This document shows, one piece after another, positions 1-46,140 of a stretch of DNA of 46,140 nt; positions within the stretch are counted from its first letter, which is position 1; every line of letters begins with the position of its first letter. Where the stretch lies: assembly GCA_021734045.1 (NCBI GenBank), contig JAIPJR010000007.1, positions 1-46,140 of the forward strand, given 5' to 3'. Made by a program: the position numbers and the translations under genes. The DNA comes from Fidelibacterota bacterium (GTDB lineage Bacteria; Fidelibacterota; UBA8477). The notes beneath the pieces are model-generated. The model made no database searches. It was not told where the DNA came from and saw only the letters and a program-made list of their open reading frames with translations.

Positions 1-1
1 C

Positions 2-916
2 ATGAAGGCGATTCCCAGTGACATTACCATTCTTATCACCGGACCCAGCGGAAGCGGGAAAGAGGTGGCCGCGAAAAATATTCACCGCTTGGGTCCCCGG
101 GCTAAATCACGATTTGTCTCCATTAATTGCGCCGCCATTCCCGATAACCTGTTGGAGAGTGAGCTGTTTGGGTACGAACCGGGTGCCTTTACCGGAGCAC
201 AGAAATCCAAACCGGGAAAATTTGAACTGGCCGACGGCGGTACGCTCCTGCTGGATGAAATCGGCGATATGCCCACCAAGTTGCAGAATAAGTTGCTGCG
301 TGTACTGGAGGAGCAGGAGGTAGAGCGACTGGGAAGCACCAAGACGGTGAAAATTGATGTGCGTATTCTGGCGGCGACTCACCAGGATTTGGTGCAGTTG
401 GTGGAAGACGGGCAATTTCGTGCGGATTTGTATTATCGCCTAAATGTTGTACCGGCAAAATTACCGCCCCTGTCCAGCCGCCGATCCGACATTCAGTTGT
501 TGGTTCTCCATTTTCTGGACATATTGGTGAAAAACCAACAGACCTCGGTGCAGGGTATTCAGGTGGAGGCGGTGGAGGCTATTCAGGATTTACCCTTTCC
601 GGGACAAGTACGGGAGTTGGAAAATATCATGACCCGGCTGATCTTTATGTCGGAGGGTCGTCGGATTACGGTGAAAGATGTAGCGGTGGTGGGTAAGCTG
701 GCCGAAAATGCTGTAACGGGGCATGCGCACCGGCCGCATGTGGATTCTGTGAAACCGCTCTGGCAGGTGGAAAAGGAGGCCATTGAGGTTGCCATGTTGG
801 CATTGGATGGCAATATTAGTCAGGTTGCTCAGACACTGGAGATTTCCAGGAATGCACTCTACCGTAAGCTCAAAGTTTATGCGATTGATATGGAGGCTTT
901 GAAAAACGATGGCTGA
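2..916 (+). CDS. Sigma-54-dependent transcriptional activator, 5' end outside window
   Basis: This is an AAA+ ATPase that remodels sigma-54 RNA polymerase. Residues are counted from the first in-window ATG. Walker A is GPSGSGKE (14-21), the sigma-54 contact loop GAFTGA is intact (61-66), Walker B ends in DE (85-86), and ATHQDL and FRADLYYRL match the sensor and arginine-finger segments. The last ~45 residues form a Fis-type helix-turn-helix (ISQVAQTLEISRNALYRKL). The ATG at base 2 falls just before the P-loop, so it is probably internal. A receiver, PAS or other sensory domain is expected upstream but cannot be seen. The stop overlaps the start of the GspF-like gene by 8 bases, so the two are probably co-transcribed, as in PilR-type regulators beside pilus or secretion genes. 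The family is certain; the signal it senses is unknown. Confidence 0.93.
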   Translation: MKAIPSDITILITGPSGSGKEVAAKNIHRLGPRAKSRFVSINCAAIPDNLLESELFGYEPGAFTGAQKSKPGKFELADGGTLLLDEIGDMPTKLQNKLLRVLEEQEVERLGSTKTVKIDVRILAATHQDLVQLVEDGQFRADLYYRLNVVPAKLPPLSSRRSDIQLLVLHFLDILVKNQQTSVQGIQVEAVEAIQDLPFPGQVRELENIMTRLIFMSEGRRITVKDVAVVGKLAENAVTGHAHRPHVDSVKPLWQVEKEAIEVAMLALDGNISQVAQTLEISRNALYRKLKVYAIDMEALKNDG

Positions 917-2132
917 GTTCATCGTAAAAATGACCAACGAAGCGGGTGAAATTGTGGAGCAGGAGATGACTGCGGCCACAAAATTCGACATATTCGAGAT
1001 TGCCGAATCGCGGAATATGATGGTGCTGAATATCCGCGAACAAAAAACCACATCCGTCTCTTCTATCAATGCCTGGCTCGGTGGATTTAAAAAACTGAAG
1101 AGCAAGGAGCTGGAGCAATTCACATCGCAATTGGCGGCTATGTTGCGAGCCGGTATTACCCTGGTGGACAGTCTGGAAACGATTCAGGAGCAGGTAGATA
1201 ATCCCAATTTCGCCGAAGCAATTAAAACCATCATTTTTGAATTGAACAGCGGTTCCACGTTCGCAGATGCCTTAGGGAAATACCCCAACTATTTTCCGGA
1301 AGTATATCGCGGAATGGTCATGGCTGGTGAGCGGGCTGGTGTACTGGAAACCATCTTGAAGCGCCTGGAAACCTATCTCCATTATGACAATCAAACCCGA
1401 GCCCGCATCAAGTCGGCCATGCGTTACCCCACCTTTGTACTCATCGCATTAACGCTGGCATTTGTGGCCGTGATGGTATTTGTGATTCCCCAGTTTGCTA
1501 AAATGTTTGAGGCCCAGCAGGTAAAGCTTCCACTGCCCACACGCATCATGCTGGGCACCAGTAATTTGTTCGCCAATTACTGGTGGGCTACCGGCCTGGT
1601 GGTAATCGGTGCTATCATTGGCATGATGTTGTATTTTCGTACCCCGGCGGGGCGCTACACGGCTGATGTCTGGAAACTGCGTCTCCCGGTTGTTAAAGTC
1701 ATTACCCGGAAAAATCTGGTGGCAAGATTTGCACAGCTATTGGAGACCCTGAGTCGGTCTGGAATCCAGATTATTGAAGCGCTGCAGATCATTGCTCAGA
1801 CATTGGGAAACGCAGTGGTGGCGAAGGAGATTCAGGACGCGGAAAAACAGGTGCTCCAGGGCGTCGCTGTGGCTGATTCACTGAAGGGCAGTAAGATTTT
1901 CCCAAAAACCGTACTCAAAATGATTAGCGTGGGTGAAAAGTCGGGTGCCATGGATGAAATGCTGGGAAAGATCGCCGAGCAGTATGACGAAGAATTGAAC
2001 CAAACCATCAGCCGTTTGTCGTCTATGATTGAACCCATCATGACGGTAGTGATGGGTGTTTTTCTCCTCATGATGGCGCTGGGAATATTTTTGCCTATGT
2101 GGGGCATTTATGAAAATGCTCTGGCACCTTAA
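909..2132 (+). CDS. Type II secretion / type IV pilus platform protein, GspF/PilC family
   Basis: This is a polytopic inner-membrane platform protein that links the assembly ATPase to growth of a pseudopilus or pilus. At 407 aa it has the usual family length. It carries two T2SSF repeats: roughly residues 65-190 (SKELEQFTSQLAAMLRAGI) and 265-395 (ARFAQLLETLSRSGIQIIEAL). Each is followed by a strongly hydrophobic segment; membrane helices lie near 172-195, 222-245 and 375-400. The conserved motif MVMAGERAGVLE and its second copy ISVGEKSGAMDEML are both present. It overlaps the upstream regulator by 8 bases. No GspE, GspD or pilin genes follow, so the rest of the machine must lie elsewhere or upstream. 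Whether it serves secretion, piliation or competence cannot be told from this gene. Confidence 0.93.
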   Translation: MAEFIVKMTNEAGEIVEQEMTAATKFDIFEIAESRNMMVLNIREQKTTSVSSINAWLGGFKKLKSKELEQFTSQLAAMLRAGITLVDSLETIQEQVDNPNFAEAIKTIIFELNSGSTFADALGKYPNYFPEVYRGMVMAGERAGVLETILKRLETYLHYDNQTRARIKSAMRYPTFVLIALTLAFVAVMVFVIPQFAKMFEAQQVKLPLPTRIMLGTSNLFANYWWATGLVVIGAIIGMMLYFRTPAGRYTADVWKLRLPVVKVITRKNLVARFAQLLETLSRSGIQIIEALQIIAQTLGNAVVAKEIQDAEKQVLQGVAVADSLKGSKIFPKTVLKMISVGEKSGAMDEMLGKIAEQYDEELNQTISRLSSMIEPIMTVVMGVFLLMMALGIFLPMWGIYENALAP

Positions 2133-2137
2133 AAACG

Positions 2138-2284
2138 ATGTCTGACAGGAAAAAATCAATGCCGGATAAATCACCCTGGAAAAAATGGCTCCTTAAACGC
2201 CAATTCCCGGCCTGGATTTATATCCTCATCCTAAGCATTTGGGCATTCATACTCTATTTGTACACGGTTGCAAAAACACAATAA
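2138..2284 (+). CDS. Small single-pass membrane protein (48 aa)
   Basis: This short ORF starts 5 bases after the stop of the GspF-like gene. Its N-terminal half is basic and Trp-rich (RKK, KKWLLKR), and residues ~25-43 form one hydrophobic helix (AWIYILILSIWAFILYLYT). That pattern predicts an N-in, C-out single-pass inner-membrane protein. Its tight spacing suggests co-translation with GspF, so it may be an accessory to that assembly platform. No family is recognised, and a chance ORF cannot be excluded. The positive-inside charge pattern and gene spacing favour a real gene. Confidence 0.5.
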   Translation: MSDRKKSMPDKSPWKKWLLKRQFPAWIYILILSIWAFILYLYTVAKTQ

Positions 2285-2403
2285 TCTGCGTGTTTCAGGT
2301 GATTAAAGTCACAGGGTAAACCTTTGATTTATCTTGTTCCAATTTCCTGTTGAACCTACATTTTGCGCTCAAAAACCACACAGAGTGGCATGAAATACCG
2401 GAT

Positions 2404-2427
2404 CACCGTTACCCTGAACGGACGGTG
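2404..2427 (+). promoter_or_regulatory. Leader inverted repeat upstream of the giant surface protein
   Basis: CACCGT (2404-2409) is complementary to ACGGTG (2422-2427). Inside it, CCGTT (2406-2410) can instead pair with AACGG (2417-2421). The two stems are mutually exclusive. They lie 50-75 bases before the chosen start of the giant gene, in a 194-base leader that is otherwise featureless. This could be a leader switch or just a stem; no known riboswitch was matched. Confidence 0.25.
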
Positions 2428-2478
2428 CCAGATGGACAAGCCTTGAGGGGCGGGAAATTTAAACCGATGAGGGATGGT

Positions 2479-5400
2479 ATGTTGTTGGGGGCTACCCGAT
2501 GGCGGTCTTTAGGCTGTCAAAACTGGACAAAACTGGTCATCATTAGTGCGCTAACCGCCACATCAATCTTTAGTCAGACATTTACCCAAATTACCACGGG
2601 CGCCTTGGTTTCGGATGGGACCAACAGTACCAACCAGGCGTGGGGGGACTACGATAACGATGGTGACCTGGATCTTTTCGTTCCTACCTATAATGCAGTA
2701 GATCTTTTTTATACCAACAATGGTGACGGCACCTTCTCCCAGATTACTGTGGGTGCTTTGGTGCAGGATGCAACCCGGGCTTATTCGGCCGCCTGGGCTG
2801 ATTATGATAACGATGGATTCCTGGATCTCTTTGTCTCTCAGGTGGATAACTGGAGTAATACCCTCTATCACAATAACGGGGACGGTACCTTTACCAAAAT
2901 TACCACCGGCAGCATCGTAACTGACGCCGGGAATTCCTATGACGCTGCCTGGGCGGATTATGATCTGGACGGGGATGTGGACCTACTGGTGGCCAATGAT
3001 AATCAGAATAATTTCCTCTACCGGAATCAGGGGAATGGAACCTTCATACGCGTCACCAATACGGTGATCACTGATTTCGGTGGCTATCGTGTGTCCTGGG
3101 CGGATTTTGACAATGACAGTGATCCAGACGTCTTGGTGCAGCAACACAGTGGTACGAATGCCAACCGGGTTTTTCGCAATAATGGTGACGGCAGTTTTAC
3201 TCAAGTCGTAGCGGGAACACTACCCAATGCCACTTATGGTACACCTTTTTGGGGCGATTATGACAATGATGGCGATCCCGATTTGTTTTTGGCTCGAAAT
3301 GGTGTGAGTGAAATCTATCGTAATGATGGGGGCAGTTTCACCAGCATCATGACCACACCTGATGTAATCAGCACTGGCGCGGTATGGGGCGATTTTGATA
3401 ACGACGCGTGGTTGGATTTGTACGTGGCGAATAATGGTGCCAACGCGTTTTATCACAACAACGGTGATGGCTCCTTCACGGCAATTACTACCGGCGAATT
3501 TGTCACCAACAGTGACAATTCCTACTCAGCTACTGCTGTTGACGTGAATCTGGATGGCGCTCTGGACCTGTTTGTTTCCAATTACAACTCACAAAACAAC
3601 CAGCTCTATCTGAATGACGGCAATGCCAATCATTGGATCGTCGTGGATTTGGCTGGAGAGCTGGATAATTCGGTTGGTATAACCGCGAGCATCGCACTCA
3701 AAGCGGGAGATACGTGGCAGACCCGTCATGTGTTACCCACTGACGGTGAGTCCTTGTCGCGCCATCTTGGGCTGGGCAGTGAGACGATGGTGGATTCCAT
3801 TATCATTAACTGGCCGCAGGGGTCACCGCAGGTAGTGACCAACATTGCTGCTGACCAAATGGTGACGATTACACAGGAAGATGAGACACCGCACAGCATC
3901 AAGCTCATCGACGATCCCACGCTCAGTACAACCTACAACGGGTACGCCATCGCCTGGGGTGATTATGATAACGATGGTTATCCGGACTTATTCGTTCCCA
4001 CCTACAACGATGTGGACCGGCTGTACCATAACAATGGTGACGGGACATTTTCCCAAATCACAACCGGTGCTCTGGTCACAACCGCCACCCGGGGAGTGGA
4101 CGCGGATTGGGGAGATTATAACAATGACGGATTTCTGGATCTTTTCATTGCTCAGACTGATAACTGGAACAATAGTCTGTACAGGAATAATGGTGACGGC
4201 ACATTTACAGCGGTGACAGAAGGGAATATTGTCAGTTCGGGAGGATATACGCAAAGTGCCGCCTGGTGGGACTTTGACCGGGATGGCGACCTGGATATTT
4301 ATGTGGTGAACAGCAACAACCAGGTGAATCTGCTTTTTCGCAATAATGGCGATGGCAGTTTTACCAACCTCTCCGGACGGGTGAGTACGGAGGAAAATGC
4401 CTACAGCTATGCTGCTGTGTGGGGTGATTATAACAATGATGGCGCCGTGGATCTCTTCGTGGTCAATGATGGTAATAATTTTCTTTTTAGAAACAACGGA
4501 GTGGGGTCATTCACCCGCGTATTAACGGGCGATATTGCAAATGATGTCCACAATTCCAAAACTGCCAGTTGGGGTGATTACGATAACGATGGTTTCCTGG
4601 ATATCTTCGTTGGGAATCTGGGTGAGAGTAATGTTTTATACCGCAATAATGGCAATGGTGGCTTTGTTAAAATCACCACCGGCCCCATTGCGATGGATGA
4701 TTTGGATGTTTTCGGCAGTGTATGGGTGGACATTGATCAGGATGGTGACAAGGATTTGTATGTGACGGTGGAAAGCGATGTGAATAATGTTCTCTACCGC
4801 AACCTGGGTAATGGAACATTTGAGCGTGTGCTGCCGGGTATTACGGAAAATAGCTACAGCGGGCTGATTACCGATGGCGGTCGTTCGCTGGGCGTGGCCG
4901 TGGCGGACATTGACCGCAATGGCACGCTGGATTTTGGTGTAGCAAATTACGGTGGCACGCCCACCATTTACACAATCTCGCCCACCGGTAACAGTTGGCT
5001 GGCATTGAACCTGATGCAGCAGACCGGCGGTATGCAGCCCATTGGCGGCCAAGTTACGACTGAAGCCCTAATCGCTGGAAATGTGGTCAGCCAGACCCTG
5101 GATATGGGCGGACACCTGGGTGGTCGAGGCAGCAGCTATCAAAACAGTATCATCGGCCTGGGTGATGCAACGACGGTCACCAGTCTATCGATTGTATGGC
5201 CACGGGGCCAGGCGTGGGATACCACAGGTGTTGGGGTCAACCAGTCCCTGACAATCACCGAGTCAGCGATTCAGACGTTATTTGAAAAAGTAACGGGCGA
5301 CCCGGTCGTGGGAACCGGTGAAAATTCCATTGGTCTGGCCTGGGGAGATTATGATCAGGACGGCTTCCCCGATTTATTTGTGGCCAATTACAATGGCGTC

Positions 5401-8400
5401 AATAATCTGTTTTACAATAATGGTGATGGAACTTTCAGCCGGATTACTACAGGTGAAGTGGTTGCCGGTTCAGACTACGGTTATGGTGGTAGTTGGGGTG
5501 ACTATGACAATGACGGCTATCCGGATCTTTATGTCATTCGTTACAATCAGACCAATGCCTTATACCACAATAACGGGGACGGCTCCTTCTCCGCTGTAAC
5601 GGGAATCCTGCCCACAAGTTATAGCTATCGCAGTATGAGCAGCGCCTGGGGCGATTATGATAACGATGGTGATTTGGACCTGTTTATCGCCAATGATTAC
5701 AACCAGACGAATGAACTTTACAATAATGACGGTCAGGGTGGATTTACCCGGATGAGTGCAGCGCCATTCTCTACTGACCAGGAATATTCCAACTCAGCCA
5801 ATTGGATCGATTACGACGTGGACGGTGATGTGGATTTATTTATCGCCAACGCCAACGGACAGGCTAATCGACTGTATCGCAATAATGGTGCGGGGAGTTT
5901 TCAGTCTGTTTCCGGCGGTGTAATTACCACAGCCACGGAAAATTCACAGGGCAGCTCGTGGGGTGATTACGACAATGATGGTGATCCGGACCTGTTTGTT
6001 GCCAACGACGCGAACTCTGATAACGGTTTTTACGAAAACAATGGCGACGGTACCTTCACGCGAATTCTGGTGGGCGAAATTGTCACTGATCGGGCTAACA
6101 GCCGGGGGAGCAGTTGGCTGGATGTGGAAGGCGATGGTGACCTGGACCTGTTCGTTACCAATGTGGATGCGAACAACGCGCTTTATCTGAATCAGGGCGA
6201 TGGTTCTTTCTCACGGGCAGCCGGTGCACAGGCTGGAGAGATTGGCCCAATCATCACCGATGGTGGCACATCCTACGGCACCGCATGGGCGGACTACGAT
6301 TTAAATGGCACCCTGGATGTTGCGGTGGCGAATTATAGTGGGGAAAACAATTTTCTGTATCAAAACAACGGTGCCGGAAACAGTTGGGTTGCCATTCGAC
6401 TCCATGGTACCGCTTCAAACCAGCATGGGATAGGCGCACGGGTCGAGGTTTTAAATACGATTGACGGCGAAACCCGGTGGCAATGGCGTCAGGTTTCCTC
6501 CCAGTCTGGCTTTGGTGGTCAGCCCACCGATGTGGCCTGGTTCGGCCTGGGTGCGGACAGTGCGATTACCCAAATCCGGGTTAAGTGGCCCAGTGGTGTG
6601 GTCTGGGATACCAGTATGGTGGTTGGGAACCGCGTATTGGAAATCTGGGAAAACGCGCCCGATCCGCTTTACAGCCGTGTCACGGAAGGGGCAATTGCTA
6701 CCGATGTGGGACAGTCGTATGCCGCTAATTGGGGCGATTATAACAATGATGGTTATCCGGATCTCCATGTGGCAAATACCAGTGCTGCAAATTTTCTCTA
6801 TCATAACAATGGTGATGGGACATTAAGCAAAATCACCACCGGCGACCCGGTCGTGAACAGCTACAATTCTTATGGTGCGGCCTGGGGCGATTATGACAAT
6901 GATGGTGATTTAGACCTATTGGTGGCTAATTATGGGTACAACAATCTGTACCAGAATAATGGCGAAGGTGTATTCACTAACCAGTCAGTTTCCTATATCA
7001 CTACGATTAACCGTTATACCACTGGTGTTGCCTGGGGTGATTATGATAATGACGGTGACCTGGACCTGTTTGTAGCCAATACCAATAACAGCTATGACGA
7101 GCTGTTACAGAATAATGGAAATGGTACATTCACCCAGATTTACAATGGTGACCAGGCACCCTGGACCACCAATTACGGCTATTCATCCGGCGGCCATTGG
7201 GTGGATGTAGATGGGGATAATGATCTGGATTTGTTCGTGACGATCAACTCCGGGTCCACCAGCCAGACCAACCGGCTTTACCTGAACCAATCCACCAACG
7301 GTAACACGTTATTTACACAGACCACATCCGGTGTGCTGGTAAATGAAGGTGGTTATTCCACAGCTCAGGCCTGGGGTGATTTTGATAATGATGGTGATCT
7401 GGATTTAGTTGTCGCCAATGCCAGTGAAGACACCAGCAAGACGCGTAATTTTCTCTATCGTAATAACGGCAGCGGTAGTTTTACCAAAATCACCACCGGT
7501 GCGATTGTCACGGATAAAGACTACAGTCATTCTTGTCACTGGGGCGATTTGGATGGCGACGGGTGGCTGGACCTGATGGTGGGAAATTCCGCCGCCAATG
7601 CGCTGTATCATAACAATGGTGACGGCACCTTCACCCGACTCTACGCCGGCATGGGCGATCCCATCATGGGATCTATTCTCACCGATGGCGGATTAAGCCG
7701 GGCAGTAACATTTGTGGACTACAACCTGGATGGTGATGAGGACATTTTCGTGGCGAATCAGGGCCACGCCAATCCTCTCTACAAACACATAAACACGGAG
7801 AACAATTGGCTGCGGATACAGGCTCGCGGCAGCCGGGCAAACCATTTTGCCGATGGATCTCTGGTAAAAGTGAAAGCATCCATAAATGGACAATCCTTTT
7901 GGCAAACCCGGGAAATTACCAGTCAGACCGGTGGCTCTGCCTCCGGTGGATTAACGGCCAGTTTTGGTTTGGGGAATGCTACCCGCGCCGATTCAGTAAA
8001 AGTCATTTTCCCCAATGGTGCCGCGCAGATTCTCACCAATGTGAGTCTCAATCAAACCATCAGCTTGAATGAGCCGGAACCGCCGGTAGCGGCATTTTCC
8101 ATGGATCGCAGCTTTGGTGCGCCACCTTTAACCGTGCAGTTCACCGACTCTTCACAAGGGGTTGACGCTCAAGTGGTTTCCTGGTACTGGGAGTTTGGTG
8201 ATGGGGAGACCAGCAATCAGCAGCATCCGTCTCACGTTTTTACCGAGGAAGGCACCTATACGGTCAAGCTGACCATTGCCGACGCCAACGGTTCACCGGC
8301 TTCTACCGAGAAAACCGTCGACGTGAGTTACTTTACGGATGTTACCGGCGGTGATCTGTCTGTGCTGTCCAGCTATTCCTACAGCGCCAGCTGGGGTGAC

Positions 8401-11400
8401 TATGACAACGATGGTGATGAGGACATCTTTGTTTCCAATTACAGCAACCGGGTGAACTGGCTGTTCCGCAATGACGATGGCGTCTTCACCTGGATAGAAA
8501 GCACGCCTTTCACCGAACACTATGGAAATACCTACAGCGGACATTGGGGTGATGCAGATAATGATGGTGATCTGGACCTCCTGGTTCTGAATACCTCCTC
8601 CTACGGCCATTTCTACATCAATCAGGGGAATGGTACGTTTCTGGTGGACGAAGATTCGGAGATTTCCGATACCTACTTTAATAATCCCTACGACGCCACC
8701 TGGGGTGACATGGATGGGGACGGTGATCTGGATTTGCTGGTGGCACAGTACAACAGTTATCCCATCCTTTTTGAGAATGTGGACCCGGAAAATCTAGAAT
8801 TCGATCAGGTCAGCGAAAGCCCGCTCATTCAATCCTACCGCAGTTACACATCGGTAAATTTTGTGGATTATGACCAGGACGGTGATGTTGACTGCTTTTT
8901 CACCACCTATGGTGCCAATTATCTCTACATCAACGTGGGGGATTCCACCTTCGTCACACCGGACGCCTCTTTTAATAATGAAACCCAATATTCATACGGA
9001 CAAACCTGGGGTGATTACGACAACGACGGTGATTTGGATTTGTACCTGGCCAATTACTCCGGGATTAACGCACTCTATCGTAACGATGGAGATAGTTTTA
9101 CCAAAATAACCTCCTCAGGAGGTCTGAATGGCAATTCCTATAGCTACTCTGCCAGCTGGATTGACTTGAATAATGACGGCTGGCTGGATTTGTGGGTCAG
9201 CAACTACGGTCAAAATGATGATTATTTTGAGAATGACGGTGATGGGACATTCACCCGAAATACCACGCTGAATATCCTCTCCAATAATTATTACACCTAC
9301 CAAAGCGTGTTTGCTGATTACGACGGGAATGGCTCACTGGATGTGTTCACACCATTTTACCAGTCATCAACAACCAATACGCTGAACCGGAATAATGGCA
9401 ATTCCAACCATTGGTCCACTATTTCGCTGCGAGGGCGTGAGAGCAACCGGTTCGGGGTAAACGCGAAAATCCGCCTTTTGGCCTGCCTGGGAGGTACGAG
9501 CACCACCTGGCAGATGCGTGAAGTGGGGGCTGATGTGGGCGGTTATGGAGAAAATTCACTGGTGGCACACTTTGGACTGGGTGAAGCAGAGACTATTGAC
9601 AGCCTGATTGTGGAATGGCCCGGCGGATTGGTCCAATCGTATGGTCAGCTTCCGGTAGATACAAAATTTCATATCACCGAATCCTCGGGACCACCCCCCA
9701 ATCTCAGCTGGACCCCCCCGGATCTGAGCACAGTTGTAGTGGGGCAAAACCAGACGTGGTCAACGACCGTCACCCTGGTCAATACCGGTGAAGGTTCGCT
9801 GGTTTATGATTTCTCCGTGACCGACTTCTGGCTCAGTACCTCGCCAGGATCGGGAGAAATTCCCGCCGGAGATAGCGTGGAGGTGACACTGGAAATTAAC
9901 GCTGACGACCTGAGCCAGGGGGTTTATGAGGGGAAATTTACCTTGTACACCAACGATTTGGATGATGCTGTCGTCCAGATTCCTGTGCAGGTTCAGGTCG
10001 CCAGTTTCGCCGCATTTTTTGACTATTCACCTGATCAAGGGTTTGCGCCACTGACGGTTACCTTCACGGATCAGTCCATCAGTGTGGATTATCCCATCAC
10101 CCAATGGGAGTGGTTTTTCGGAGACGGGACGGGCTCGAATGAGCAAAATCCCACCCATACTTACACGGCAGAAGGTGAATATCCGGTAACCCTCATGATT
10201 ACCAATTCCGCAAACCAAACCGCCCAATTCAATGGTGGTACGGTCTCGGTGACACCAACCGTTTCGGTGGATTTTGCCGCGGACGAAACCAGTGGTGGTA
10301 ATCCCCACACCGTGGCCTTCACGGACCTGAGTGTCTTCCATGCCGACACCACCAATCAATCCTGGACATGGAATTTTGGTGACGGGGTTCAGAGCGGACT
10401 GCAAAATCCATCGCACACCTACACAACCGAAGGCGTATTTACGGTCTCTCTCACCGTGAGTGATGGTACCAATTCTTACACCGTCATGAAAAACGACTAC
10501 ATTACGGTGATTAACTATCCCAATTTTGATCTGTCGGTATCCACCCGCGACTCACTGGATATGGAGATTGTGGAAAATGATGTCTCCACCGATACCATCG
10601 TGGTGTATAACCCCGGCGGCTTGGCAGATTTGGAATTTGGAACCAGCGAATCCATGAGTTGGCTTTCAGTGGTACCCGTATCAGGAACCGTGCCGCCTGA
10701 CGATTCCCTGACCGTGGTTCTCACCTACTCCTCCAATGATCTGGGTACATACACCGGGACACTCCGCTTCTTTGTCAATGACGAAAACGCCACAGTGCTG
10801 GATCTTCCGGTGACCATGAATGTGGTGGAATATCCCTACCTGCCTGAACCTTTCCGGGCAATGTATGCCGACAATGGAGCCGCATTAAATCTCACCTGGA
10901 CTGACCGGTCGCGCATTGAAGACGGATATCGTCTTTACAAGCAGAACGGTGTGGGAAACTGGGACCTGCTCTGGACAGCACCGTCCAACACGGTTGAATA
11001 CACGGATACGGCTGTAGACACCAGCCAAACCTGGCGATACCAGATCAGGAGCTTTCTCAATTCACGCGGTGAATCAACCGATGCCATTGAGATAACCGTC
11101 CCCGCTAAGCCACAATTAGCCTCCGTGAACCGGACGGGCGATGTGGTGACGTTAACACCGGCCAGCACTGCCACGGGTACCAACGGCCTGTTTGCCGAGC
11201 GCTGGGTCAATGATGACCCGCCGGTGATCGGCGGACGCTCCACCACGGCGGGCAGTGTTCGGGATACGATTAATTTTGGATTTGCTGATCGGTATCAATA
11301 CCGGGTCTATGCCTATGGTGGTTCACCTTCCGGCAGCTATGGTCAATCCTGGCCGTCGGAAAAAATCGCGCTGGCTGAGGCATTACATGGTGACTATACC

Positions 11401-12291
11401 GGAGATGGCAACGTGGATGTTCAGGATGCTATTCCCTTTGTAAATGCATGGCTCACAGACAATTACACCAAGGAAACCGGACCGGTGAGCGGTACTGCAC
11501 CTGGTTTCAACTTCTCGCCTGACGGTGTCTTTGACAGTTTTGACATGGCAGCATTTGTGGGAATGTATCGCTATTCGGCGGCCAATTTAACCGCTTCTAC
11601 ACTGGCCCGTATGTCGCTGACCCGACCTGAAGATTTCCAGGTCCGGTACGAGCCCGATGAAACAGGTATTACCATACGACTTCTGCCATCGGCATCGATT
11701 TCACCCACGGCCATAAGCGTCTGGCTGCAGTATAATCCGGCCAGCCTTGCCCTGAGCGAGTTTGACATGACAAACGCTCCGGATCAGATAATGGTGTTGA
11801 CAGCAACCGATGCCAATCCGGTGAATCTGGCCTGGATTGATATGACGCAGGTGGGTCTTAATGTCTCCGGCAGTACTGAAATTACCATTCGACTCAACCA
11901 CACGAATGGCGGTGTGTATAAATCCGATGTTTTAACCATCGCCACATTACTGGACGCGTCCGGGGAGTACACATCGCTGAATCGCGTCAACACAACCGTG
12001 GTGTACACGCCGGAAGAATTTGTGCTGGAGCTGGCCTACCCCAATCCATTCAACCCGACCCTGCACCTGAAATATGGCCTGCCGGAAGCGGATCAGGTCA
12101 CGGTGCAGATTTTTGACATTCGGGGTCACCAAGTAACGCAACTGGTGAACCAGCAACAACAAGCCGGTTGGTATCAGGCAGTATGGGATGGCAAAGATGA
12201 TTCAGGACGGATGGTAGCAACAGGCGTTTACTTCATCCGAGCCCAGGCTGCCGGTCTGACCCATATACAAAAAGTTGTTTTCCTGAAATAA
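2479..12291 (+). CDS. Giant secreted FG-GAP/ASPIC-UnbV repeat protein with PKD, dockerin-like and type IX sorting domains
   Basis: A ~3270-residue cell-surface or secreted protein. ATG 2479 is preferred over ATG 2467 and TTG 2350 because GAGGG lies 5 bases upstream and it gives a compact signal peptide ending near TSIFSQ. The body is five modules, each with seven FG-GAP/VCBS repeats (core WGDYDNDGDLDLFVAN, a calcium-binding DxDxDG loop) followed by an ASPIC/UnbV domain near residues 382-467, 837-930, 1300-1392, 1774-1864 and 2309-2401. A PKD domain (~1869-1951) sits between modules 4 and 5. Then follow an Ig-like domain (~2405-2506), two PKDs (~2510-2679), another Ig-like domain (~2682-2784), an FnIII-like domain (~2790-2874), a dockerin-like pair of EF loops (~2970-3030, DYTGDGNVDVQD), a cohesin-like sandwich (~3052-3176) and a C-terminal sorting/FlgD-like tail (~3182-3270, YPNPFNP). 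The repeats imply seven-bladed integrin-like propellers. The role is probably adhesion, matrix or ligand binding; no catalytic domain was seen. Confidence 0.93.
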   Translation: MLLGATRWRSLGCQNWTKLVIISALTATSIFSQTFTQITTGALVSDGTNSTNQAWGDYDNDGDLDLFVPTYNAVDLFYTNNGDGTFSQITVGALVQDATRAYSAAWADYDNDGFLDLFVSQVDNWSNTLYHNNGDGTFTKITTGSIVTDAGNSYDAAWADYDLDGDVDLLVANDNQNNFLYRNQGNGTFIRVTNTVITDFGGYRVSWADFDNDSDPDVLVQQHSGTNANRVFRNNGDGSFTQVVAGTLPNATYGTPFWGDYDNDGDPDLFLARNGVSEIYRNDGGSFTSIMTTPDVISTGAVWGDFDNDAWLDLYVANNGANAFYHNNGDGSFTAITTGEFVTNSDNSYSATAVDVNLDGALDLFVSNYNSQNNQLYLNDGNANHWIVVDLAGELDNSVGITASIALKAGDTWQTRHVLPTDGESLSRHLGLGSETMVDSIIINWPQGSPQVVTNIAADQMVTITQEDETPHSIKLIDDPTLSTTYNGYAIAWGDYDNDGYPDLFVPTYNDVDRLYHNNGDGTFSQITTGALVTTATRGVDADWGDYNNDGFLDLFIAQTDNWNNSLYRNNGDGTFTAVTEGNIVSSGGYTQSAAWWDFDRDGDLDIYVVNSNNQVNLLFRNNGDGSFTNLSGRVSTEENAYSYAAVWGDYNNDGAVDLFVVNDGNNFLFRNNGVGSFTRVLTGDIANDVHNSKTASWGDYDNDGFLDIFVGNLGESNVLYRNNGNGGFVKITTGPIAMDDLDVFGSVWVDIDQDGDKDLYVTVESDVNNVLYRNLGNGTFERVLPGITENSYSGLITDGGRSLGVAVADIDRNGTLDFGVANYGGTPTIYTISPTGNSWLALNLMQQTGGMQPIGGQVTTEALIAGNVVSQTLDMGGHLGGRGSSYQNSIIGLGDATTVTSLSIVWPRGQAWDTTGVGVNQSLTITESAIQTLFEKVTGDPVVGTGENSIGLAWGDYDQDGFPDLFVANYNGVNNLFYNNGDGTFSRITTGEVVAGSDYGYGGSWGDYDNDGYPDLYVIRYNQTNALYHNNGDGSFSAVTGILPTSYSYRSMSSAWGDYDNDGDLDLFIANDYNQTNELYNNDGQGGFTRMSAAPFSTDQEYSNSANWIDYDVDGDVDLFIANANGQANRLYRNNGAGSFQSVSGGVITTATENSQGSSWGDYDNDGDPDLFVANDANSDNGFYENNGDGTFTRILVGEIVTDRANSRGSSWLDVEGDGDLDLFVTNVDANNALYLNQGDGSFSRAAGAQAGEIGPIITDGGTSYGTAWADYDLNGTLDVAVANYSGENNFLYQNNGAGNSWVAIRLHGTASNQHGIGARVEVLNTIDGETRWQWRQVSSQSGFGGQPTDVAWFGLGADSAITQIRVKWPSGVVWDTSMVVGNRVLEIWENAPDPLYSRVTEGAIATDVGQSYAANWGDYNNDGYPDLHVANTSAANFLYHNNGDGTLSKITTGDPVVNSYNSYGAAWGDYDNDGDLDLLVANYGYNNLYQNNGEGVFTNQSVSYITTINRYTTGVAWGDYDNDGDLDLFVANTNNSYDELLQNNGNGTFTQIYNGDQAPWTTNYGYSSGGHWVDVDGDNDLDLFVTINSGSTSQTNRLYLNQSTNGNTLFTQTTSGVLVNEGGYSTAQAWGDFDNDGDLDLVVANASEDTSKTRNFLYRNNGSGSFTKITTGAIVTDKDYSHSCHWGDLDGDGWLDLMVGNSAANALYHNNGDGTFTRLYAGMGDPIMGSILTDGGLSRAVTFVDYNLDGDEDIFVANQGHANPLYKHINTENNWLRIQARGSRANHFADGSLVKVKASINGQSFWQTREITSQTGGSASGGLTASFGLGNATRADSVKVIFPNGAAQILTNVSLNQTISLNEPEPPVAAFSMDRSFGAPPLTVQFTDSSQGVDAQVVSWYWEFGDGETSNQQHPSHVFTEEGTYTVKLTIADANGSPASTEKTVDVSYFTDVTGGDLSVLSSYSYSASWGDYDNDGDEDIFVSNYSNRVNWLFRNDDGVFTWIESTPFTEHYGNTYSGHWGDADNDGDLDLLVLNTSSYGHFYINQGNGTFLVDEDSEISDTYFNNPYDATWGDMDGDGDLDLLVAQYNSYPILFENVDPENLEFDQVSESPLIQSYRSYTSVNFVDYDQDGDVDCFFTTYGANYLYINVGDSTFVTPDASFNNETQYSYGQTWGDYDNDGDLDLYLANYSGINALYRNDGDSFTKITSSGGLNGNSYSYSASWIDLNNDGWLDLWVSNYGQNDDYFENDGDGTFTRNTTLNILSNNYYTYQSVFADYDGNGSLDVFTPFYQSSTTNTLNRNNGNSNHWSTISLRGRESNRFGVNAKIRLLACLGGTSTTWQMREVGADVGGYGENSLVAHFGLGEAETIDSLIVEWPGGLVQSYGQLPVDTKFHITESSGPPPNLSWTPPDLSTVVVGQNQTWSTTVTLVNTGEGSLVYDFSVTDFWLSTSPGSGEIPAGDSVEVTLEINADDLSQGVYEGKFTLYTNDLDDAVVQIPVQVQVASFAAFFDYSPDQGFAPLTVTFTDQSISVDYPITQWEWFFGDGTGSNEQNPTHTYTAEGEYPVTLMITNSANQTAQFNGGTVSVTPTVSVDFAADETSGGNPHTVAFTDLSVFHADTTNQSWTWNFGDGVQSGLQNPSHTYTTEGVFTVSLTVSDGTNSYTVMKNDYITVINYPNFDLSVSTRDSLDMEIVENDVSTDTIVVYNPGGLADLEFGTSESMSWLSVVPVSGTVPPDDSLTVVLTYSSNDLGTYTGTLRFFVNDENATVLDLPVTMNVVEYPYLPEPFRAMYADNGAALNLTWTDRSRIEDGYRLYKQNGVGNWDLLWTAPSNTVEYTDTAVDTSQTWRYQIRSFLNSRGESTDAIEITVPAKPQLASVNRTGDVVTLTPASTATGTNGLFAERWVNDDPPVIGGRSTTAGSVRDTINFGFADRYQYRVYAYGGSPSGSYGQSWPSEKIALAEALHGDYTGDGNVDVQDAIPFVNAWLTDNYTKETGPVSGTAPGFNFSPDGVFDSFDMAAFVGMYRYSAANLTASTLARMSLTRPEDFQVRYEPDETGITIRLLPSASISPTAISVWLQYNPASLALSEFDMTNAPDQIMVLTATDANPVNLAWIDMTQVGLNVSGSTEITIRLNHTNGGVYKSDVLTIATLLDASGEYTSLNRVNTTVVYTPEEFVLELAYPNPFNPTLHLKYGLPEADQVTVQIFDIRGHQVTQLVNQQQQAGWYQAVWDGKDDSGRMVATGVYFIRAQAAGLTHIQKVVFLK

Positions 12292-12302
12292 AGACACTTT
12301 CG

Positions 12303-12334
12303 CACCAGACCCCGGCGGTTCGGTGTGGTTTTTT
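12303..12334 (+). terminator. Probable rho-independent terminator after the giant gene
   Basis: ACCAGACC and GGTGTGGT can pair with one mismatch around a GC-rich loop, and TTTTTT follows directly. It lies 12 bases past the stop of the giant gene, between that gene and the convergent minus-strand lipoprotein. The minus strand lacks a good T-run, so it mainly serves the plus strand. Confidence 0.6.
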
Positions 12335-12374
12335 GACAAGTGGTAAAGGAATTATTAGGCTGGGAGCAGACTGG

Positions 12375-13175
12375 CTAACGCACCGTGAAGTAGCGCCATG
12401 CCGATTCTGAACCGGTGGCTTCCACATCTCCGTGGTAGCTGGCCTGCATGTCAATGCGCCACTGGTAGGAATGTCCGGACGCTAAATCCACCCGGACCGA
12501 GTCACCGTCCTCTACCCGCCAAAATGGCTGAAAAGTCCAGGATTCTGTCCCGCCAATGTACTGAGTGGGCTGAAACCAGGCGCGGGTTACCAACTCCTGG
12601 GTGGTGGTTTCCAGAATGGTGAGAACATAATCCTCCATGGCCACATGATAATTGTAACTCCAGGAGAGCTCAACCGGTGTTTCAACCATATCGGTGAGCG
12701 ATTGGGGCAACATGGTAATCGCTTCGATGGCGCGCAACAGCGCGTAATTCAGCGTGTCGCTGGGCGGACTCAGATTCCCGCCCGTATCTTTCGCACGGAG
12801 GTAATAGTAGTAGCGCTCAATTTGCGTGCTTACCGTTACATCATCATCCCGATAGGAGGTGCTGGGACGGAAAGGGTCACTGATGGACAAGAAGGCGATA
12901 TCTTCAAAGCGTTCCAGCGTATCGGAAGCAACCATTCGATACAATACGTAGCCATCAATATCGGTTTCCGGATTGGGGTGCCACTCCAGGTAAATCACAT
13001 TACCAGGCTCCGCATCAATCCCCCGCTCGGGCCAGTCATCTATAGCTGACTTGGGAATCCATTCAGGCTTGGATGGGGGAAACGGATCTTCAATTTCTTT
13101 ACCACAATTGCTCAAAATGAGAATCATTGACAGAAATATGGACCAGTGTGGGAGTTGGATATTTTGCGTTGACAT
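12375..13175 (-). CDS. Lipoprotein with fibronectin type III-like domain
   Basis: A 266-aa predicted lipoprotein, and the only convincing minus-strand gene in the window. The start at 13175 is chosen because the ORF extension upstream of it is not secretory. From 13175 the protein begins MSTQNIQLPHWSIFLS and reaches a lipobox-like LILSNC by residue ~24. Residues ~50-150 look like an FnIII domain (LEWHPNPETDIDGYVLYR, YYYYLRAKDTGGNLSPPSD). A second beta-rich part follows (~165-266, ending AWRYFTVR). It is convergent with the giant gene and divergent from the caspase/ABC cluster. Function unknown; it is probably an envelope-anchored binding or structural protein. Confidence 0.8.
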   Translation of the reverse strand: MSTQNIQLPHWSIFLSMILILSNCGKEIEDPFPPSKPEWIPKSAIDDWPERGIDAEPGNVIYLEWHPNPETDIDGYVLYRMVASDTLERFEDIAFLSISDPFRPSTSYRDDDVTVSTQIERYYYYLRAKDTGGNLSPPSDTLNYALLRAIEAITMLPQSLTDMVETPVELSWSYNYHVAMEDYVLTILETTTQELVTRAWFQPTQYIGGTESWTFQPFWRVEDGDSVRVDLASGHSYQWRIDMQASYHGDVEATGSESAWRYFTVR

Positions 13176-13216
13176 GCGGGAAATATAAAGCACGCTTACA
13201 TTGTCCCACAGTAGAA

Positions 13217-13237
13217 ACCGGGTGAAGGAATCCCGGT
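13217..13237. promoter_or_regulatory. Inverted repeat in the divergent intergenic region
   Basis: ACCGGG (13217-13222) and CCCGGT (13232-13237) form a perfect 6-bp dyad with a 9-base spacer. It lies midway between the divergent starts at 13175 (minus) and 13293 (plus). This position suits an operator controlling one or both transcripts, or a leader hairpin for the minus-strand lipoprotein. No convincing -35/-10 pair was found beside it. Confidence 0.3.
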
Positions 13238-13292
13238 GGACGTTGCAATCTGGTCTCACCAAAAATATTACGCGAGGATAATGGGGAGGCAC

Positions 13293-15005
13293 ATGCCACA
13301 CCGATTCAAACAGGTTATAAAAATTCAACTCACGATTTTTTCCATGGGATTTCTGGGATTGTCCCTCATGCAATGCGGAGCCAAACCCTCACCTGACCCG
13401 GCGACGGCCTTGTCCGCAAAGTCAACGTCCGTACAACAACCGGAGATTCCACCACTCCCGGCCGGCTGGGTAGAATCACGCGGGAATAGTCGTCAGGAAG
13501 CCTGGGAAAAACTGGTGGGATCCGTTGGGCAGACCTACCGTGGTGTGAGTCAACTACAGAACCTGGTGGAGGAATCCTCACTGGGCGATTTGACTGAATA
13601 CACACGCAGCCAGGCTGAAGGACGTACCGAATCGGTAGGTTATTTGGAAAACGTGAAGGAGTACCGGGAGGGACCGCAGGTTGTTCTGCGCGTTCCCCAG
13701 CTGGAATTAACCCGGCTTGGGATCGCTAAATCTCTCAATGCCACCTACATCGGCACAACCGAAGACCCGCGTGTCATTCAGGAGATTTACACAAACATCT
13801 ACTTTATTGATGCGCCACGACAATTTGAACCCATCCTCTCAAGCCGGTTCTGGGGCGTAGCCAGCGCCTTTTATCTGGACGATTTGAATCAATTCGTTTT
13901 TTGGAATCAGGGCGGCAATGTGGATCGCATTTTCACGATACTCCAACTTCTCAATCAGGACCAATACAGCGTGACCCGCACCCAGGATCGCATCATCACT
14001 TTTGGCGGGATGACCGTGCCTGGCGATGCCTTCTTACTCCTGAGAAATGCCATCATGGCTGCCGAAAAGAGCGATTTGCTGAGTCTGGCGCTGTTAAACG
14101 CCTACCGCCAAACCGTTTTAATGAACGATCTCATGCGCCAGAATGCATTGAATACTGAAATTGAGCGACTCCGTAAGCAAATCGCCACCAATCTGCCCTA
14201 CCAGGTCCGGCAATTAAAGGCGGTTCAACAGGAACTGCCAACATATCTTGCGCCACTCCAATTGCCCGCTTCGGTGTTAGCCCGGCTTGGTCAATTGTGG
14301 GAAATTCCGCTGCAAATCAAAGTAAACCCGGCGCGCGTGGATGTTTTTACCGGGAAAATTGTCCTGAGCAACCTGCCCAAGTCCACTAACGGCCAACCAC
14401 TACCAGTTGCTGTGGACAATGCCACCGCCCTGGATAAATCGGTACGTTTTGATGGAAAAACCGGTGAACTCACCAACTTTTCCATGATTGGGAAGCAATA
14501 TCTGCGCATTTTTGTCCATGTCAGCGATTTCCTGGCATCCCTGGGATACACCGGTTACGAATATCTTAACGATCTGGCACCCGGGCAGCTCATTGAGTAC
14601 ACCACCACCGTCCCGCTCGTTTCCACGGGAGACAATAGCTTCACCCTGGATTTGCAGACCGATGATGAGGATTTAATCATGCGCATTATCAATATTTCCA
14701 AGGTGAATCAGGGCTACCACTACTATTTCTGCAATCTTATTACCAGCGGTTCGGACCGGGGGAAAATTGAGTTCCTGCCCTTCCGCAATCAACAGGGACT
14801 GCCCCTTACGGAAGCCAATTGGCGGAACGGTTACCGCGTGCCAAAATCAGACATGCAGGGACATTGGGACTTCATTATGCTCTCATCAGCAAACCCATTA
14901 TCCATTCCGGATGAGCATTTTATCGAAGCAATTGCTGATTTTGCAGAGCGGCTAGATGGTGAACACTATACATACGCCATCGCATCCATACGGGTAGGCA
15001 ATTGA
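13293..15005 (+). CDS. Lipoprotein with DUF4384-like C-terminus, first gene of the caspase/ABC cluster
   Basis: A 570-aa predicted lipoprotein. ATG 13293 is chosen because GGGGAGG ends a few bases before it; ATG 13281 is an alternative. The signal segment ends at a lipobox (LGLSLMQC, Cys ~28). Residues ~60-140 (AWEKLVGSVGQTYRG, ending VLRVPQLE) resemble the LPP20-type domain of small envelope lipoproteins. The last ~110 residues, with KIEFLPF, YRVPKSD and FIMLSSANPL, resemble DUF4384, a domain often found beside or fused to caspase-like proteins. The next gene starts 1 base after the stop and does encode a caspase-fold protein, which supports that reading. Both domain assignments are by eye. 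It may be a membrane-anchored partner of the protease. Confidence 0.75.
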   Translation: MPHRFKQVIKIQLTIFSMGFLGLSLMQCGAKPSPDPATALSAKSTSVQQPEIPPLPAGWVESRGNSRQEAWEKLVGSVGQTYRGVSQLQNLVEESSLGDLTEYTRSQAEGRTESVGYLENVKEYREGPQVVLRVPQLELTRLGIAKSLNATYIGTTEDPRVIQEIYTNIYFIDAPRQFEPILSSRFWGVASAFYLDDLNQFVFWNQGGNVDRIFTILQLLNQDQYSVTRTQDRIITFGGMTVPGDAFLLLRNAIMAAEKSDLLSLALLNAYRQTVLMNDLMRQNALNTEIERLRKQIATNLPYQVRQLKAVQQELPTYLAPLQLPASVLARLGQLWEIPLQIKVNPARVDVFTGKIVLSNLPKSTNGQPLPVAVDNATALDKSVRFDGKTGELTNFSMIGKQYLRIFVHVSDFLASLGYTGYEYLNDLAPGQLIEYTTTVPLVSTGDNSFTLDLQTDDEDLIMRIINISKVNQGYHYYFCNLITSGSDRGKIEFLPFRNQQGLPLTEANWRNGYRVPKSDMQGHWDFIMLSSANPLSIPDEHFIEAIADFAERLDGEHYTYAIASIRVGN

Positions 15006-15006
15006 C

Positions 15007-17292
15007 ATGAAGGGATCCATTTTGAATCGAATCCGGCTACCATTGACAGCTATTACCCACATAGTGATTATCTTGGCGATATGGAGCGGTGTTCTGTATG
15101 GTGAAATGGACCGATTACCGGAACGGCGTATGCTGATTATTGATAACTGGAATTATTCCGAAGATGTACTGGGCAAACTCACCGAATCGCGCTTCACAAC
15201 CGAGAAAGTCCATAATCTGGAGCGTATTTTCAATGCACCGGTGACGGTTTTTGCACAGGGCGGACCCAATTACACCATTGCAAAGCAGGATGTGCTCACA
15301 AAAATAAGCTCCTTCCTGGACAGCTTCGATGACCGCGAGGAAAGCATTGCCTATATATACATTCATGCTCACGGTGGGAAGTATGGCCCGGCTGGTGAGG
15401 AGCAGGCCTGTCTCTATTCAGAAGCCGCCCGGCTGGAAAAAGACGGAAGCTTTACTGTGAGCGAGACAATTCTGGAAGAAGAGATTGCCGGTGCCATTCA
15501 AAGCGCAAAAAATGACAATTCCCGCCTGAAAGTCTTCCTCTTCGTGGATGCCTGCAGTCAGGCGAAAAATGAGACCAAACAGACCATGTCCGATCGCCAG
15601 TTCCGCTGGGCTGATGTCACCCGGCAGCAGGCTAAAAAGCAGAAATTGACCTATCGCGATGTGGCTGATATGACCATGTTTGCCGGTCTGGGGTCTGTGC
15701 GGGAAGAGGACAACATTTACGCGCAGCTTATTGAACGCTACAACAGCAGTCACCTGAAACAGCGTCTATCCGTTGACCATTTTAAAAAAGCCGCCCGTTC
15801 CGAATTTGTGTACTACGGTTCTCATATCGCTGATGCGGTTATCCGGGAAACCCAGGCGTTGGTGCGGTTTGATGAGTTTACACCCGGCGCTGTTGTGGAA
15901 CAGAGCAGTCTGCCGGTCTTTCTCCATCAGCCCAATGTGATTTCCGCCGCCAGTTATAGTTTTACCATTCGGGAGGAACGCGGTAAATATTTTGAAGATT
16001 ATTACCTGAAACGGTCGCTGGAGCCGGGTTTGAATTACCTGTTCACGCCAGATTCCTGCCAGCAGCTCAAAGGCAGTTTGGTGCTGAAATTCCCCGGGAA
16101 TGCCACATTTGAACAGGGCGCCATGCTCAATTTTACAGTGAACGGTGATAAATACAGTGCAGCCTGGTCCACCGAGATGGGTGGATTTGTGAGCCAGCTG
16201 CTCCCGGGCCAATATGGTATGCTGAACTACAAGGAGCAGGTGGTGGCACGTCAGTTTTCCATCTCCTCCACCACCACCACGAGCTTCACGCTGCAAGAAC
16301 CTGTAAAACCCCGTGATATTTATATCCCCACGGCAGTGGAACTGAATTTTTTAAAAAAACATCAATTTGACTATATCACGCGCCTTTTTTTCCCCAATCA
16401 GGTAATTATTGATAGTGACGGATTTTTGTACAATGAGCGCCAAGTGCAGTATTTCACGGAAAACGCGTATGGCAACTTTTTCACGACCCTGAAATATGCA
16501 AAAGGCCGTTTGTATGGATTAGAGGATCGCTGGATTAATATCTCCGGTGATGATTCAGCGACAGTGGTAACCTTCCCGGAAACAATACGGAATTTTATCG
16601 TATTGGAAAATGGCGGTGGTTATGCCCTTTCGGTACAAAATCAACTGTACGAATTCACAAACGATGGGTTGATATCACCGGCTAATCTGGTTCTGGAGGG
16701 AACGGCGCGTGAAATTTTCCTGGTGGACAATCAGGTGGTCATCCTCGTGCGGGACGATTATAACCGGTATTTCGCCTACCGCTATGCCTATCAGGAAGGG
16801 CTGCTGGAAAAATTCCAGTTGGAAGGCGTGGTGTCGAATGTCTACCAGCTCAATGCGCCCTATCTGGCGCTGCGCTACCGGGATCGGATAAGGATTGTTG
16901 ATGTCAGGCAGTGGCAGGAATTGCCCCTGGTGCCTGCTTTATCCCAGAACCCCTACTTTGTGTACCACCGGGACCATTCCCTGTACATGGATTTTGACGG
17001 GCAGCTCTTCCAGGTTACCGTGACGGAAGGACAACCGGTCCAAAAACGGATGATTACGAAATTTCCCAAGGGCATTGACCCCAATAACACGGTGGTTTTC
17101 GGTCGGGCGCTTATTACGCTGAAGAGCTCCCGCAAGGGCAGCTATGTGGAGGTTATTTCTGATGAAGGTCGGGCCGAATACGATTTAAATGATGCCGTAA
17201 ATCGCATGTATCTGTATGGTCAACAGGTCTATTTCACCGGTGAACAGGTACTGCTCACCTACGCGCTCGTGGAGCGGGATTTAAAAAAATGA
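15007..17292 (+). CDS. Exported caspase-fold (clan CD) cysteine peptidase with C-terminal propeller-like region
   Basis: A 761-aa protein with an N-terminal hydrophobic signal segment (residues ~12-32, ending VLYGE). The caspase fold follows: RMLIIDNW (first strand), YIYIHAHGG with the catalytic His at ~122 before Gly, and VFLFVDACSQ with the catalytic Cys at 183. The His-Gly and Asp-Ala-Cys pair separated by ~60 residues is the clan CD (C14-like) signature. Residues ~330-425 are beta-rich. Residues ~430-761 carry recurring strand motifs (FLYNERQVQYF, GRLYGLEDRWI, NGGGYALSVQNQLYEF) that suggest a beta-propeller. The start is 1 base after the previous gene, and the stop overlaps an ATG, so it sits inside an operon. 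Most bacterial caspase homologues are cytosolic or act in signalling; export into the envelope here is inferred from the signal segment. The substrate is unknown. Confidence 0.82.
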   Translation: MKGSILNRIRLPLTAITHIVIILAIWSGVLYGEMDRLPERRMLIIDNWNYSEDVLGKLTESRFTTEKVHNLERIFNAPVTVFAQGGPNYTIAKQDVLTKISSFLDSFDDREESIAYIYIHAHGGKYGPAGEEQACLYSEAARLEKDGSFTVSETILEEEIAGAIQSAKNDNSRLKVFLFVDACSQAKNETKQTMSDRQFRWADVTRQQAKKQKLTYRDVADMTMFAGLGSVREEDNIYAQLIERYNSSHLKQRLSVDHFKKAARSEFVYYGSHIADAVIRETQALVRFDEFTPGAVVEQSSLPVFLHQPNVISAASYSFTIREERGKYFEDYYLKRSLEPGLNYLFTPDSCQQLKGSLVLKFPGNATFEQGAMLNFTVNGDKYSAAWSTEMGGFVSQLLPGQYGMLNYKEQVVARQFSISSTTTTSFTLQEPVKPRDIYIPTAVELNFLKKHQFDYITRLFFPNQVIIDSDGFLYNERQVQYFTENAYGNFFTTLKYAKGRLYGLEDRWINISGDDSATVVTFPETIRNFIVLENGGGYALSVQNQLYEFTNDGLISPANLVLEGTAREIFLVDNQVVILVRDDYNRYFAYRYAYQEGLLEKFQLEGVVSNVYQLNAPYLALRYRDRIRIVDVRQWQELPLVPALSQNPYFVYHRDHSLYMDFDGQLFQVTVTEGQPVQKRMITKFPKGIDPNNTVVFGRALITLKSSRKGSYVEVISDEGRAEYDLNDAVNRMYLYGQQVYFTGEQVLLTYALVERDLKK

Positions 17293-17339
17293 CAATCAAC
17301 CGGGCCGGCCTGTGCGCACCCATTCAAAGGCAAGGATCC

Positions 17340-20087
17340 ATGAATATGGTTAGGAAAATTTCATCACGCGTTTTGATAAGCAGTTTGCTTTCCATGATGC
17401 TCACCGGCATTGGATTTGGGGCGAATCTGACGCTGGAGCCGGTGAATACCGTGTGGTCATTTCAAAATGGCGGACAGGTGTACATCCTGCAGCAGGCCGA
17501 ACTGAATGCCGGCAACGACCTGGCACTGGACAGTAAAACGCCCATCAAACCGCTCTACATGGGTAAAATGCGGCTCGTGAACGGTAGTAAAGTGAATCTG
17601 GTTGATTCTTACACTTACGGGCAACCGGCCAGCTACACAGCCACCCCCATAACGCTCAACGATAACCTGAGAGTGGACTATTTTGAGAATACGACTGACC
17701 GTTATGAACTACCGGTGGTGAGTCCCGATGGCCGCTATGTCACGGTCAATAAATTCAATCGCCTGCAAAAAATACTGGCCGCCGTGGATCGCTCTCGTGG
17801 GAAAAACGAACTGCGGCCACTGGTCTCCCGCAGCACATCCGACGATGTTTTTTCGGCCAACAATAACCAGGGTGAGTACTACGAGCGGGATATCAGCTGG
17901 CTGGCCAACGCTGCTGCACCGAAAATTCTGTTTGTCTCCAATGGTCAGATTATGGTGGGTGAACCCAGTGGCAGCCAATTCAATGCCCAACCGGCGGGAT
18001 TTTCACACGACGGTATTCCATTTGGGCCTCAGTGGCGCAGTCGTACCGAGATTGTTTGGACCGAGAAAAACAAAATTTTGGTGGGAAATCTGGAAACCCG
18101 CACCACCAAAGCATTCTCCCGACCGGATTACGAGTCCATCCCCCGCATCGACCTGAATAAAGCTGACCCGGATTTGGTCGCCTATGTGGGTCGAAAGGGT
18201 GGCAACGCAGTAAGCGGTATTCTGAATCTGGCTACCGGTGAATTCACACAGATTGCGGGGGACAATTCAGCGGAAGCGTTTAATGTCACCTGGTCACCCA
18301 ATGGCTATGAATTGGCATATGTGCTGCTGGACTCCCGCGCCCGTCTGCGGACGTTGAACCTGTACGACATTCGTACCGGTCAGGCGCGCCAGGTCAGCAA
18401 CGAAGCGTACACCCTTACCCGGGACAGCTATCCCACCTTTTACCCCGACGGTTCAGCAATTTTTTATGTAGGTGAAGATGAGTACGGTCTGTCAAAATTA
18501 CTCTACTCCGACGCATCCAAGACTAATCAGTCCCAGGCGGTGGCGGTGAAATTTGGTGACCGGGAGGTGCAATCGGTTCAGGGTGTCGCTTTTTATCCCA
18601 ATCGGCTGGAAGAGGTTAAAAAAGGTGACAGTGGCGTAAAATTATACCTGATTGCCCAGGCGATTGCCCGGCCGGAGTTGTACGAAATCCCCCTGGGTAA
18701 GGCCAAATTGAATGGCATACCCATCAATCTGTCGCTCCCTAAAACGGCGCATAATAATTACATCGGTAGTCCCCGTGCGATCGTGTCCGTGGAGGCAACC
18801 CGCAATCAGTTCGATGACCGTTACCGGCAGGCGCAGAAGGATTATGCCAGTACGATAAAGGATGAAAAGTCCCTGGTGGCGCCACCGAAAGCCCAGCTCT
18901 CCTATCCCGCCGGGCTCACGTCAAAATGTGCCGTTTCTATGGTGGATGCAGTGAAATCGGAGCAGCAGCGCTTTGAGTCCCAATTGGCGCAACAACTGAG
19001 CAGTGAATTTGCCACATTCAAACAACAGGGACAAGCCGGACTCAATAATCTGGACCGTGAGAAACGATCTGCTGTTCGCAAAGACCCTGATTTGACGCTG
19101 GAGAAAGTTTTCGGGGAGTGGGAGGCCATTCTCAATATCCCACGGCAAAACCGGGAGCAGGCTGAGCAAGACCTGGCAACAAAATCCCGGGAATGGGAGC
19201 AAAAACTCCGTCAGGCACAGGATGCTGAGCGCTCACTCACCGCATTTTTGAACCAGCAGTCTGGTACCATCAATGGTTGGAAGACCCGCATGCAGCAATT
19301 GGTTTCCAATGCCCAGAAGCACTTCGGTTCCGGTTACCCGCAAGCCGGGAATACCGCCAGTTCGTATCCGGAGGCGTACGCTGCGATACAATCCACCATT
19401 CAGCAATCACTCACGCAGATGGAGAACCTGCAAACCTCGGCAGCGACTCGTGTGGACGGCTTTGCCCGGGAAGCCGGTTGTGATTTCCAGCAGGAATTTC
19501 AAGTCCTGCAGGGTGAAATCACGAAAGCAGTGAATGACTTGCAGGCTTTGTACAATGAATTACAGGGCTTTCAAAAGGTCTGGGACGACTACGCCGGTGT
19601 GCTGGACGAGGTGAAACAAATCTGGAGCGAATTCCAGTCCGAACTCAGCAGCGGCGATGCGCATGCAGACAATAACCGTTTGCCCAAGTACAACACCAGC
19701 CGTGAACAGCTCAAAGGGTTCTCTTCACTCCGTGGTTATTACCCCGATGAAATTGCTGATTTGAAACGGTTGGTGTATTTCATGGAAATCATGGCGTCCG
19801 GGGCATGGCCTAATCCGGCTGATAACCGGGCTGTCCTCACCCTGCAGGCCGGTGCTAATGTGGCGAAGAAAGACGGTGCCAAATGGATTCAAAGAGCGCG
19901 GAATGGCGTGATAATCCAGTATGTGAAGAGTGAGTATTTCCCCGGTGGAAAATCAGTAGCGCCCCGTAACAAGGACTTGAAGGATGTTCAGAAATATATC
20001 GCAGCGTTGGAAAAAGATCAGGAAACGGATACCCGCGATTTTGGCAAACTCCTGAAAGCCCTGGATAGCTATGAGGCCGGGAAATAG
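17340..20087 (+). CDS. Exported TolB-like beta-propeller protein with long coiled-coil region
   Basis: A 915-aa predicted periplasmic protein. ATG 17340 follows AAGGCAAGGA and gives a good signal peptide (MNMVRKISSRVLISS to GFGANL). ATG 17289 overlaps the caspase stop and is a possible coupled start. Residues ~80-470 contain WD40/TolB-type blades such as NVTWSPNGYELAYVLLDS followed by LNLYDIRTGQARQVS, and SYPTFYPDGSAIFYVGEDE. Residues ~500-780 are Gln/Glu-rich and heptad-like (EQAEQDLATKSREWEQKLRQ), predicting a long helical coiled coil. The C-terminal ~130 residues are helical with basic patches. This layout suggests a scaffold that docks peptides or partners in the periplasm. The exact family is not recognised. 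Confidence 0.78.
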   Translation: MNMVRKISSRVLISSLLSMMLTGIGFGANLTLEPVNTVWSFQNGGQVYILQQAELNAGNDLALDSKTPIKPLYMGKMRLVNGSKVNLVDSYTYGQPASYTATPITLNDNLRVDYFENTTDRYELPVVSPDGRYVTVNKFNRLQKILAAVDRSRGKNELRPLVSRSTSDDVFSANNNQGEYYERDISWLANAAAPKILFVSNGQIMVGEPSGSQFNAQPAGFSHDGIPFGPQWRSRTEIVWTEKNKILVGNLETRTTKAFSRPDYESIPRIDLNKADPDLVAYVGRKGGNAVSGILNLATGEFTQIAGDNSAEAFNVTWSPNGYELAYVLLDSRARLRTLNLYDIRTGQARQVSNEAYTLTRDSYPTFYPDGSAIFYVGEDEYGLSKLLYSDASKTNQSQAVAVKFGDREVQSVQGVAFYPNRLEEVKKGDSGVKLYLIAQAIARPELYEIPLGKAKLNGIPINLSLPKTAHNNYIGSPRAIVSVEATRNQFDDRYRQAQKDYASTIKDEKSLVAPPKAQLSYPAGLTSKCAVSMVDAVKSEQQRFESQLAQQLSSEFATFKQQGQAGLNNLDREKRSAVRKDPDLTLEKVFGEWEAILNIPRQNREQAEQDLATKSREWEQKLRQAQDAERSLTAFLNQQSGTINGWKTRMQQLVSNAQKHFGSGYPQAGNTASSYPEAYAAIQSTIQQSLTQMENLQTSAATRVDGFAREAGCDFQQEFQVLQGEITKAVNDLQALYNELQGFQKVWDDYAGVLDEVKQIWSEFQSELSSGDAHADNNRLPKYNTSREQLKGFSSLRGYYPDEIADLKRLVYFMEIMASGAWPNPADNRAVLTLQAGANVAKKDGAKWIQRARNGVIIQYVKSEYFPGGKSVAPRNKDLKDVQKYIAALEKDQETDTRDFGKLLKALDSYEAGK

Positions 20088-20814
20088 CGTGGCTATCCGG
20101 CAGCTGATCTGGCATGGTCCGGTTGTCAGTATGGTGTTTTTTATCCTACTGGCACCCACAATAGTTCGTGCCGCTGATCCAATATCCTTCATTCGCGCGA
20201 ATCGCGCCACGCTTGAAAATATCAAGGCGGTGGATACCAAGGCGGTGCTTTACCGGGAATCTATAAAACCTGCCATTAATAACAGTCAGGATACGGTGGA
20301 AAAAGCTGCCTGGCTTGTACTGGCGGGATTCGCCACCAGTGACTACCGGCAAAACTGTGCCGGTGCCGTTGCTGCCTTTCAAACGGCGCATCAGTTGGTA
20401 AAGGACATGAATCTGGATGACCGGCGGCGACTCATTGCCATTCTCGAAAATCCCGAATTCGTTGATTTCAAAGTAGCCACACGGCTGCCCATGGGTTACA
20501 ACGCTTACGCGGTAAAACGATTGGAGCAGGGGGGCAACGCGGCAGATGTCATGACCCGTCAACTCAAAGGATGGAGCGACTATTATTCCGCCATTCTGGA
20601 GTTTTTATTCCAACTCTCCCAACCCCTGGATAAATGCGGCGTCTGCCAGACCTGCCTGGACTGCCCGCTGTATAAATTCAAAGTCACGTTTTACAATTTC
20701 AAAGCACTGATGAATCAGGATGAATTCTATACACAATTGGATTTTATCAAACAGGCTGCGACCCGGGCACAGGATTTGGGTCGCGCCATTGAGAGTCGTT
20801 ATGATTTACAATAA
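20071..20814 (+). CDS. Exported protein with CxxCxxCxxC cluster, unknown function
   Basis: A 247-aa protein with a signal peptide (VVSMVFFILLAPTIVRAADP). The start is uncertain: ATG 20071 overlaps the preceding gene by 17 bases, while GTG 20089, just after that stop, has GAGG 11 bases upstream. The mature part is alpha-helical and resembles a degenerate helical-repeat protein (DTVEKAAWLVLAGFATSDYRQ). Its most striking feature is four evenly spaced cysteines, CGVCQTCLDC (189-198). These could bind a metal or Fe-S centre or form disulfides. I recognise no family. Its place between the propeller protein and the solute-binding protein suggests it works in the same envelope complex. Confidence 0.7.
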   Translation: MRPGNSVAIRQLIWHGPVVSMVFFILLAPTIVRAADPISFIRANRATLENIKAVDTKAVLYRESIKPAINNSQDTVEKAAWLVLAGFATSDYRQNCAGAVAAFQTAHQLVKDMNLDDRRRLIAILENPEFVDFKVATRLPMGYNAYAVKRLEQGGNAADVMTRQLKGWSDYYSAILEFLFQLSQPLDKCGVCQTCLDCPLYKFKVTFYNFKALMNQDEFYTQLDFIKQAATRAQDLGRAIESRYDLQ

Positions 20815-22495
20815 TGCGTGGCTATCCGCCCGTCGAATGAACGATTGGACAAGCTGCATCCTGATAGGGGCACTGCTGCTTATCATGGCCATGGTGATGA
20901 TGCCGGCGACCACCATCGCCCAATCAGGTAATCGCATTGATATGCAATTGGGGCTCACCTCCATTCCGGAAACCATGAATCCCTTTTTTGCCTACGACAC
21001 CGAGTCGGAGCAGCTGGTGGCCATGCTTTACCTAAGTCTCTACACCTACAACGAAAATCTGAGCTTGAAAGCGGAATTGGCTGATCTGGAAATCCAGTCT
21101 TTAGCCCCCAAATTTGAGGAGGGCAGTTATTCGGTGGTGATTCCCATCAAGCGGAATATTCAATGGCTCTGGCCGGACGGCAGTACCACGGATATTCGGC
21201 CGGAAGATGTGGTGACCACCTTTGAGGTACTGAAGAAGAATAAGGAAATCGCCTACCGCCAGGTGATTGAAAACATCAAAACCATTGAGGTGTACAGCAA
21301 CGGTCAGAATTCCATTAAAATCACCTGGGAACCTAACAAAGCCAGTTACGACAATCTGGACTTCATTATTCTGCCTGAACGAATTTTGAAGCGTTATGTG
21401 GACCGGGTCACCAATGTGCTGATTCCGGGGCAATTTGGCGCGCTTCAGCAGGCGTTTAGCCTGAACAGCTACCGTGGTGCCCACGCCTACCGGCTAAAGA
21501 GTTTTGAGCGGGACGGACGGCTGATTGAGCTGGAAGCTGCGCGAAATTATTCCCTGGATGGCAGTCCCATGATTGTTTCGCCCATCACGCTGGCTACCTA
21601 CGCTAATCCCCAACAGCGCTGGCGGGATTTGAATGACGGACTCATCAATTTTGTCATTGACCTGGAGCCGTCACGCCTGGCGGAAACACGCCAGAATGTC
21701 ATTGATACCCAGTCGGAAGTGAATTCGCCGGTGGTGGCGGAAGCAGTAAATACGCCCACCGTTACCGCGCTGCTCTTTAATTACCGTGGTCCCAACAAGT
21801 CATTCATCAGCAATATCAATAACCGGCGTGCCCTGGCCAACATTCTCAACACCCAGGTTCAGGCGGAGATGTTCAAAATCGCCTACGCGTATGAAATGAC
21901 CTACAACTTCGCCCAGATTGATTTGAAGGGACCCTTCGTCTCCATGGGCGAGACCATGTTTCAATCCAGCGAGTACAACTCGGTCCGGGCGTTCAGGCCG
22001 CCGCGTGAACCGTTGAAACTCATGTACCTGGCCTATTCATTAGGTTCGCCCATCGTGAGTGTGGCCAACCAGATTGCCCAGCAATTACGGGATAATGGTG
22101 TGGACTGCGAGACGGAACTTTATCAGAATAAGCGTCAATTTTACGAGGATTTGTCGCGCCTGGATCATTATGACCTGGTGTTGCATGAATGGAATGCCTC
22201 CACCCGACCGGATATCTCCATGTGGGATAGAGGTAATTTCATGAACTACACCTACACCCGGCCGAATTTCAAAGATTACTATGATCTCATCAGCCTGATT
22301 GGTAGCGGACAGTCGGAAGATTACGCCACATTTCAGCGCTATCTGTACGAAGATTGCGCGGCCATATTCCTCTGGAACCGGGACTATATCATCGCTTACA
22401 ATGACGAGGTCCACGAAAATCAATACCGCAAAGTGGTTATGGAAAAGGACCCGGCCCAGTTCACCCGGGGATTGAAGTACTGGCGATGGAAGTAA
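20801..22495 (+). CDS. Peptide-type ABC transporter solute-binding protein (SBP family 5)
   Basis: A 564-aa periplasmic binding protein of the DppA/OppA type. ATG 20801 follows GAGAG and overlaps the previous stop by 14 bases; ATG 20837 is an alternative that also yields a signal peptide (LLLIMAMVMMPATTIAQS). Family hallmarks are visible: SIPETMNPFFAYD near the mature N-terminus, the LYLSLYTYNENL segment, WLWPDGSTTDIRPEDVVTTF (the usual W.DG.p.tA.DV pattern), NRRALANILN, and a C-terminal DLVLHEWNASTRPD. There is no obvious lipobox, so it is probably soluble or N-terminally tethered. It is followed at once by two permeases and the ATPase, which makes a complete importer. The ligand is likely a peptide, but family 5 also binds nickel chelates, sugars and other solutes. 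Confidence 0.88.
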   Translation: MIYNNAWLSARRMNDWTSCILIGALLLIMAMVMMPATTIAQSGNRIDMQLGLTSIPETMNPFFAYDTESEQLVAMLYLSLYTYNENLSLKAELADLEIQSLAPKFEEGSYSVVIPIKRNIQWLWPDGSTTDIRPEDVVTTFEVLKKNKEIAYRQVIENIKTIEVYSNGQNSIKITWEPNKASYDNLDFIILPERILKRYVDRVTNVLIPGQFGALQQAFSLNSYRGAHAYRLKSFERDGRLIELEAARNYSLDGSPMIVSPITLATYANPQQRWRDLNDGLINFVIDLEPSRLAETRQNVIDTQSEVNSPVVAEAVNTPTVTALLFNYRGPNKSFISNINNRRALANILNTQVQAEMFKIAYAYEMTYNFAQIDLKGPFVSMGETMFQSSEYNSVRAFRPPREPLKLMYLAYSLGSPIVSVANQIAQQLRDNGVDCETELYQNKRQFYEDLSRLDHYDLVLHEWNASTRPDISMWDRGNFMNYTYTRPNFKDYYDLISLIGSGQSEDYATFQRYLYEDCAAIFLWNRDYIIAYNDEVHENQYRKVVMEKDPAQFTRGLKYWRWK

Positions 22496-23301
22496 AAGCC
22501 GCCCTCCGATATGTGCTGTATGTAGTCCTGGTCGTTGTGGGATTAAACACCCTGTATCTCTTTTCCTCATCCGATGCCGATCTGCGCTACGGGCTGCTTA
22601 CCCTGATTGGCTGGAATATACCGGCTGAGAATTGGCTCAATGCCCTGCTCTACACCTGGAATACCTTCGCTCTGGTTGGGTTTGCCATGCTTATGGCATT
22701 GCTGCTCACCGCGCTGTGGATCTGGGGATTTGCCACGGATGGAAATGGCGCCCGAAACCGGCAACCGGTCTGGTTGAAGCGACTGGAAATGGTTCTGCTG
22801 ATTCTGCTGCGCTCACTGCTTCTCTTCGTCATCGCCGCATTTTCCCTCAAAGCTGCCACGTATGTCATCGTGGTGGCATTAATCCTGGTGGTGGGGGATG
22901 GTAACCTGAGTTATTTCATCAAATTCTTCAAAGATGAGATTCAATCCATATCCCAGTCCGATGCCGTACGCTACGCCCGCATTCAGGGCTATTCAGGGGC
23001 ACATATCGCGCTGACCTATGTGTTACCACAGATCGTGGTGGAACTGCTGGTGTTGATTAAATACCGGCTGATTGCCCTGGCCAGTGCCACAATCATTCTG
23101 GACTACATTTTTAACCGCATCAATACCTATGGTTATGAAATGTTCGTGCTGGCTACCGGAATCGGATATCATCCGGACCGTCTCTTTGCCCTCACCTATG
23201 TCTCAATGATATCAATATTAATTCTGGTGGGCATCATCACGCTGATTGAGCAGCGAAAGCAGTTGATTATCGTAAAATTTCTACGGTGGGTCACCCGGTA
23301 G
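22486..23301 (+). CDS. ABC transporter permease, DppB-like, divergent
   Basis: A 271-aa inner-membrane permease that overlaps the binding-protein gene by 10 bases. It has about six hydrophobic segments (near 8-25, 58-80, 100-120, 122-142, 195-215, 240-262). The coupling loop that contacts the ATPase matches the EAA motif: SDAVRYARIQGYSGAHIALTYVLPQ (~161-185), with the central Gly conserved. It is shorter than typical DppB (about 310-340 aa) and much of its sequence is unfamiliar, including an unusual basic loop after the second helix (NGARNRQPVWLKRLE). The assignment rests on the EAA loop and gene order. Confidence 0.8.
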   Translation: MEVKAALRYVLYVVLVVVGLNTLYLFSSSDADLRYGLLTLIGWNIPAENWLNALLYTWNTFALVGFAMLMALLLTALWIWGFATDGNGARNRQPVWLKRLEMVLLILLRSLLLFVIAAFSLKAATYVIVVALILVVGDGNLSYFIKFFKDEIQSISQSDAVRYARIQGYSGAHIALTYVLPQIVVELLVLIKYRLIALASATIILDYIFNRINTYGYEMFVLATGIGYHPDRLFALTYVSMISILILVGIITLIEQRKQLIIVKFLRWVTR

Positions 23302-23317
23302 GTTTTAAATAAAAGAT

Positions 23318-24280
23318 ATGTCACAACGCAGCCTCAATACAATTTTTCTCACGGTGATCCTGCTCATCATTGTGGGGCTTACGCCCCATTACGCGCCGCG
23401 CGTTAAGCTGCTGCCCCGGGAAAATCCCCACCTCACCCAGGAATGGCGCAGCGTGGAAAATCCCCTTGAGGTTGAGCCAGCCGATCCCTTCGCGGCGCCG
23501 GTTCCGGATGACCCTTTCGCCACATCTGGTCCTGACCTGCCTGCTAATAACGCCATTCAGCGCTACGCCCGCTCGGTGAACCTGAATTGGTACAACATGT
23601 CAAAACTGGCGATTGTAAAGGGTTTGTTCTTCACGCTCTTTATCGGGTTAGGATCAGCAGTCCTGATCATTCTGGGCGGACTCGTTCTGGGGGTATTTCT
23701 GGGTAGTACCGGCTATGTGCACCGGTGGCAGCGAACGACCACACATATTCGCACGCTCCTCAACGCCACCGATATCATTCCCCGCTACTTCATTGTCATT
23801 ATACTGATTCAGTTTGGTCGCAATCTGCCGGAACTTTGGAAGTTTGTTTATTACTTGCTGGTCTTTGCCGTGGTCCAGCTACCGGAAGCGGTGAAAATTT
23901 TTGAGCTGGAAACGCGGCAGATCTGTGCGAAACCTTTTTTCACCATGGCCCGCACGGTTGGTGCCACAGTGCGGCGCTTAATCGGTGATTATATTCTGGT
24001 GCTGGCAAAACCCAAGTATGTGTCCCAGTTCCTGAAGTATGTCCTCTACACGCTCTTTATGGAGTCTGCACTGTCATTTCTGCAAATCGGGTTTACGCTG
24101 GAAAATTTCTTCCGCTACAAGGTGTACACACTGGGATATATCCTGGGACGGCTTTTGCGGGAAAACCTCACCTGGTCGGATTTTGCAACCGGATTTCCCG
24201 TCCTGCTGGCAACCGTCCTTATTTTGGGAACAGTCATTCTGATCAACACTTTTTTGGCCAGGAGTCGCCGTTATGCCTGA
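23318..24280 (+). CDS. ABC transporter permease, DppC-like, divergent
   Basis: A 320-aa permease. An N-terminal helix (~8-25) is followed by a ~70-residue Pro/Asp-rich periplasmic segment, as in DppC proteins with an extended N-terminus. The core has helices near 100-125, 150-170, 175-195, 240-260 and 290-312. The EAA-type coupling loop is KPFFTMARTVGATVRRLIGDY (~205-225, the K counted as the lead residue), and the downstream LFMESALSFLQIGF matches the DppC signature (usually ...E..LSFLGLG). The stop overlaps the ATPase start by 8 bases. It presumably pairs with the preceding permease to form the transmembrane channel. Confidence 0.83.
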   Translation: MSQRSLNTIFLTVILLIIVGLTPHYAPRVKLLPRENPHLTQEWRSVENPLEVEPADPFAAPVPDDPFATSGPDLPANNAIQRYARSVNLNWYNMSKLAIVKGLFFTLFIGLGSAVLIILGGLVLGVFLGSTGYVHRWQRTTTHIRTLLNATDIIPRYFIVIILIQFGRNLPELWKFVYYLLVFAVVQLPEAVKIFELETRQICAKPFFTMARTVGATVRRLIGDYILVLAKPKYVSQFLKYVLYTLFMESALSFLQIGFTLENFFRYKVYTLGYILGRLLRENLTWSDFATGFPVLLATVLILGTVILINTFLARSRRYA

Positions 24281-26660
24281 TGCGATCCTGGATGTGCAAC
24301 ATTTTACCACCACCCTCTATCCTGATGTACGCAATCGTCAAAGTTCGGTACGCCCCACCAACCGGGACATTAATCTCACCGTTCCACCGGGGAAATGGGT
24401 CGCCATCATTGGTGAAACGGGCTGTGGGAAAAGCGTATTTCTCCAATCTGTCCTGCGAATTCCCCTTCGCGGTCTCAATGCGGATCAGCAAACCTTTGGG
24501 CAGTATGACCAGCGCGGAGAGCTTATCCAACCCAGCCGGGTGACCTGGAATTTTGGTGAGGAGGTGGTGGAAAACGCTCTGGATAGTCAATATTCTCCGG
24601 AAGAATTGGCCGCCATTCGGCAGCGCCAGGTTTTTTACATCCCCCAGAACGCCATGTCCTCACTCTATGATTACCACACACTGGAAATCGAGTTGCAACG
24701 CCGGTTGAAATTGTCACAACAACAGGGACAGGTGAATGGCGAGACGGATTTGGAGCAGATTCTGGCCGGTGCACCCATTGAAAATATGCGCAACCGTCAG
24801 CTCACCTTCTCCGGCTATTCCGGCGGGATGAAACAGCTTACCTATGTGCAGATGCTGAATCTGGTACAGCCCAAAATGGTGGTCCTGGACGAACCCACCA
24901 CGGCGGTGGATGTTCTGAATGAGCGCCTCTTTTTTCAGCATTTGCGTGATTATACGAAGACCGCCGATTTTTCCGTATTACTCATCAGTCATAACATGGA
25001 TATTCTGCGCTCCTACTTCCGCGATGACGACCTGGTCTATGTCATGTACAAAGGCGTCATGGTGGAGAAGGGACCCAAAGCGCAGCTGTTTGAAAATCCC
25101 ATCCATCCCTACACCCAATCGCTGGTGCGCTCCTTCCCCAGTCTGGACCGAGCCATGACCATTACCCAGCAAAACCTGCTGGCCAATATCCGCTATAATC
25201 TGGAGCAGCGCACCAACCTGGTGGAAAATCTCACCCTGCTCCAGACCGTTTTTCAATTCATTGACTCCATGAGCCGGGGTCAGCAATTCCTCACCAACCG
25301 TATCGATCAAGCGCTGCAAAATCCGGAAGGTGGTTTGAAGGCTATACTGGATGATTTGATTCAGCTCCAGGCGGCTTGTGACGGACCGTCAACATTTGCG
25401 GGGATAACCACTGACTCAGCCCGGCAGGAGTTGCGCGATTTTCTCAGAACGCTTCAGCAGGAGCAGATTCGTCTGGGTGATGACTCCTGCCCCTATTTCA
25501 ATCAGTGCCCCGTACGGGAGCAAATGTGCCTGCACCTTTTCCGGGTTCGAAAAAATCTGTTTGACAATGACGGCAGTCATCAGGCAAAATGTATTTCCGG
25601 CGATAAAAAAATCCTCTTCCAGTCCTTCCATGCCGAGCGCGGTGAGCAACAAGCCCCCATCATTTCAATCGAGAATCTAAGCGTGGTGCCGTCGGAGAAG
25701 TCCGGGCTGCTGAAACATAGCGTGAACCACACGGGAGACTGGCTATTACGCGATATTTCGCTCTCCATCAAACAAGGGCAAACCGTGGGGTTGGCCGGCG
25801 GTAGCGGGCAGGGAAAATCCACATTCATTAAAACACTGCTTCAGTTTCGGAACGAATACACTTACGACGAAGCAAAGTCCAAAATCAGGTATTGGGACCG
25901 GCACTACCACGAGCTGAAAAATTTTCCCCGTCGGGTACAGTATGTTCCCCAGGTCATTGATGGCGCTTTCCGGCCGGACCAGACCGCGATTGAGATTTTA
26001 CTGGAATCGTACTTTCGGGAAGAGACCAATACCCGGCGCATCAGGGAGATATTGCAGCAAAAACACTATATCGCCGAACGCTGCCTGGTGGATTTGAAAA
26101 TGGGCTGGAAAGCGTTGAATGATTGGCCGGTGACCTGGTCGGGTGGTGAAAAACAGCGCCTGCTCATCGGTCGCGCCCTGATTGCATTGGGATTATACGA
26201 AAATCAATCCGAGCACAACCAAGCCGGTGATCGCCTGCTGATTCTGGATGAACCCACCTCTTCAGTGGATGTGCTGGTGCAGGCAGAGATTCTGAATCTC
26301 CTCAATGAATTTGAAAAGCGGTATGCCTTCAGCTATCTCATTGTCAGCCACAATCTTGCCTTGCTGCGTAATCTGTGTGATATTATTTATGTCATCTATG
26401 GCGGGGAGATCATTGAAAAAATCCGCTACGATCAGTTTGAATTGACAGGGGAGCCCTGGCGGGACATGCATCCCTACACCCATGCGCTCTTTGCCGATCG
26501 TGATTTGCGCCCGGTGGAGCCCCCTCACCACCACTATTGTGTGTACTATAACAATTGTAACCTCAAAGGACTCACGGATGAAAAATGTAAACAGAAACCG
26601 CGCATCGATGACTCGCTGGACGCGTCCATTGCTTGTTGGCACATTCCTGGTGCTCAATAG
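24273..26660 (+). CDS. Fused double ABC ATPase of the DppD-DppF type
   Basis: A 795-aa protein carrying both nucleotide-binding domains of a peptide transporter in one chain. Domain 1: Walker A GETGCGKS (47-54), signature YSGGMKQ (182-188), Walker B VVLDEP (D206, E207), switch His in LLISHN. Domain 2: Walker A GGSGQGKS (509-516), signature WSGGEKQR (622-629), Walker B LLILDEPTSSVD, switch His in LIVSHN. All catalytic residues are intact, so both sites should hydrolyse ATP. Each domain ends in a Cys-rich oligopeptide-transporter tail: CPYFNQCPVREQMC (406-419) and CVYYNNCNLKGLTDEKC near the C-terminus. Such tails bind an Fe-S cluster in some characterised homologues. Separate DppD and DppF subunits are the commoner arrangement, but fusions are known. 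Confidence 0.9.
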   Translation: MPDAILDVQHFTTTLYPDVRNRQSSVRPTNRDINLTVPPGKWVAIIGETGCGKSVFLQSVLRIPLRGLNADQQTFGQYDQRGELIQPSRVTWNFGEEVVENALDSQYSPEELAAIRQRQVFYIPQNAMSSLYDYHTLEIELQRRLKLSQQQGQVNGETDLEQILAGAPIENMRNRQLTFSGYSGGMKQLTYVQMLNLVQPKMVVLDEPTTAVDVLNERLFFQHLRDYTKTADFSVLLISHNMDILRSYFRDDDLVYVMYKGVMVEKGPKAQLFENPIHPYTQSLVRSFPSLDRAMTITQQNLLANIRYNLEQRTNLVENLTLLQTVFQFIDSMSRGQQFLTNRIDQALQNPEGGLKAILDDLIQLQAACDGPSTFAGITTDSARQELRDFLRTLQQEQIRLGDDSCPYFNQCPVREQMCLHLFRVRKNLFDNDGSHQAKCISGDKKILFQSFHAERGEQQAPIISIENLSVVPSEKSGLLKHSVNHTGDWLLRDISLSIKQGQTVGLAGGSGQGKSTFIKTLLQFRNEYTYDEAKSKIRYWDRHYHELKNFPRRVQYVPQVIDGAFRPDQTAIEILLESYFREETNTRRIREILQQKHYIAERCLVDLKMGWKALNDWPVTWSGGEKQRLLIGRALIALGLYENQSEHNQAGDRLLILDEPTSSVDVLVQAEILNLLNEFEKRYAFSYLIVSHNLALLRNLCDIIYVIYGGEIIEKIRYDQFELTGEPWRDMHPYTHALFADRDLRPVEPPHHHYCVYYNNCNLKGLTDEKCKQKPRIDDSLDASIACWHIPGAQ

Positions 26661-27063
26661 CCTGTGGCTCAGTGGTTGTGCGTCCCGTCAGCCCGCATTG
26701 AATACCACCGGGTTCTCTTCTGGTGATTTTCAATGGCAAAAGGCACAGCATCACTTCCGTGATTTCCTGGTGGCGGAGGTTGCCGCGGTGATTCCCACAT
26801 CAAATTTTGACGCCATTGCCCGTCTCAAAGTACGCCTGATTGTAAACCGGGATGAGGTTATGAAGCTGGATCCAACACAAACCCGCCGGGTGTTTTACGT
26901 GGGTCCCCGTGAGGGGAAATGGGTTTTCGAGCGAGAACAGATTCAGCCGCCGATTATGCAGGAGGGGCATACACTCACCAAAGGAGATCTGGTCATGCTC
27001 TATTTTCAGGAAGATTCACCCTTCCCGTCCGCCGAGGGAATCGAAATTGCATTCGCGAAATAG
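26578..27063 (+). CDS. Small envelope lipoprotein, unknown function
   Basis: A 161-aa predicted lipoprotein. ATG 26578 is chosen because AAGGA lies 7 bases upstream and the signal reads VGTFLVLNSLWLSGC, a clear lipobox. The 5' end overlaps the ATPase gene by 83 bases in another frame. The mature protein is short, with a basic/beta C-terminal half (RRVFYVGPREGKWVFEREQI, GDLVMLYFQEDSPF). No family is recognised. Its dense overlap with the ATPase gene implies co-expression with the transporter. Confidence 0.7.
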   Translation: MKNVNRNRASMTRWTRPLLVGTFLVLNSLWLSGCASRQPALNTTGFSSGDFQWQKAQHHFRDFLVAEVAAVIPTSNFDAIARLKVRLIVNRDEVMKLDPTQTRRVFYVGPREGKWVFEREQIQPPIMQEGHTLTKGDLVMLYFQEDSPFPSAEGIEIAFAK

Positions 27064-27142
27064 CAAAAAAATTCTATGCAGAATTGTTTAACAATGACCA
27101 ATTGCCTGCAATCATTGATTGGGGCAGGGGAGGTATAAAGGG

Positions 27143-27967
27143 ATGCGAAACACATTCCGACTGGTTGTCATGCTCACCGGTTTAATCTCATTAGCCTGGG
27201 CGCAAACCAACATCAAGGTGACCTGTAATGTCCGCAATGCGGAATTCTATTATGTGGCCACCACAGAAGGTGGTATCCGGTATCTGGAAGAAAATGGCTT
27301 GCAGAATTTCCTGGAATCCCAACGGGGAAAACTAAAAGGTCCTTTTATTTTTGATTTTGAAATCGCGCTGGCCAATGTAGGCGGACCGGATGAGACCCAC
27401 TTTTTCGTCCTGCTCCGCAAAAAAGGGTACCGTGATTACTACAAAATCTACCCCATTCAACCCAATATCAACATTACCTGGCATTCCAAACGGGGACCCA
27501 TTTATTATCCGCTTACACCGGTTCTGGGTGTAATTCCCGGTGTGGTACTGCCCTTAGGTACGCCCCAATTTGTGCAGGATAAAAGCGGACGGGGCAAATT
27601 TCACCTCTGGACCCAGATCTTGACTGTGGGTGCCGCCACCTCCTTCAATTTTCTGGCGGAGGACGCCCGCTCCAAGCATCTGGATGCCCGTGAACGCTCC
27701 ATGGACATGAGTCTGCCGCTGGAAGAGCGGATAACGGCCGCGCAGGATGATAACGACTATATTGATCAGTACGACCAGTTCGTTCAATACGGACAGTACG
27801 CTGTCATGGCCTTTGGGGCACTCTATACCTGGCAAGTTCTGGAAGGGTTACTGGCAACTCCCGGCGCCGACAGCCCCAATTGGGAGAGTCCCAAACCCCT
27901 GTTTACCGGCGGCGTCAGTCTTACCGGTTCACCCATGCTGGCAGCCGGCATTCAGATTAACTTTTGA
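27143..27967 (+). CDS. Exported protein resembling DUF5683, unknown function
   Basis: A 274-aa protein. ATG 27143 follows GGGGAGG at a workable distance and begins a signal peptide (LVVMLTGLISLAWAQ). An N-terminal beta-rich part (NVRNAEFYYVATTEGG, KKGYRDYYKIYP) is followed by two hydrophobic hairpins with VIPGVVLPLGTPQFVQ, HLWTQILTVGAATSF and YGQYAVMAFGALYTWQVLEG. A PG...Q turn plus paired helices is what DUF5683-type proteins of FCB bacteria show, but that match is by eye. It ends in Phe after beta-like residues (MLAAGIQINF). It is separated from the preceding gene by 79 bases, the largest gap in the cluster, so an internal promoter is possible. Confidence 0.68.
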   Translation: MRNTFRLVVMLTGLISLAWAQTNIKVTCNVRNAEFYYVATTEGGIRYLEENGLQNFLESQRGKLKGPFIFDFEIALANVGGPDETHFFVLLRKKGYRDYYKIYPIQPNINITWHSKRGPIYYPLTPVLGVIPGVVLPLGTPQFVQDKSGRGKFHLWTQILTVGAATSFNFLAEDARSKHLDARERSMDMSLPLEERITAAQDDNDYIDQYDQFVQYGQYAVMAFGALYTWQVLEGLLATPGADSPNWESPKPLFTGGVSLTGSPMLAAGIQINF

Positions 27968-27978
27968 GGATATTCTTT

Positions 27979-28848
27979 ATGAAATCCATACACACATTTA
28001 AAAACCTGGGAAAAACCCTTCTGCCGGTAACCCTTGGGCTGCTGGTAGCCTGCACGAACCTGCTGGAGCCTGAACCGCTCTCGGAGAACTACAACCCCCT
28101 GGATCCGGATCACTATTCACCACCCCAAATCATCCTGGCTGATTTACCCGCCGACGGTATCACCACTAATCTGCGCCAATTGCCACTGAGCTTTGGGGGT
28201 GATTGGGCTGAGCTGACTCAATATCGCTGGCAGACAGGAATCAGCGGGCATTTGTCAGCCTGGACAGAATGGCGTGATGGTGGTACCTTCTCCGATTCAG
28301 CAAACCTCTACCAGGGGCTCTTGGATACGCTGTTCCTGGATGAAACCTATGGTACGGAATCCTTTACCGTAAAAATCCAGGCCAAATATTCCAGTGAAAC
28401 TACCGCGTCCGATTCGCTCACCCGGATTTTTACCGTTGACGCGCTCCAATCACCCACTGCTGTGCTGCGACCTCAGGCCGTTTATACCACCGGCGGGGCG
28501 TTTGAACTGGAACTCTGTTTTGACAGCATGGCAGATTGGACCGCGGCTGATCTGGTGGTGAATTTTGATTCCACCGCCATTGAATTCACTGCAGTGGTTA
28601 CGGTGAGCAATGGTGCCGGATTGAGTGTGTACGATATCGGGACGGATGCCGTGAATCTTAGCCTGGGAAATTATGGAAATGCCCAACCGGTGGTAATCAA
28701 ACTCTCCGGGCAGGCAGACGACACTCCCGGTGTATATGATATTACGCTCACAGACACGCGATTCATGGATGGTCCCACTACTTCGGATACCTTTACTGCC
28801 GAAACCACTATCAGCCGGGTAATTGTGTTGCCCGAGTCTGATGATTAA
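27979..28848 (+). CDS. Lipoprotein with cohesin-like domain
   Basis: A 289-aa predicted lipoprotein. ATG 27979 sits 8 bases after TGAGGA, and the signal peptide ends in LLVAC. Residues ~35-150 are beta-rich with FnIII- or Ig-like character (LSFGGDWAELTQYRWQTG). Residues ~155-285 follow the cohesin pattern: a GG-start strand, LVVNFDSTAIEFTAV (the usual YDP..L.f..v), a Gly-rich loop, then VVIKLSGQADDTPGVYDITL. Cohesins bind dockerins, and a dockerin-like segment is present in the giant secreted protein 16 kb upstream. The link between the two is inference. The gene overlaps the next start by one base. Confidence 0.7.
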   Translation: MKSIHTFKNLGKTLLPVTLGLLVACTNLLEPEPLSENYNPLDPDHYSPPQIILADLPADGITTNLRQLPLSFGGDWAELTQYRWQTGISGHLSAWTEWRDGGTFSDSANLYQGLLDTLFLDETYGTESFTVKIQAKYSSETTASDSLTRIFTVDALQSPTAVLRPQAVYTTGGAFELELCFDSMADWTAADLVVNFDSTAIEFTAVVTVSNGAGLSVYDIGTDAVNLSLGNYGNAQPVVIKLSGQADDTPGVYDITLTDTRFMDGPTTSDTFTAETTISRVIVLPESDD

Positions 28849-29993
28849 TGCTTTTTACTCAGGAAAGATTACGTTTAACCATGAGAAATTTTACCATCGT
28901 TTATCGCTTTGACTTGACACGGTTTCTGCGCCGTGGCGTGACGCTTGCCGCGGTATTTTTTAGCCTCCTGGCTGGTCTGAATCAACCAGTGCTGGCCCAG
29001 GAGGCCGAGTTGATTGAAATTGTCATTTACGACTTTTCCGGAAACGAGCTCACCACGGTGACGCCGGAAGAGTTTGAGTTGGTGGCACCCCAGAAAGGTG
29101 ACCGCCGATTTCGACTGGTCACAGACGAATCGGGCAAACTGTTTGTCCGTGCCCGGGAGATGCGTGCCGCTCTGGAGTCCGGCGATGTGGTGCAGCTCCG
29201 CTATATTGGGGATAATCTCCAGTACCGCTACAGCAACTCCGGCATGGTGACATATTTCGACGATATCACCTATTTGGAATTTGAGGTTTCACTGCTCTCA
29301 TCTCTGCGGATTCAACTCACCAATTTCAGTCCCATTAAGTCCGACCCGGCTGCCGATGTGGTGCGTTATGGCACAGAAGAAAATATTGCAATTGATGATA
29401 AAAACGGCTTTTTTGTTTTCGTTACCGGCGCTGGTAAACAGGAGCTGCAAATCAATATTAAGGGTTTTCAGGAAGTACGATTTGACATTAATGAAGAAGC
29501 GTTCACCACCAACCCTGAGATGAAGCGCGAGGTGAGTGTCATGCTCATTCCTGAAACCAATTATAAACTCTATTTCCGCGGCATGTACCTCATGGAATTG
29601 GGCTACTTTGCTGAAGCGGAACAGGTATTTACCCAGGCACTGGGGATTGGTACCGATCACTCTTTCAGCGAATGGCTCTATCCCAATTTCTTTATTCAAT
29701 ATTGCCGTTACAATGCCGGCAAACAGGTAGACTATAATCGCGTGCTCCAGATTGGTAATCAGGCTAAGCTGAATGATCCCCTCATGGCGGCACAGGTGTT
29801 TCACTTCCTCTATCAGGTGTATGGTCGTGTGAGCATGCCCGGTGTCCAGTCTGCCGAAGAGGTGGCATTGGCAGCCAAGCAGGCGTTGGATGAGGAGCAG
29901 CTAATTTTTGGTGATCAACGCTTTTATTATTTCAAAATCGGCAGCCGGCTCATTACTGGCATTAATGCCGCAGCAGGTGAAAAAAAAACGTAA
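28848..29993 (+). CDS. Exported TPR-like protein, N-terminal half of a frameshift-split outer-membrane protein
   Basis: A 381-aa zero-frame product. It begins with a coupled TAATG start (ATG 28881 is an alternative) and a signal peptide ending NQPVLAQE. Residues ~50-215 are beta-rich and carboxypeptidase-regulatory-like in feel (IEIVIYDFSGNELTTVTPEEF). Residues ~230-365 are helical and TPR-like (YLMELGYFAEAEQVFTQALG). The frame ends GEKKT at a TAA immediately after a run of nine A. The -1 frame is open from the same A-run for another 419 codons with no start codon near its beginning, so the two frames probably form one ~799-aa protein. Confidence 0.75.
   Translation: MLFTQERLRLTMRNFTIVYRFDLTRFLRRGVTLAAVFFSLLAGLNQPVLAQEAELIEIVIYDFSGNELTTVTPEEFELVAPQKGDRRFRLVTDESGKLFVRAREMRAALESGDVVQLRYIGDNLQYRYSNSGMVTYFDDITYLEFEVSLLSSLRIQLTNFSPIKSDPAADVVRYGTEENIAIDDKNGFFVFVTGAGKQELQINIKGFQEVRFDINEEAFTTNPEMKREVSVMLIPETNYKLYFRGMYLMELGYFAEAEQVFTQALGIGTDHSFSEWLYPNFFIQYCRYNAGKQVDYNRVLQIGNQAKLNDPLMAAQVFHFLYQVYGRVSMPGVQSAEEVALAAKQALDEEQLIFGDQRFYYFKIGSRLITGINAAAGEKKT
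29980..29988 (+). other. Nine-adenine slippery tract, candidate -1 frameshift or transcriptional-slippage site
   Basis: Frame-0 codons read GAA AAA AAA ACG TAA. Slipping back one base at A AAA AAA (29981-29987) gives AAA AAC GTA AGT and opens the downstream frame. A Shine-Dalgarno-like AGGTG lies immediately upstream. The downstream frame has a stop (TGA 29978-29980) just before the tract and no ATG, GTG or TTG before 30155. A single-base sequencing or assembly error in the homopolymer would look the same. Confidence 0.6.
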
Positions 29994-31246
29994 GTTCAGC
30001 GCTGCCAGCCCCAATACTTCCTTCAGAATCGGTATCGGCCCAACCGGTTGACACGGTTCAAACCCAACCAGAAGACGTAAACGATGCGCCAGAGGTTTTT
30101 ACTCCTTCCATTTACTGGACGGCTGCTGAATTACAGCAAATTGAACAGAATCTGGTGCCTGCTCGCCAGGTGGTAAATCCGGCTGACTGGAACAATGCCC
30201 CCAAACTGCGTCCTCAGTTCCAGGGTACTTTCTCGGCTTTCACATCCACAAATGCCATGGATTACAACTATCTGGAGGACGGTGAGGTGGGTGTCCCAAC
30301 ACGCATCCATACCTATGAAGATTCGGTGGAACACCTGTATGGCAATGGTCAAATCGCCTTCCGGTTCGGACCCCTCTCCTTTAATCTGGGATATTTTCAC
30401 GGAAATACGACCGTTGAAAATTTGAACAGTCCCGGCGCCCAAGCCCTGCGTCAAATCGGCATCCAAAAATCATGGAATGCAGGGGCCGCCCTAAATTTAT
30501 TACCAGGGCTGTCTGTGGGAGCTAACTACAATTCCCACAATTTTTCTCTGGAATATCAAAATCAACCCCTGGCTCTCTTTGATGACGGCGATTGGATAAC
30601 CATTGGCGAAGAGCAAGCTGATTATGAAACCTACGATGTGGGGGCCACCTTAAACAGCGGCAGTTTTTATCTGGGCGGGTGGGTAACTGATCTGGGGGAT
30701 GATGTGGTATGGCACGGCGGTGGTGGTGGCATCCTTGGTCAGGATACCATTCCTCTGCGCCAGACGTACCATGCGTTTTTGAGCTTTCCCTTTGTCACGT
30801 CTCGTTTGGTGCTGGGAAATCATGTGAGTTTTCAGACCTTCGAAGATTCGGCGCAGGTGATGGAGGTGTGGCTACCCACCCAGCGGATTAATGCCTCCTG
30901 GACCGCTTCGCTGAATGCCGCTTTCACGTGGCGAACGAGCCTGAGTTTATTGTACCGGGTTGACATGCGTCTGGGAGAATATACCCAGGATAAACCGGAC
31001 GATATTTATGATGATGTTGATGAATATGACGATGTGACACCGGAGGTAACGATAACCCAGAGTGTGGGTCTTCAACTCTCAGTGCCCATCGGTTCTTACC
31101 AGCTCTCCGGCTTCATCGCGCAGCAGCAGCATAATGGTATCCAGCGTAGCATCGTTCGATATAGTCCCAGCATCATCAATCTTGTGGAGCGCACCCAGGC
31201 GTATGATACAACCATCCTTGGCGTCACCCTGGCTGCCAGTTTTTAA
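29987..31246 (+). CDS. Outer-membrane beta-barrel domain, C-terminal part of the frameshift-split protein
   Basis: A 419-residue open frame that continues the TPR-like protein in the -1 frame. Residues ~1-60 of this part are a Pro/Glu/Ser-rich linker (SSALPAPILPSESV, VDTVQTQPEDV). From ~75 onward, alternating amphipathic strands with aromatic girdle residues appear (GQIAFRFGPLSFNLGYFHG, YDVGATLNSGSFYLGGW). The protein ends LGVTLAASF, the terminal-Phe signature recognised by the BAM complex. The first in-frame start is GTG 30155, which would lack a signal peptide, so independent translation would not give an exported barrel. This is the last gene of the envelope cluster and is followed by a terminator. 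Confidence 0.75.
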   Translation, partial: NVSSALPAPILPSESVSAQPVDTVQTQPEDVNDAPEVFTPSIYWTAAELQQIEQNLVPARQVVNPADWNNAPKLRPQFQGTFSAFTSTNAMDYNYLEDGEVGVPTRIHTYEDSVEHLYGNGQIAFRFGPLSFNLGYFHGNTTVENLNSPGAQALRQIGIQKSWNAGAALNLLPGLSVGANYNSHNFSLEYQNQPLALFDDGDWITIGEEQADYETYDVGATLNSGSFYLGGWVTDLGDDVVWHGGGGGILGQDTIPLRQTYHAFLSFPFVTSRLVLGNHVSFQTFEDSAQVMEVWLPTQRINASWTASLNAAFTWRTSLSLLYRVDMRLGEYTQDKPDDIYDDVDEYDDVTPEVTITQSVGLQLSVPIGSYQLSGFIAQQQHNGIQRSIVRYSPSIINLVERTQAYDTTILGVTLAASF

Positions 31247-31260
31247 TCCAACGATGTAAA

Positions 31261-31290
31261 AACCGGTTTTTAACCGGGGACAATTTTTTT
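31261..31290 (+). terminator. Probable terminator at the end of the caspase/ABC cluster
   Basis: CCGGTT (31263-31268) pairs perfectly with AACCGG (31272-31277) around a TTT loop. A run of seven T starts 6 bases after the stem. It sits 15 bases past the barrel-gene stop and separates the cluster from the iron-type operon. Confidence 0.6.
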
Positions 31291-31310
31291 CCGGAGCGAT
31301 GAAAAAATCG

Positions 31311-31339
31311 TTGCCAATGTTCTATGTCCTAATTAGTAT
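31311..31339 (+). promoter_or_regulatory. Sigma-70-like promoter for the porin/flavoprotein operon
   Basis: TTGCCA (31311-31316) and TAGTAT (31334-31339) are separated by exactly 17 bases, matching 5/6 and 4/6 of the -35 and -10 consensus. The predicted start lies inside the Fur-like palindrome, ~80 bases before the porin ATG. Confidence 0.5.
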
Positions 31340-31376
31340 TGAGACACATTCTCATTTAGAAAGCTGTGTGAGAATG
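31340..31376. promoter_or_regulatory. Fur-box-like operator overlapping the promoter
   Basis: TGAGACA-C-ATTCTCA (31340-31354) fits the 7-1-7 Fur inverted-repeat layout. The right half is perfect and the left half matches 5 of 7 against TGAGAAT. A further perfect half-site, TGAGAATG, lies at 31369-31376 and forms an 8-bp dyad with CATTCTCA (31347-31354). Its position directly after the -10 element would let iron-loaded Fur block transcription. Binding is inferred. Confidence 0.5.
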
Positions 31377-31425
31377 GTAAATTGGATAGGGGTGAACGGA
31401 GAAAAATGCTGAAAGGAGCACACCA

Positions 31426-32544
31426 TTGAACAAGCTGAGAACAAGCGTTCTTGCCCTCGTCGGTTTTATGTTGATTCATGCCGGAGCCACATTACCTGCT
31501 CAGGATTTAGATAAAATATTCTTCCGACCCCAAACCACGATTGGCGGGTATGGGGAATTACACTATAACAGTAGTAAACCAGAAAATGGCCGCAACAGTG
31601 CTACATTGGATTTTCACCGGTTTGTCCTGTTTTTCAGTCACGCCTGGAGTGAAGAATTCGCATTCAAGTCCGAATTGGAAATCGAACACAATCTCATTGC
31701 AGGCGGTAAATCTTCAGGTGAAGTGGAGTTGGAGCAGGCTTATGTGGATTATCACCCCAATTCATACTGGGGTATTCAAGCAGGTGTCCTGCTCCCATCG
31801 GTTGGGATTATTAATGAATTCCACGAACCGCCCCTCTTTTTTGGCGTGGAGCGGCCGGACTATCACAAAGTCATTATTCCCACCACCTGGTTTGGGAATG
31901 GTGCGGCTATTTATGGGAATATTGTCCAACTGGATTATCGTGTTGTTGTGATGGAGGGGCTCGATGGCACCGGATTTTCCGCCAAAGAGGGCATCCGCGG
32001 TGGTCGCCTGAAGGGCTATAAAGCTGATGCCACTCACCCGGTGATAAACCTGAGTCTGAGCAAGCGGAATTGGCTGGGTATGAATTTGGGTGGTTCCGTA
32101 ACCATGACCCAGGCGTCGGATACGCTGAACGGTACATCAGCGGTGAATCAGACGCTGGTAAGTGAATTTCACCTCCAGTTCACACAATCTAATTTCCACG
32201 CCACCGCTGAGATGGGACAGATTCAGTACGATCGGCCGGATCTGGTGGGTGGTGTTTCCGCTGCCCGTGGTATCTATGTGGATTTGGGGTATGATTTAGC
32301 GCCATTACTGGGATTGAGCGGTGCCGTCATTCCCTGGGTGCGGTATAGTGATATTAACACCGCAGCGAAGACAGACGGCACTATTCCCAACCTGGATCAG
32401 CAGCACCGGTATGCACTTTGGCGAGTGGGGTTACAGGTTAAACCGTTGCCGGATGTGGTTTATAAACTGGATTTCGGTAAGAAAATGCCGGAAACGGGTG
32501 CTGATGTCTCTCAGTTGAATCTGGGTGTGGGGTATATGTTTTGA
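31426..32544 (+). CDS. Outer-membrane porin, phosphate-selective porin O/P-like
   Basis: A 372-aa barrel protein. GAAAGGAG lies just before the ATG. The signal peptide ends ATLPAQD. The mature part opens with TTIGGYGELHYN and contains ATLDFHRFVLFFSHAWSEEFAFKSELEIEHN, split here only by short turns, the usual start of OprO/P-like porins; the C-terminus LNLGVGYMF ends in Phe. Strands such as VELEQAYVDY and YWGIQAGVLLPSVG fit the family. It is the first gene of a three-gene operon (TTGA overlap with the next). The Fur-like operator upstream suggests that it admits an iron-related substrate rather than phosphate, but that is inference. Confidence 0.82.
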   Translation: MNKLRTSVLALVGFMLIHAGATLPAQDLDKIFFRPQTTIGGYGELHYNSSKPENGRNSATLDFHRFVLFFSHAWSEEFAFKSELEIEHNLIAGGKSSGEVELEQAYVDYHPNSYWGIQAGVLLPSVGIINEFHEPPLFFGVERPDYHKVIIPTTWFGNGAAIYGNIVQLDYRVVVMEGLDGTGFSAKEGIRGGRLKGYKADATHPVINLSLSKRNWLGMNLGGSVTMTQASDTLNGTSAVNQTLVSEFHLQFTQSNFHATAEMGQIQYDRPDLVGGVSAARGIYVDLGYDLAPLLGLSGAVIPWVRYSDINTAAKTDGTIPNLDQQHRYALWRVGLQVKPLPDVVYKLDFGKKMPETGADVSQLNLGVGYMF

Positions 32545-33119
32545 TACGTTATTATTTTTTTGGGTTTCGCTTCCTGGCGATCGTCGGGTGCCTTTTCCTG
32601 GCGATTCCTCAGGTACTAAATGCCGGTGTCCGTGAGGAGGCCGAAGGGGTGATCCGCGACTTTTTTCCTGACGCAAAATCCATCGAATTCCAGGCTTTGG
32701 CGCTGCAAAATGATGCCCGAACCGTCGCTGAGCAAACCGCTGGCCAGGCGTTTTTATTGGACAAACTCTACTATTGGGAAATTCGTTCCGGTGAAAGCAT
32801 TCTGGGATATGCCGTATTGGATAATGTGAAGGGCAAAGCCCATCCAATAACCTACCTGGTGCTATTCTCGTCTGAATTAAAAGTGCAGCGTGTCCGCGTG
32901 ATTCGCTACCGGGAACAGATTGGTGGTGCAATTCAGGAACCACGCTGGTTGGAGCAGTTTCGCGGAAGGGACAGGCATTCCGGGTTTGACCCGGGACGGC
33001 ATATTGACGGCATCAGCGGGGCGACCATCTCCGTGAATGCCATCAGCCGGGGGGTTCAGCGCATCACCGTATATTTATCACAATTAGCCAATAACACAGT
33101 TGCAGCGGATATGGAATGA
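32541..33119 (+). CDS. FMN-binding domain protein, predicted to be covalently flavinylated
   Basis: A 192-aa exported protein. The only sensible start is TTG 32541, which overlaps the porin stop; TGGGG lies a suitable distance upstream. Residues 1-28 form a signal peptide (FLAIVGCLFLAIPQVLNA). The FMN-binding domain ends with DGISGATIS (156-164), the motif that the flavin transferase ApbE modifies on its Thr (Thr162 here). Such domains carry electrons outside the cytoplasm, as in RnfG and NqrC. No apbE is seen in the window. It is coupled to the following membrane protein by an ATGA overlap, which suggests the two form a membrane-to-periplasm electron path. Confidence 0.85.
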   Translation: MIRYYFFGFRFLAIVGCLFLAIPQVLNAGVREEAEGVIRDFFPDAKSIEFQALALQNDARTVAEQTAGQAFLLDKLYYWEIRSGESILGYAVLDNVKGKAHPITYLVLFSSELKVQRVRVIRYREQIGGAIQEPRWLEQFRGRDRHSGFDPGRHIDGISGATISVNAISRGVQRITVYLSQLANNTVAADME

Positions 33120-33634
33120 TATTGGAAAATCTGACACTCTCCCAACTACCGGTAACGCTAAAGCGGGTGTTACTGGCCATGTTAATAACCCTGACTGTAG
33201 GCGTTTCGCTGGGGTTGAGCCTGGTCTTTTTTACCACTTCAGCCCACCCGGAGGGTATTTCCCGTCATTACCAGGGTGACCAGCCGGTGGATGAGTTAGA
33301 GATTCCCGAAAAATATCCCATGCCGGTGAAGGAATTACTCATTACCACCCATAATCATATTCTCACCTTCACATTCATTTTCGGCATTTTGGGTATTTTG
33401 ATTCAATTTGTCTCCCGACTTACCCCATCCATGAAACAGTCATTGGGCCTGGAACCCTTTCTCTCGATTCTGCTCACCTTCGGGTCCATGTGGGGGATTC
33501 GTTTCATCCACAGTGGCTTTGTGTGGTTGATGCTGGCCAGTTCTATGGTGATGTACCTCTCGTTTTACCTCATGGTCGTGTTGCTTGTTATGGATTTAAC
33601 GGGCGAAACCGATTTGAAGGAGCGCGCTGGTTAA
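33116..33634 (+). CDS. Four-helix membrane protein, partner of the FMN-binding protein
   Basis: A 172-aa protein with four predicted membrane helices (~16-38, 78-100, 110-130, 135-160) and a ~38-residue outer loop after the first. Histidines sit at or inside helices 2 and 3 (TTHNHILTFTF and GIRFIHSGF). Paired intramembrane His residues are the usual ligands of b-type haem, so a quinol- or haem-linked role is plausible but unproven. The start overlaps the previous stop (ATGA). No established family name is recognised. Together with the flavoprotein and porin it may form an iron-responsive redox module. Confidence 0.7.
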   Translation: MILENLTLSQLPVTLKRVLLAMLITLTVGVSLGLSLVFFTTSAHPEGISRHYQGDQPVDELEIPEKYPMPVKELLITTHNHILTFTFIFGILGILIQFVSRLTPSMKQSLGLEPFLSILLTFGSMWGIRFIHSGFVWLMLASSMVMYLSFYLMVVLLVMDLTGETDLKERAG

Positions 33635-33640
33635 TCCGAA

Positions 33641-34016
33641 CCCCTCTTTTGTTCTCCCCTTGGAAAGGGGAGAAAACGAACCTTTCCTCCCCTTGAGATA
33701 AGGGGAGGCGCTGGTCCCGTGAAAGTCAACCTTTGGTTGAGCATTTCACCGGGGCTGGAGGGGATCGAATTTCTTCGGCCAGCGCTGAGTCGAATGGCGA
33801 ACTTTTCCAGCCCCTCTTTTGTTCTCCCCTTGGAAAGGGGAGAAAACGCACGCTTCCTTGCCTTGAGATAAGGGGAGGCGCTGATCCCGTGAAAGTCAAC
33901 CTTTGGTTGAGCATTTCACCGGGGCAGGAGGGGATCGAATTTCTTTGGCCAGCGCTGAGTCGAATGGCGGACTTTTCCAACCCCTCTTTTGTTCTCCCCT
34001 TGGGAAGGGGAGAAAA
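33641..34016. repeat. 170-bp tandem repeat, two full copies plus a 36-bp partial
   Basis: Copies start at 33641, 33811 and 33981 with CCCCTCTTTTGTTCTCCCC, an exact 170-base period. Each unit holds two hairpins, CTCCCCTT..AAGGGGAG and CTCCCCTTGAGATAAGGGGAG (second copy slightly diverged), and a GTCAACCTTTGGTTGA dyad. Differences between copies are scattered substitutions. ORFs running through it are by-products of the repeat. The array fills most of the gap between the flavoprotein operon and the polysaccharide kinase. Confidence 0.9.
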
Positions 34017-34424
34017 ACATTTGGCCTCAGTGAGCGTTGCGTTCGGCTCTGCGTTTTAGCGGTTTAATTTATTCTGTGTTGATCTGCGTTCATCTGCGGC
34101 AAAAAATGGTAATCCTCCTGATTTTGTGACAAATCTCATTTTGACATTCAATCGCTGCAATTCAGTCTGAATTGCGCCAACTGCTGCTTCCCTCCGGCAA
34201 GGGTATGGGTTATAATACCGCGCTCGATTTTTCTTGATCACACCCACCTTCACCACCCCTGCGTGTTAGGATTTGGGAGTGAGTTACCGGAGGTATGGAC
34301 GCGAAGGGATTAAAAAAAGGTAAGTAGATAAATAGACCGCGTTTATATTTCCTCAAAACATTTACGAATAATGATGAAGACATTACAGCAGATCATTACA
34401 AGCCTTTAAAGAATTGGAACAACA
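34017..34424. other. Intergenic leader of the polysaccharide kinase, with a 19-bp palindrome
   Basis: The stretch has no credible gene. GCAATTCAG-T-CTGAATTGC (34157-34175) is a perfect 9-bp dyad with one central base, just 10 bases after a TTGACA (34141-34146), and resembles a repressor operator. TATAAT occurs at 34211-34216 inside a GGTAT/ATACC dyad, without a clear -35 at 17 bases. The segment around 34075-34105 (TGTTGATCTGCGTTCATCTG) resembles another low-complexity spacer motif near 42640. Operator and promoter assignments are tentative. Confidence 0.4.
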
Positions 34425-36779
34425 ATGACAGATCAGACGCAATATTTACCCGGCGGACAATTGACGCCTGATGAAGAGACCATTGATCTAAAAGAAATCT
34501 GGCGCATTATCCGGGTAAATCGCTGGGTGATATTCATCAGTTTTCTGGTGGTTCTGGCCGGAACCATCTACTGGACCTTTACCAGTCAACCCGTTTATGA
34601 AGCCAAGTCCACATTGCTCATTAAAAAGGGTCAGAGTAGTGCCGGCGCAATGGTGTTTGACCTGGGGGGCATGGCTGCTACCCAGCATATCAATAACGAA
34701 ATCGAAATTTTAAAGAGCTTCTCCCTCCACGAAGAGGTGGTGCGGGATTTTATTGCCTCGGGACAGGCCAATCAGATGAACCTGTTTGGCACCAAGTATG
34801 TCCAGCGTCGCTATCGATTCTGGTCCTACATCGTGGACTTTATTTTCGGAGAAGATGCACCCACCAAAAAACCGGAAGAACTTACCGATCAGGATATTAT
34901 CCGTATTGCCGGGCGATTACGGGGAATTATGAATGTCTCCTCATCCCGGGATACGGATATCATCAATGTCTCCATGACCTCCAATGATTCGTTGGAAGCG
35001 ATGACACTGACCAATGCCATTGCCAATAAATACAAGGAATGGGATTTGAGCGGCGCCCGGGGTGAAATGGGGGTCGTACTGGCATTCCTGAAAGAGCAGG
35101 TGGACAATTACGAAAGACGCCTGAAGGCCAGTGAAGATTCGCTGAAAGTCTATCAGGAAGAGCAACAGATATTCTCCCTGGATGGTTCGGCAGACCTGTT
35201 ACTTCAGGAGTTATCGAAGTACGAGGGCATTTATTACACCAATATGGCGGAAATGCAGGTGGCCCAGGAACGGGTGGAATACCTGAAGTCCCAGTTAAAC
35301 GAAAATGAAAAACAGTTGCTGGAAGACATTACCAATACCAACAACCCCATGATTATTGCCCTGCGCCAGCGGATTGCCGATATGGAAGCCCAAAAAGTAC
35401 AGAATATGGTGGAAAAGGGTTGGGCTGAAGATAGTCCCCAGGTACGTGATTTTGACCGCCGGATTTCCGAGATGAAAGAACGCCTGCGGAATACCACGGA
35501 AAACCTGATTCTCTCGGGATGGAGTGAGGAAGACCCATTTGCGGCTTCTCAGGATTTGTTTAAGAAAATTCTTGAACAGGAGATTGAGGTCTATGCCGCC
35601 GGCTCTCGGGTCAATGAATACAAAAAATTGGTGGACCAGTACAATAGTCAGCTAAATCAGCTTCCCCTGCGGGTGCTTAATTACGCCCGGTTGGAGCGAG
35701 AGCGTCGGTTGAACGAAAACCTGTTTCTCACCATGAAGCAGAAGTTCGAAGAATCCCGGGTCACCGAAGCTGGTCAAATCGGGAAGGTGCGCATTCTGGA
35801 TCCGGCGATTATGTCGGAGAAGGTGAAGCCCAATAAAAAATTAAACCTGCTATTAGGAGCGTTTTTGGGGTTTGGTCTGGGGATTGGAATCGCCTTTATC
35901 CGTGAATACCTGGATAACACAGTGAAATCGGTGGAAGAGCTGGAGAAGATCGGCGTATCATTTTTGGGCATTATCCCGGAAATCCAAACGGATGCAGCCA
36001 ATGGAGACGATGCGTCCCAACCCACCATGGGCGGTGTCCGTTTCCGCAGCAGGCTTATTACCCATTTTGATCCCAAATCACCAATTTCAGAGGCTTACCG
36101 TTCTATCCGAACCAACTTGACATTTTCCTCCGCTGATAAGCAGCTTAAAAGCCTGATGATCACCTCGGCCGGTCCGGGTGAAGGAAAATCCACCACCATC
36201 GCCAATATAGCCATTGCATTTGCTCAATTGGGAAAACGCACGTTATTGATTGACACCGACCTGCGTCGTCCGGTTTTACACAATGTATTTCAGATTAAAC
36301 GCACACCCGGTATAACCGATTACCTCACCGGTAATGAAGCAGATTACAACAATGTGATTCAGAGTTCGGGTGTGGATAATCTCTCAATCATGGCTGCCGG
36401 CAATCTGCCGCCCAATCGGTCTGAGCTGCTGGGATCCAGGAGCATGGGTGAGTTGGTGGACAAGCTGGAACAGGAATGGGATATGGTCTTGCTGGATTCC
36501 CCACCCATTGTAGCTGTCACTGATGCCGCCATGGTTTCCACGGAGATCGATGCACTCATGCTGGTGGTTAAAGCCGGTGAAACCGACAAGGGGGCGTTAA
36601 GGCGTGCCATTGATGCACTTAAGCAGGTGCGAGCACCCATCGTTGGTGCGGTTCTAAATGGCGCAACTGCCTCCACCATGTATGGTTCTTATTACTATTA
36701 CTATCAATACTACTATTACACGCAGGATGGTGATAAGAAAAAGAGTAAACGCAGTGCGAAGAAGGCGATAGGGAAGTAG
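34425..36779 (+). CDS. Polysaccharide co-polymerase / bacterial tyrosine kinase (Wzc-type)
   Basis: A 784-aa inner-membrane protein that controls exopolysaccharide chain length and autophosphorylates on tyrosines. Residues ~20-110 are the Wzz domain with the first membrane helix (WVIFISFLVVLAGTIYW). A long periplasmic coiled coil follows (~200-460). The second helix, near 480-500 (LLLGAFLGFGLGIGIAF), follows the Pro-containing KVRILDPA segment. The cytosolic kinase has Walker A GPGEGKSTT (~587-595), Walker A' LLIDTDLRRP and Walker B MVLLDSPP. The C-terminus has a dense Tyr cluster (YGSYYYYYQYYYYT), the phosphorylation tail. It stands alone: no export porin, polymerase or glycosyltransferase genes are in the window. 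Confidence 0.93.
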   Translation: MTDQTQYLPGGQLTPDEETIDLKEIWRIIRVNRWVIFISFLVVLAGTIYWTFTSQPVYEAKSTLLIKKGQSSAGAMVFDLGGMAATQHINNEIEILKSFSLHEEVVRDFIASGQANQMNLFGTKYVQRRYRFWSYIVDFIFGEDAPTKKPEELTDQDIIRIAGRLRGIMNVSSSRDTDIINVSMTSNDSLEAMTLTNAIANKYKEWDLSGARGEMGVVLAFLKEQVDNYERRLKASEDSLKVYQEEQQIFSLDGSADLLLQELSKYEGIYYTNMAEMQVAQERVEYLKSQLNENEKQLLEDITNTNNPMIIALRQRIADMEAQKVQNMVEKGWAEDSPQVRDFDRRISEMKERLRNTTENLILSGWSEEDPFAASQDLFKKILEQEIEVYAAGSRVNEYKKLVDQYNSQLNQLPLRVLNYARLERERRLNENLFLTMKQKFEESRVTEAGQIGKVRILDPAIMSEKVKPNKKLNLLLGAFLGFGLGIGIAFIREYLDNTVKSVEELEKIGVSFLGIIPEIQTDAANGDDASQPTMGGVRFRSRLITHFDPKSPISEAYRSIRTNLTFSSADKQLKSLMITSAGPGEGKSTTIANIAIAFAQLGKRTLLIDTDLRRPVLHNVFQIKRTPGITDYLTGNEADYNNVIQSSGVDNLSIMAAGNLPPNRSELLGSRSMGELVDKLEQEWDMVLLDSPPIVAVTDAAMVSTEIDALMLVVKAGETDKGALRRAIDALKQVRAPIVGAVLNGATASTMYGSYYYYYQYYYYTQDGDKKKSKRSAKKAIGK

Positions 36780-36935
36780 CGGATTAGCGGATTGACTTCA
36801 TCCCGCTCACGCGGGATTCGTCTTACTTCGCTACGCTTCGTTTGACTTCGCTTTGCTCGTCTTACTTCGCTGGGCTTCGTTTGACTTCGCTTTGCTCGTC
36901 TTACTTCGCTACGCTTCGTTTGACGGATGCGCGAA
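36780..36935. repeat. 39-bp-period degenerate tandem repeat
   Basis: The phrase GACTTCGCTTTGCTCGTC recurs at 36844 and 36883 (39-base period), with a variant first copy at 36793 that contains CCCGC..GCGGG. It shares the core TTCGCT..CTCGTCTTAC..CGCTACGCT..CGTTTG with the 63-bp minisatellite after cysD, so both are versions of one dispersed family. No gene is seen here. Confidence 0.8.
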
Positions 36936-36951
36936 TTAGTGGATTAACGGA

Positions 36952-36993
36952 TGGTAGGGACCGATCGCCGAGCGGTCCGGATTTGTGGTCAGA
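36952..36993. repeat. Dispersed GGGACCG hairpin element, copy 1
   Basis: GGACCG (36958-36963) pairs with CGGTCC (36973-36978). The surrounding GGTAGGGACCG..TCGCC..CGGTC..TGTGGTC wording recurs at 42306-42343, so it is a dispersed REP-like element. Confidence 0.65.
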
Positions 36994-37083
36994 ACAATGG
37001 ATTGACCAGCGCCTTCGGCGAGACCGCCTACCAATGTATGGAACTCCCTGACTTTCTTCGTTTCAGCTAGAGATGAAAACCCT

Positions 37084-37464
37084 ATGATCACCATCCTCAA
37101 AGACCAACAAATTACTCCGGAAAAATTGAAACAGCTCTGTGAAGAGTGGTTCGGAACCTTTGTCAAGTTCGTGGCAGATGTGGAAACAAAAACCATTGCC
37201 GTAGGGGGTGAATTACATTCGGATGCGGAAGCGATTCTGTTGGAAAAGGGGGCTAACCAAAAAGATATCTGGGGCGCCAATTTTTATCCATTTGATCCAC
37301 CTGAACAACGCCTGGAATTCACCTCCCTTATCAACATCCGGCCAAGAGATGACAATCCCGCTATGGAAATCATGGATCCGAACATTCGACAAGAGGTCCA
37401 AGAATTAGCGGAGACTTTATTGCTACATCCGGATGAGGTTCTGATTCAGGGAGAAAAGCAGTGA
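37084..37464 (+). CDS. DUF5674-like protein
   Basis: A 126-aa soluble protein. The central block, FVKFVADVETKTIAVGGELH then SDAEAILLEKGANQKDIWGANFY, and the later FTSLINIRP and MEIMDPNIRQEV, match my memory of the DUF5674 family, which has no known function. It has no signal peptide or membrane segment, so it is cytosolic. Its stop overlaps the next gene (GTGA), which suggests a functional pair. It follows a repeat-rich gap, a setting common for mobile small-gene pairs such as toxin-antitoxin modules, but no toxin motif is visible. Confidence 0.72.
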   Translation: MITILKDQQITPEKLKQLCEEWFGTFVKFVADVETKTIAVGGELHSDAEAILLEKGANQKDIWGANFYPFDPPEQRLEFTSLINIRPRDDNPAMEIMDPNIRQEVQELAETLLLHPDEVLIQGEKQ

Positions 37465-37820
37465 CTATTTGGCATGCCGGAATGGAACAGCGGCTGGTGA
37501 CCTTTCCCCGCCATCAGCAACTTTTTATCGTGGCTAATGAATTAAATCGGGCTCACCATCAGAGATCCAATCCACTTGAATATAAAAACGCACTGGAACG
37601 GACACTTGAACTTTTGGATTACCATATCCAATCTTTGAATCGTCCAAATCAGCTTAAGGAAGTCCTGAGGCTACGGGACATCATCGCGCAGTATTATCTT
37701 AATGCTCCCCTGGGACAGGGTACACAGTCAATCCAAAAAGTACTGGTACAATTGGATCCCACTGCCTGGAAGCAGATTGGAGGATCTTTTGGAATGGGGA
37801 ATGGCAGGGAACAAGGATGA
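37461..37820 (+). CDS. Small alpha-helical protein coupled to the DUF5674 gene
   Basis: A 119-aa protein. GTG 37461 is chosen because it overlaps the upstream stop and has GGGAGA 6 bases before it; ATG 37482 (MEQRLVTF) is an alternative. It is mostly helical and rich in Arg, Leu and Glu (FIVANELNRAHHQRSNPLEYKN, ALERTLELLDYHIQSL). No family is recognised. Coupled translation suggests it binds or regulates the DUF5674 protein. Confidence 0.65.
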   Translation: MTIWHAGMEQRLVTFPRHQQLFIVANELNRAHHQRSNPLEYKNALERTLELLDYHIQSLNRPNQLKEVLRLRDIIAQYYLNAPLGQGTQSIQKVLVQLDPTAWKQIGGSFGMGNGREQG

Positions 37821-37959
37821 TGGCGGAAGGAAAATGGAGAACTTAGAAATCCCCTCTTGGGACAGGCAGCCGCCCTACCAATGAATGGAACTGCTCGCCC
37901 GTCACGCGTCACGCGTCACTCATCACTAACTTTAAACCTGGAACTTTGAACTAAAAAAA
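37821..37959. other. Low-complexity spacer before cysD
   Basis: This short gap contains CCTACCAATGAATGGAAC (like CCTACCAATGTATGGAAC at 37026), then (CGTCACG)n-type wording near 37898-37925 and a fragment of the CCTGGAACTTTGAAC motif. All three motifs recur elsewhere in the right part of the window. No Shine-Dalgarno is evident before the cysD ATG. Confidence 0.6.
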
Positions 37960-38841
37960 ATGGACACACTCACACAACTCGAAGCCAAATCTGTTTACAT
38001 CCTCCGGGAAGCTTATGCCAACTTCAAGAATCTGGGCATGCTCTGGTCAATCGGTAAAGACAGTACCGTCATGCTCTGGTTGGCACGGCAAGCATTCTTT
38101 GGTCATGTACCCTTCCCGCTGATTCATGTGGATACCGCATTTAAAATTCCTGAAATGATTGAGTACCGGGACAAACTTGCCCTGGAATGGAATCTCAACA
38201 TGGTGGTGGGCCAGAATGTGAAAGCTTTGGAGGAAAAACAAACCTATCCCGATGGTGCCGTAGACCGCATCGCCTGCTGTGGTGCCTTGAAATCAGAAGC
38301 CCTGAAAAACACCCTCAGCGGAAAATGGAAACGCTGGCGGCTCAATCACGCCACTGGAAAATACGATGTGGACAGTAATACCGAACCCTATACGGGTGTG
38401 ATTGTGGGGGTACGGGCTGATGAGGAGGGATCCCGTTCTAAAGAGCGCTATTTCAGTGCCCGTGACGAGTACAACGCCTGGGATATTGGTGACCAGCCAC
38501 CAGAATTCTGGAATCAATTTAAGACCGATTTCGCGCCCGGTAGCCATGTCCGTATTCATCCGCTGCTGGACTGGACCGAATTGAATATCTGGGAATACAT
38601 CGAGCGTGAGAATATTCCCACCGTATCGCTTTACTACGATCAGGGCAAAGGTGAGCGCTACCGCTCACTGGGATGCTACCCCTGTACATTTCCCATCCAG
38701 TCCGGGGCAACAAATGTCCGCCAGATTATCAAGGAACTGCAAACGGGCAAGCTGAAAAACATCGCCGAGCGCTCCGGACGTGCTCAGGATAAAGATGGCG
38801 GTGGTGGCCTGGAAAAACTCCGGCGTGATGGTTACATGTAA
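37960..38841 (+). CDS. cysD: Sulfate adenylyltransferase subunit 2
   Basis: The 293-aa catalytic subunit of ATP sulfurylase, which makes adenosine 5'-phosphosulfate from ATP and sulfate in the cytosol. It belongs to the PP-loop ATP-pyrophosphatase fold: P-loop SIGKDSTVM (~31-39), then the family blocks [62 protein letters not shown], and the C-terminal [15 protein letters not shown] and RSGRAQDKD. Length and motifs are normal. CysD needs the GTPase CysN. Here cysN begins ~780 bases downstream, separated by a minisatellite and a broken gene rather than being adjacent. Confidence 0.96.
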
Positions 38842-38858
38842 TGGATTGGCGGATTGGC

Positions 38859-39180
38859 GGATTGACTTCGCTTCGCTCGTCTTACTCCGCTACGCTCCGT
38901 TTGGCGGATTGACGGATGAGCGGATTGACTTCGCTTCGCTCGTCTTACTCCGCTACGCTCCGTTTGGCGGATTGACGGATGAACGGATTGACTTCGCTTC
39001 GCTCGTCTTACTCCGCTACGCTCCGTTTGGCGGATTGACGGATGAACGGATTGATTTCGCTTCGCTCGTCTTACTCCGCTACGCTCCGTTTGGCGGATTG
39101 ACGGATGGGCGGATTGACTTCGCTTCGCTCGTCTTACTCCGCTACGCTTCGTTTGGCGGATTGATGCATGGACGGATTGA
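38859..39180. repeat. 63-bp minisatellite, about five copies
   Basis: Units begin GGATTGACTTCGCTTCGCTC at 38859, 38922, 38985, 39048 and 39111, an exact 63-base period; the last unit is slightly diverged. Because 63 is divisible by three, one frame stays open and would read a 21-residue repeat, but it has no start outside cysD and is not credible as a gene. The unit has inverted segments (CTTCGCTACG-like) and is related to the 39-bp array at 36.8 kb and to a fragment near 45973-45990. Confidence 0.92.
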
Positions 39181-39204
39181 TAATAACTAAAAGTTTAGCT
39201 ATCC

Positions 39205-39575
39205 ATGAAGTATCATAATTTTGAAGATCTACCCATTTGGCAGGAGGCACGAAAAATTGTTCATGATTCCTACGAATTGATGCAAGAAAGCGATGCACTC
39301 TCCCAGGATTATGGATTTCAGAATCATTCAAACGGGCCGCTATTTCGATTATGAATAATATCGCGGAGGGTTTTGACGCGACCTCTTCCAAAGCTTTTAT
39401 TCGTTTTTTAATCTATTCAATCCAATCCTGCTCAGAAGTTTTATCCATGACATATATTTTGCTGGATGTGTACAAACTAGACGAAGAGCGCATTAAATCA
39501 TTTCAACAGACAATAATTACAGAGCGCAAACAGCTCAAAGGATTCGTTAAATATCTTAGAAAAAAGGATTTATGA
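39205..39575 (+). pseudogene. Four-helix-bundle protein (23S rRNA intervening-sequence family), frameshifted
   Basis: From ATG 39205 the frame reads a typical family N-terminus (FEDLPIWQEARKIVHDSYEL, then DYGFQN) and then hits a stop near 39352. The -1 frame carries on with FKRAAISIMNNIAEGF and FLIYSIQSCSEV to 39575. Restoring one base after AATCA (39326/39327) would give QNQFKRAAIS and one ~124-aa protein, the usual family length. So a single-base deletion, or a sequencing error, splits it. It lies between cysD and cysN directly after the minisatellite. Confidence 0.85.
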
Positions 39576-39618
39576 CGAACCACCCCTCACCTTTATAAAT
39601 ATTGAAGAGAAATTGATT

Positions 39619-41625
39619 ATGACGAAATCCGCAAATTCGCAATCCGCAAATTCGCAATCCGCAAATTCGCAATCCGCAAATTCGCAATCCGTTAATCCAC
39701 AATCCGCAAATTCGCAATCCGTTAATCCACAATCCGCAAATTCGCAATCCGCAAATTCGCAATCCGCAAATTCGCAATCCGCTAATCCGCAATCCGCAAA
39801 TTCGCAATCCGTTAATCCACAATCCATGAACATTGTAATTGTCGGTCATGTGGACCACGGAAAATCAACCATTATTGGTCGCCTCCTGGCGGATACCGAT
39901 TCGTTGCCGGAAGGTAAGCTCCAGGCGGTGAAGGACAACTGCGCCCGGAATGCCAAACCTTTCGAGTATGCCTTCCTTCTGGATGCCCTGCAGGACGAGC
40001 AGGATCAGGGGATTACCATTGATGCTGCCCGGGTATTTTTCAAAAGCGAAAAGCGCCATTACATCATTATTGATGCCCCGGGTCACATTGAATTCCTGAA
40101 AAACATGATTACCGGCGCTTCCCGGGCCGAATCAGCCCTGCTGGTGATTGATGCCGCCGAGGGTGTGCAGGAAAATTCCCGTCGTCACGGGTACATGCTG
40201 GCAATGCTGGGCATTCATCAGGTAGCCGTGTTGGTGAATAAAATGGATCTCGTGGATTATGATCAGAAAACTTTTGAGAAAATCCGGGACGAATACACCC
40301 AATTCCTGTCAGGAATCGGCGTAACCGCTACCACCTTTTTACCCGTAAGTGGACGCGAAGGCGATAATGTGGCTTCCACCTCCCAAAAGATGTCCTGGTT
40401 TCAATCTGACCACGGCAGGACAGTCCTGGAGGTTCTGGATGGCTTTGAAAAAGAAGCCGCACCGGTGGAAAAACCCTTCCGTCTGCCGGTTCAGGGCGTC
40501 TATAAATTCACTGCCAACGGCGACAATCGCCGGATTATCGCAGGAACGGTGGAAGCGGGCAGCCTGACGGTTGGAGATGAGGTGGTCTTTTATCCCTCCG
40601 GGAAAAAATCACGGGTAAAAACCTTTGAGCAATTTAATGGTACCTCGCCATCAGTCATTCAAGCGGGTGATGCTGCCGGTTTTACCTTGGAAGAACAGAT
40701 TTATATCACCCGAGGGGAAATTGCTGCCAAAGTAGGTGAAGTGGAGCCGGTTGTCAGTGGGAAGCTCAATGTGAGCCTGTTTTGGTTGGCGCACAAGCCA
40801 TTGGCGGTTGGTCGGGAATTTTCATTCAAAATCGGCACCATAAAAGTTCCGGCTCGGGTGGAAAAAATACTTCGAACCATCGATGCTTCCAGTCTGGATG
40901 CGCGCCAGACCAAACAACAGATTGAACGACACGATGTGGCGGAATGTGAAATTCACCTGAAAAAAGCCATCGCCTTTGATCCCACCACCGTTATGGCCGG
41001 AACGAGTCGGTTTGTGCTGGTGGATGACTACGAAATCCGGGGTGGTGGCATTATCCGTGAAGCAGTGGTGGATGAACAGGAGAATGTGCGTAAACAGGTC
41101 ATGCGCCGCAACCAGGCTTGGGTGTATAGTGAAATTCACCCCGATGAGCGCGCGGAACGTTATAATCAGAAAGCCGCGCTGGTGCTGATTACCGGCACTG
41201 AAGCAACGGGGAAAAAGACCCTGGCCCGGGCATTGGAAAAACGTCTCTTCAAAGAGGGTAAGTTTGTCTATTTCATGGGCATCGGAAACCTGCTTTACGG
41301 CGTGGATGCGGATATTAAGGAACATGGGAAAGACCGCACCGAGCTGCGTCGGGAGCACCTGCGACGGATGGCAGAAGTTTCTCACCTGCTGCTGGATGCC
41401 GGTGCAATTCTCATTATCACAGCCCGGAATCTCACTGGTGATGATCTGGCATTAATCCGCACCGGATTGAATGGCATTCCCACCCGCGTCGTCTGGCTGG
41501 GTGACGCTACACCTGATAAAGATTTAGAGCCGCACCTGAGTCTCGCTGCGTTCCCTGATGCCGATTCGGTCGTACCCGAAATTAAGCGGATGCTCCAGGA
41601 GGCGGGGGTGATTTTTAGAGTTTGA
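39619..41625 (+). CDS. cysN: Sulfate adenylyltransferase subunit 1 with degenerate APS-kinase-like domain
   Basis: A 668-aa GTPase subunit that drives APS synthesis by CysD. ATG 39619 follows GAAGAG and opens a 69-residue leader of 13 pentapeptides; ATG 39826 ([14 protein letters not shown]) is the conserved family start but has no ribosome site. GTPase motifs are intact: [24 protein letters not shown]. Elongation-factor-like beta barrels follow (~300-490). The C-terminal ~170 residues resemble APS kinase: the P-loop is GTEATGKKT, and [19 protein letters not shown] is family-like. However, the usual DGDN(V/I)R motif is replaced by MGIGNLLYG, so kinase activity is doubtful. The likely product is APS, possibly PAPS, for sulfur assimilation or sulfation. 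Confidence 0.93.
39628..39822. repeat. 15-bp tandem repeat coding a pentapeptide leader on CysN
   Basis: Thirteen 15-base units (TCCGCAAATTCGCAA and variants with TCCGTTAATCCACAA) run in frame and encode SANSQ or SVNPQ units. The reverse complement reads like the GCGGATTAGCGGATTG phrases of the intergenic arrays at 36.78 and 38.84 kb, so the coding array seems to derive from the same spacer family. Confidence 0.92.
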
Positions 41626-41688
41626 GGTTCAAGGTTCAAGGTTTGATGGTTAAAAATCAAAGTATAGGGTATTCGATTTGGGCGAATC

Positions 41689-42075
41689 ATGAAGGTCGAG
41701 CGATTTGAGGATTTAACGATTTGGAAGGAGGCTCGTCAACTCAGCCTTCTTGTTTATAGAGTGACAGAGATCGATCCGTTTTCGAAAGACTTTGCGCTAG
41801 AGGGTCAAATTCGCAGATCATCCGGTTCTCTTATTGACAATATCGCAGAAGGGTTTGAACGAGGTGGAAATAAGGAGTTGCGTCAATTCTTAAGCATCGC
41901 TAAAGGCTCATGCGGTGAAGTGCGTTCGCAATGTTTTCGTGCCAGAGATTTAAATTATCTGGATGAGGAAACATTCACTAAAATTACCACTTTCTCAATT
42001 ACGTTAAGTAAGCAGATTGCCAGCTTTATTTCATATCTATCCAAAAGCCCTTATAAAGGCATTAAATACAAGTGA
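41689..42075 (+). CDS. Four-helix-bundle protein, 23S rRNA intervening-sequence / bAvd-like family
   Basis: A 128-aa intact member. It shows the family pattern FEDLTIWKEARQLSLLVYRVT, DFALEGQIRRSSGSLIDNIA, EGFERGGNKELRQFLSIAKG and a C-terminal SFISYLSKSPYK. These proteins form pentameric barrels of four-helix bundles. Some occur in 23S rRNA intervening sequences, and relatives (Avd) act with diversity-generating retroelements, but most are of unknown role. No reverse transcriptase or variable repeat is seen here. It follows a GTTCAAGGTTCAAGGTTTGA low-complexity spacer, like the other family members in this window. Confidence 0.87.
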   Translation: MKVERFEDLTIWKEARQLSLLVYRVTEIDPFSKDFALEGQIRRSSGSLIDNIAEGFERGGNKELRQFLSIAKGSCGEVRSQCFRARDLNYLDEETFTKITTFSITLSKQIASFISYLSKSPYKGIKYK

Positions 42076-42817
42076 TAACAAATGCTGTCTGCCCCCATCT
42101 GTATTTAACCACTCTAGATTTTGCATCCCGAAACCTGAAACTTTGAACCTGAAACCTGAAACTTTGGACCTGAAACCTGAAACCTGAAACCTGAAACCAG
42201 CAAGTCAGAAGGCAATTCCTTGGAATGTCATCCCAACCGTCTTGTCACCCCATAGCCCTGTGGCGGTGGGTTTCTGCCCTCAATGATTCCGGCACCACTC
42301 TACCTGGTAGGGACCGCTCGCCCAACGGTCTGTGTTCGTGGTCATTCAATGAATATTTCGGCGTCCTCATCGACAAGGCCAGTAAAATTATTCCTCTGAA
42401 AGAGTATTACACAAAGATAGGTTGACAGATATGAGCTCCCCTCCTTGGAGGGGTGGTACGGCTTCAGCCGGATCGGGGTGGGTAGGATTCAGACTTTGAC
42501 CCCACCCTGCACAACTTCCCCGCCATCATTCAGCAGTACTGTAATCTAAATATCCCTCTGCATTCATTCGACCCATTCGATTTATTCGATGTTATTTTTG
42601 GTTTTTGTTTTCCTTGTTTTTCTGGCCGTTTAAATCTGAGAAATCCGTGTAATCTGTGGTTACCAACTCCCCTGTGCGACATTTATCACACCCACAGGAA
42701 CCTATCAAAAAAATCATTTGCACCCGAACGCTTTATGAGCAAAATTATTACCCGTAAAAGGATATAAATTTTAGCCCAAGGACTTTGAAGCAGTAAATCA
42801 ACTCAACAACTGTAACC
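42076..42817. other. Repeat-filled intergenic region
   Basis: This 742-base gap has no convincing gene. It holds a CCTGAAA/CTTTGAACCTGAAAC array (42131-42198), a second GGGACCG hairpin (GACCG 42312-42316 with CGGTC 42326-42330), a palindromic element (42438-42507), and an AAATCCGTGTAATCTGTGGTT phrase near 42640. A 66-codon ORF at 42225-42425 runs through the hairpin element and looks spurious. Confidence 0.75.
42438..42507. repeat. Compound palindromic element
   Basis: Three stems lie in a row: CCCCTCC-TT-GGAGGGG (42438-42453, perfect), CGGCT-TC-AGCCG (42459-42470, perfect) and GGGTGGG (42476-42482) pairing with CCCACCC (42501-42507). This is REP/BIME-like architecture and probably a dispersed extragenic element. 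Confidence 0.7.
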
Positions 42818-43387
42818 ATGCTGGAATCACTCATTACATCTCGAGCCCGCATTAAACTGCTGCTCAAGTTCTTCCTGAACCCGGAAACCCATGCATACTT
42901 GCGGGAATTGGCGAAAGAGTTCGGTGAGTCCAGCAATGGCATTCGCCTGGAACTCAATCGCCTGGCAGAGGCCAAGCTGCTCAGGTCTGAAAATGAAGGC
43001 CGGACCGTGGTCTACCAGGCCAACACGGCCCATTCTTTCTTTCGGGACATCCAGCGCGTGGTACAAAAATATGTGGGCATTGACCGTCTGGTGGAAGAGG
43101 TGGTGAATCAACTGGGAGAAGTCGAAGCCGCCTATATCACCGGCGATTACGCCAAAGGCATTGATTCCGGTCTCATTGACCTGGTGCTGGTGGGAAAGGT
43201 GAATCAATCCGTATTGGACAAGGCGGTGACCAAAACCAGCCAGGTGATTAAACGCAAAATCCGTCCATTGGTGCTCAGTACGGTTGAATTCGAAAAATTG
43301 CGGGAGAAACTGGAAATTCCCCATGCTCTCCTGATTTGGAGTGACACCCAACCCGTGGAAGCGGAGTCGGCTGCCACGGGGTCGTGA
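42818..43387 (+). CDS. Winged-helix regulator with degenerate nucleotidyltransferase-like domain
   Basis: A 189-aa cytosolic protein. Residues ~5-75 are a winged helix of ArsR/MarR type (RIKLLLKFFLNPETHAYLRE, then NGIRLELNRLAEAKLL and TVVYQAN). Residues ~100-175 resemble a minimal nucleotidyltransferase fold: ITGDYAKGIDSGLIDLVLVG aligns with the GS.ARG...SDIDL.V motif. The first of the two metal-binding Asp residues is absent (SGLIDL), so catalysis is unlikely. Similar two-domain proteins occur near surface-polysaccharide loci in FCB bacteria as regulators. The next downstream gene is a broken four-helix fragment, so its target is not obvious. Confidence 0.78.
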   Translation: MLESLITSRARIKLLLKFFLNPETHAYLRELAKEFGESSNGIRLELNRLAEAKLLRSENEGRTVVYQANTAHSFFRDIQRVVQKYVGIDRLVEEVVNQLGEVEAAYITGDYAKGIDSGLIDLVLVGKVNQSVLDKAVTKTSQVIKRKIRPLVLSTVEFEKLREKLEIPHALLIWSDTQPVEAESAATGS

Positions 43388-43554
43388 AAAGCACTGGACT
43401 GGCGTAACAGCCAACCAGATCCTTGCTCTTGCCCTGATTGAGATAGCGCTGCAAGATCAATAAAATTAGAGCTATACCGGTTCCGTAGAATGGGACTGAG
43501 TTAGCGAAGCTATGTTCGGAGGAACAGGGAACAAGGAACAGGGAACGAAGGACA
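43388..43554. other. Intergenic spacer with GGAACAGGGAACAAGG repeat
   Basis: From ~43518 to 43545 there is a short GGAACAGGGAACAAGGAACAGGGAACGAAGG-like run (described in phrases: GGAACAGGGAAC repeated twice). It sits immediately before the truncated four-helix-bundle gene. Nothing else is recognisable. Confidence 0.6.
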
Positions 43555-43746
43555 GTGCCGACGCATAAAGATTTAGAGGTATGGAAACAATCGATTGATT
43601 TTGTTACAAAGATTTACGCGGTGACAAAAAATTTCCCGGATGAAGAAAAATTTGGGTTAACGGCTCAAATTCGACGGGCTGCCATTTCGATCCCCTCCAA
43701 TATTACGGAGACCTTCGGTAGAAATGATGCAGCCGATAGCCGGTAG
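43555..43746 (+). pseudogene. Truncated four-helix-bundle gene next to a REP/transposase unit
   Basis: GTG 43555 opens a family N-terminus ([46 protein letters not shown]) that stops after 63 residues, about half the normal length. The stop lies 10 bases before the first REP palindrome of the transposase element. No C-terminal remnant appears on the far side. The simplest reading is truncation by arrival of, or rearrangement around, the REP-transposase unit. Confidence 0.75.
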
Positions 43747-43755
43747 AAGAAAAAA

Positions 43756-43823
43756 CAACCGCGTGGCGGTTGTGGTATTGTAGTGAAGGGAAAGCAGGCA
43801 GCCAAAAATTACCGCGTAGCGGT
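43756..43823. repeat. REP pair, 5' flank of the transposase gene
   Basis: CAACCGC-GTG-GCGGTTG (43756-43772) is a perfect 7-bp stem. ACCGC-GTA-GCGGT (43811-43823) is a second stem just 11 bases before the transposase ATG. The segment GCGGTT..GGTATTGTAG after the first stem recurs, inverted, in the 3' flank. Confidence 0.85.
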
Positions 43824-43834
43824 TACGGAAATTC

Positions 43835-44311
43835 ATGAACCCCGGAACATTCACGCAGGTCATTATTCATTTGGTCTTCGCACCCCAAATGAATCATAGT
43901 TTACTACTGCGTGAGCATCGTCCACGAATATTTCAGTGCATCAGCGGTATCATTAGCCGATTGGGGCATAAAAGTGTAATTGTGAATGGCGTTCAGGATC
44001 ACATCCACATAATGTTAGGGCTGAAGCCTGATCTCAGTATTTCCCATACAGTGAAAGAAATCAAGCGGGTTTTTGCAAGGTTTATTAACGACGAAAAAAT
44101 GACCTTGGGGCGATTTGAGTGGCAACGCGGTTTTGGTGCATTTTCGGTGAGTCGTTCGCAATTAGACCGTGTTTATCAGTATGTTGCCGATCAGGAGGAG
44201 CATCACAAGCGACTCACTTTTCGTGAGGAATATGTGCAACTGTTAAAACGGTATGATATTTCGTTTAATGATGGCTATTTGTTTGAATTCAAGCCCGACA
44301 ATACAAAATAG
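43835..44311 (+). CDS. REP-associated tyrosine transposase (RAYT, IS200-like Y1 family)
   Basis: A 158-aa HUH-superfamily single-strand DNA nuclease. The HUH metal-binding pair is H56-I-H58 (VQDHIHIMLGL), and the catalytic Tyr is probably Y116 in VYQYVADQEEHHK, a segment diagnostic of the IS200/RAYT group. FEWQRGFGAFSVS (the family's W..G...F.vs) is also present. Length is normal and all key residues are intact, so it may be active. It is flanked by REP palindromes on both sides in inverted orientation, the classic RAYT arrangement in which the enzyme mobilises REP/BIME units rather than itself. Confidence 0.92.
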   Translation: MNPGTFTQVIIHLVFAPQMNHSLLLREHRPRIFQCISGIISRLGHKSVIVNGVQDHIHIMLGLKPDLSISHTVKEIKRVFARFINDEKMTLGRFEWQRGFGAFSVSRSQLDRVYQYVADQEEHHKRLTFREEYVQLLKRYDISFNDGYLFEFKPDNTK

Positions 44312-44457
44312 CGTAACCGCTCTGCGGTAAGGGTGTTCTTGAAGGGAATTTTCTTGCTACAATACCTTAACCGCTACGCGGTAGGTGAAGGTAGGTGAAG
44401 GCTCCAGGCTGATACATTCCCAATCTCGTACTCGTTCGCGTACTCGAATCTGGGCCG
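44302..44457. repeat. ~155-bp RAYT 3'-flank repeat, copy 1
   Basis: This repeat runs from the last codons of the transposase (TACAAAATAG) through both REP stems to TCGAATCTGGGCC. It recurs almost unchanged at 45779-45927. The main differences are a small indel in TCTCGTACTCGTTCGCG and isolated substitutions. Confidence 0.88.
44316..44382. repeat. REP pair, 3' flank of the transposase gene
   Basis: ACCGC-TCT-GCGGT (44316-44328) and ACCGC-TAC-GCGGT (44370-44382) are separated by 41 bases. Read on the minus strand, the second stem plus GGTATTGTAG mirrors the 5' flank, so the gene sits between inverted REP pairs. Confidence 0.85.
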
Positions 44458-44601
44458 TTCCTTGTCCTTCGTACCTGTACCCTGTCCCTCGTCCCTTGTA
44501 CCTCGTCACCCGTCACCCGTCACCCGTCACCCGTCACCCGTCACCCGTCACCCGTCACCCGTCACCCGTCACCCGTCACTCATCACCCTTTACTAAAAAA
44601 A
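44458..44601. repeat. CCTTGTCC-type run and (CGTCACC)n microsatellite
   Basis: CCTTGTCC, GTACCCTGTCCCTCGTCCC phrases (44458-44503) lead into about eleven perfect 7-base units of CGTCACC (44504-44579). The array ends 22 bases before the ATG of the small antitoxin-like gene. A 7-base period shifts frame each unit, so it is not coding. Confidence 0.9.
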
Positions 44602-44895
44602 ATGAACGCCTCTGAAAAACAAAAACTCCTCCGTCAGATCCTATGGGACTACCAAATACCAGTATCTGATGTTGAAGCAGTACTGAATGGCGATCAACCA
44701 ACCGCGGGACACTATACCCGTGAGAAACTCATCATCAAACTGCTGGAATCATATCCCTGGTTCACGATTATTCGGCTGATTTCACCGGAAGAAATAAAAG
44801 AGATTCTGACGCCAACCGTGATTAAAAAACTACGGACCAAAGCCCTGCAGCAAAATTATGAATTCATCCGCCAGAGATTACACCAGGCTTTATAG
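44602..44895 (+). CDS. Small putative antitoxin partner of the AbiEii-like protein
   Basis: A 97-aa cytosolic helical protein (KQKLLRQILWDYQIPVSDVEAV, YTREKLIIKLLESYPWFTIIRL, then SPEEIKEILTPTVIKKLR). Its last 38 bases overlap the following nucleotidyltransferase gene. Short proteins of this kind, resembling DUF6922-type domains, often precede AbiEii-like toxins as the antitoxin in place of the larger AbiEi. That role is inferred from the gene order. No Shine-Dalgarno is clear in the A-rich stretch before the ATG. Confidence 0.72.
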   Translation: MNASEKQKLLRQILWDYQIPVSDVEAVLNGDQPTAGHYTREKLIIKLLESYPWFTIIRLISPEEIKEILTPTVIKKLRTKALQQNYEFIRQRLHQAL

Positions 44896-45607
44896 GCTCC
44901 AGGATGTGTTTTTATCCTGGTGGGTGGCCCTTGAACTCCCGTTTTATCTCACCGGAGGGACGGCGCTCGGCCGTTTCTACCTGAATCACCGATATAGTGA
45001 GGATTTAGATTTTTTTGTCGATGCCAATCCAGATTACCTGAACTATCTGAAGAAATTCAAAGACCGACTATCTGAAAGTGAACTATTCGGGATCGATACG
45101 CAGAATACTTTAATTACCGAAGATTACGCCCGGTTTTTTATTCGCAACAAGTCTGAGCCTGATGATGGATTGGTACTAAAACTCGAGTTGGTGAACGATG
45201 TCGCCTTTCATCCGGGGCGCCCGCTGTCCTACCAGTATGGGCTTATCGATATCCCCGTAAATATTCTGGCCAACAAGCTCACCACGATTGTGGGACGCGA
45301 CGAACCCAAAGATGTTTTTGATATTGTGGAACTGGCGCGGAATTTTGCGTTTGAATGGGATACGATTTTCAGTTATGCCAAATCCAAAACCATTATCAAT
45401 GAGATCGAAGTAGAAGAACGACTGTTTTCCTTTCCAGTTGAATGGCTGGAGAATGTGAACTGGATCTCCACTGACCATGTTTTCGACTTGGAGGGCTTCA
45501 CAAAAAACCTTCGCCAGATTGCCAATGATTTTCTATTAGGAAAACCGAACTCCCTGGGACGGAATCGACCACCGATCGAAACAGCTTTACCAATTTATAG
45601 TTTATAA
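44858..45607 (+). CDS. AbiEii/AbiGii-type nucleotidyltransferase toxin
   Basis: A 249-aa protein of the nucleotidyltransferase fold used by type IV (AbiE-like) toxin-antitoxin and phage-abortive systems. The catalytic block is LTGGTALGRFYLNHRYSEDLDFFV: Gly33-Gly34, then Asp49 and Asp51 as metal ligands. Downstream, IDIPVNILANKLTTIVGRDEPKDVFDIVEL supplies the conserved Lys and the R.(P)KD..D pattern. All key residues are present. It overlaps the small upstream gene by 38 bases, as expected for a co-translated pair. In characterised members the enzyme modifies tRNA or uses GTP to stop growth; the target here is unknown. Confidence 0.87.
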   Translation: MNSSARDYTRLYRLQDVFLSWWVALELPFYLTGGTALGRFYLNHRYSEDLDFFVDANPDYLNYLKKFKDRLSESELFGIDTQNTLITEDYARFFIRNKSEPDDGLVLKLELVNDVAFHPGRPLSYQYGLIDIPVNILANKLTTIVGRDEPKDVFDIVELARNFAFEWDTIFSYAKSKTIINEIEVEERLFSFPVEWLENVNWISTDHVFDLEGFTKNLRQIANDFLLGKPNSLGRNRPPIETALPIYSL

Positions 45608-45778
45608 TTAACAATTTAGAATTGAGAGCCCCACAGTTTAAGATGAGTAGCGACAATCCGCTCCAGGGAAAGCGCTTCGAATTTGTACTGGAAATAATCA
45701 GTGCTATTTCCCTCGCACCTGTACCCTGTCCCTTGTCCCTTGTCCCTTGTACCCTGTGCCCCGTCACCCGTCACGCGT
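45608..45778. other. Spacer with CCCTTGTCCC low-complexity run
   Basis: AT-rich sequence after the toxin gene (AATTAACAATTTAGAATTGAG wording) is followed by CCCTTGTCCCTTGTCCCTTG and CCCCGTCACCCGTCACGCG phrases (45718-45776). It leads straight into the second RAYT-flank repeat. No gene is seen. Confidence 0.65.
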
Positions 45779-45927
45779 TACAAAATAGCGTAACCGCTCT
45801 GCGGTAGGGGTGTTCTTGAGGGGAATTTTCTTGCTACAATACCTTAACCGCTACGCGGTAGGTGAAGGTAGGTGCCAGCTCCAGGCTGATACATTCCCAA
45901 TCTCGTTCGCGTACTCGAATCTGGGCC
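45779..45927. repeat. RAYT 3'-flank repeat, copy 2, without a transposase
   Basis: A second copy of the 44302-44457 repeat in the same orientation, with REP stems at 45793-45805 and 45847-45859. It carries only the final bases of the transposase reading frame, so it is a non-autonomous unit or a segmental duplication. It is flanked by the same CCTCGTCCC-type run as copy 1. Confidence 0.88.
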
Positions 45928-46116
45928 TTTCCTCGTCCCTCGTCCCTTGTGCCCCGTCACCCGCTTGTCGCGTCGTAGCGAAGCGAAGACGGATCACGCG
46001 TCCCGCGTAATTTTCTATTGATGTCGTAATTTTGAGAAAAGAATAAGCTATATTGACAAGCAGTAAGGTGTAAGGGTCGAATCGACCGGAACCTTGCTAC
46101 TTGATCCCGGAACCAT
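45928..46116. other. Spacer and leader before a gene that starts at the window edge
   Basis: This stretch contains CCTCGTCCCTCGTCCCTTG, a CGTAGCGAAGCGAAGACGGAT fragment that is the reverse complement of the 63-bp minisatellite core (described to 20 bases: GTAGCGAAGCGAAGACGGAT), a TTGACA at 46053-46058 and a GGTCG-AAT-CGACC hairpin (46075-46087). No gene is visible. Confidence 0.5.
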
Positions 46117-46140
46117 CTCCTAAAAGGAGGTAAGGTGAGT
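46117..46140 (+). promoter_or_regulatory. Ribosome binding site in a hairpin, with GTG start of the next gene
   Basis: AAGGAGGT (46124-46131) is a near-ideal Shine-Dalgarno followed 3 bases later by GTG (46135-46137). CTCCT (46117-46121) can pair with AGGAG (46125-46129) around AAA, which would hide the ribosome site. The coding sequence lies outside the window. Confidence 0.45.

Follow-up and report, generated by a model that had tools for sequence, protein, structure and literature searches.

A genus-restricted gene cluster of Ca. Neomarinimicrobiota places a predicted exported caspase-fold protein beside a complete Dpp/Opp-type importer

What would an exported protein with a caspase fold do in the same run of genes as a complete importer of the Dpp/Opp type? 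The question is raised by positions 13293-31246 of the window, that is, of the whole stretch of DNA analysed, which has 46,140 nt and is an entire single contig of a Ca. Neomarinimicrobiota genome (G000; 2.5 Mb, 92% complete). To our knowledge, the known functions of caspase-fold proteins in bacteria are few, and cell death and signalling are the contexts in which most of them are considered. If the assignment presented here is true, an exported caspase fold in an importer operon would have a biochemical role that can be tested, namely cleavage for uptake or for sensing, in a phylum that is widespread and uncultured.

The ORF listing gave 13 frames across this region, all of them on the + strand, and the majority overlap or sit a few bases apart. 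From 13293 to 27063 the genes overlap or nearly abut. The first lipoprotein gene (ending at 15005) is separated by 1 base from the caspase-fold gene (starting at 15007), which in turn overlaps the propeller gene by 4 bases (17289-17292); this one overlaps the CxxC gene by 17 bases (20071-20087), which overlaps the gene of the solute-binding protein (SBP) by about 14 bases (20801-20814). The SBP and permease 1 genes share 10 bases (22486-22495), 16 bases lie between permease 1 and permease 2 (23301/23318), permease 2 and the ATPase gene share 8 bases (24273-24280), and the ATPase gene runs about 50 bases into that of a small lipoprotein (26608-26660). A gap of 80 bases follows 27063, and then a second tight run (27143-29993) with the barrel part after it. 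The same-strand order, the overlaps, the signal segments, the HAHG/VDAC pair and the ABC motifs described in the initial annotation were each found in the sequence, and joint expression of the cluster genes is well supported. The scans for promoters and terminators gave counts no higher than those of shuffled sequences and were uninformative on the borders of the operon.

The caspase-fold protein (clan CD; 15007-17292, + strand, 761 aa) presents a signal segment, a p20-like domain at about residues 35-290 and a C-terminal part that is mostly predicted strands; residues ~430-761 look strand-rich, the full model being of low confidence. In the alignment of the homologues of three species, which are 70-85% identical, H122-G and D181-A-C183 are invariant. 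No relevant Pfam, NCBIfam or PADLOC model matched the protein, even at E<=10 in Pfam, so that the family cut-off of Peptidase_C14 (PF00656) was not reached and this family gave no match at E<=10 either. The hhalign comparison of its profile with 23 caspases of the phylum aligned only a short segment around the DAC motif, a weak test since the profile consists of three close sequences. The caspase domain was modelled alone, the whole-protein AlphaFold model being unusable (mean pLDDT 36). The domain model reaches only moderate confidence (mean pLDDT 50, with 70-84 in the core strands and helices). In it, four strands alternate with three helices, beginning with a strand; the third strand ends at the His and the fourth at the Cys. 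The best 50 Foldseek matches were caspases, metacaspases or MALT1 without exception (top E 1.1e-3), as were the best 50 of VIA-align, with Z 8.0, rmsd 3.6 and 116 residues, a Z of about 8 being a level at which chance arrangements can occur. In the latter superposition, residue 153 of the model, which is Cys183, falls on Cys285 of caspase-1. Because of this uniform family of matches and the placement of the dyad, the caspase-fold assignment is credible, and the protein probably cuts proteins. The signal segment, on which the assignment of export depends, suggests that it would do so outside the cytoplasm. Thus, of the exported caspase-fold enzyme claimed initially, the signal segment, the dyad and the predicted fold stood, and a family profile match was lacking. 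A search of a plasmid collection returned no match to this protein.

The gene upstream encodes a lipoprotein-like exported protein of 570 aa (13293-15005, + strand, its start possibly as far as 13236), with homologues confined to the genus and a dN/dS of 0.10. Its N-terminal part resembles LPP20 and its C-terminal part DUF4384, both by eye alone. The DUF4384-like label that it had received is unproven: neither Pfam nor NCBIfam gave any match, DUF4384 (PF14326) was absent by Pfam at E<=10, and hhalign against the phylum's own DUF4384 proteins gave a probability <3%, again a weak test with a profile of three close sequences. The accompanying statement that DUF4384 keeps company with caspase homologues is true in the phylum, where 8/20 caspase loci have a DUF4384 gene beside or close to the caspase gene; in cyanobacteria, WD40 and DUF4384 have been described as caspase partners (PMC7475262).

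Downstream of the caspase-fold gene, the two exported proteins that had been proposed were confirmed. One (17289-20087, + strand, 932 aa) has a TolB/PD40-like beta-propeller, with a PD40 match, followed by a long helical/coiled-coil part. The other (20071-20814, + strand, 247 aa) carries four cysteines, C189xxC192xxC195xxC198, invariant in the alignment of the three species. A distant full-length homologue of the propeller/coiled-coil protein is present in the genome G062 (C227, 2-3690), where it adjoins a gingipain-like Peptidase_C25 gene, which encodes another clan CD protease. The matches to propellers of ~1050 aa in other genomes were discarded as generic, with PD40 repeats alone aligned. 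The CxxC protein has no homologue beyond the genus; its matches in other genera (E 0.01-0.08) look like chance or another family of CxxC enzymes, because only the Cys region of frames of ~310-320 aa was covered.

The importer (20801-26660, all on the + strand) is complete, as had been claimed, with the amendment that a single fused protein of 795 aa contains both ATPase domains. It comprises a divergent family-5 SBP, two permeases and this double ATPase, in each half of which the ATP site is intact. The SBP (20801-22495; the ORF opens at 20720 and the conserved start MIYNN is at 20801) matched SBP_bac_5 (PF00496) with E 1.7e-14 and 54.2 bits vs a cut-off of 32.4. A profile search against solved structures gave none at E<=0.01, and the plasmid collection gave one weak partial match. 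The same genome has four more family-5 binding proteins, and the one in the cluster is the most divergent of the five. Since the other four are far nearer to the family profile, the cluster SBP appears to be a specialised branch. Nickel and sugars are among the other substrates of the family, and so divergent a member may bind something other than peptides. Permease 1 (22486-23301) is DppB-like, with 6 hydrophobic segments and a PF00528 score of 30.2 bits vs a cut-off of 26.4; permease 2 (23318-24280) is DppC/OppC-like, below the PF00528 cut-off (17 vs 26.4) and recognised by the NCBIfam OppC model (E 2.6e-6). The fused ATPase (24273-26660), of DppD-DppF type, has two ABC_tran domains and oligo_HPY (PF08352, E 6e-11); Walker A, signature, Walker B and H-loop are each present twice, and there are two four-Cys motifs, C406/412/419/440 and C756/762/772/788. 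Among ATPases of solved structure, mycobacterial DppD and OppD-type proteins come nearest to it.

The genes after the importer are conserved as well. They encode, on the + strand, a small lipoprotein with the lipobox LSGC (26608-27063), an exported protein of 274 aa whose family is unassigned (27143-27967) and a lipoprotein with an LVAC lipobox, also of unassigned family and cohesin-like by eye (27979-28848). The TPR-barrel protein that had been proposed at the end of the cluster exists as a single open frame in the sister species G001, whereas here it is in two frames. The exported TPR part (28881-29993, + strand; TPR_2 E 0.0037, below the cut-off) stops just past a run of nine adenines (29980-29988), the sole homopolymer >=9 in the window. 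The barrel part (29989-31246, + strand) is read in the -1 frame with respect to the TPR part and lacks any start codon upstream of 30155. G001 has A10 at this place. G002 has A10 as well, with TTAAG after it, and there the TPR and barrel frames are offset by an identical step to that in G000. The linker of 56 codons between run and barrel has no ATG, GTG or TTG and is kept in the barrel frame (29/50 differences at third positions, dN/dS 0.21). Because this linker is conserved in the barrel frame and lacks a start codon, the arrangement points to a barrel that may be a slippage-made extension of the TPR protein or may be switched by the length of the run, or else to an indel error in 2/3 assemblies. 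The split gene offers a simple case in which to test whether an outer-membrane protein is under slippage or phase control.

The whole order of the cluster recurs in both other genomes of the genus, with protein identities of 44-93%. The caspase-fold, SBP, first lipoprotein and CxxC genes are full-length in 3/245 genomes of the phylum, all of this one genus, and none of them was found in the other 242. In G001 the same order is spread over the contigs C85, C104 and C119. In G002 one contig carries the giant gene, the lipoprotein, caspase-fold and propeller genes; a second one the propeller, CxxC, SBP and both permease genes; and a third one permease 2, the ATPase, the lipoprotein, the counterparts of 27143 and 27979, TPR and barrel, with a Wzz kinase directly after. 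The first two of these contigs overlap by 293 bases at 92% DNA identity. Both borders of the cluster are rearranged in G002, and inside it nothing is inserted or changed; in the comparison of G000 with G001, every gene tested has a dN/dS of 0.045-0.16. The cluster is therefore more than a chance neighbourhood, since three species share its order and its genes show strong purifying selection, and the kept order, changed edges and low dN/dS support the view that it is a unit under selection. The claimed linkage of caspase-fold and transporter genes holds wherever these genes occur (three genomes). Conserved order by itself is weak evidence of a joint function, because the giant gene upstream (2350-12291) also neighbours the cluster in all three species. 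This giant gene encodes a protein of 3313 aa with 31 FG-GAP repeats, five ASPIC/UnbV domains, PKD domains and a FlgD/Por-secretion-like tail. Between it and the cluster there is an opposite-strand lipoprotein-like gene (12375-13373), kept in G001 and absent at that spot in G002. On the other side, a block formed by Porin_O_P, FMN-binding and a third gene (31426-33634) is on another contig in G002, and thus moves independently of the cluster.

Which function could join these genes? We tentatively propose, as a possible reading, a genus-specific envelope operon for a peptide-like substrate, which would be cleaved outside the cell or in the envelope, the product then being imported for use or sensing. 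At the outer membrane, the substrate would be let in or anchored by the TPR-barrel protein. Its cleavage in the periplasm would fall to the caspase-fold protein, which the propeller and lipoprotein partners would hold in place, and the SBP would hand the product to the importer, to be used or sensed. Here we infer export, from the signal segments, as well as the protease activity, the peptide nature of the substrate and the coupling of protease and importer.

A somewhat more doubtful alternative is that two independent modules share one transcript and nothing but regulation: an envelope-maintenance or stress-sensing complex of lipoprotein, caspase and propeller, and an importer for another solute. 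The ordinary caspases of the phylum agree with it. PF00656, with zero matches within the genus, is found in 17/100 relatives, and sets of caspase, DUF4384 and propeller stand alone in the phylum, without importers. Among 20 caspase loci with 268 kb of flanks, a Dpp operon lies beside one, as against 0.5 expected by chance from five SBPs per 2.5 Mb. In this locus (G079:C37, 1531-12131) a canonical Dpp operon (SBP, two permeases and two ATPases), a lipoprotein, a WD40-caspase of 1119 aa and an LPP20/DUF4384 protein follow one another on one strand. We discarded it as an independent case of caspase and importer, since one match per 268 kb fits chance and the importer is absent from the four homologous loci (G030, G064, G080 and G093); a general caspase/transporter association thus found no support in these 20 loci of the phylum. 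What speaks against two separate modules is the cluster itself, where the propeller and CxxC genes overlap the caspase-fold and SBP genes, so that the modules are physically interlocked, and where the gene order is unbroken in three species.

A stronger version of the operon that we propose, which we judge unlikely, would be one assembled machine for foraging or sensing by protease-coupled import, in which slippage or a change of copy number at the poly-A run sets the presence of the TPR-barrel protein, and the periplasmic caspase-fold protease, held by its propeller and lipoprotein partners, works with its own dipeptide-type importer. It appears improbable that the exported protease and the importer jointly remove antimicrobial peptides, in the manner of SapABCDF or YejABEF. 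The protease does lie within the same operon, and among NCBIfam models YejF, of the microcin C transporter, scores best for the ATPase; however, the score is far under its cut-off and the match is generic for the Dpp/Opp family, there are no immunity or regulator genes, and the scan with PADLOC defence models gave zero matches. We give no better prospects to the processing of surface proteins. PorU processes proteins in type IX secretion, and the caspase-fold protein could likewise trim secreted proteins, for example the giant neighbour, the importer recycling their tails. The constant vicinity of that gene, its Por_Secre_tail match (E 1e-5, just under the cut-off) and the Peptidase_C25 gene beside the propeller homologue in G062 agree with this, but the structure is caspase-like and not C25-like, and no other type IX secretion part was seen in the window. 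Lastly, a non-proteolytic binding or scaffold role of the caspase-fold protein, compatible with a fold known from prediction, the missing profile match and a strand-rich C-terminal part that could dominate function, is very improbable given the dyad invariant in three species, with its Cys at the catalytic position.

The cluster can be compared with several known systems. As in the DppABCDF and OppABCDF peptide importers (PMC12136057 for E. coli DppABCDF), there are a family-5 SBP, two BPD permeases and ATPases of DppD and DppF type with a C-terminal four-Cys motif. In E. coli, the [4Fe-4S] ligands are Cys284/290/297/315 of DppD and Cys293/299/306/323 of DppF, and the first half of the cluster ATPase has the identical Cx5Cx6C spacing (PMC12136057). 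Unlike in those systems, the ATPases are fused, the SBP and permeases are very divergent, and the importer is embedded among caspase-fold, propeller, CxxC, lipoprotein and barrel genes. With the prokaryotic orthocaspases (Peptidase_C14) the cluster protein shares the predicted caspase fold, the His/Cys dyad, beta-propeller partners and possibly a DUF4384-like lipoprotein; it differs in having no C14 profile match and in being exported, tied to an importer and restricted to a genus. Gingipains and PorU (Peptidase_C25) are also exported clan CD enzymes of an FCB-group relative, and C25 reappears beside the propeller homologue mentioned above, whereas the structural matches of the cluster protein are caspases and it has no propeptide_C25. 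The split gene resembles tssM1 of Citrobacter rodentium, where an A11 run slips during transcription and yields two lengths; an A9 run in tssM3 of Yersinia slips too (PMC4256274). In both the Citrobacter gene and ours, the stop lies just past the poly-A and one extra A reaches a conserved downstream frame (PMC4256274). Slippage in our case is suggested by sequence, and the split parts a TPR protein from a barrel and is in frame in 1/3 species. In agreement with the initial annotation, the literature search found no described system with such content: each part is of a known kind, and the combination turned up neither in the literature searched nor in the rest of the phylum.

Follow-up and report, generated by a model that had tools for sequence, protein, structure and literature searches.

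Two long reading frames meet at a run of nine adenines in the 46,140-nucleotide stretch of Fidelibacterota DNA analysed here (the window), which raises the question of whether they form a single gene with two products and, if so, how the frames are joined. Our reading, to which we assign a probability of about 0.57, is that of one gene with an RNA polymerase slippage site in its middle, giving a short soluble and a barrel-anchored form of the encoded protein. The locus in the window genome (G000) is composed of the following features:

28848..29993, + strand: upstream ORF of 381 aa, encoding an exported protein in which beta-rich domains accompany a helical TPR-like region; translation probably starts at the second ATG, 28881; 90% and 77% identical to the orthologues in G001 and G002
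28881..28997, + strand: putative Sec signal peptide, hydrophobic VTLAAVFFSLLAGL followed by VLA|Q, recognised by eye from the translation; its position is conserved in the alignment with G001 and G002
29980..29988, + strand: A9 tract, proposed as the site of RNA polymerase slippage; A_AAA_AAA lies within it at 29981-29987
29991..29993, + strand: zero-frame TAA stop, kept at the same register in G002
29987..30121, + strand: proline-rich linker joining the exported part to the barrel, −1 frame; without regular structure in models of low confidence
30122..31246 including the stop, + strand: short helix, then a predicted 14-strand outer-membrane beta-barrel with C-terminal Phe, −1 frame; from the translation, a structure model (mean pLDDT 53) and structural matches

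The layout agrees with that proposed in an earlier sequence-only reading of the locus. The zero frame crosses the run as GGT GAA AAA AAA ACG TAA and ends right after it, and the −1 frame, read from 29987, stays open for the claimed 419 residues (NVSSALP...LAASF, with the terminal Phe) up to the TAA at 31244-31246. The slippery heptamer A_AAA_AAA, of the X_XXY_YYZ type, lies in the zero frame within the run. The earliest ATG, GTG or TTG of the −1 frame is the GTG at 30155, which leaves about 170 bases without a start codon as stated, and no signal-peptide-like segment of the barrel's own was seen in the translation ahead of its strands. The outer membrane is therefore probably reachable for the barrel only as a fusion. 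Translation restart at the barrel was considered and rejected, its first start being GTG 30155, without a signal peptide. A continuous frame had been expected with either eight or ten adenines; this holds for ten, which join the two frames, but not for eight, which lead into the third frame and to a stop after about 22 codons. Elsewhere in the window, positions 2350-12291 form a single ORF of 3313 codons with TTG as its first start.

The short form would comprise about 370 aa from ATG 28881; its N-terminus resembles a signal peptide, and it contains beta-rich domains as well as a helical region of TPR-like character. The putative long form would consist of the same protein followed by the proline-rich linker, the short helix and the 14-strand barrel. 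The earlier description of an exported TPR protein stands in its first part, given the N-terminus recognised by eye, and is weak in its second, as the best Pfam match of the upstream half is TPR_2 at an E value of 0.0037, below the cut-off of that family. No Pfam family was found for the barrel by sequence, and its likeness to known proteins is one of fold only. Fourteen strands and a C-terminal Phe are counted in the barrel model (mean pLDDT 53), and this low-confidence model matches CymA with a Z score of 23.2 and an rmsd of 3.3 over 285 residues at 7% identity; further structural matches are OmpG, FadL-like barrels of Bacteroidota BAM complexes, and FadL. We describe the downstream part as barrel-like, a predicted 14-strand antiparallel outer-membrane barrel with a C-terminal aromatic residue, and leave its family unclaimed. 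The full-length fusion model, built from the G001 protein, has a pLDDT of 45.5 and is usable for domain order alone.

Among the phylum genomes searched, the gene was found in three only, all of one genus (Candidatus Marinimicrobia): the window genome, MAG Tobar14m-G39 (G001, locus L005) and MAG CG1_02_48_14 (G002, locus L006). Profile searches of 242 other phylum genomes with either half gave no match, so conservation rests on these three genomes. The neighbouring genes are syntenic across the three loci. In G000 and G001 the gene is followed by a Porin_O_P-like barrel, an FMN-binding protein and a small membrane protein (31426-33634 in the window); the 12.3 kb G002 locus has no match to those three genes, and a Wzz-like gene follows instead.

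The junctions read GGTG-A9-CGTAAGT in G000, GGTG-A10-CGTAAGT in G001 and GGTG-A10-TTAAGT in G002. The total length of the junction is equal in G000 and G002, the A10 of the latter being a substitution and not an insertion, and G002 has its zero-frame TAA at the same place as G000 and its barrel in the −1 frame too. The single extra A of G001 gives a continuous ORF of 820 codons. On the question whether the run is conserved together with the frame break, every orthologue keeps the run and two share the −1 break, whereas G001 is fused with A10. In all three, the two frames that do not give the fusion are closed either immediately or within about 24 codons. Because G000 and G001 are the closer pair, the more economical history of these junctions starts from a split ancestor and needs a single insertion, in G001; the alternative is two parallel losses. 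Identity to G000 in the barrel half is 83% for G001 and 44% for G002. Between G000 and G001, dN/dS is 0.05 in the upstream half and 0.09-0.12 in the barrel, and synonymous sites are saturated against G002. Judged from these ratios, purifying selection is acting on both halves.

Long adenine runs are rare in the window genome, which holds seven A9/T9 runs in its whole 2.54 Mb. In 202 sampled genes (308 kb) from 389 kb of G000 stretches, there is a single coding-strand run of at least nine adenines, the present site, where resampling of synonymous codons predicts about 4.8, and there are three runs of A8 where it predicts 7.4; these are all small numbers. Such avoidance in genes was proposed by Baranov et al. 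2005 as a mark of genomes where runs are slippery (PMC1088944). The motif [EKQ]KK followed by a codon starting with A occurs in 13 places, and only the one discussed here carries A9. Conservation of the run is by itself weak evidence for slippage, since codon usage gives a probability of about 0.25 that GAA AAA AAA is kept in one relative by chance. About 60 A/T runs of at least nine were inspected in the three genomes, and two long ORFs clearly meet in different frames at this locus only; a marginal pair of 128 and 62 codons lies at another such run (L010). The number of A9/T9 runs differs greatly inside the genus, with 7 in G000, 9 in G001 and about 55 in G002.

The other mid-gene A9 common to G000 and G001 lies in dnaX, a gene recognised by sequence and found in all 60 genomes searched. 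Its loci in the three genomes are:

L026:932-2701, − strand: dnaX of G000
L015:932-2668, − strand: dnaX of G001
L096: dnaX of G002

The dnaX run is A9, A9 and A10 in G000, G001 and G002, in frame and at the same codon in all three, and the gene is fused in each. It lies in the context SPEKKSPVG, at codon 377 counted from the first start, and the two other frames are closed by stops; the A10 of G002 reads VEKKNPVG. In G000 and G001 the run is flanked by CCGG on both sides, a possible small hairpin. No run longer than eight was found in the other dnaX genes of the order and the phylum where the frame could be scanned by script; 5 of 30 could not, and one of these (G028, from another family of the phylum) has an A9 about 411 codons into a dnaX-like ORF (L114, ~2762-2770), perhaps of independent origin. 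The gene is the textbook example of such slippage: at A9 in a fused dnaX template with nearby stops in the other frames it is known from Thermus thermophilus (PMC5009743), and the dnaX of Chlorobi, with A10 and two ORFs, is slippery by prediction (PMC3711429). By this analogy, the dnaX run of the genus is a probable Thermus-like slippage site for gamma and tau forms. The claim that a run is kept in all three genomes is limited to dnaX and the present gene.

The same two products might arise at translation, by programmed −1 frameshifting in which paired tRNA-Lys slip on A_AAA_AAA. The heptamer stands in the right frame with a stop directly behind it in both split orthologues, a slip in the fused G001 would yield the short form, and an insertion-sequence cluster with A_AAA_AAA is a proven bacterial case (PMC4066793). 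The run is, however, longer than the heptamer requires, and a search for stimulatory RNA structure downstream, by a pseudoknot-free model, found no stem-loop or pseudoknot-like stability in the window (z from +0.4 to +1.9) and unrelated structures in G001 and G002 (z from −1.7 to 0). A downstream stimulatory structure is usual, although not universal, for −1 frameshifting. The GGTGA abutting the run is too close for a usual −1 stimulator. Transcriptional slippage is favoured over a ribosomal heptamer by the A9/A9/A10 runs in dnaX of the same three genomes, and we consider ribosomal frameshifting unlikely.

In another explanation, DNA replication slippage could switch the barrel on (as in G001) or off (as in G000 and G002) between cells of a population. 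Registers do differ between the orthologues, at the species level and with one consensus per genome, and the barrel, exposed at the surface, evolves more quickly than the upstream half (identity to G002 of 44% and 77%, respectively). MutS1 (TIGR01070) was not found in G000 and G001, where only MutS2-like genes were seen, and the run may for this reason be unstable at the DNA level as well; these assemblies are 92% and 82% complete, and the absence may be a gap. MutS1 is present in G002 and G003, and G002 is nevertheless split; loss of the whole of mismatch repair was rejected, MutL being present. Against such phase variation, which we judge improbable, G000 and G002 keep exactly one register over saturated divergence, A9 and A10 are short for a phase-switching tract, and dnaX, which could not be switched off, has the same kind of run. 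Alternatively, assembly or mutation may have removed one A from a simple fusion gene such as the clean A10 fusion of G001, and these are draft assemblies in which homopolymers are error-prone. The same break in the same register nonetheless recurs in the independent assembly of another species (G002), and in both split copies the 1.26 kb downstream of the junction are free of further stops and frame breaks. Moreover, none of about 14 other mid-gene A/T runs of at least nine, lying well inside ORFs of at least 200 codons in the three genomes, is broken, against two of three here (rough Fisher p 0.02), which makes general homopolymer error an unlikely cause of the frame break; an artefact or recent pseudogene has, in our estimate, a low probability.

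RNA polymerase slippage, our preferred reading, would work as follows. Transcription of A9 would give mRNAs with 9, 10, 11 or more adenines. Those with nine, or with any number outside 10+3n, would encode the signal-peptide-bearing soluble protein ending at or soon after the run, and those with ten (or 13) would encode the in-frame fusion to the linker and the 14-strand outer-membrane barrel. One transcription unit with one translation start could thereby supply free periplasmic and barrel-anchored forms in a roughly set ratio. With one added A, G000 would pass from A9 to A10 and G002 from A10 to A11, yielding the fusion in both; in G001 a plain copy would give the fusion and slippage the short form. 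Slippage would make both forms from either template, which would explain a register that shifts around a persistent run. Polymerase slippage would need the run alone, and in the absence of downstream RNA structure and of extended synonymous constraint, none of which was found around the junction, the run alone seems to suffice. Slippage is suggested by the −1 break and TAA that G000 and G002 share although their synonymous sites are saturated, and by the keeping of the run in the fused G001; we count against it that there are three orthologues only, that G001 is fused at the DNA level and that the barrel model has a pLDDT of 53. For a wider reading, in which the slippage site sets the ratio of free periplasmic to barrel-tethered protein, split and fused templates exchange freely, and the lineage has fixed A9-10 slippage sites in two unrelated genes, this one and dnaX, we judge the chances to be even. 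The two-product interpretation of the sequence-only reading is supported by the break at a conserved run in two of three orthologues and by selection on both halves; that slippage occurs, that both products are made and what their roles are, we infer.

Few cases of productive transcriptional slippage are known in cellular bacterial genes. If the reading is true, slippage here decides between a free protein and one fixed in the outer membrane, and the three orthologues show the template moving between the split and the fused state while the A-run persists, with the dnaX run of the same genus as a natural internal control. Automatic gene calling would miss the larger part of the barrel half, whose beginning lacks a start codon, and correction of the frame would conceal the short product.

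The proposed mechanism is of a known kind, and the protein carrying it would be a new one. A literature search for slippage in Marinimicrobia or for slippage-made barrels found no precedent in the library searched. The locus displays traits of bacterial transcriptional-slippage genes, namely A9, A10 and A10 at the junction, a conserved ORF in the shifted frame, and avoidance of runs of at least nine adenines in genes (1 against ~4.8, small numbers). CymA, OmpG, FadL and BAM-associated FadL-like barrels share with the present model (pLDDT 53) a 14-strand antiparallel barrel with a C-terminal aromatic residue. Shigella mxiE likewise has a split template, in which insertion of a single untemplated base at a run joins two ORFs that overlap, but its run is of U and its product is a secretion-system regulator without a membrane barrel (PMC1088944). 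The dnaX of Thermus and Chlorobi resembles the present gene in its A9 or A10 run, in nearby stops in the other frames and in a register fused or split by lineage, and differs in gene and product (PMC1088944, PMC5009743, PMC3711429); dnaX in the present genus is fused throughout. In Citrobacter rodentium, tssM1 is interrupted after A11, slippage gives 20-25% full-length protein, and both forms are needed; tssM3 of Yersinia pseudotuberculosis has poly-A slippage in the reverse register (PMC4256274). Here, too, an envelope protein is broken right after poly-A, with a short and a full form, and the template is split in one species and fused in another. Unlike the present protein, TssM has an A11 run and resides in the inner membrane; in the present case the fusion would add an outer-membrane barrel to a short form that would itself be soluble. 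Slippage in tssM was demonstrated by experiment and in the present gene is inferred from sequence. By analogy with the tssM genes of Citrobacter and Yersinia, the best reading of the three orthologues is that split and fused registers of the template are interchangeable.
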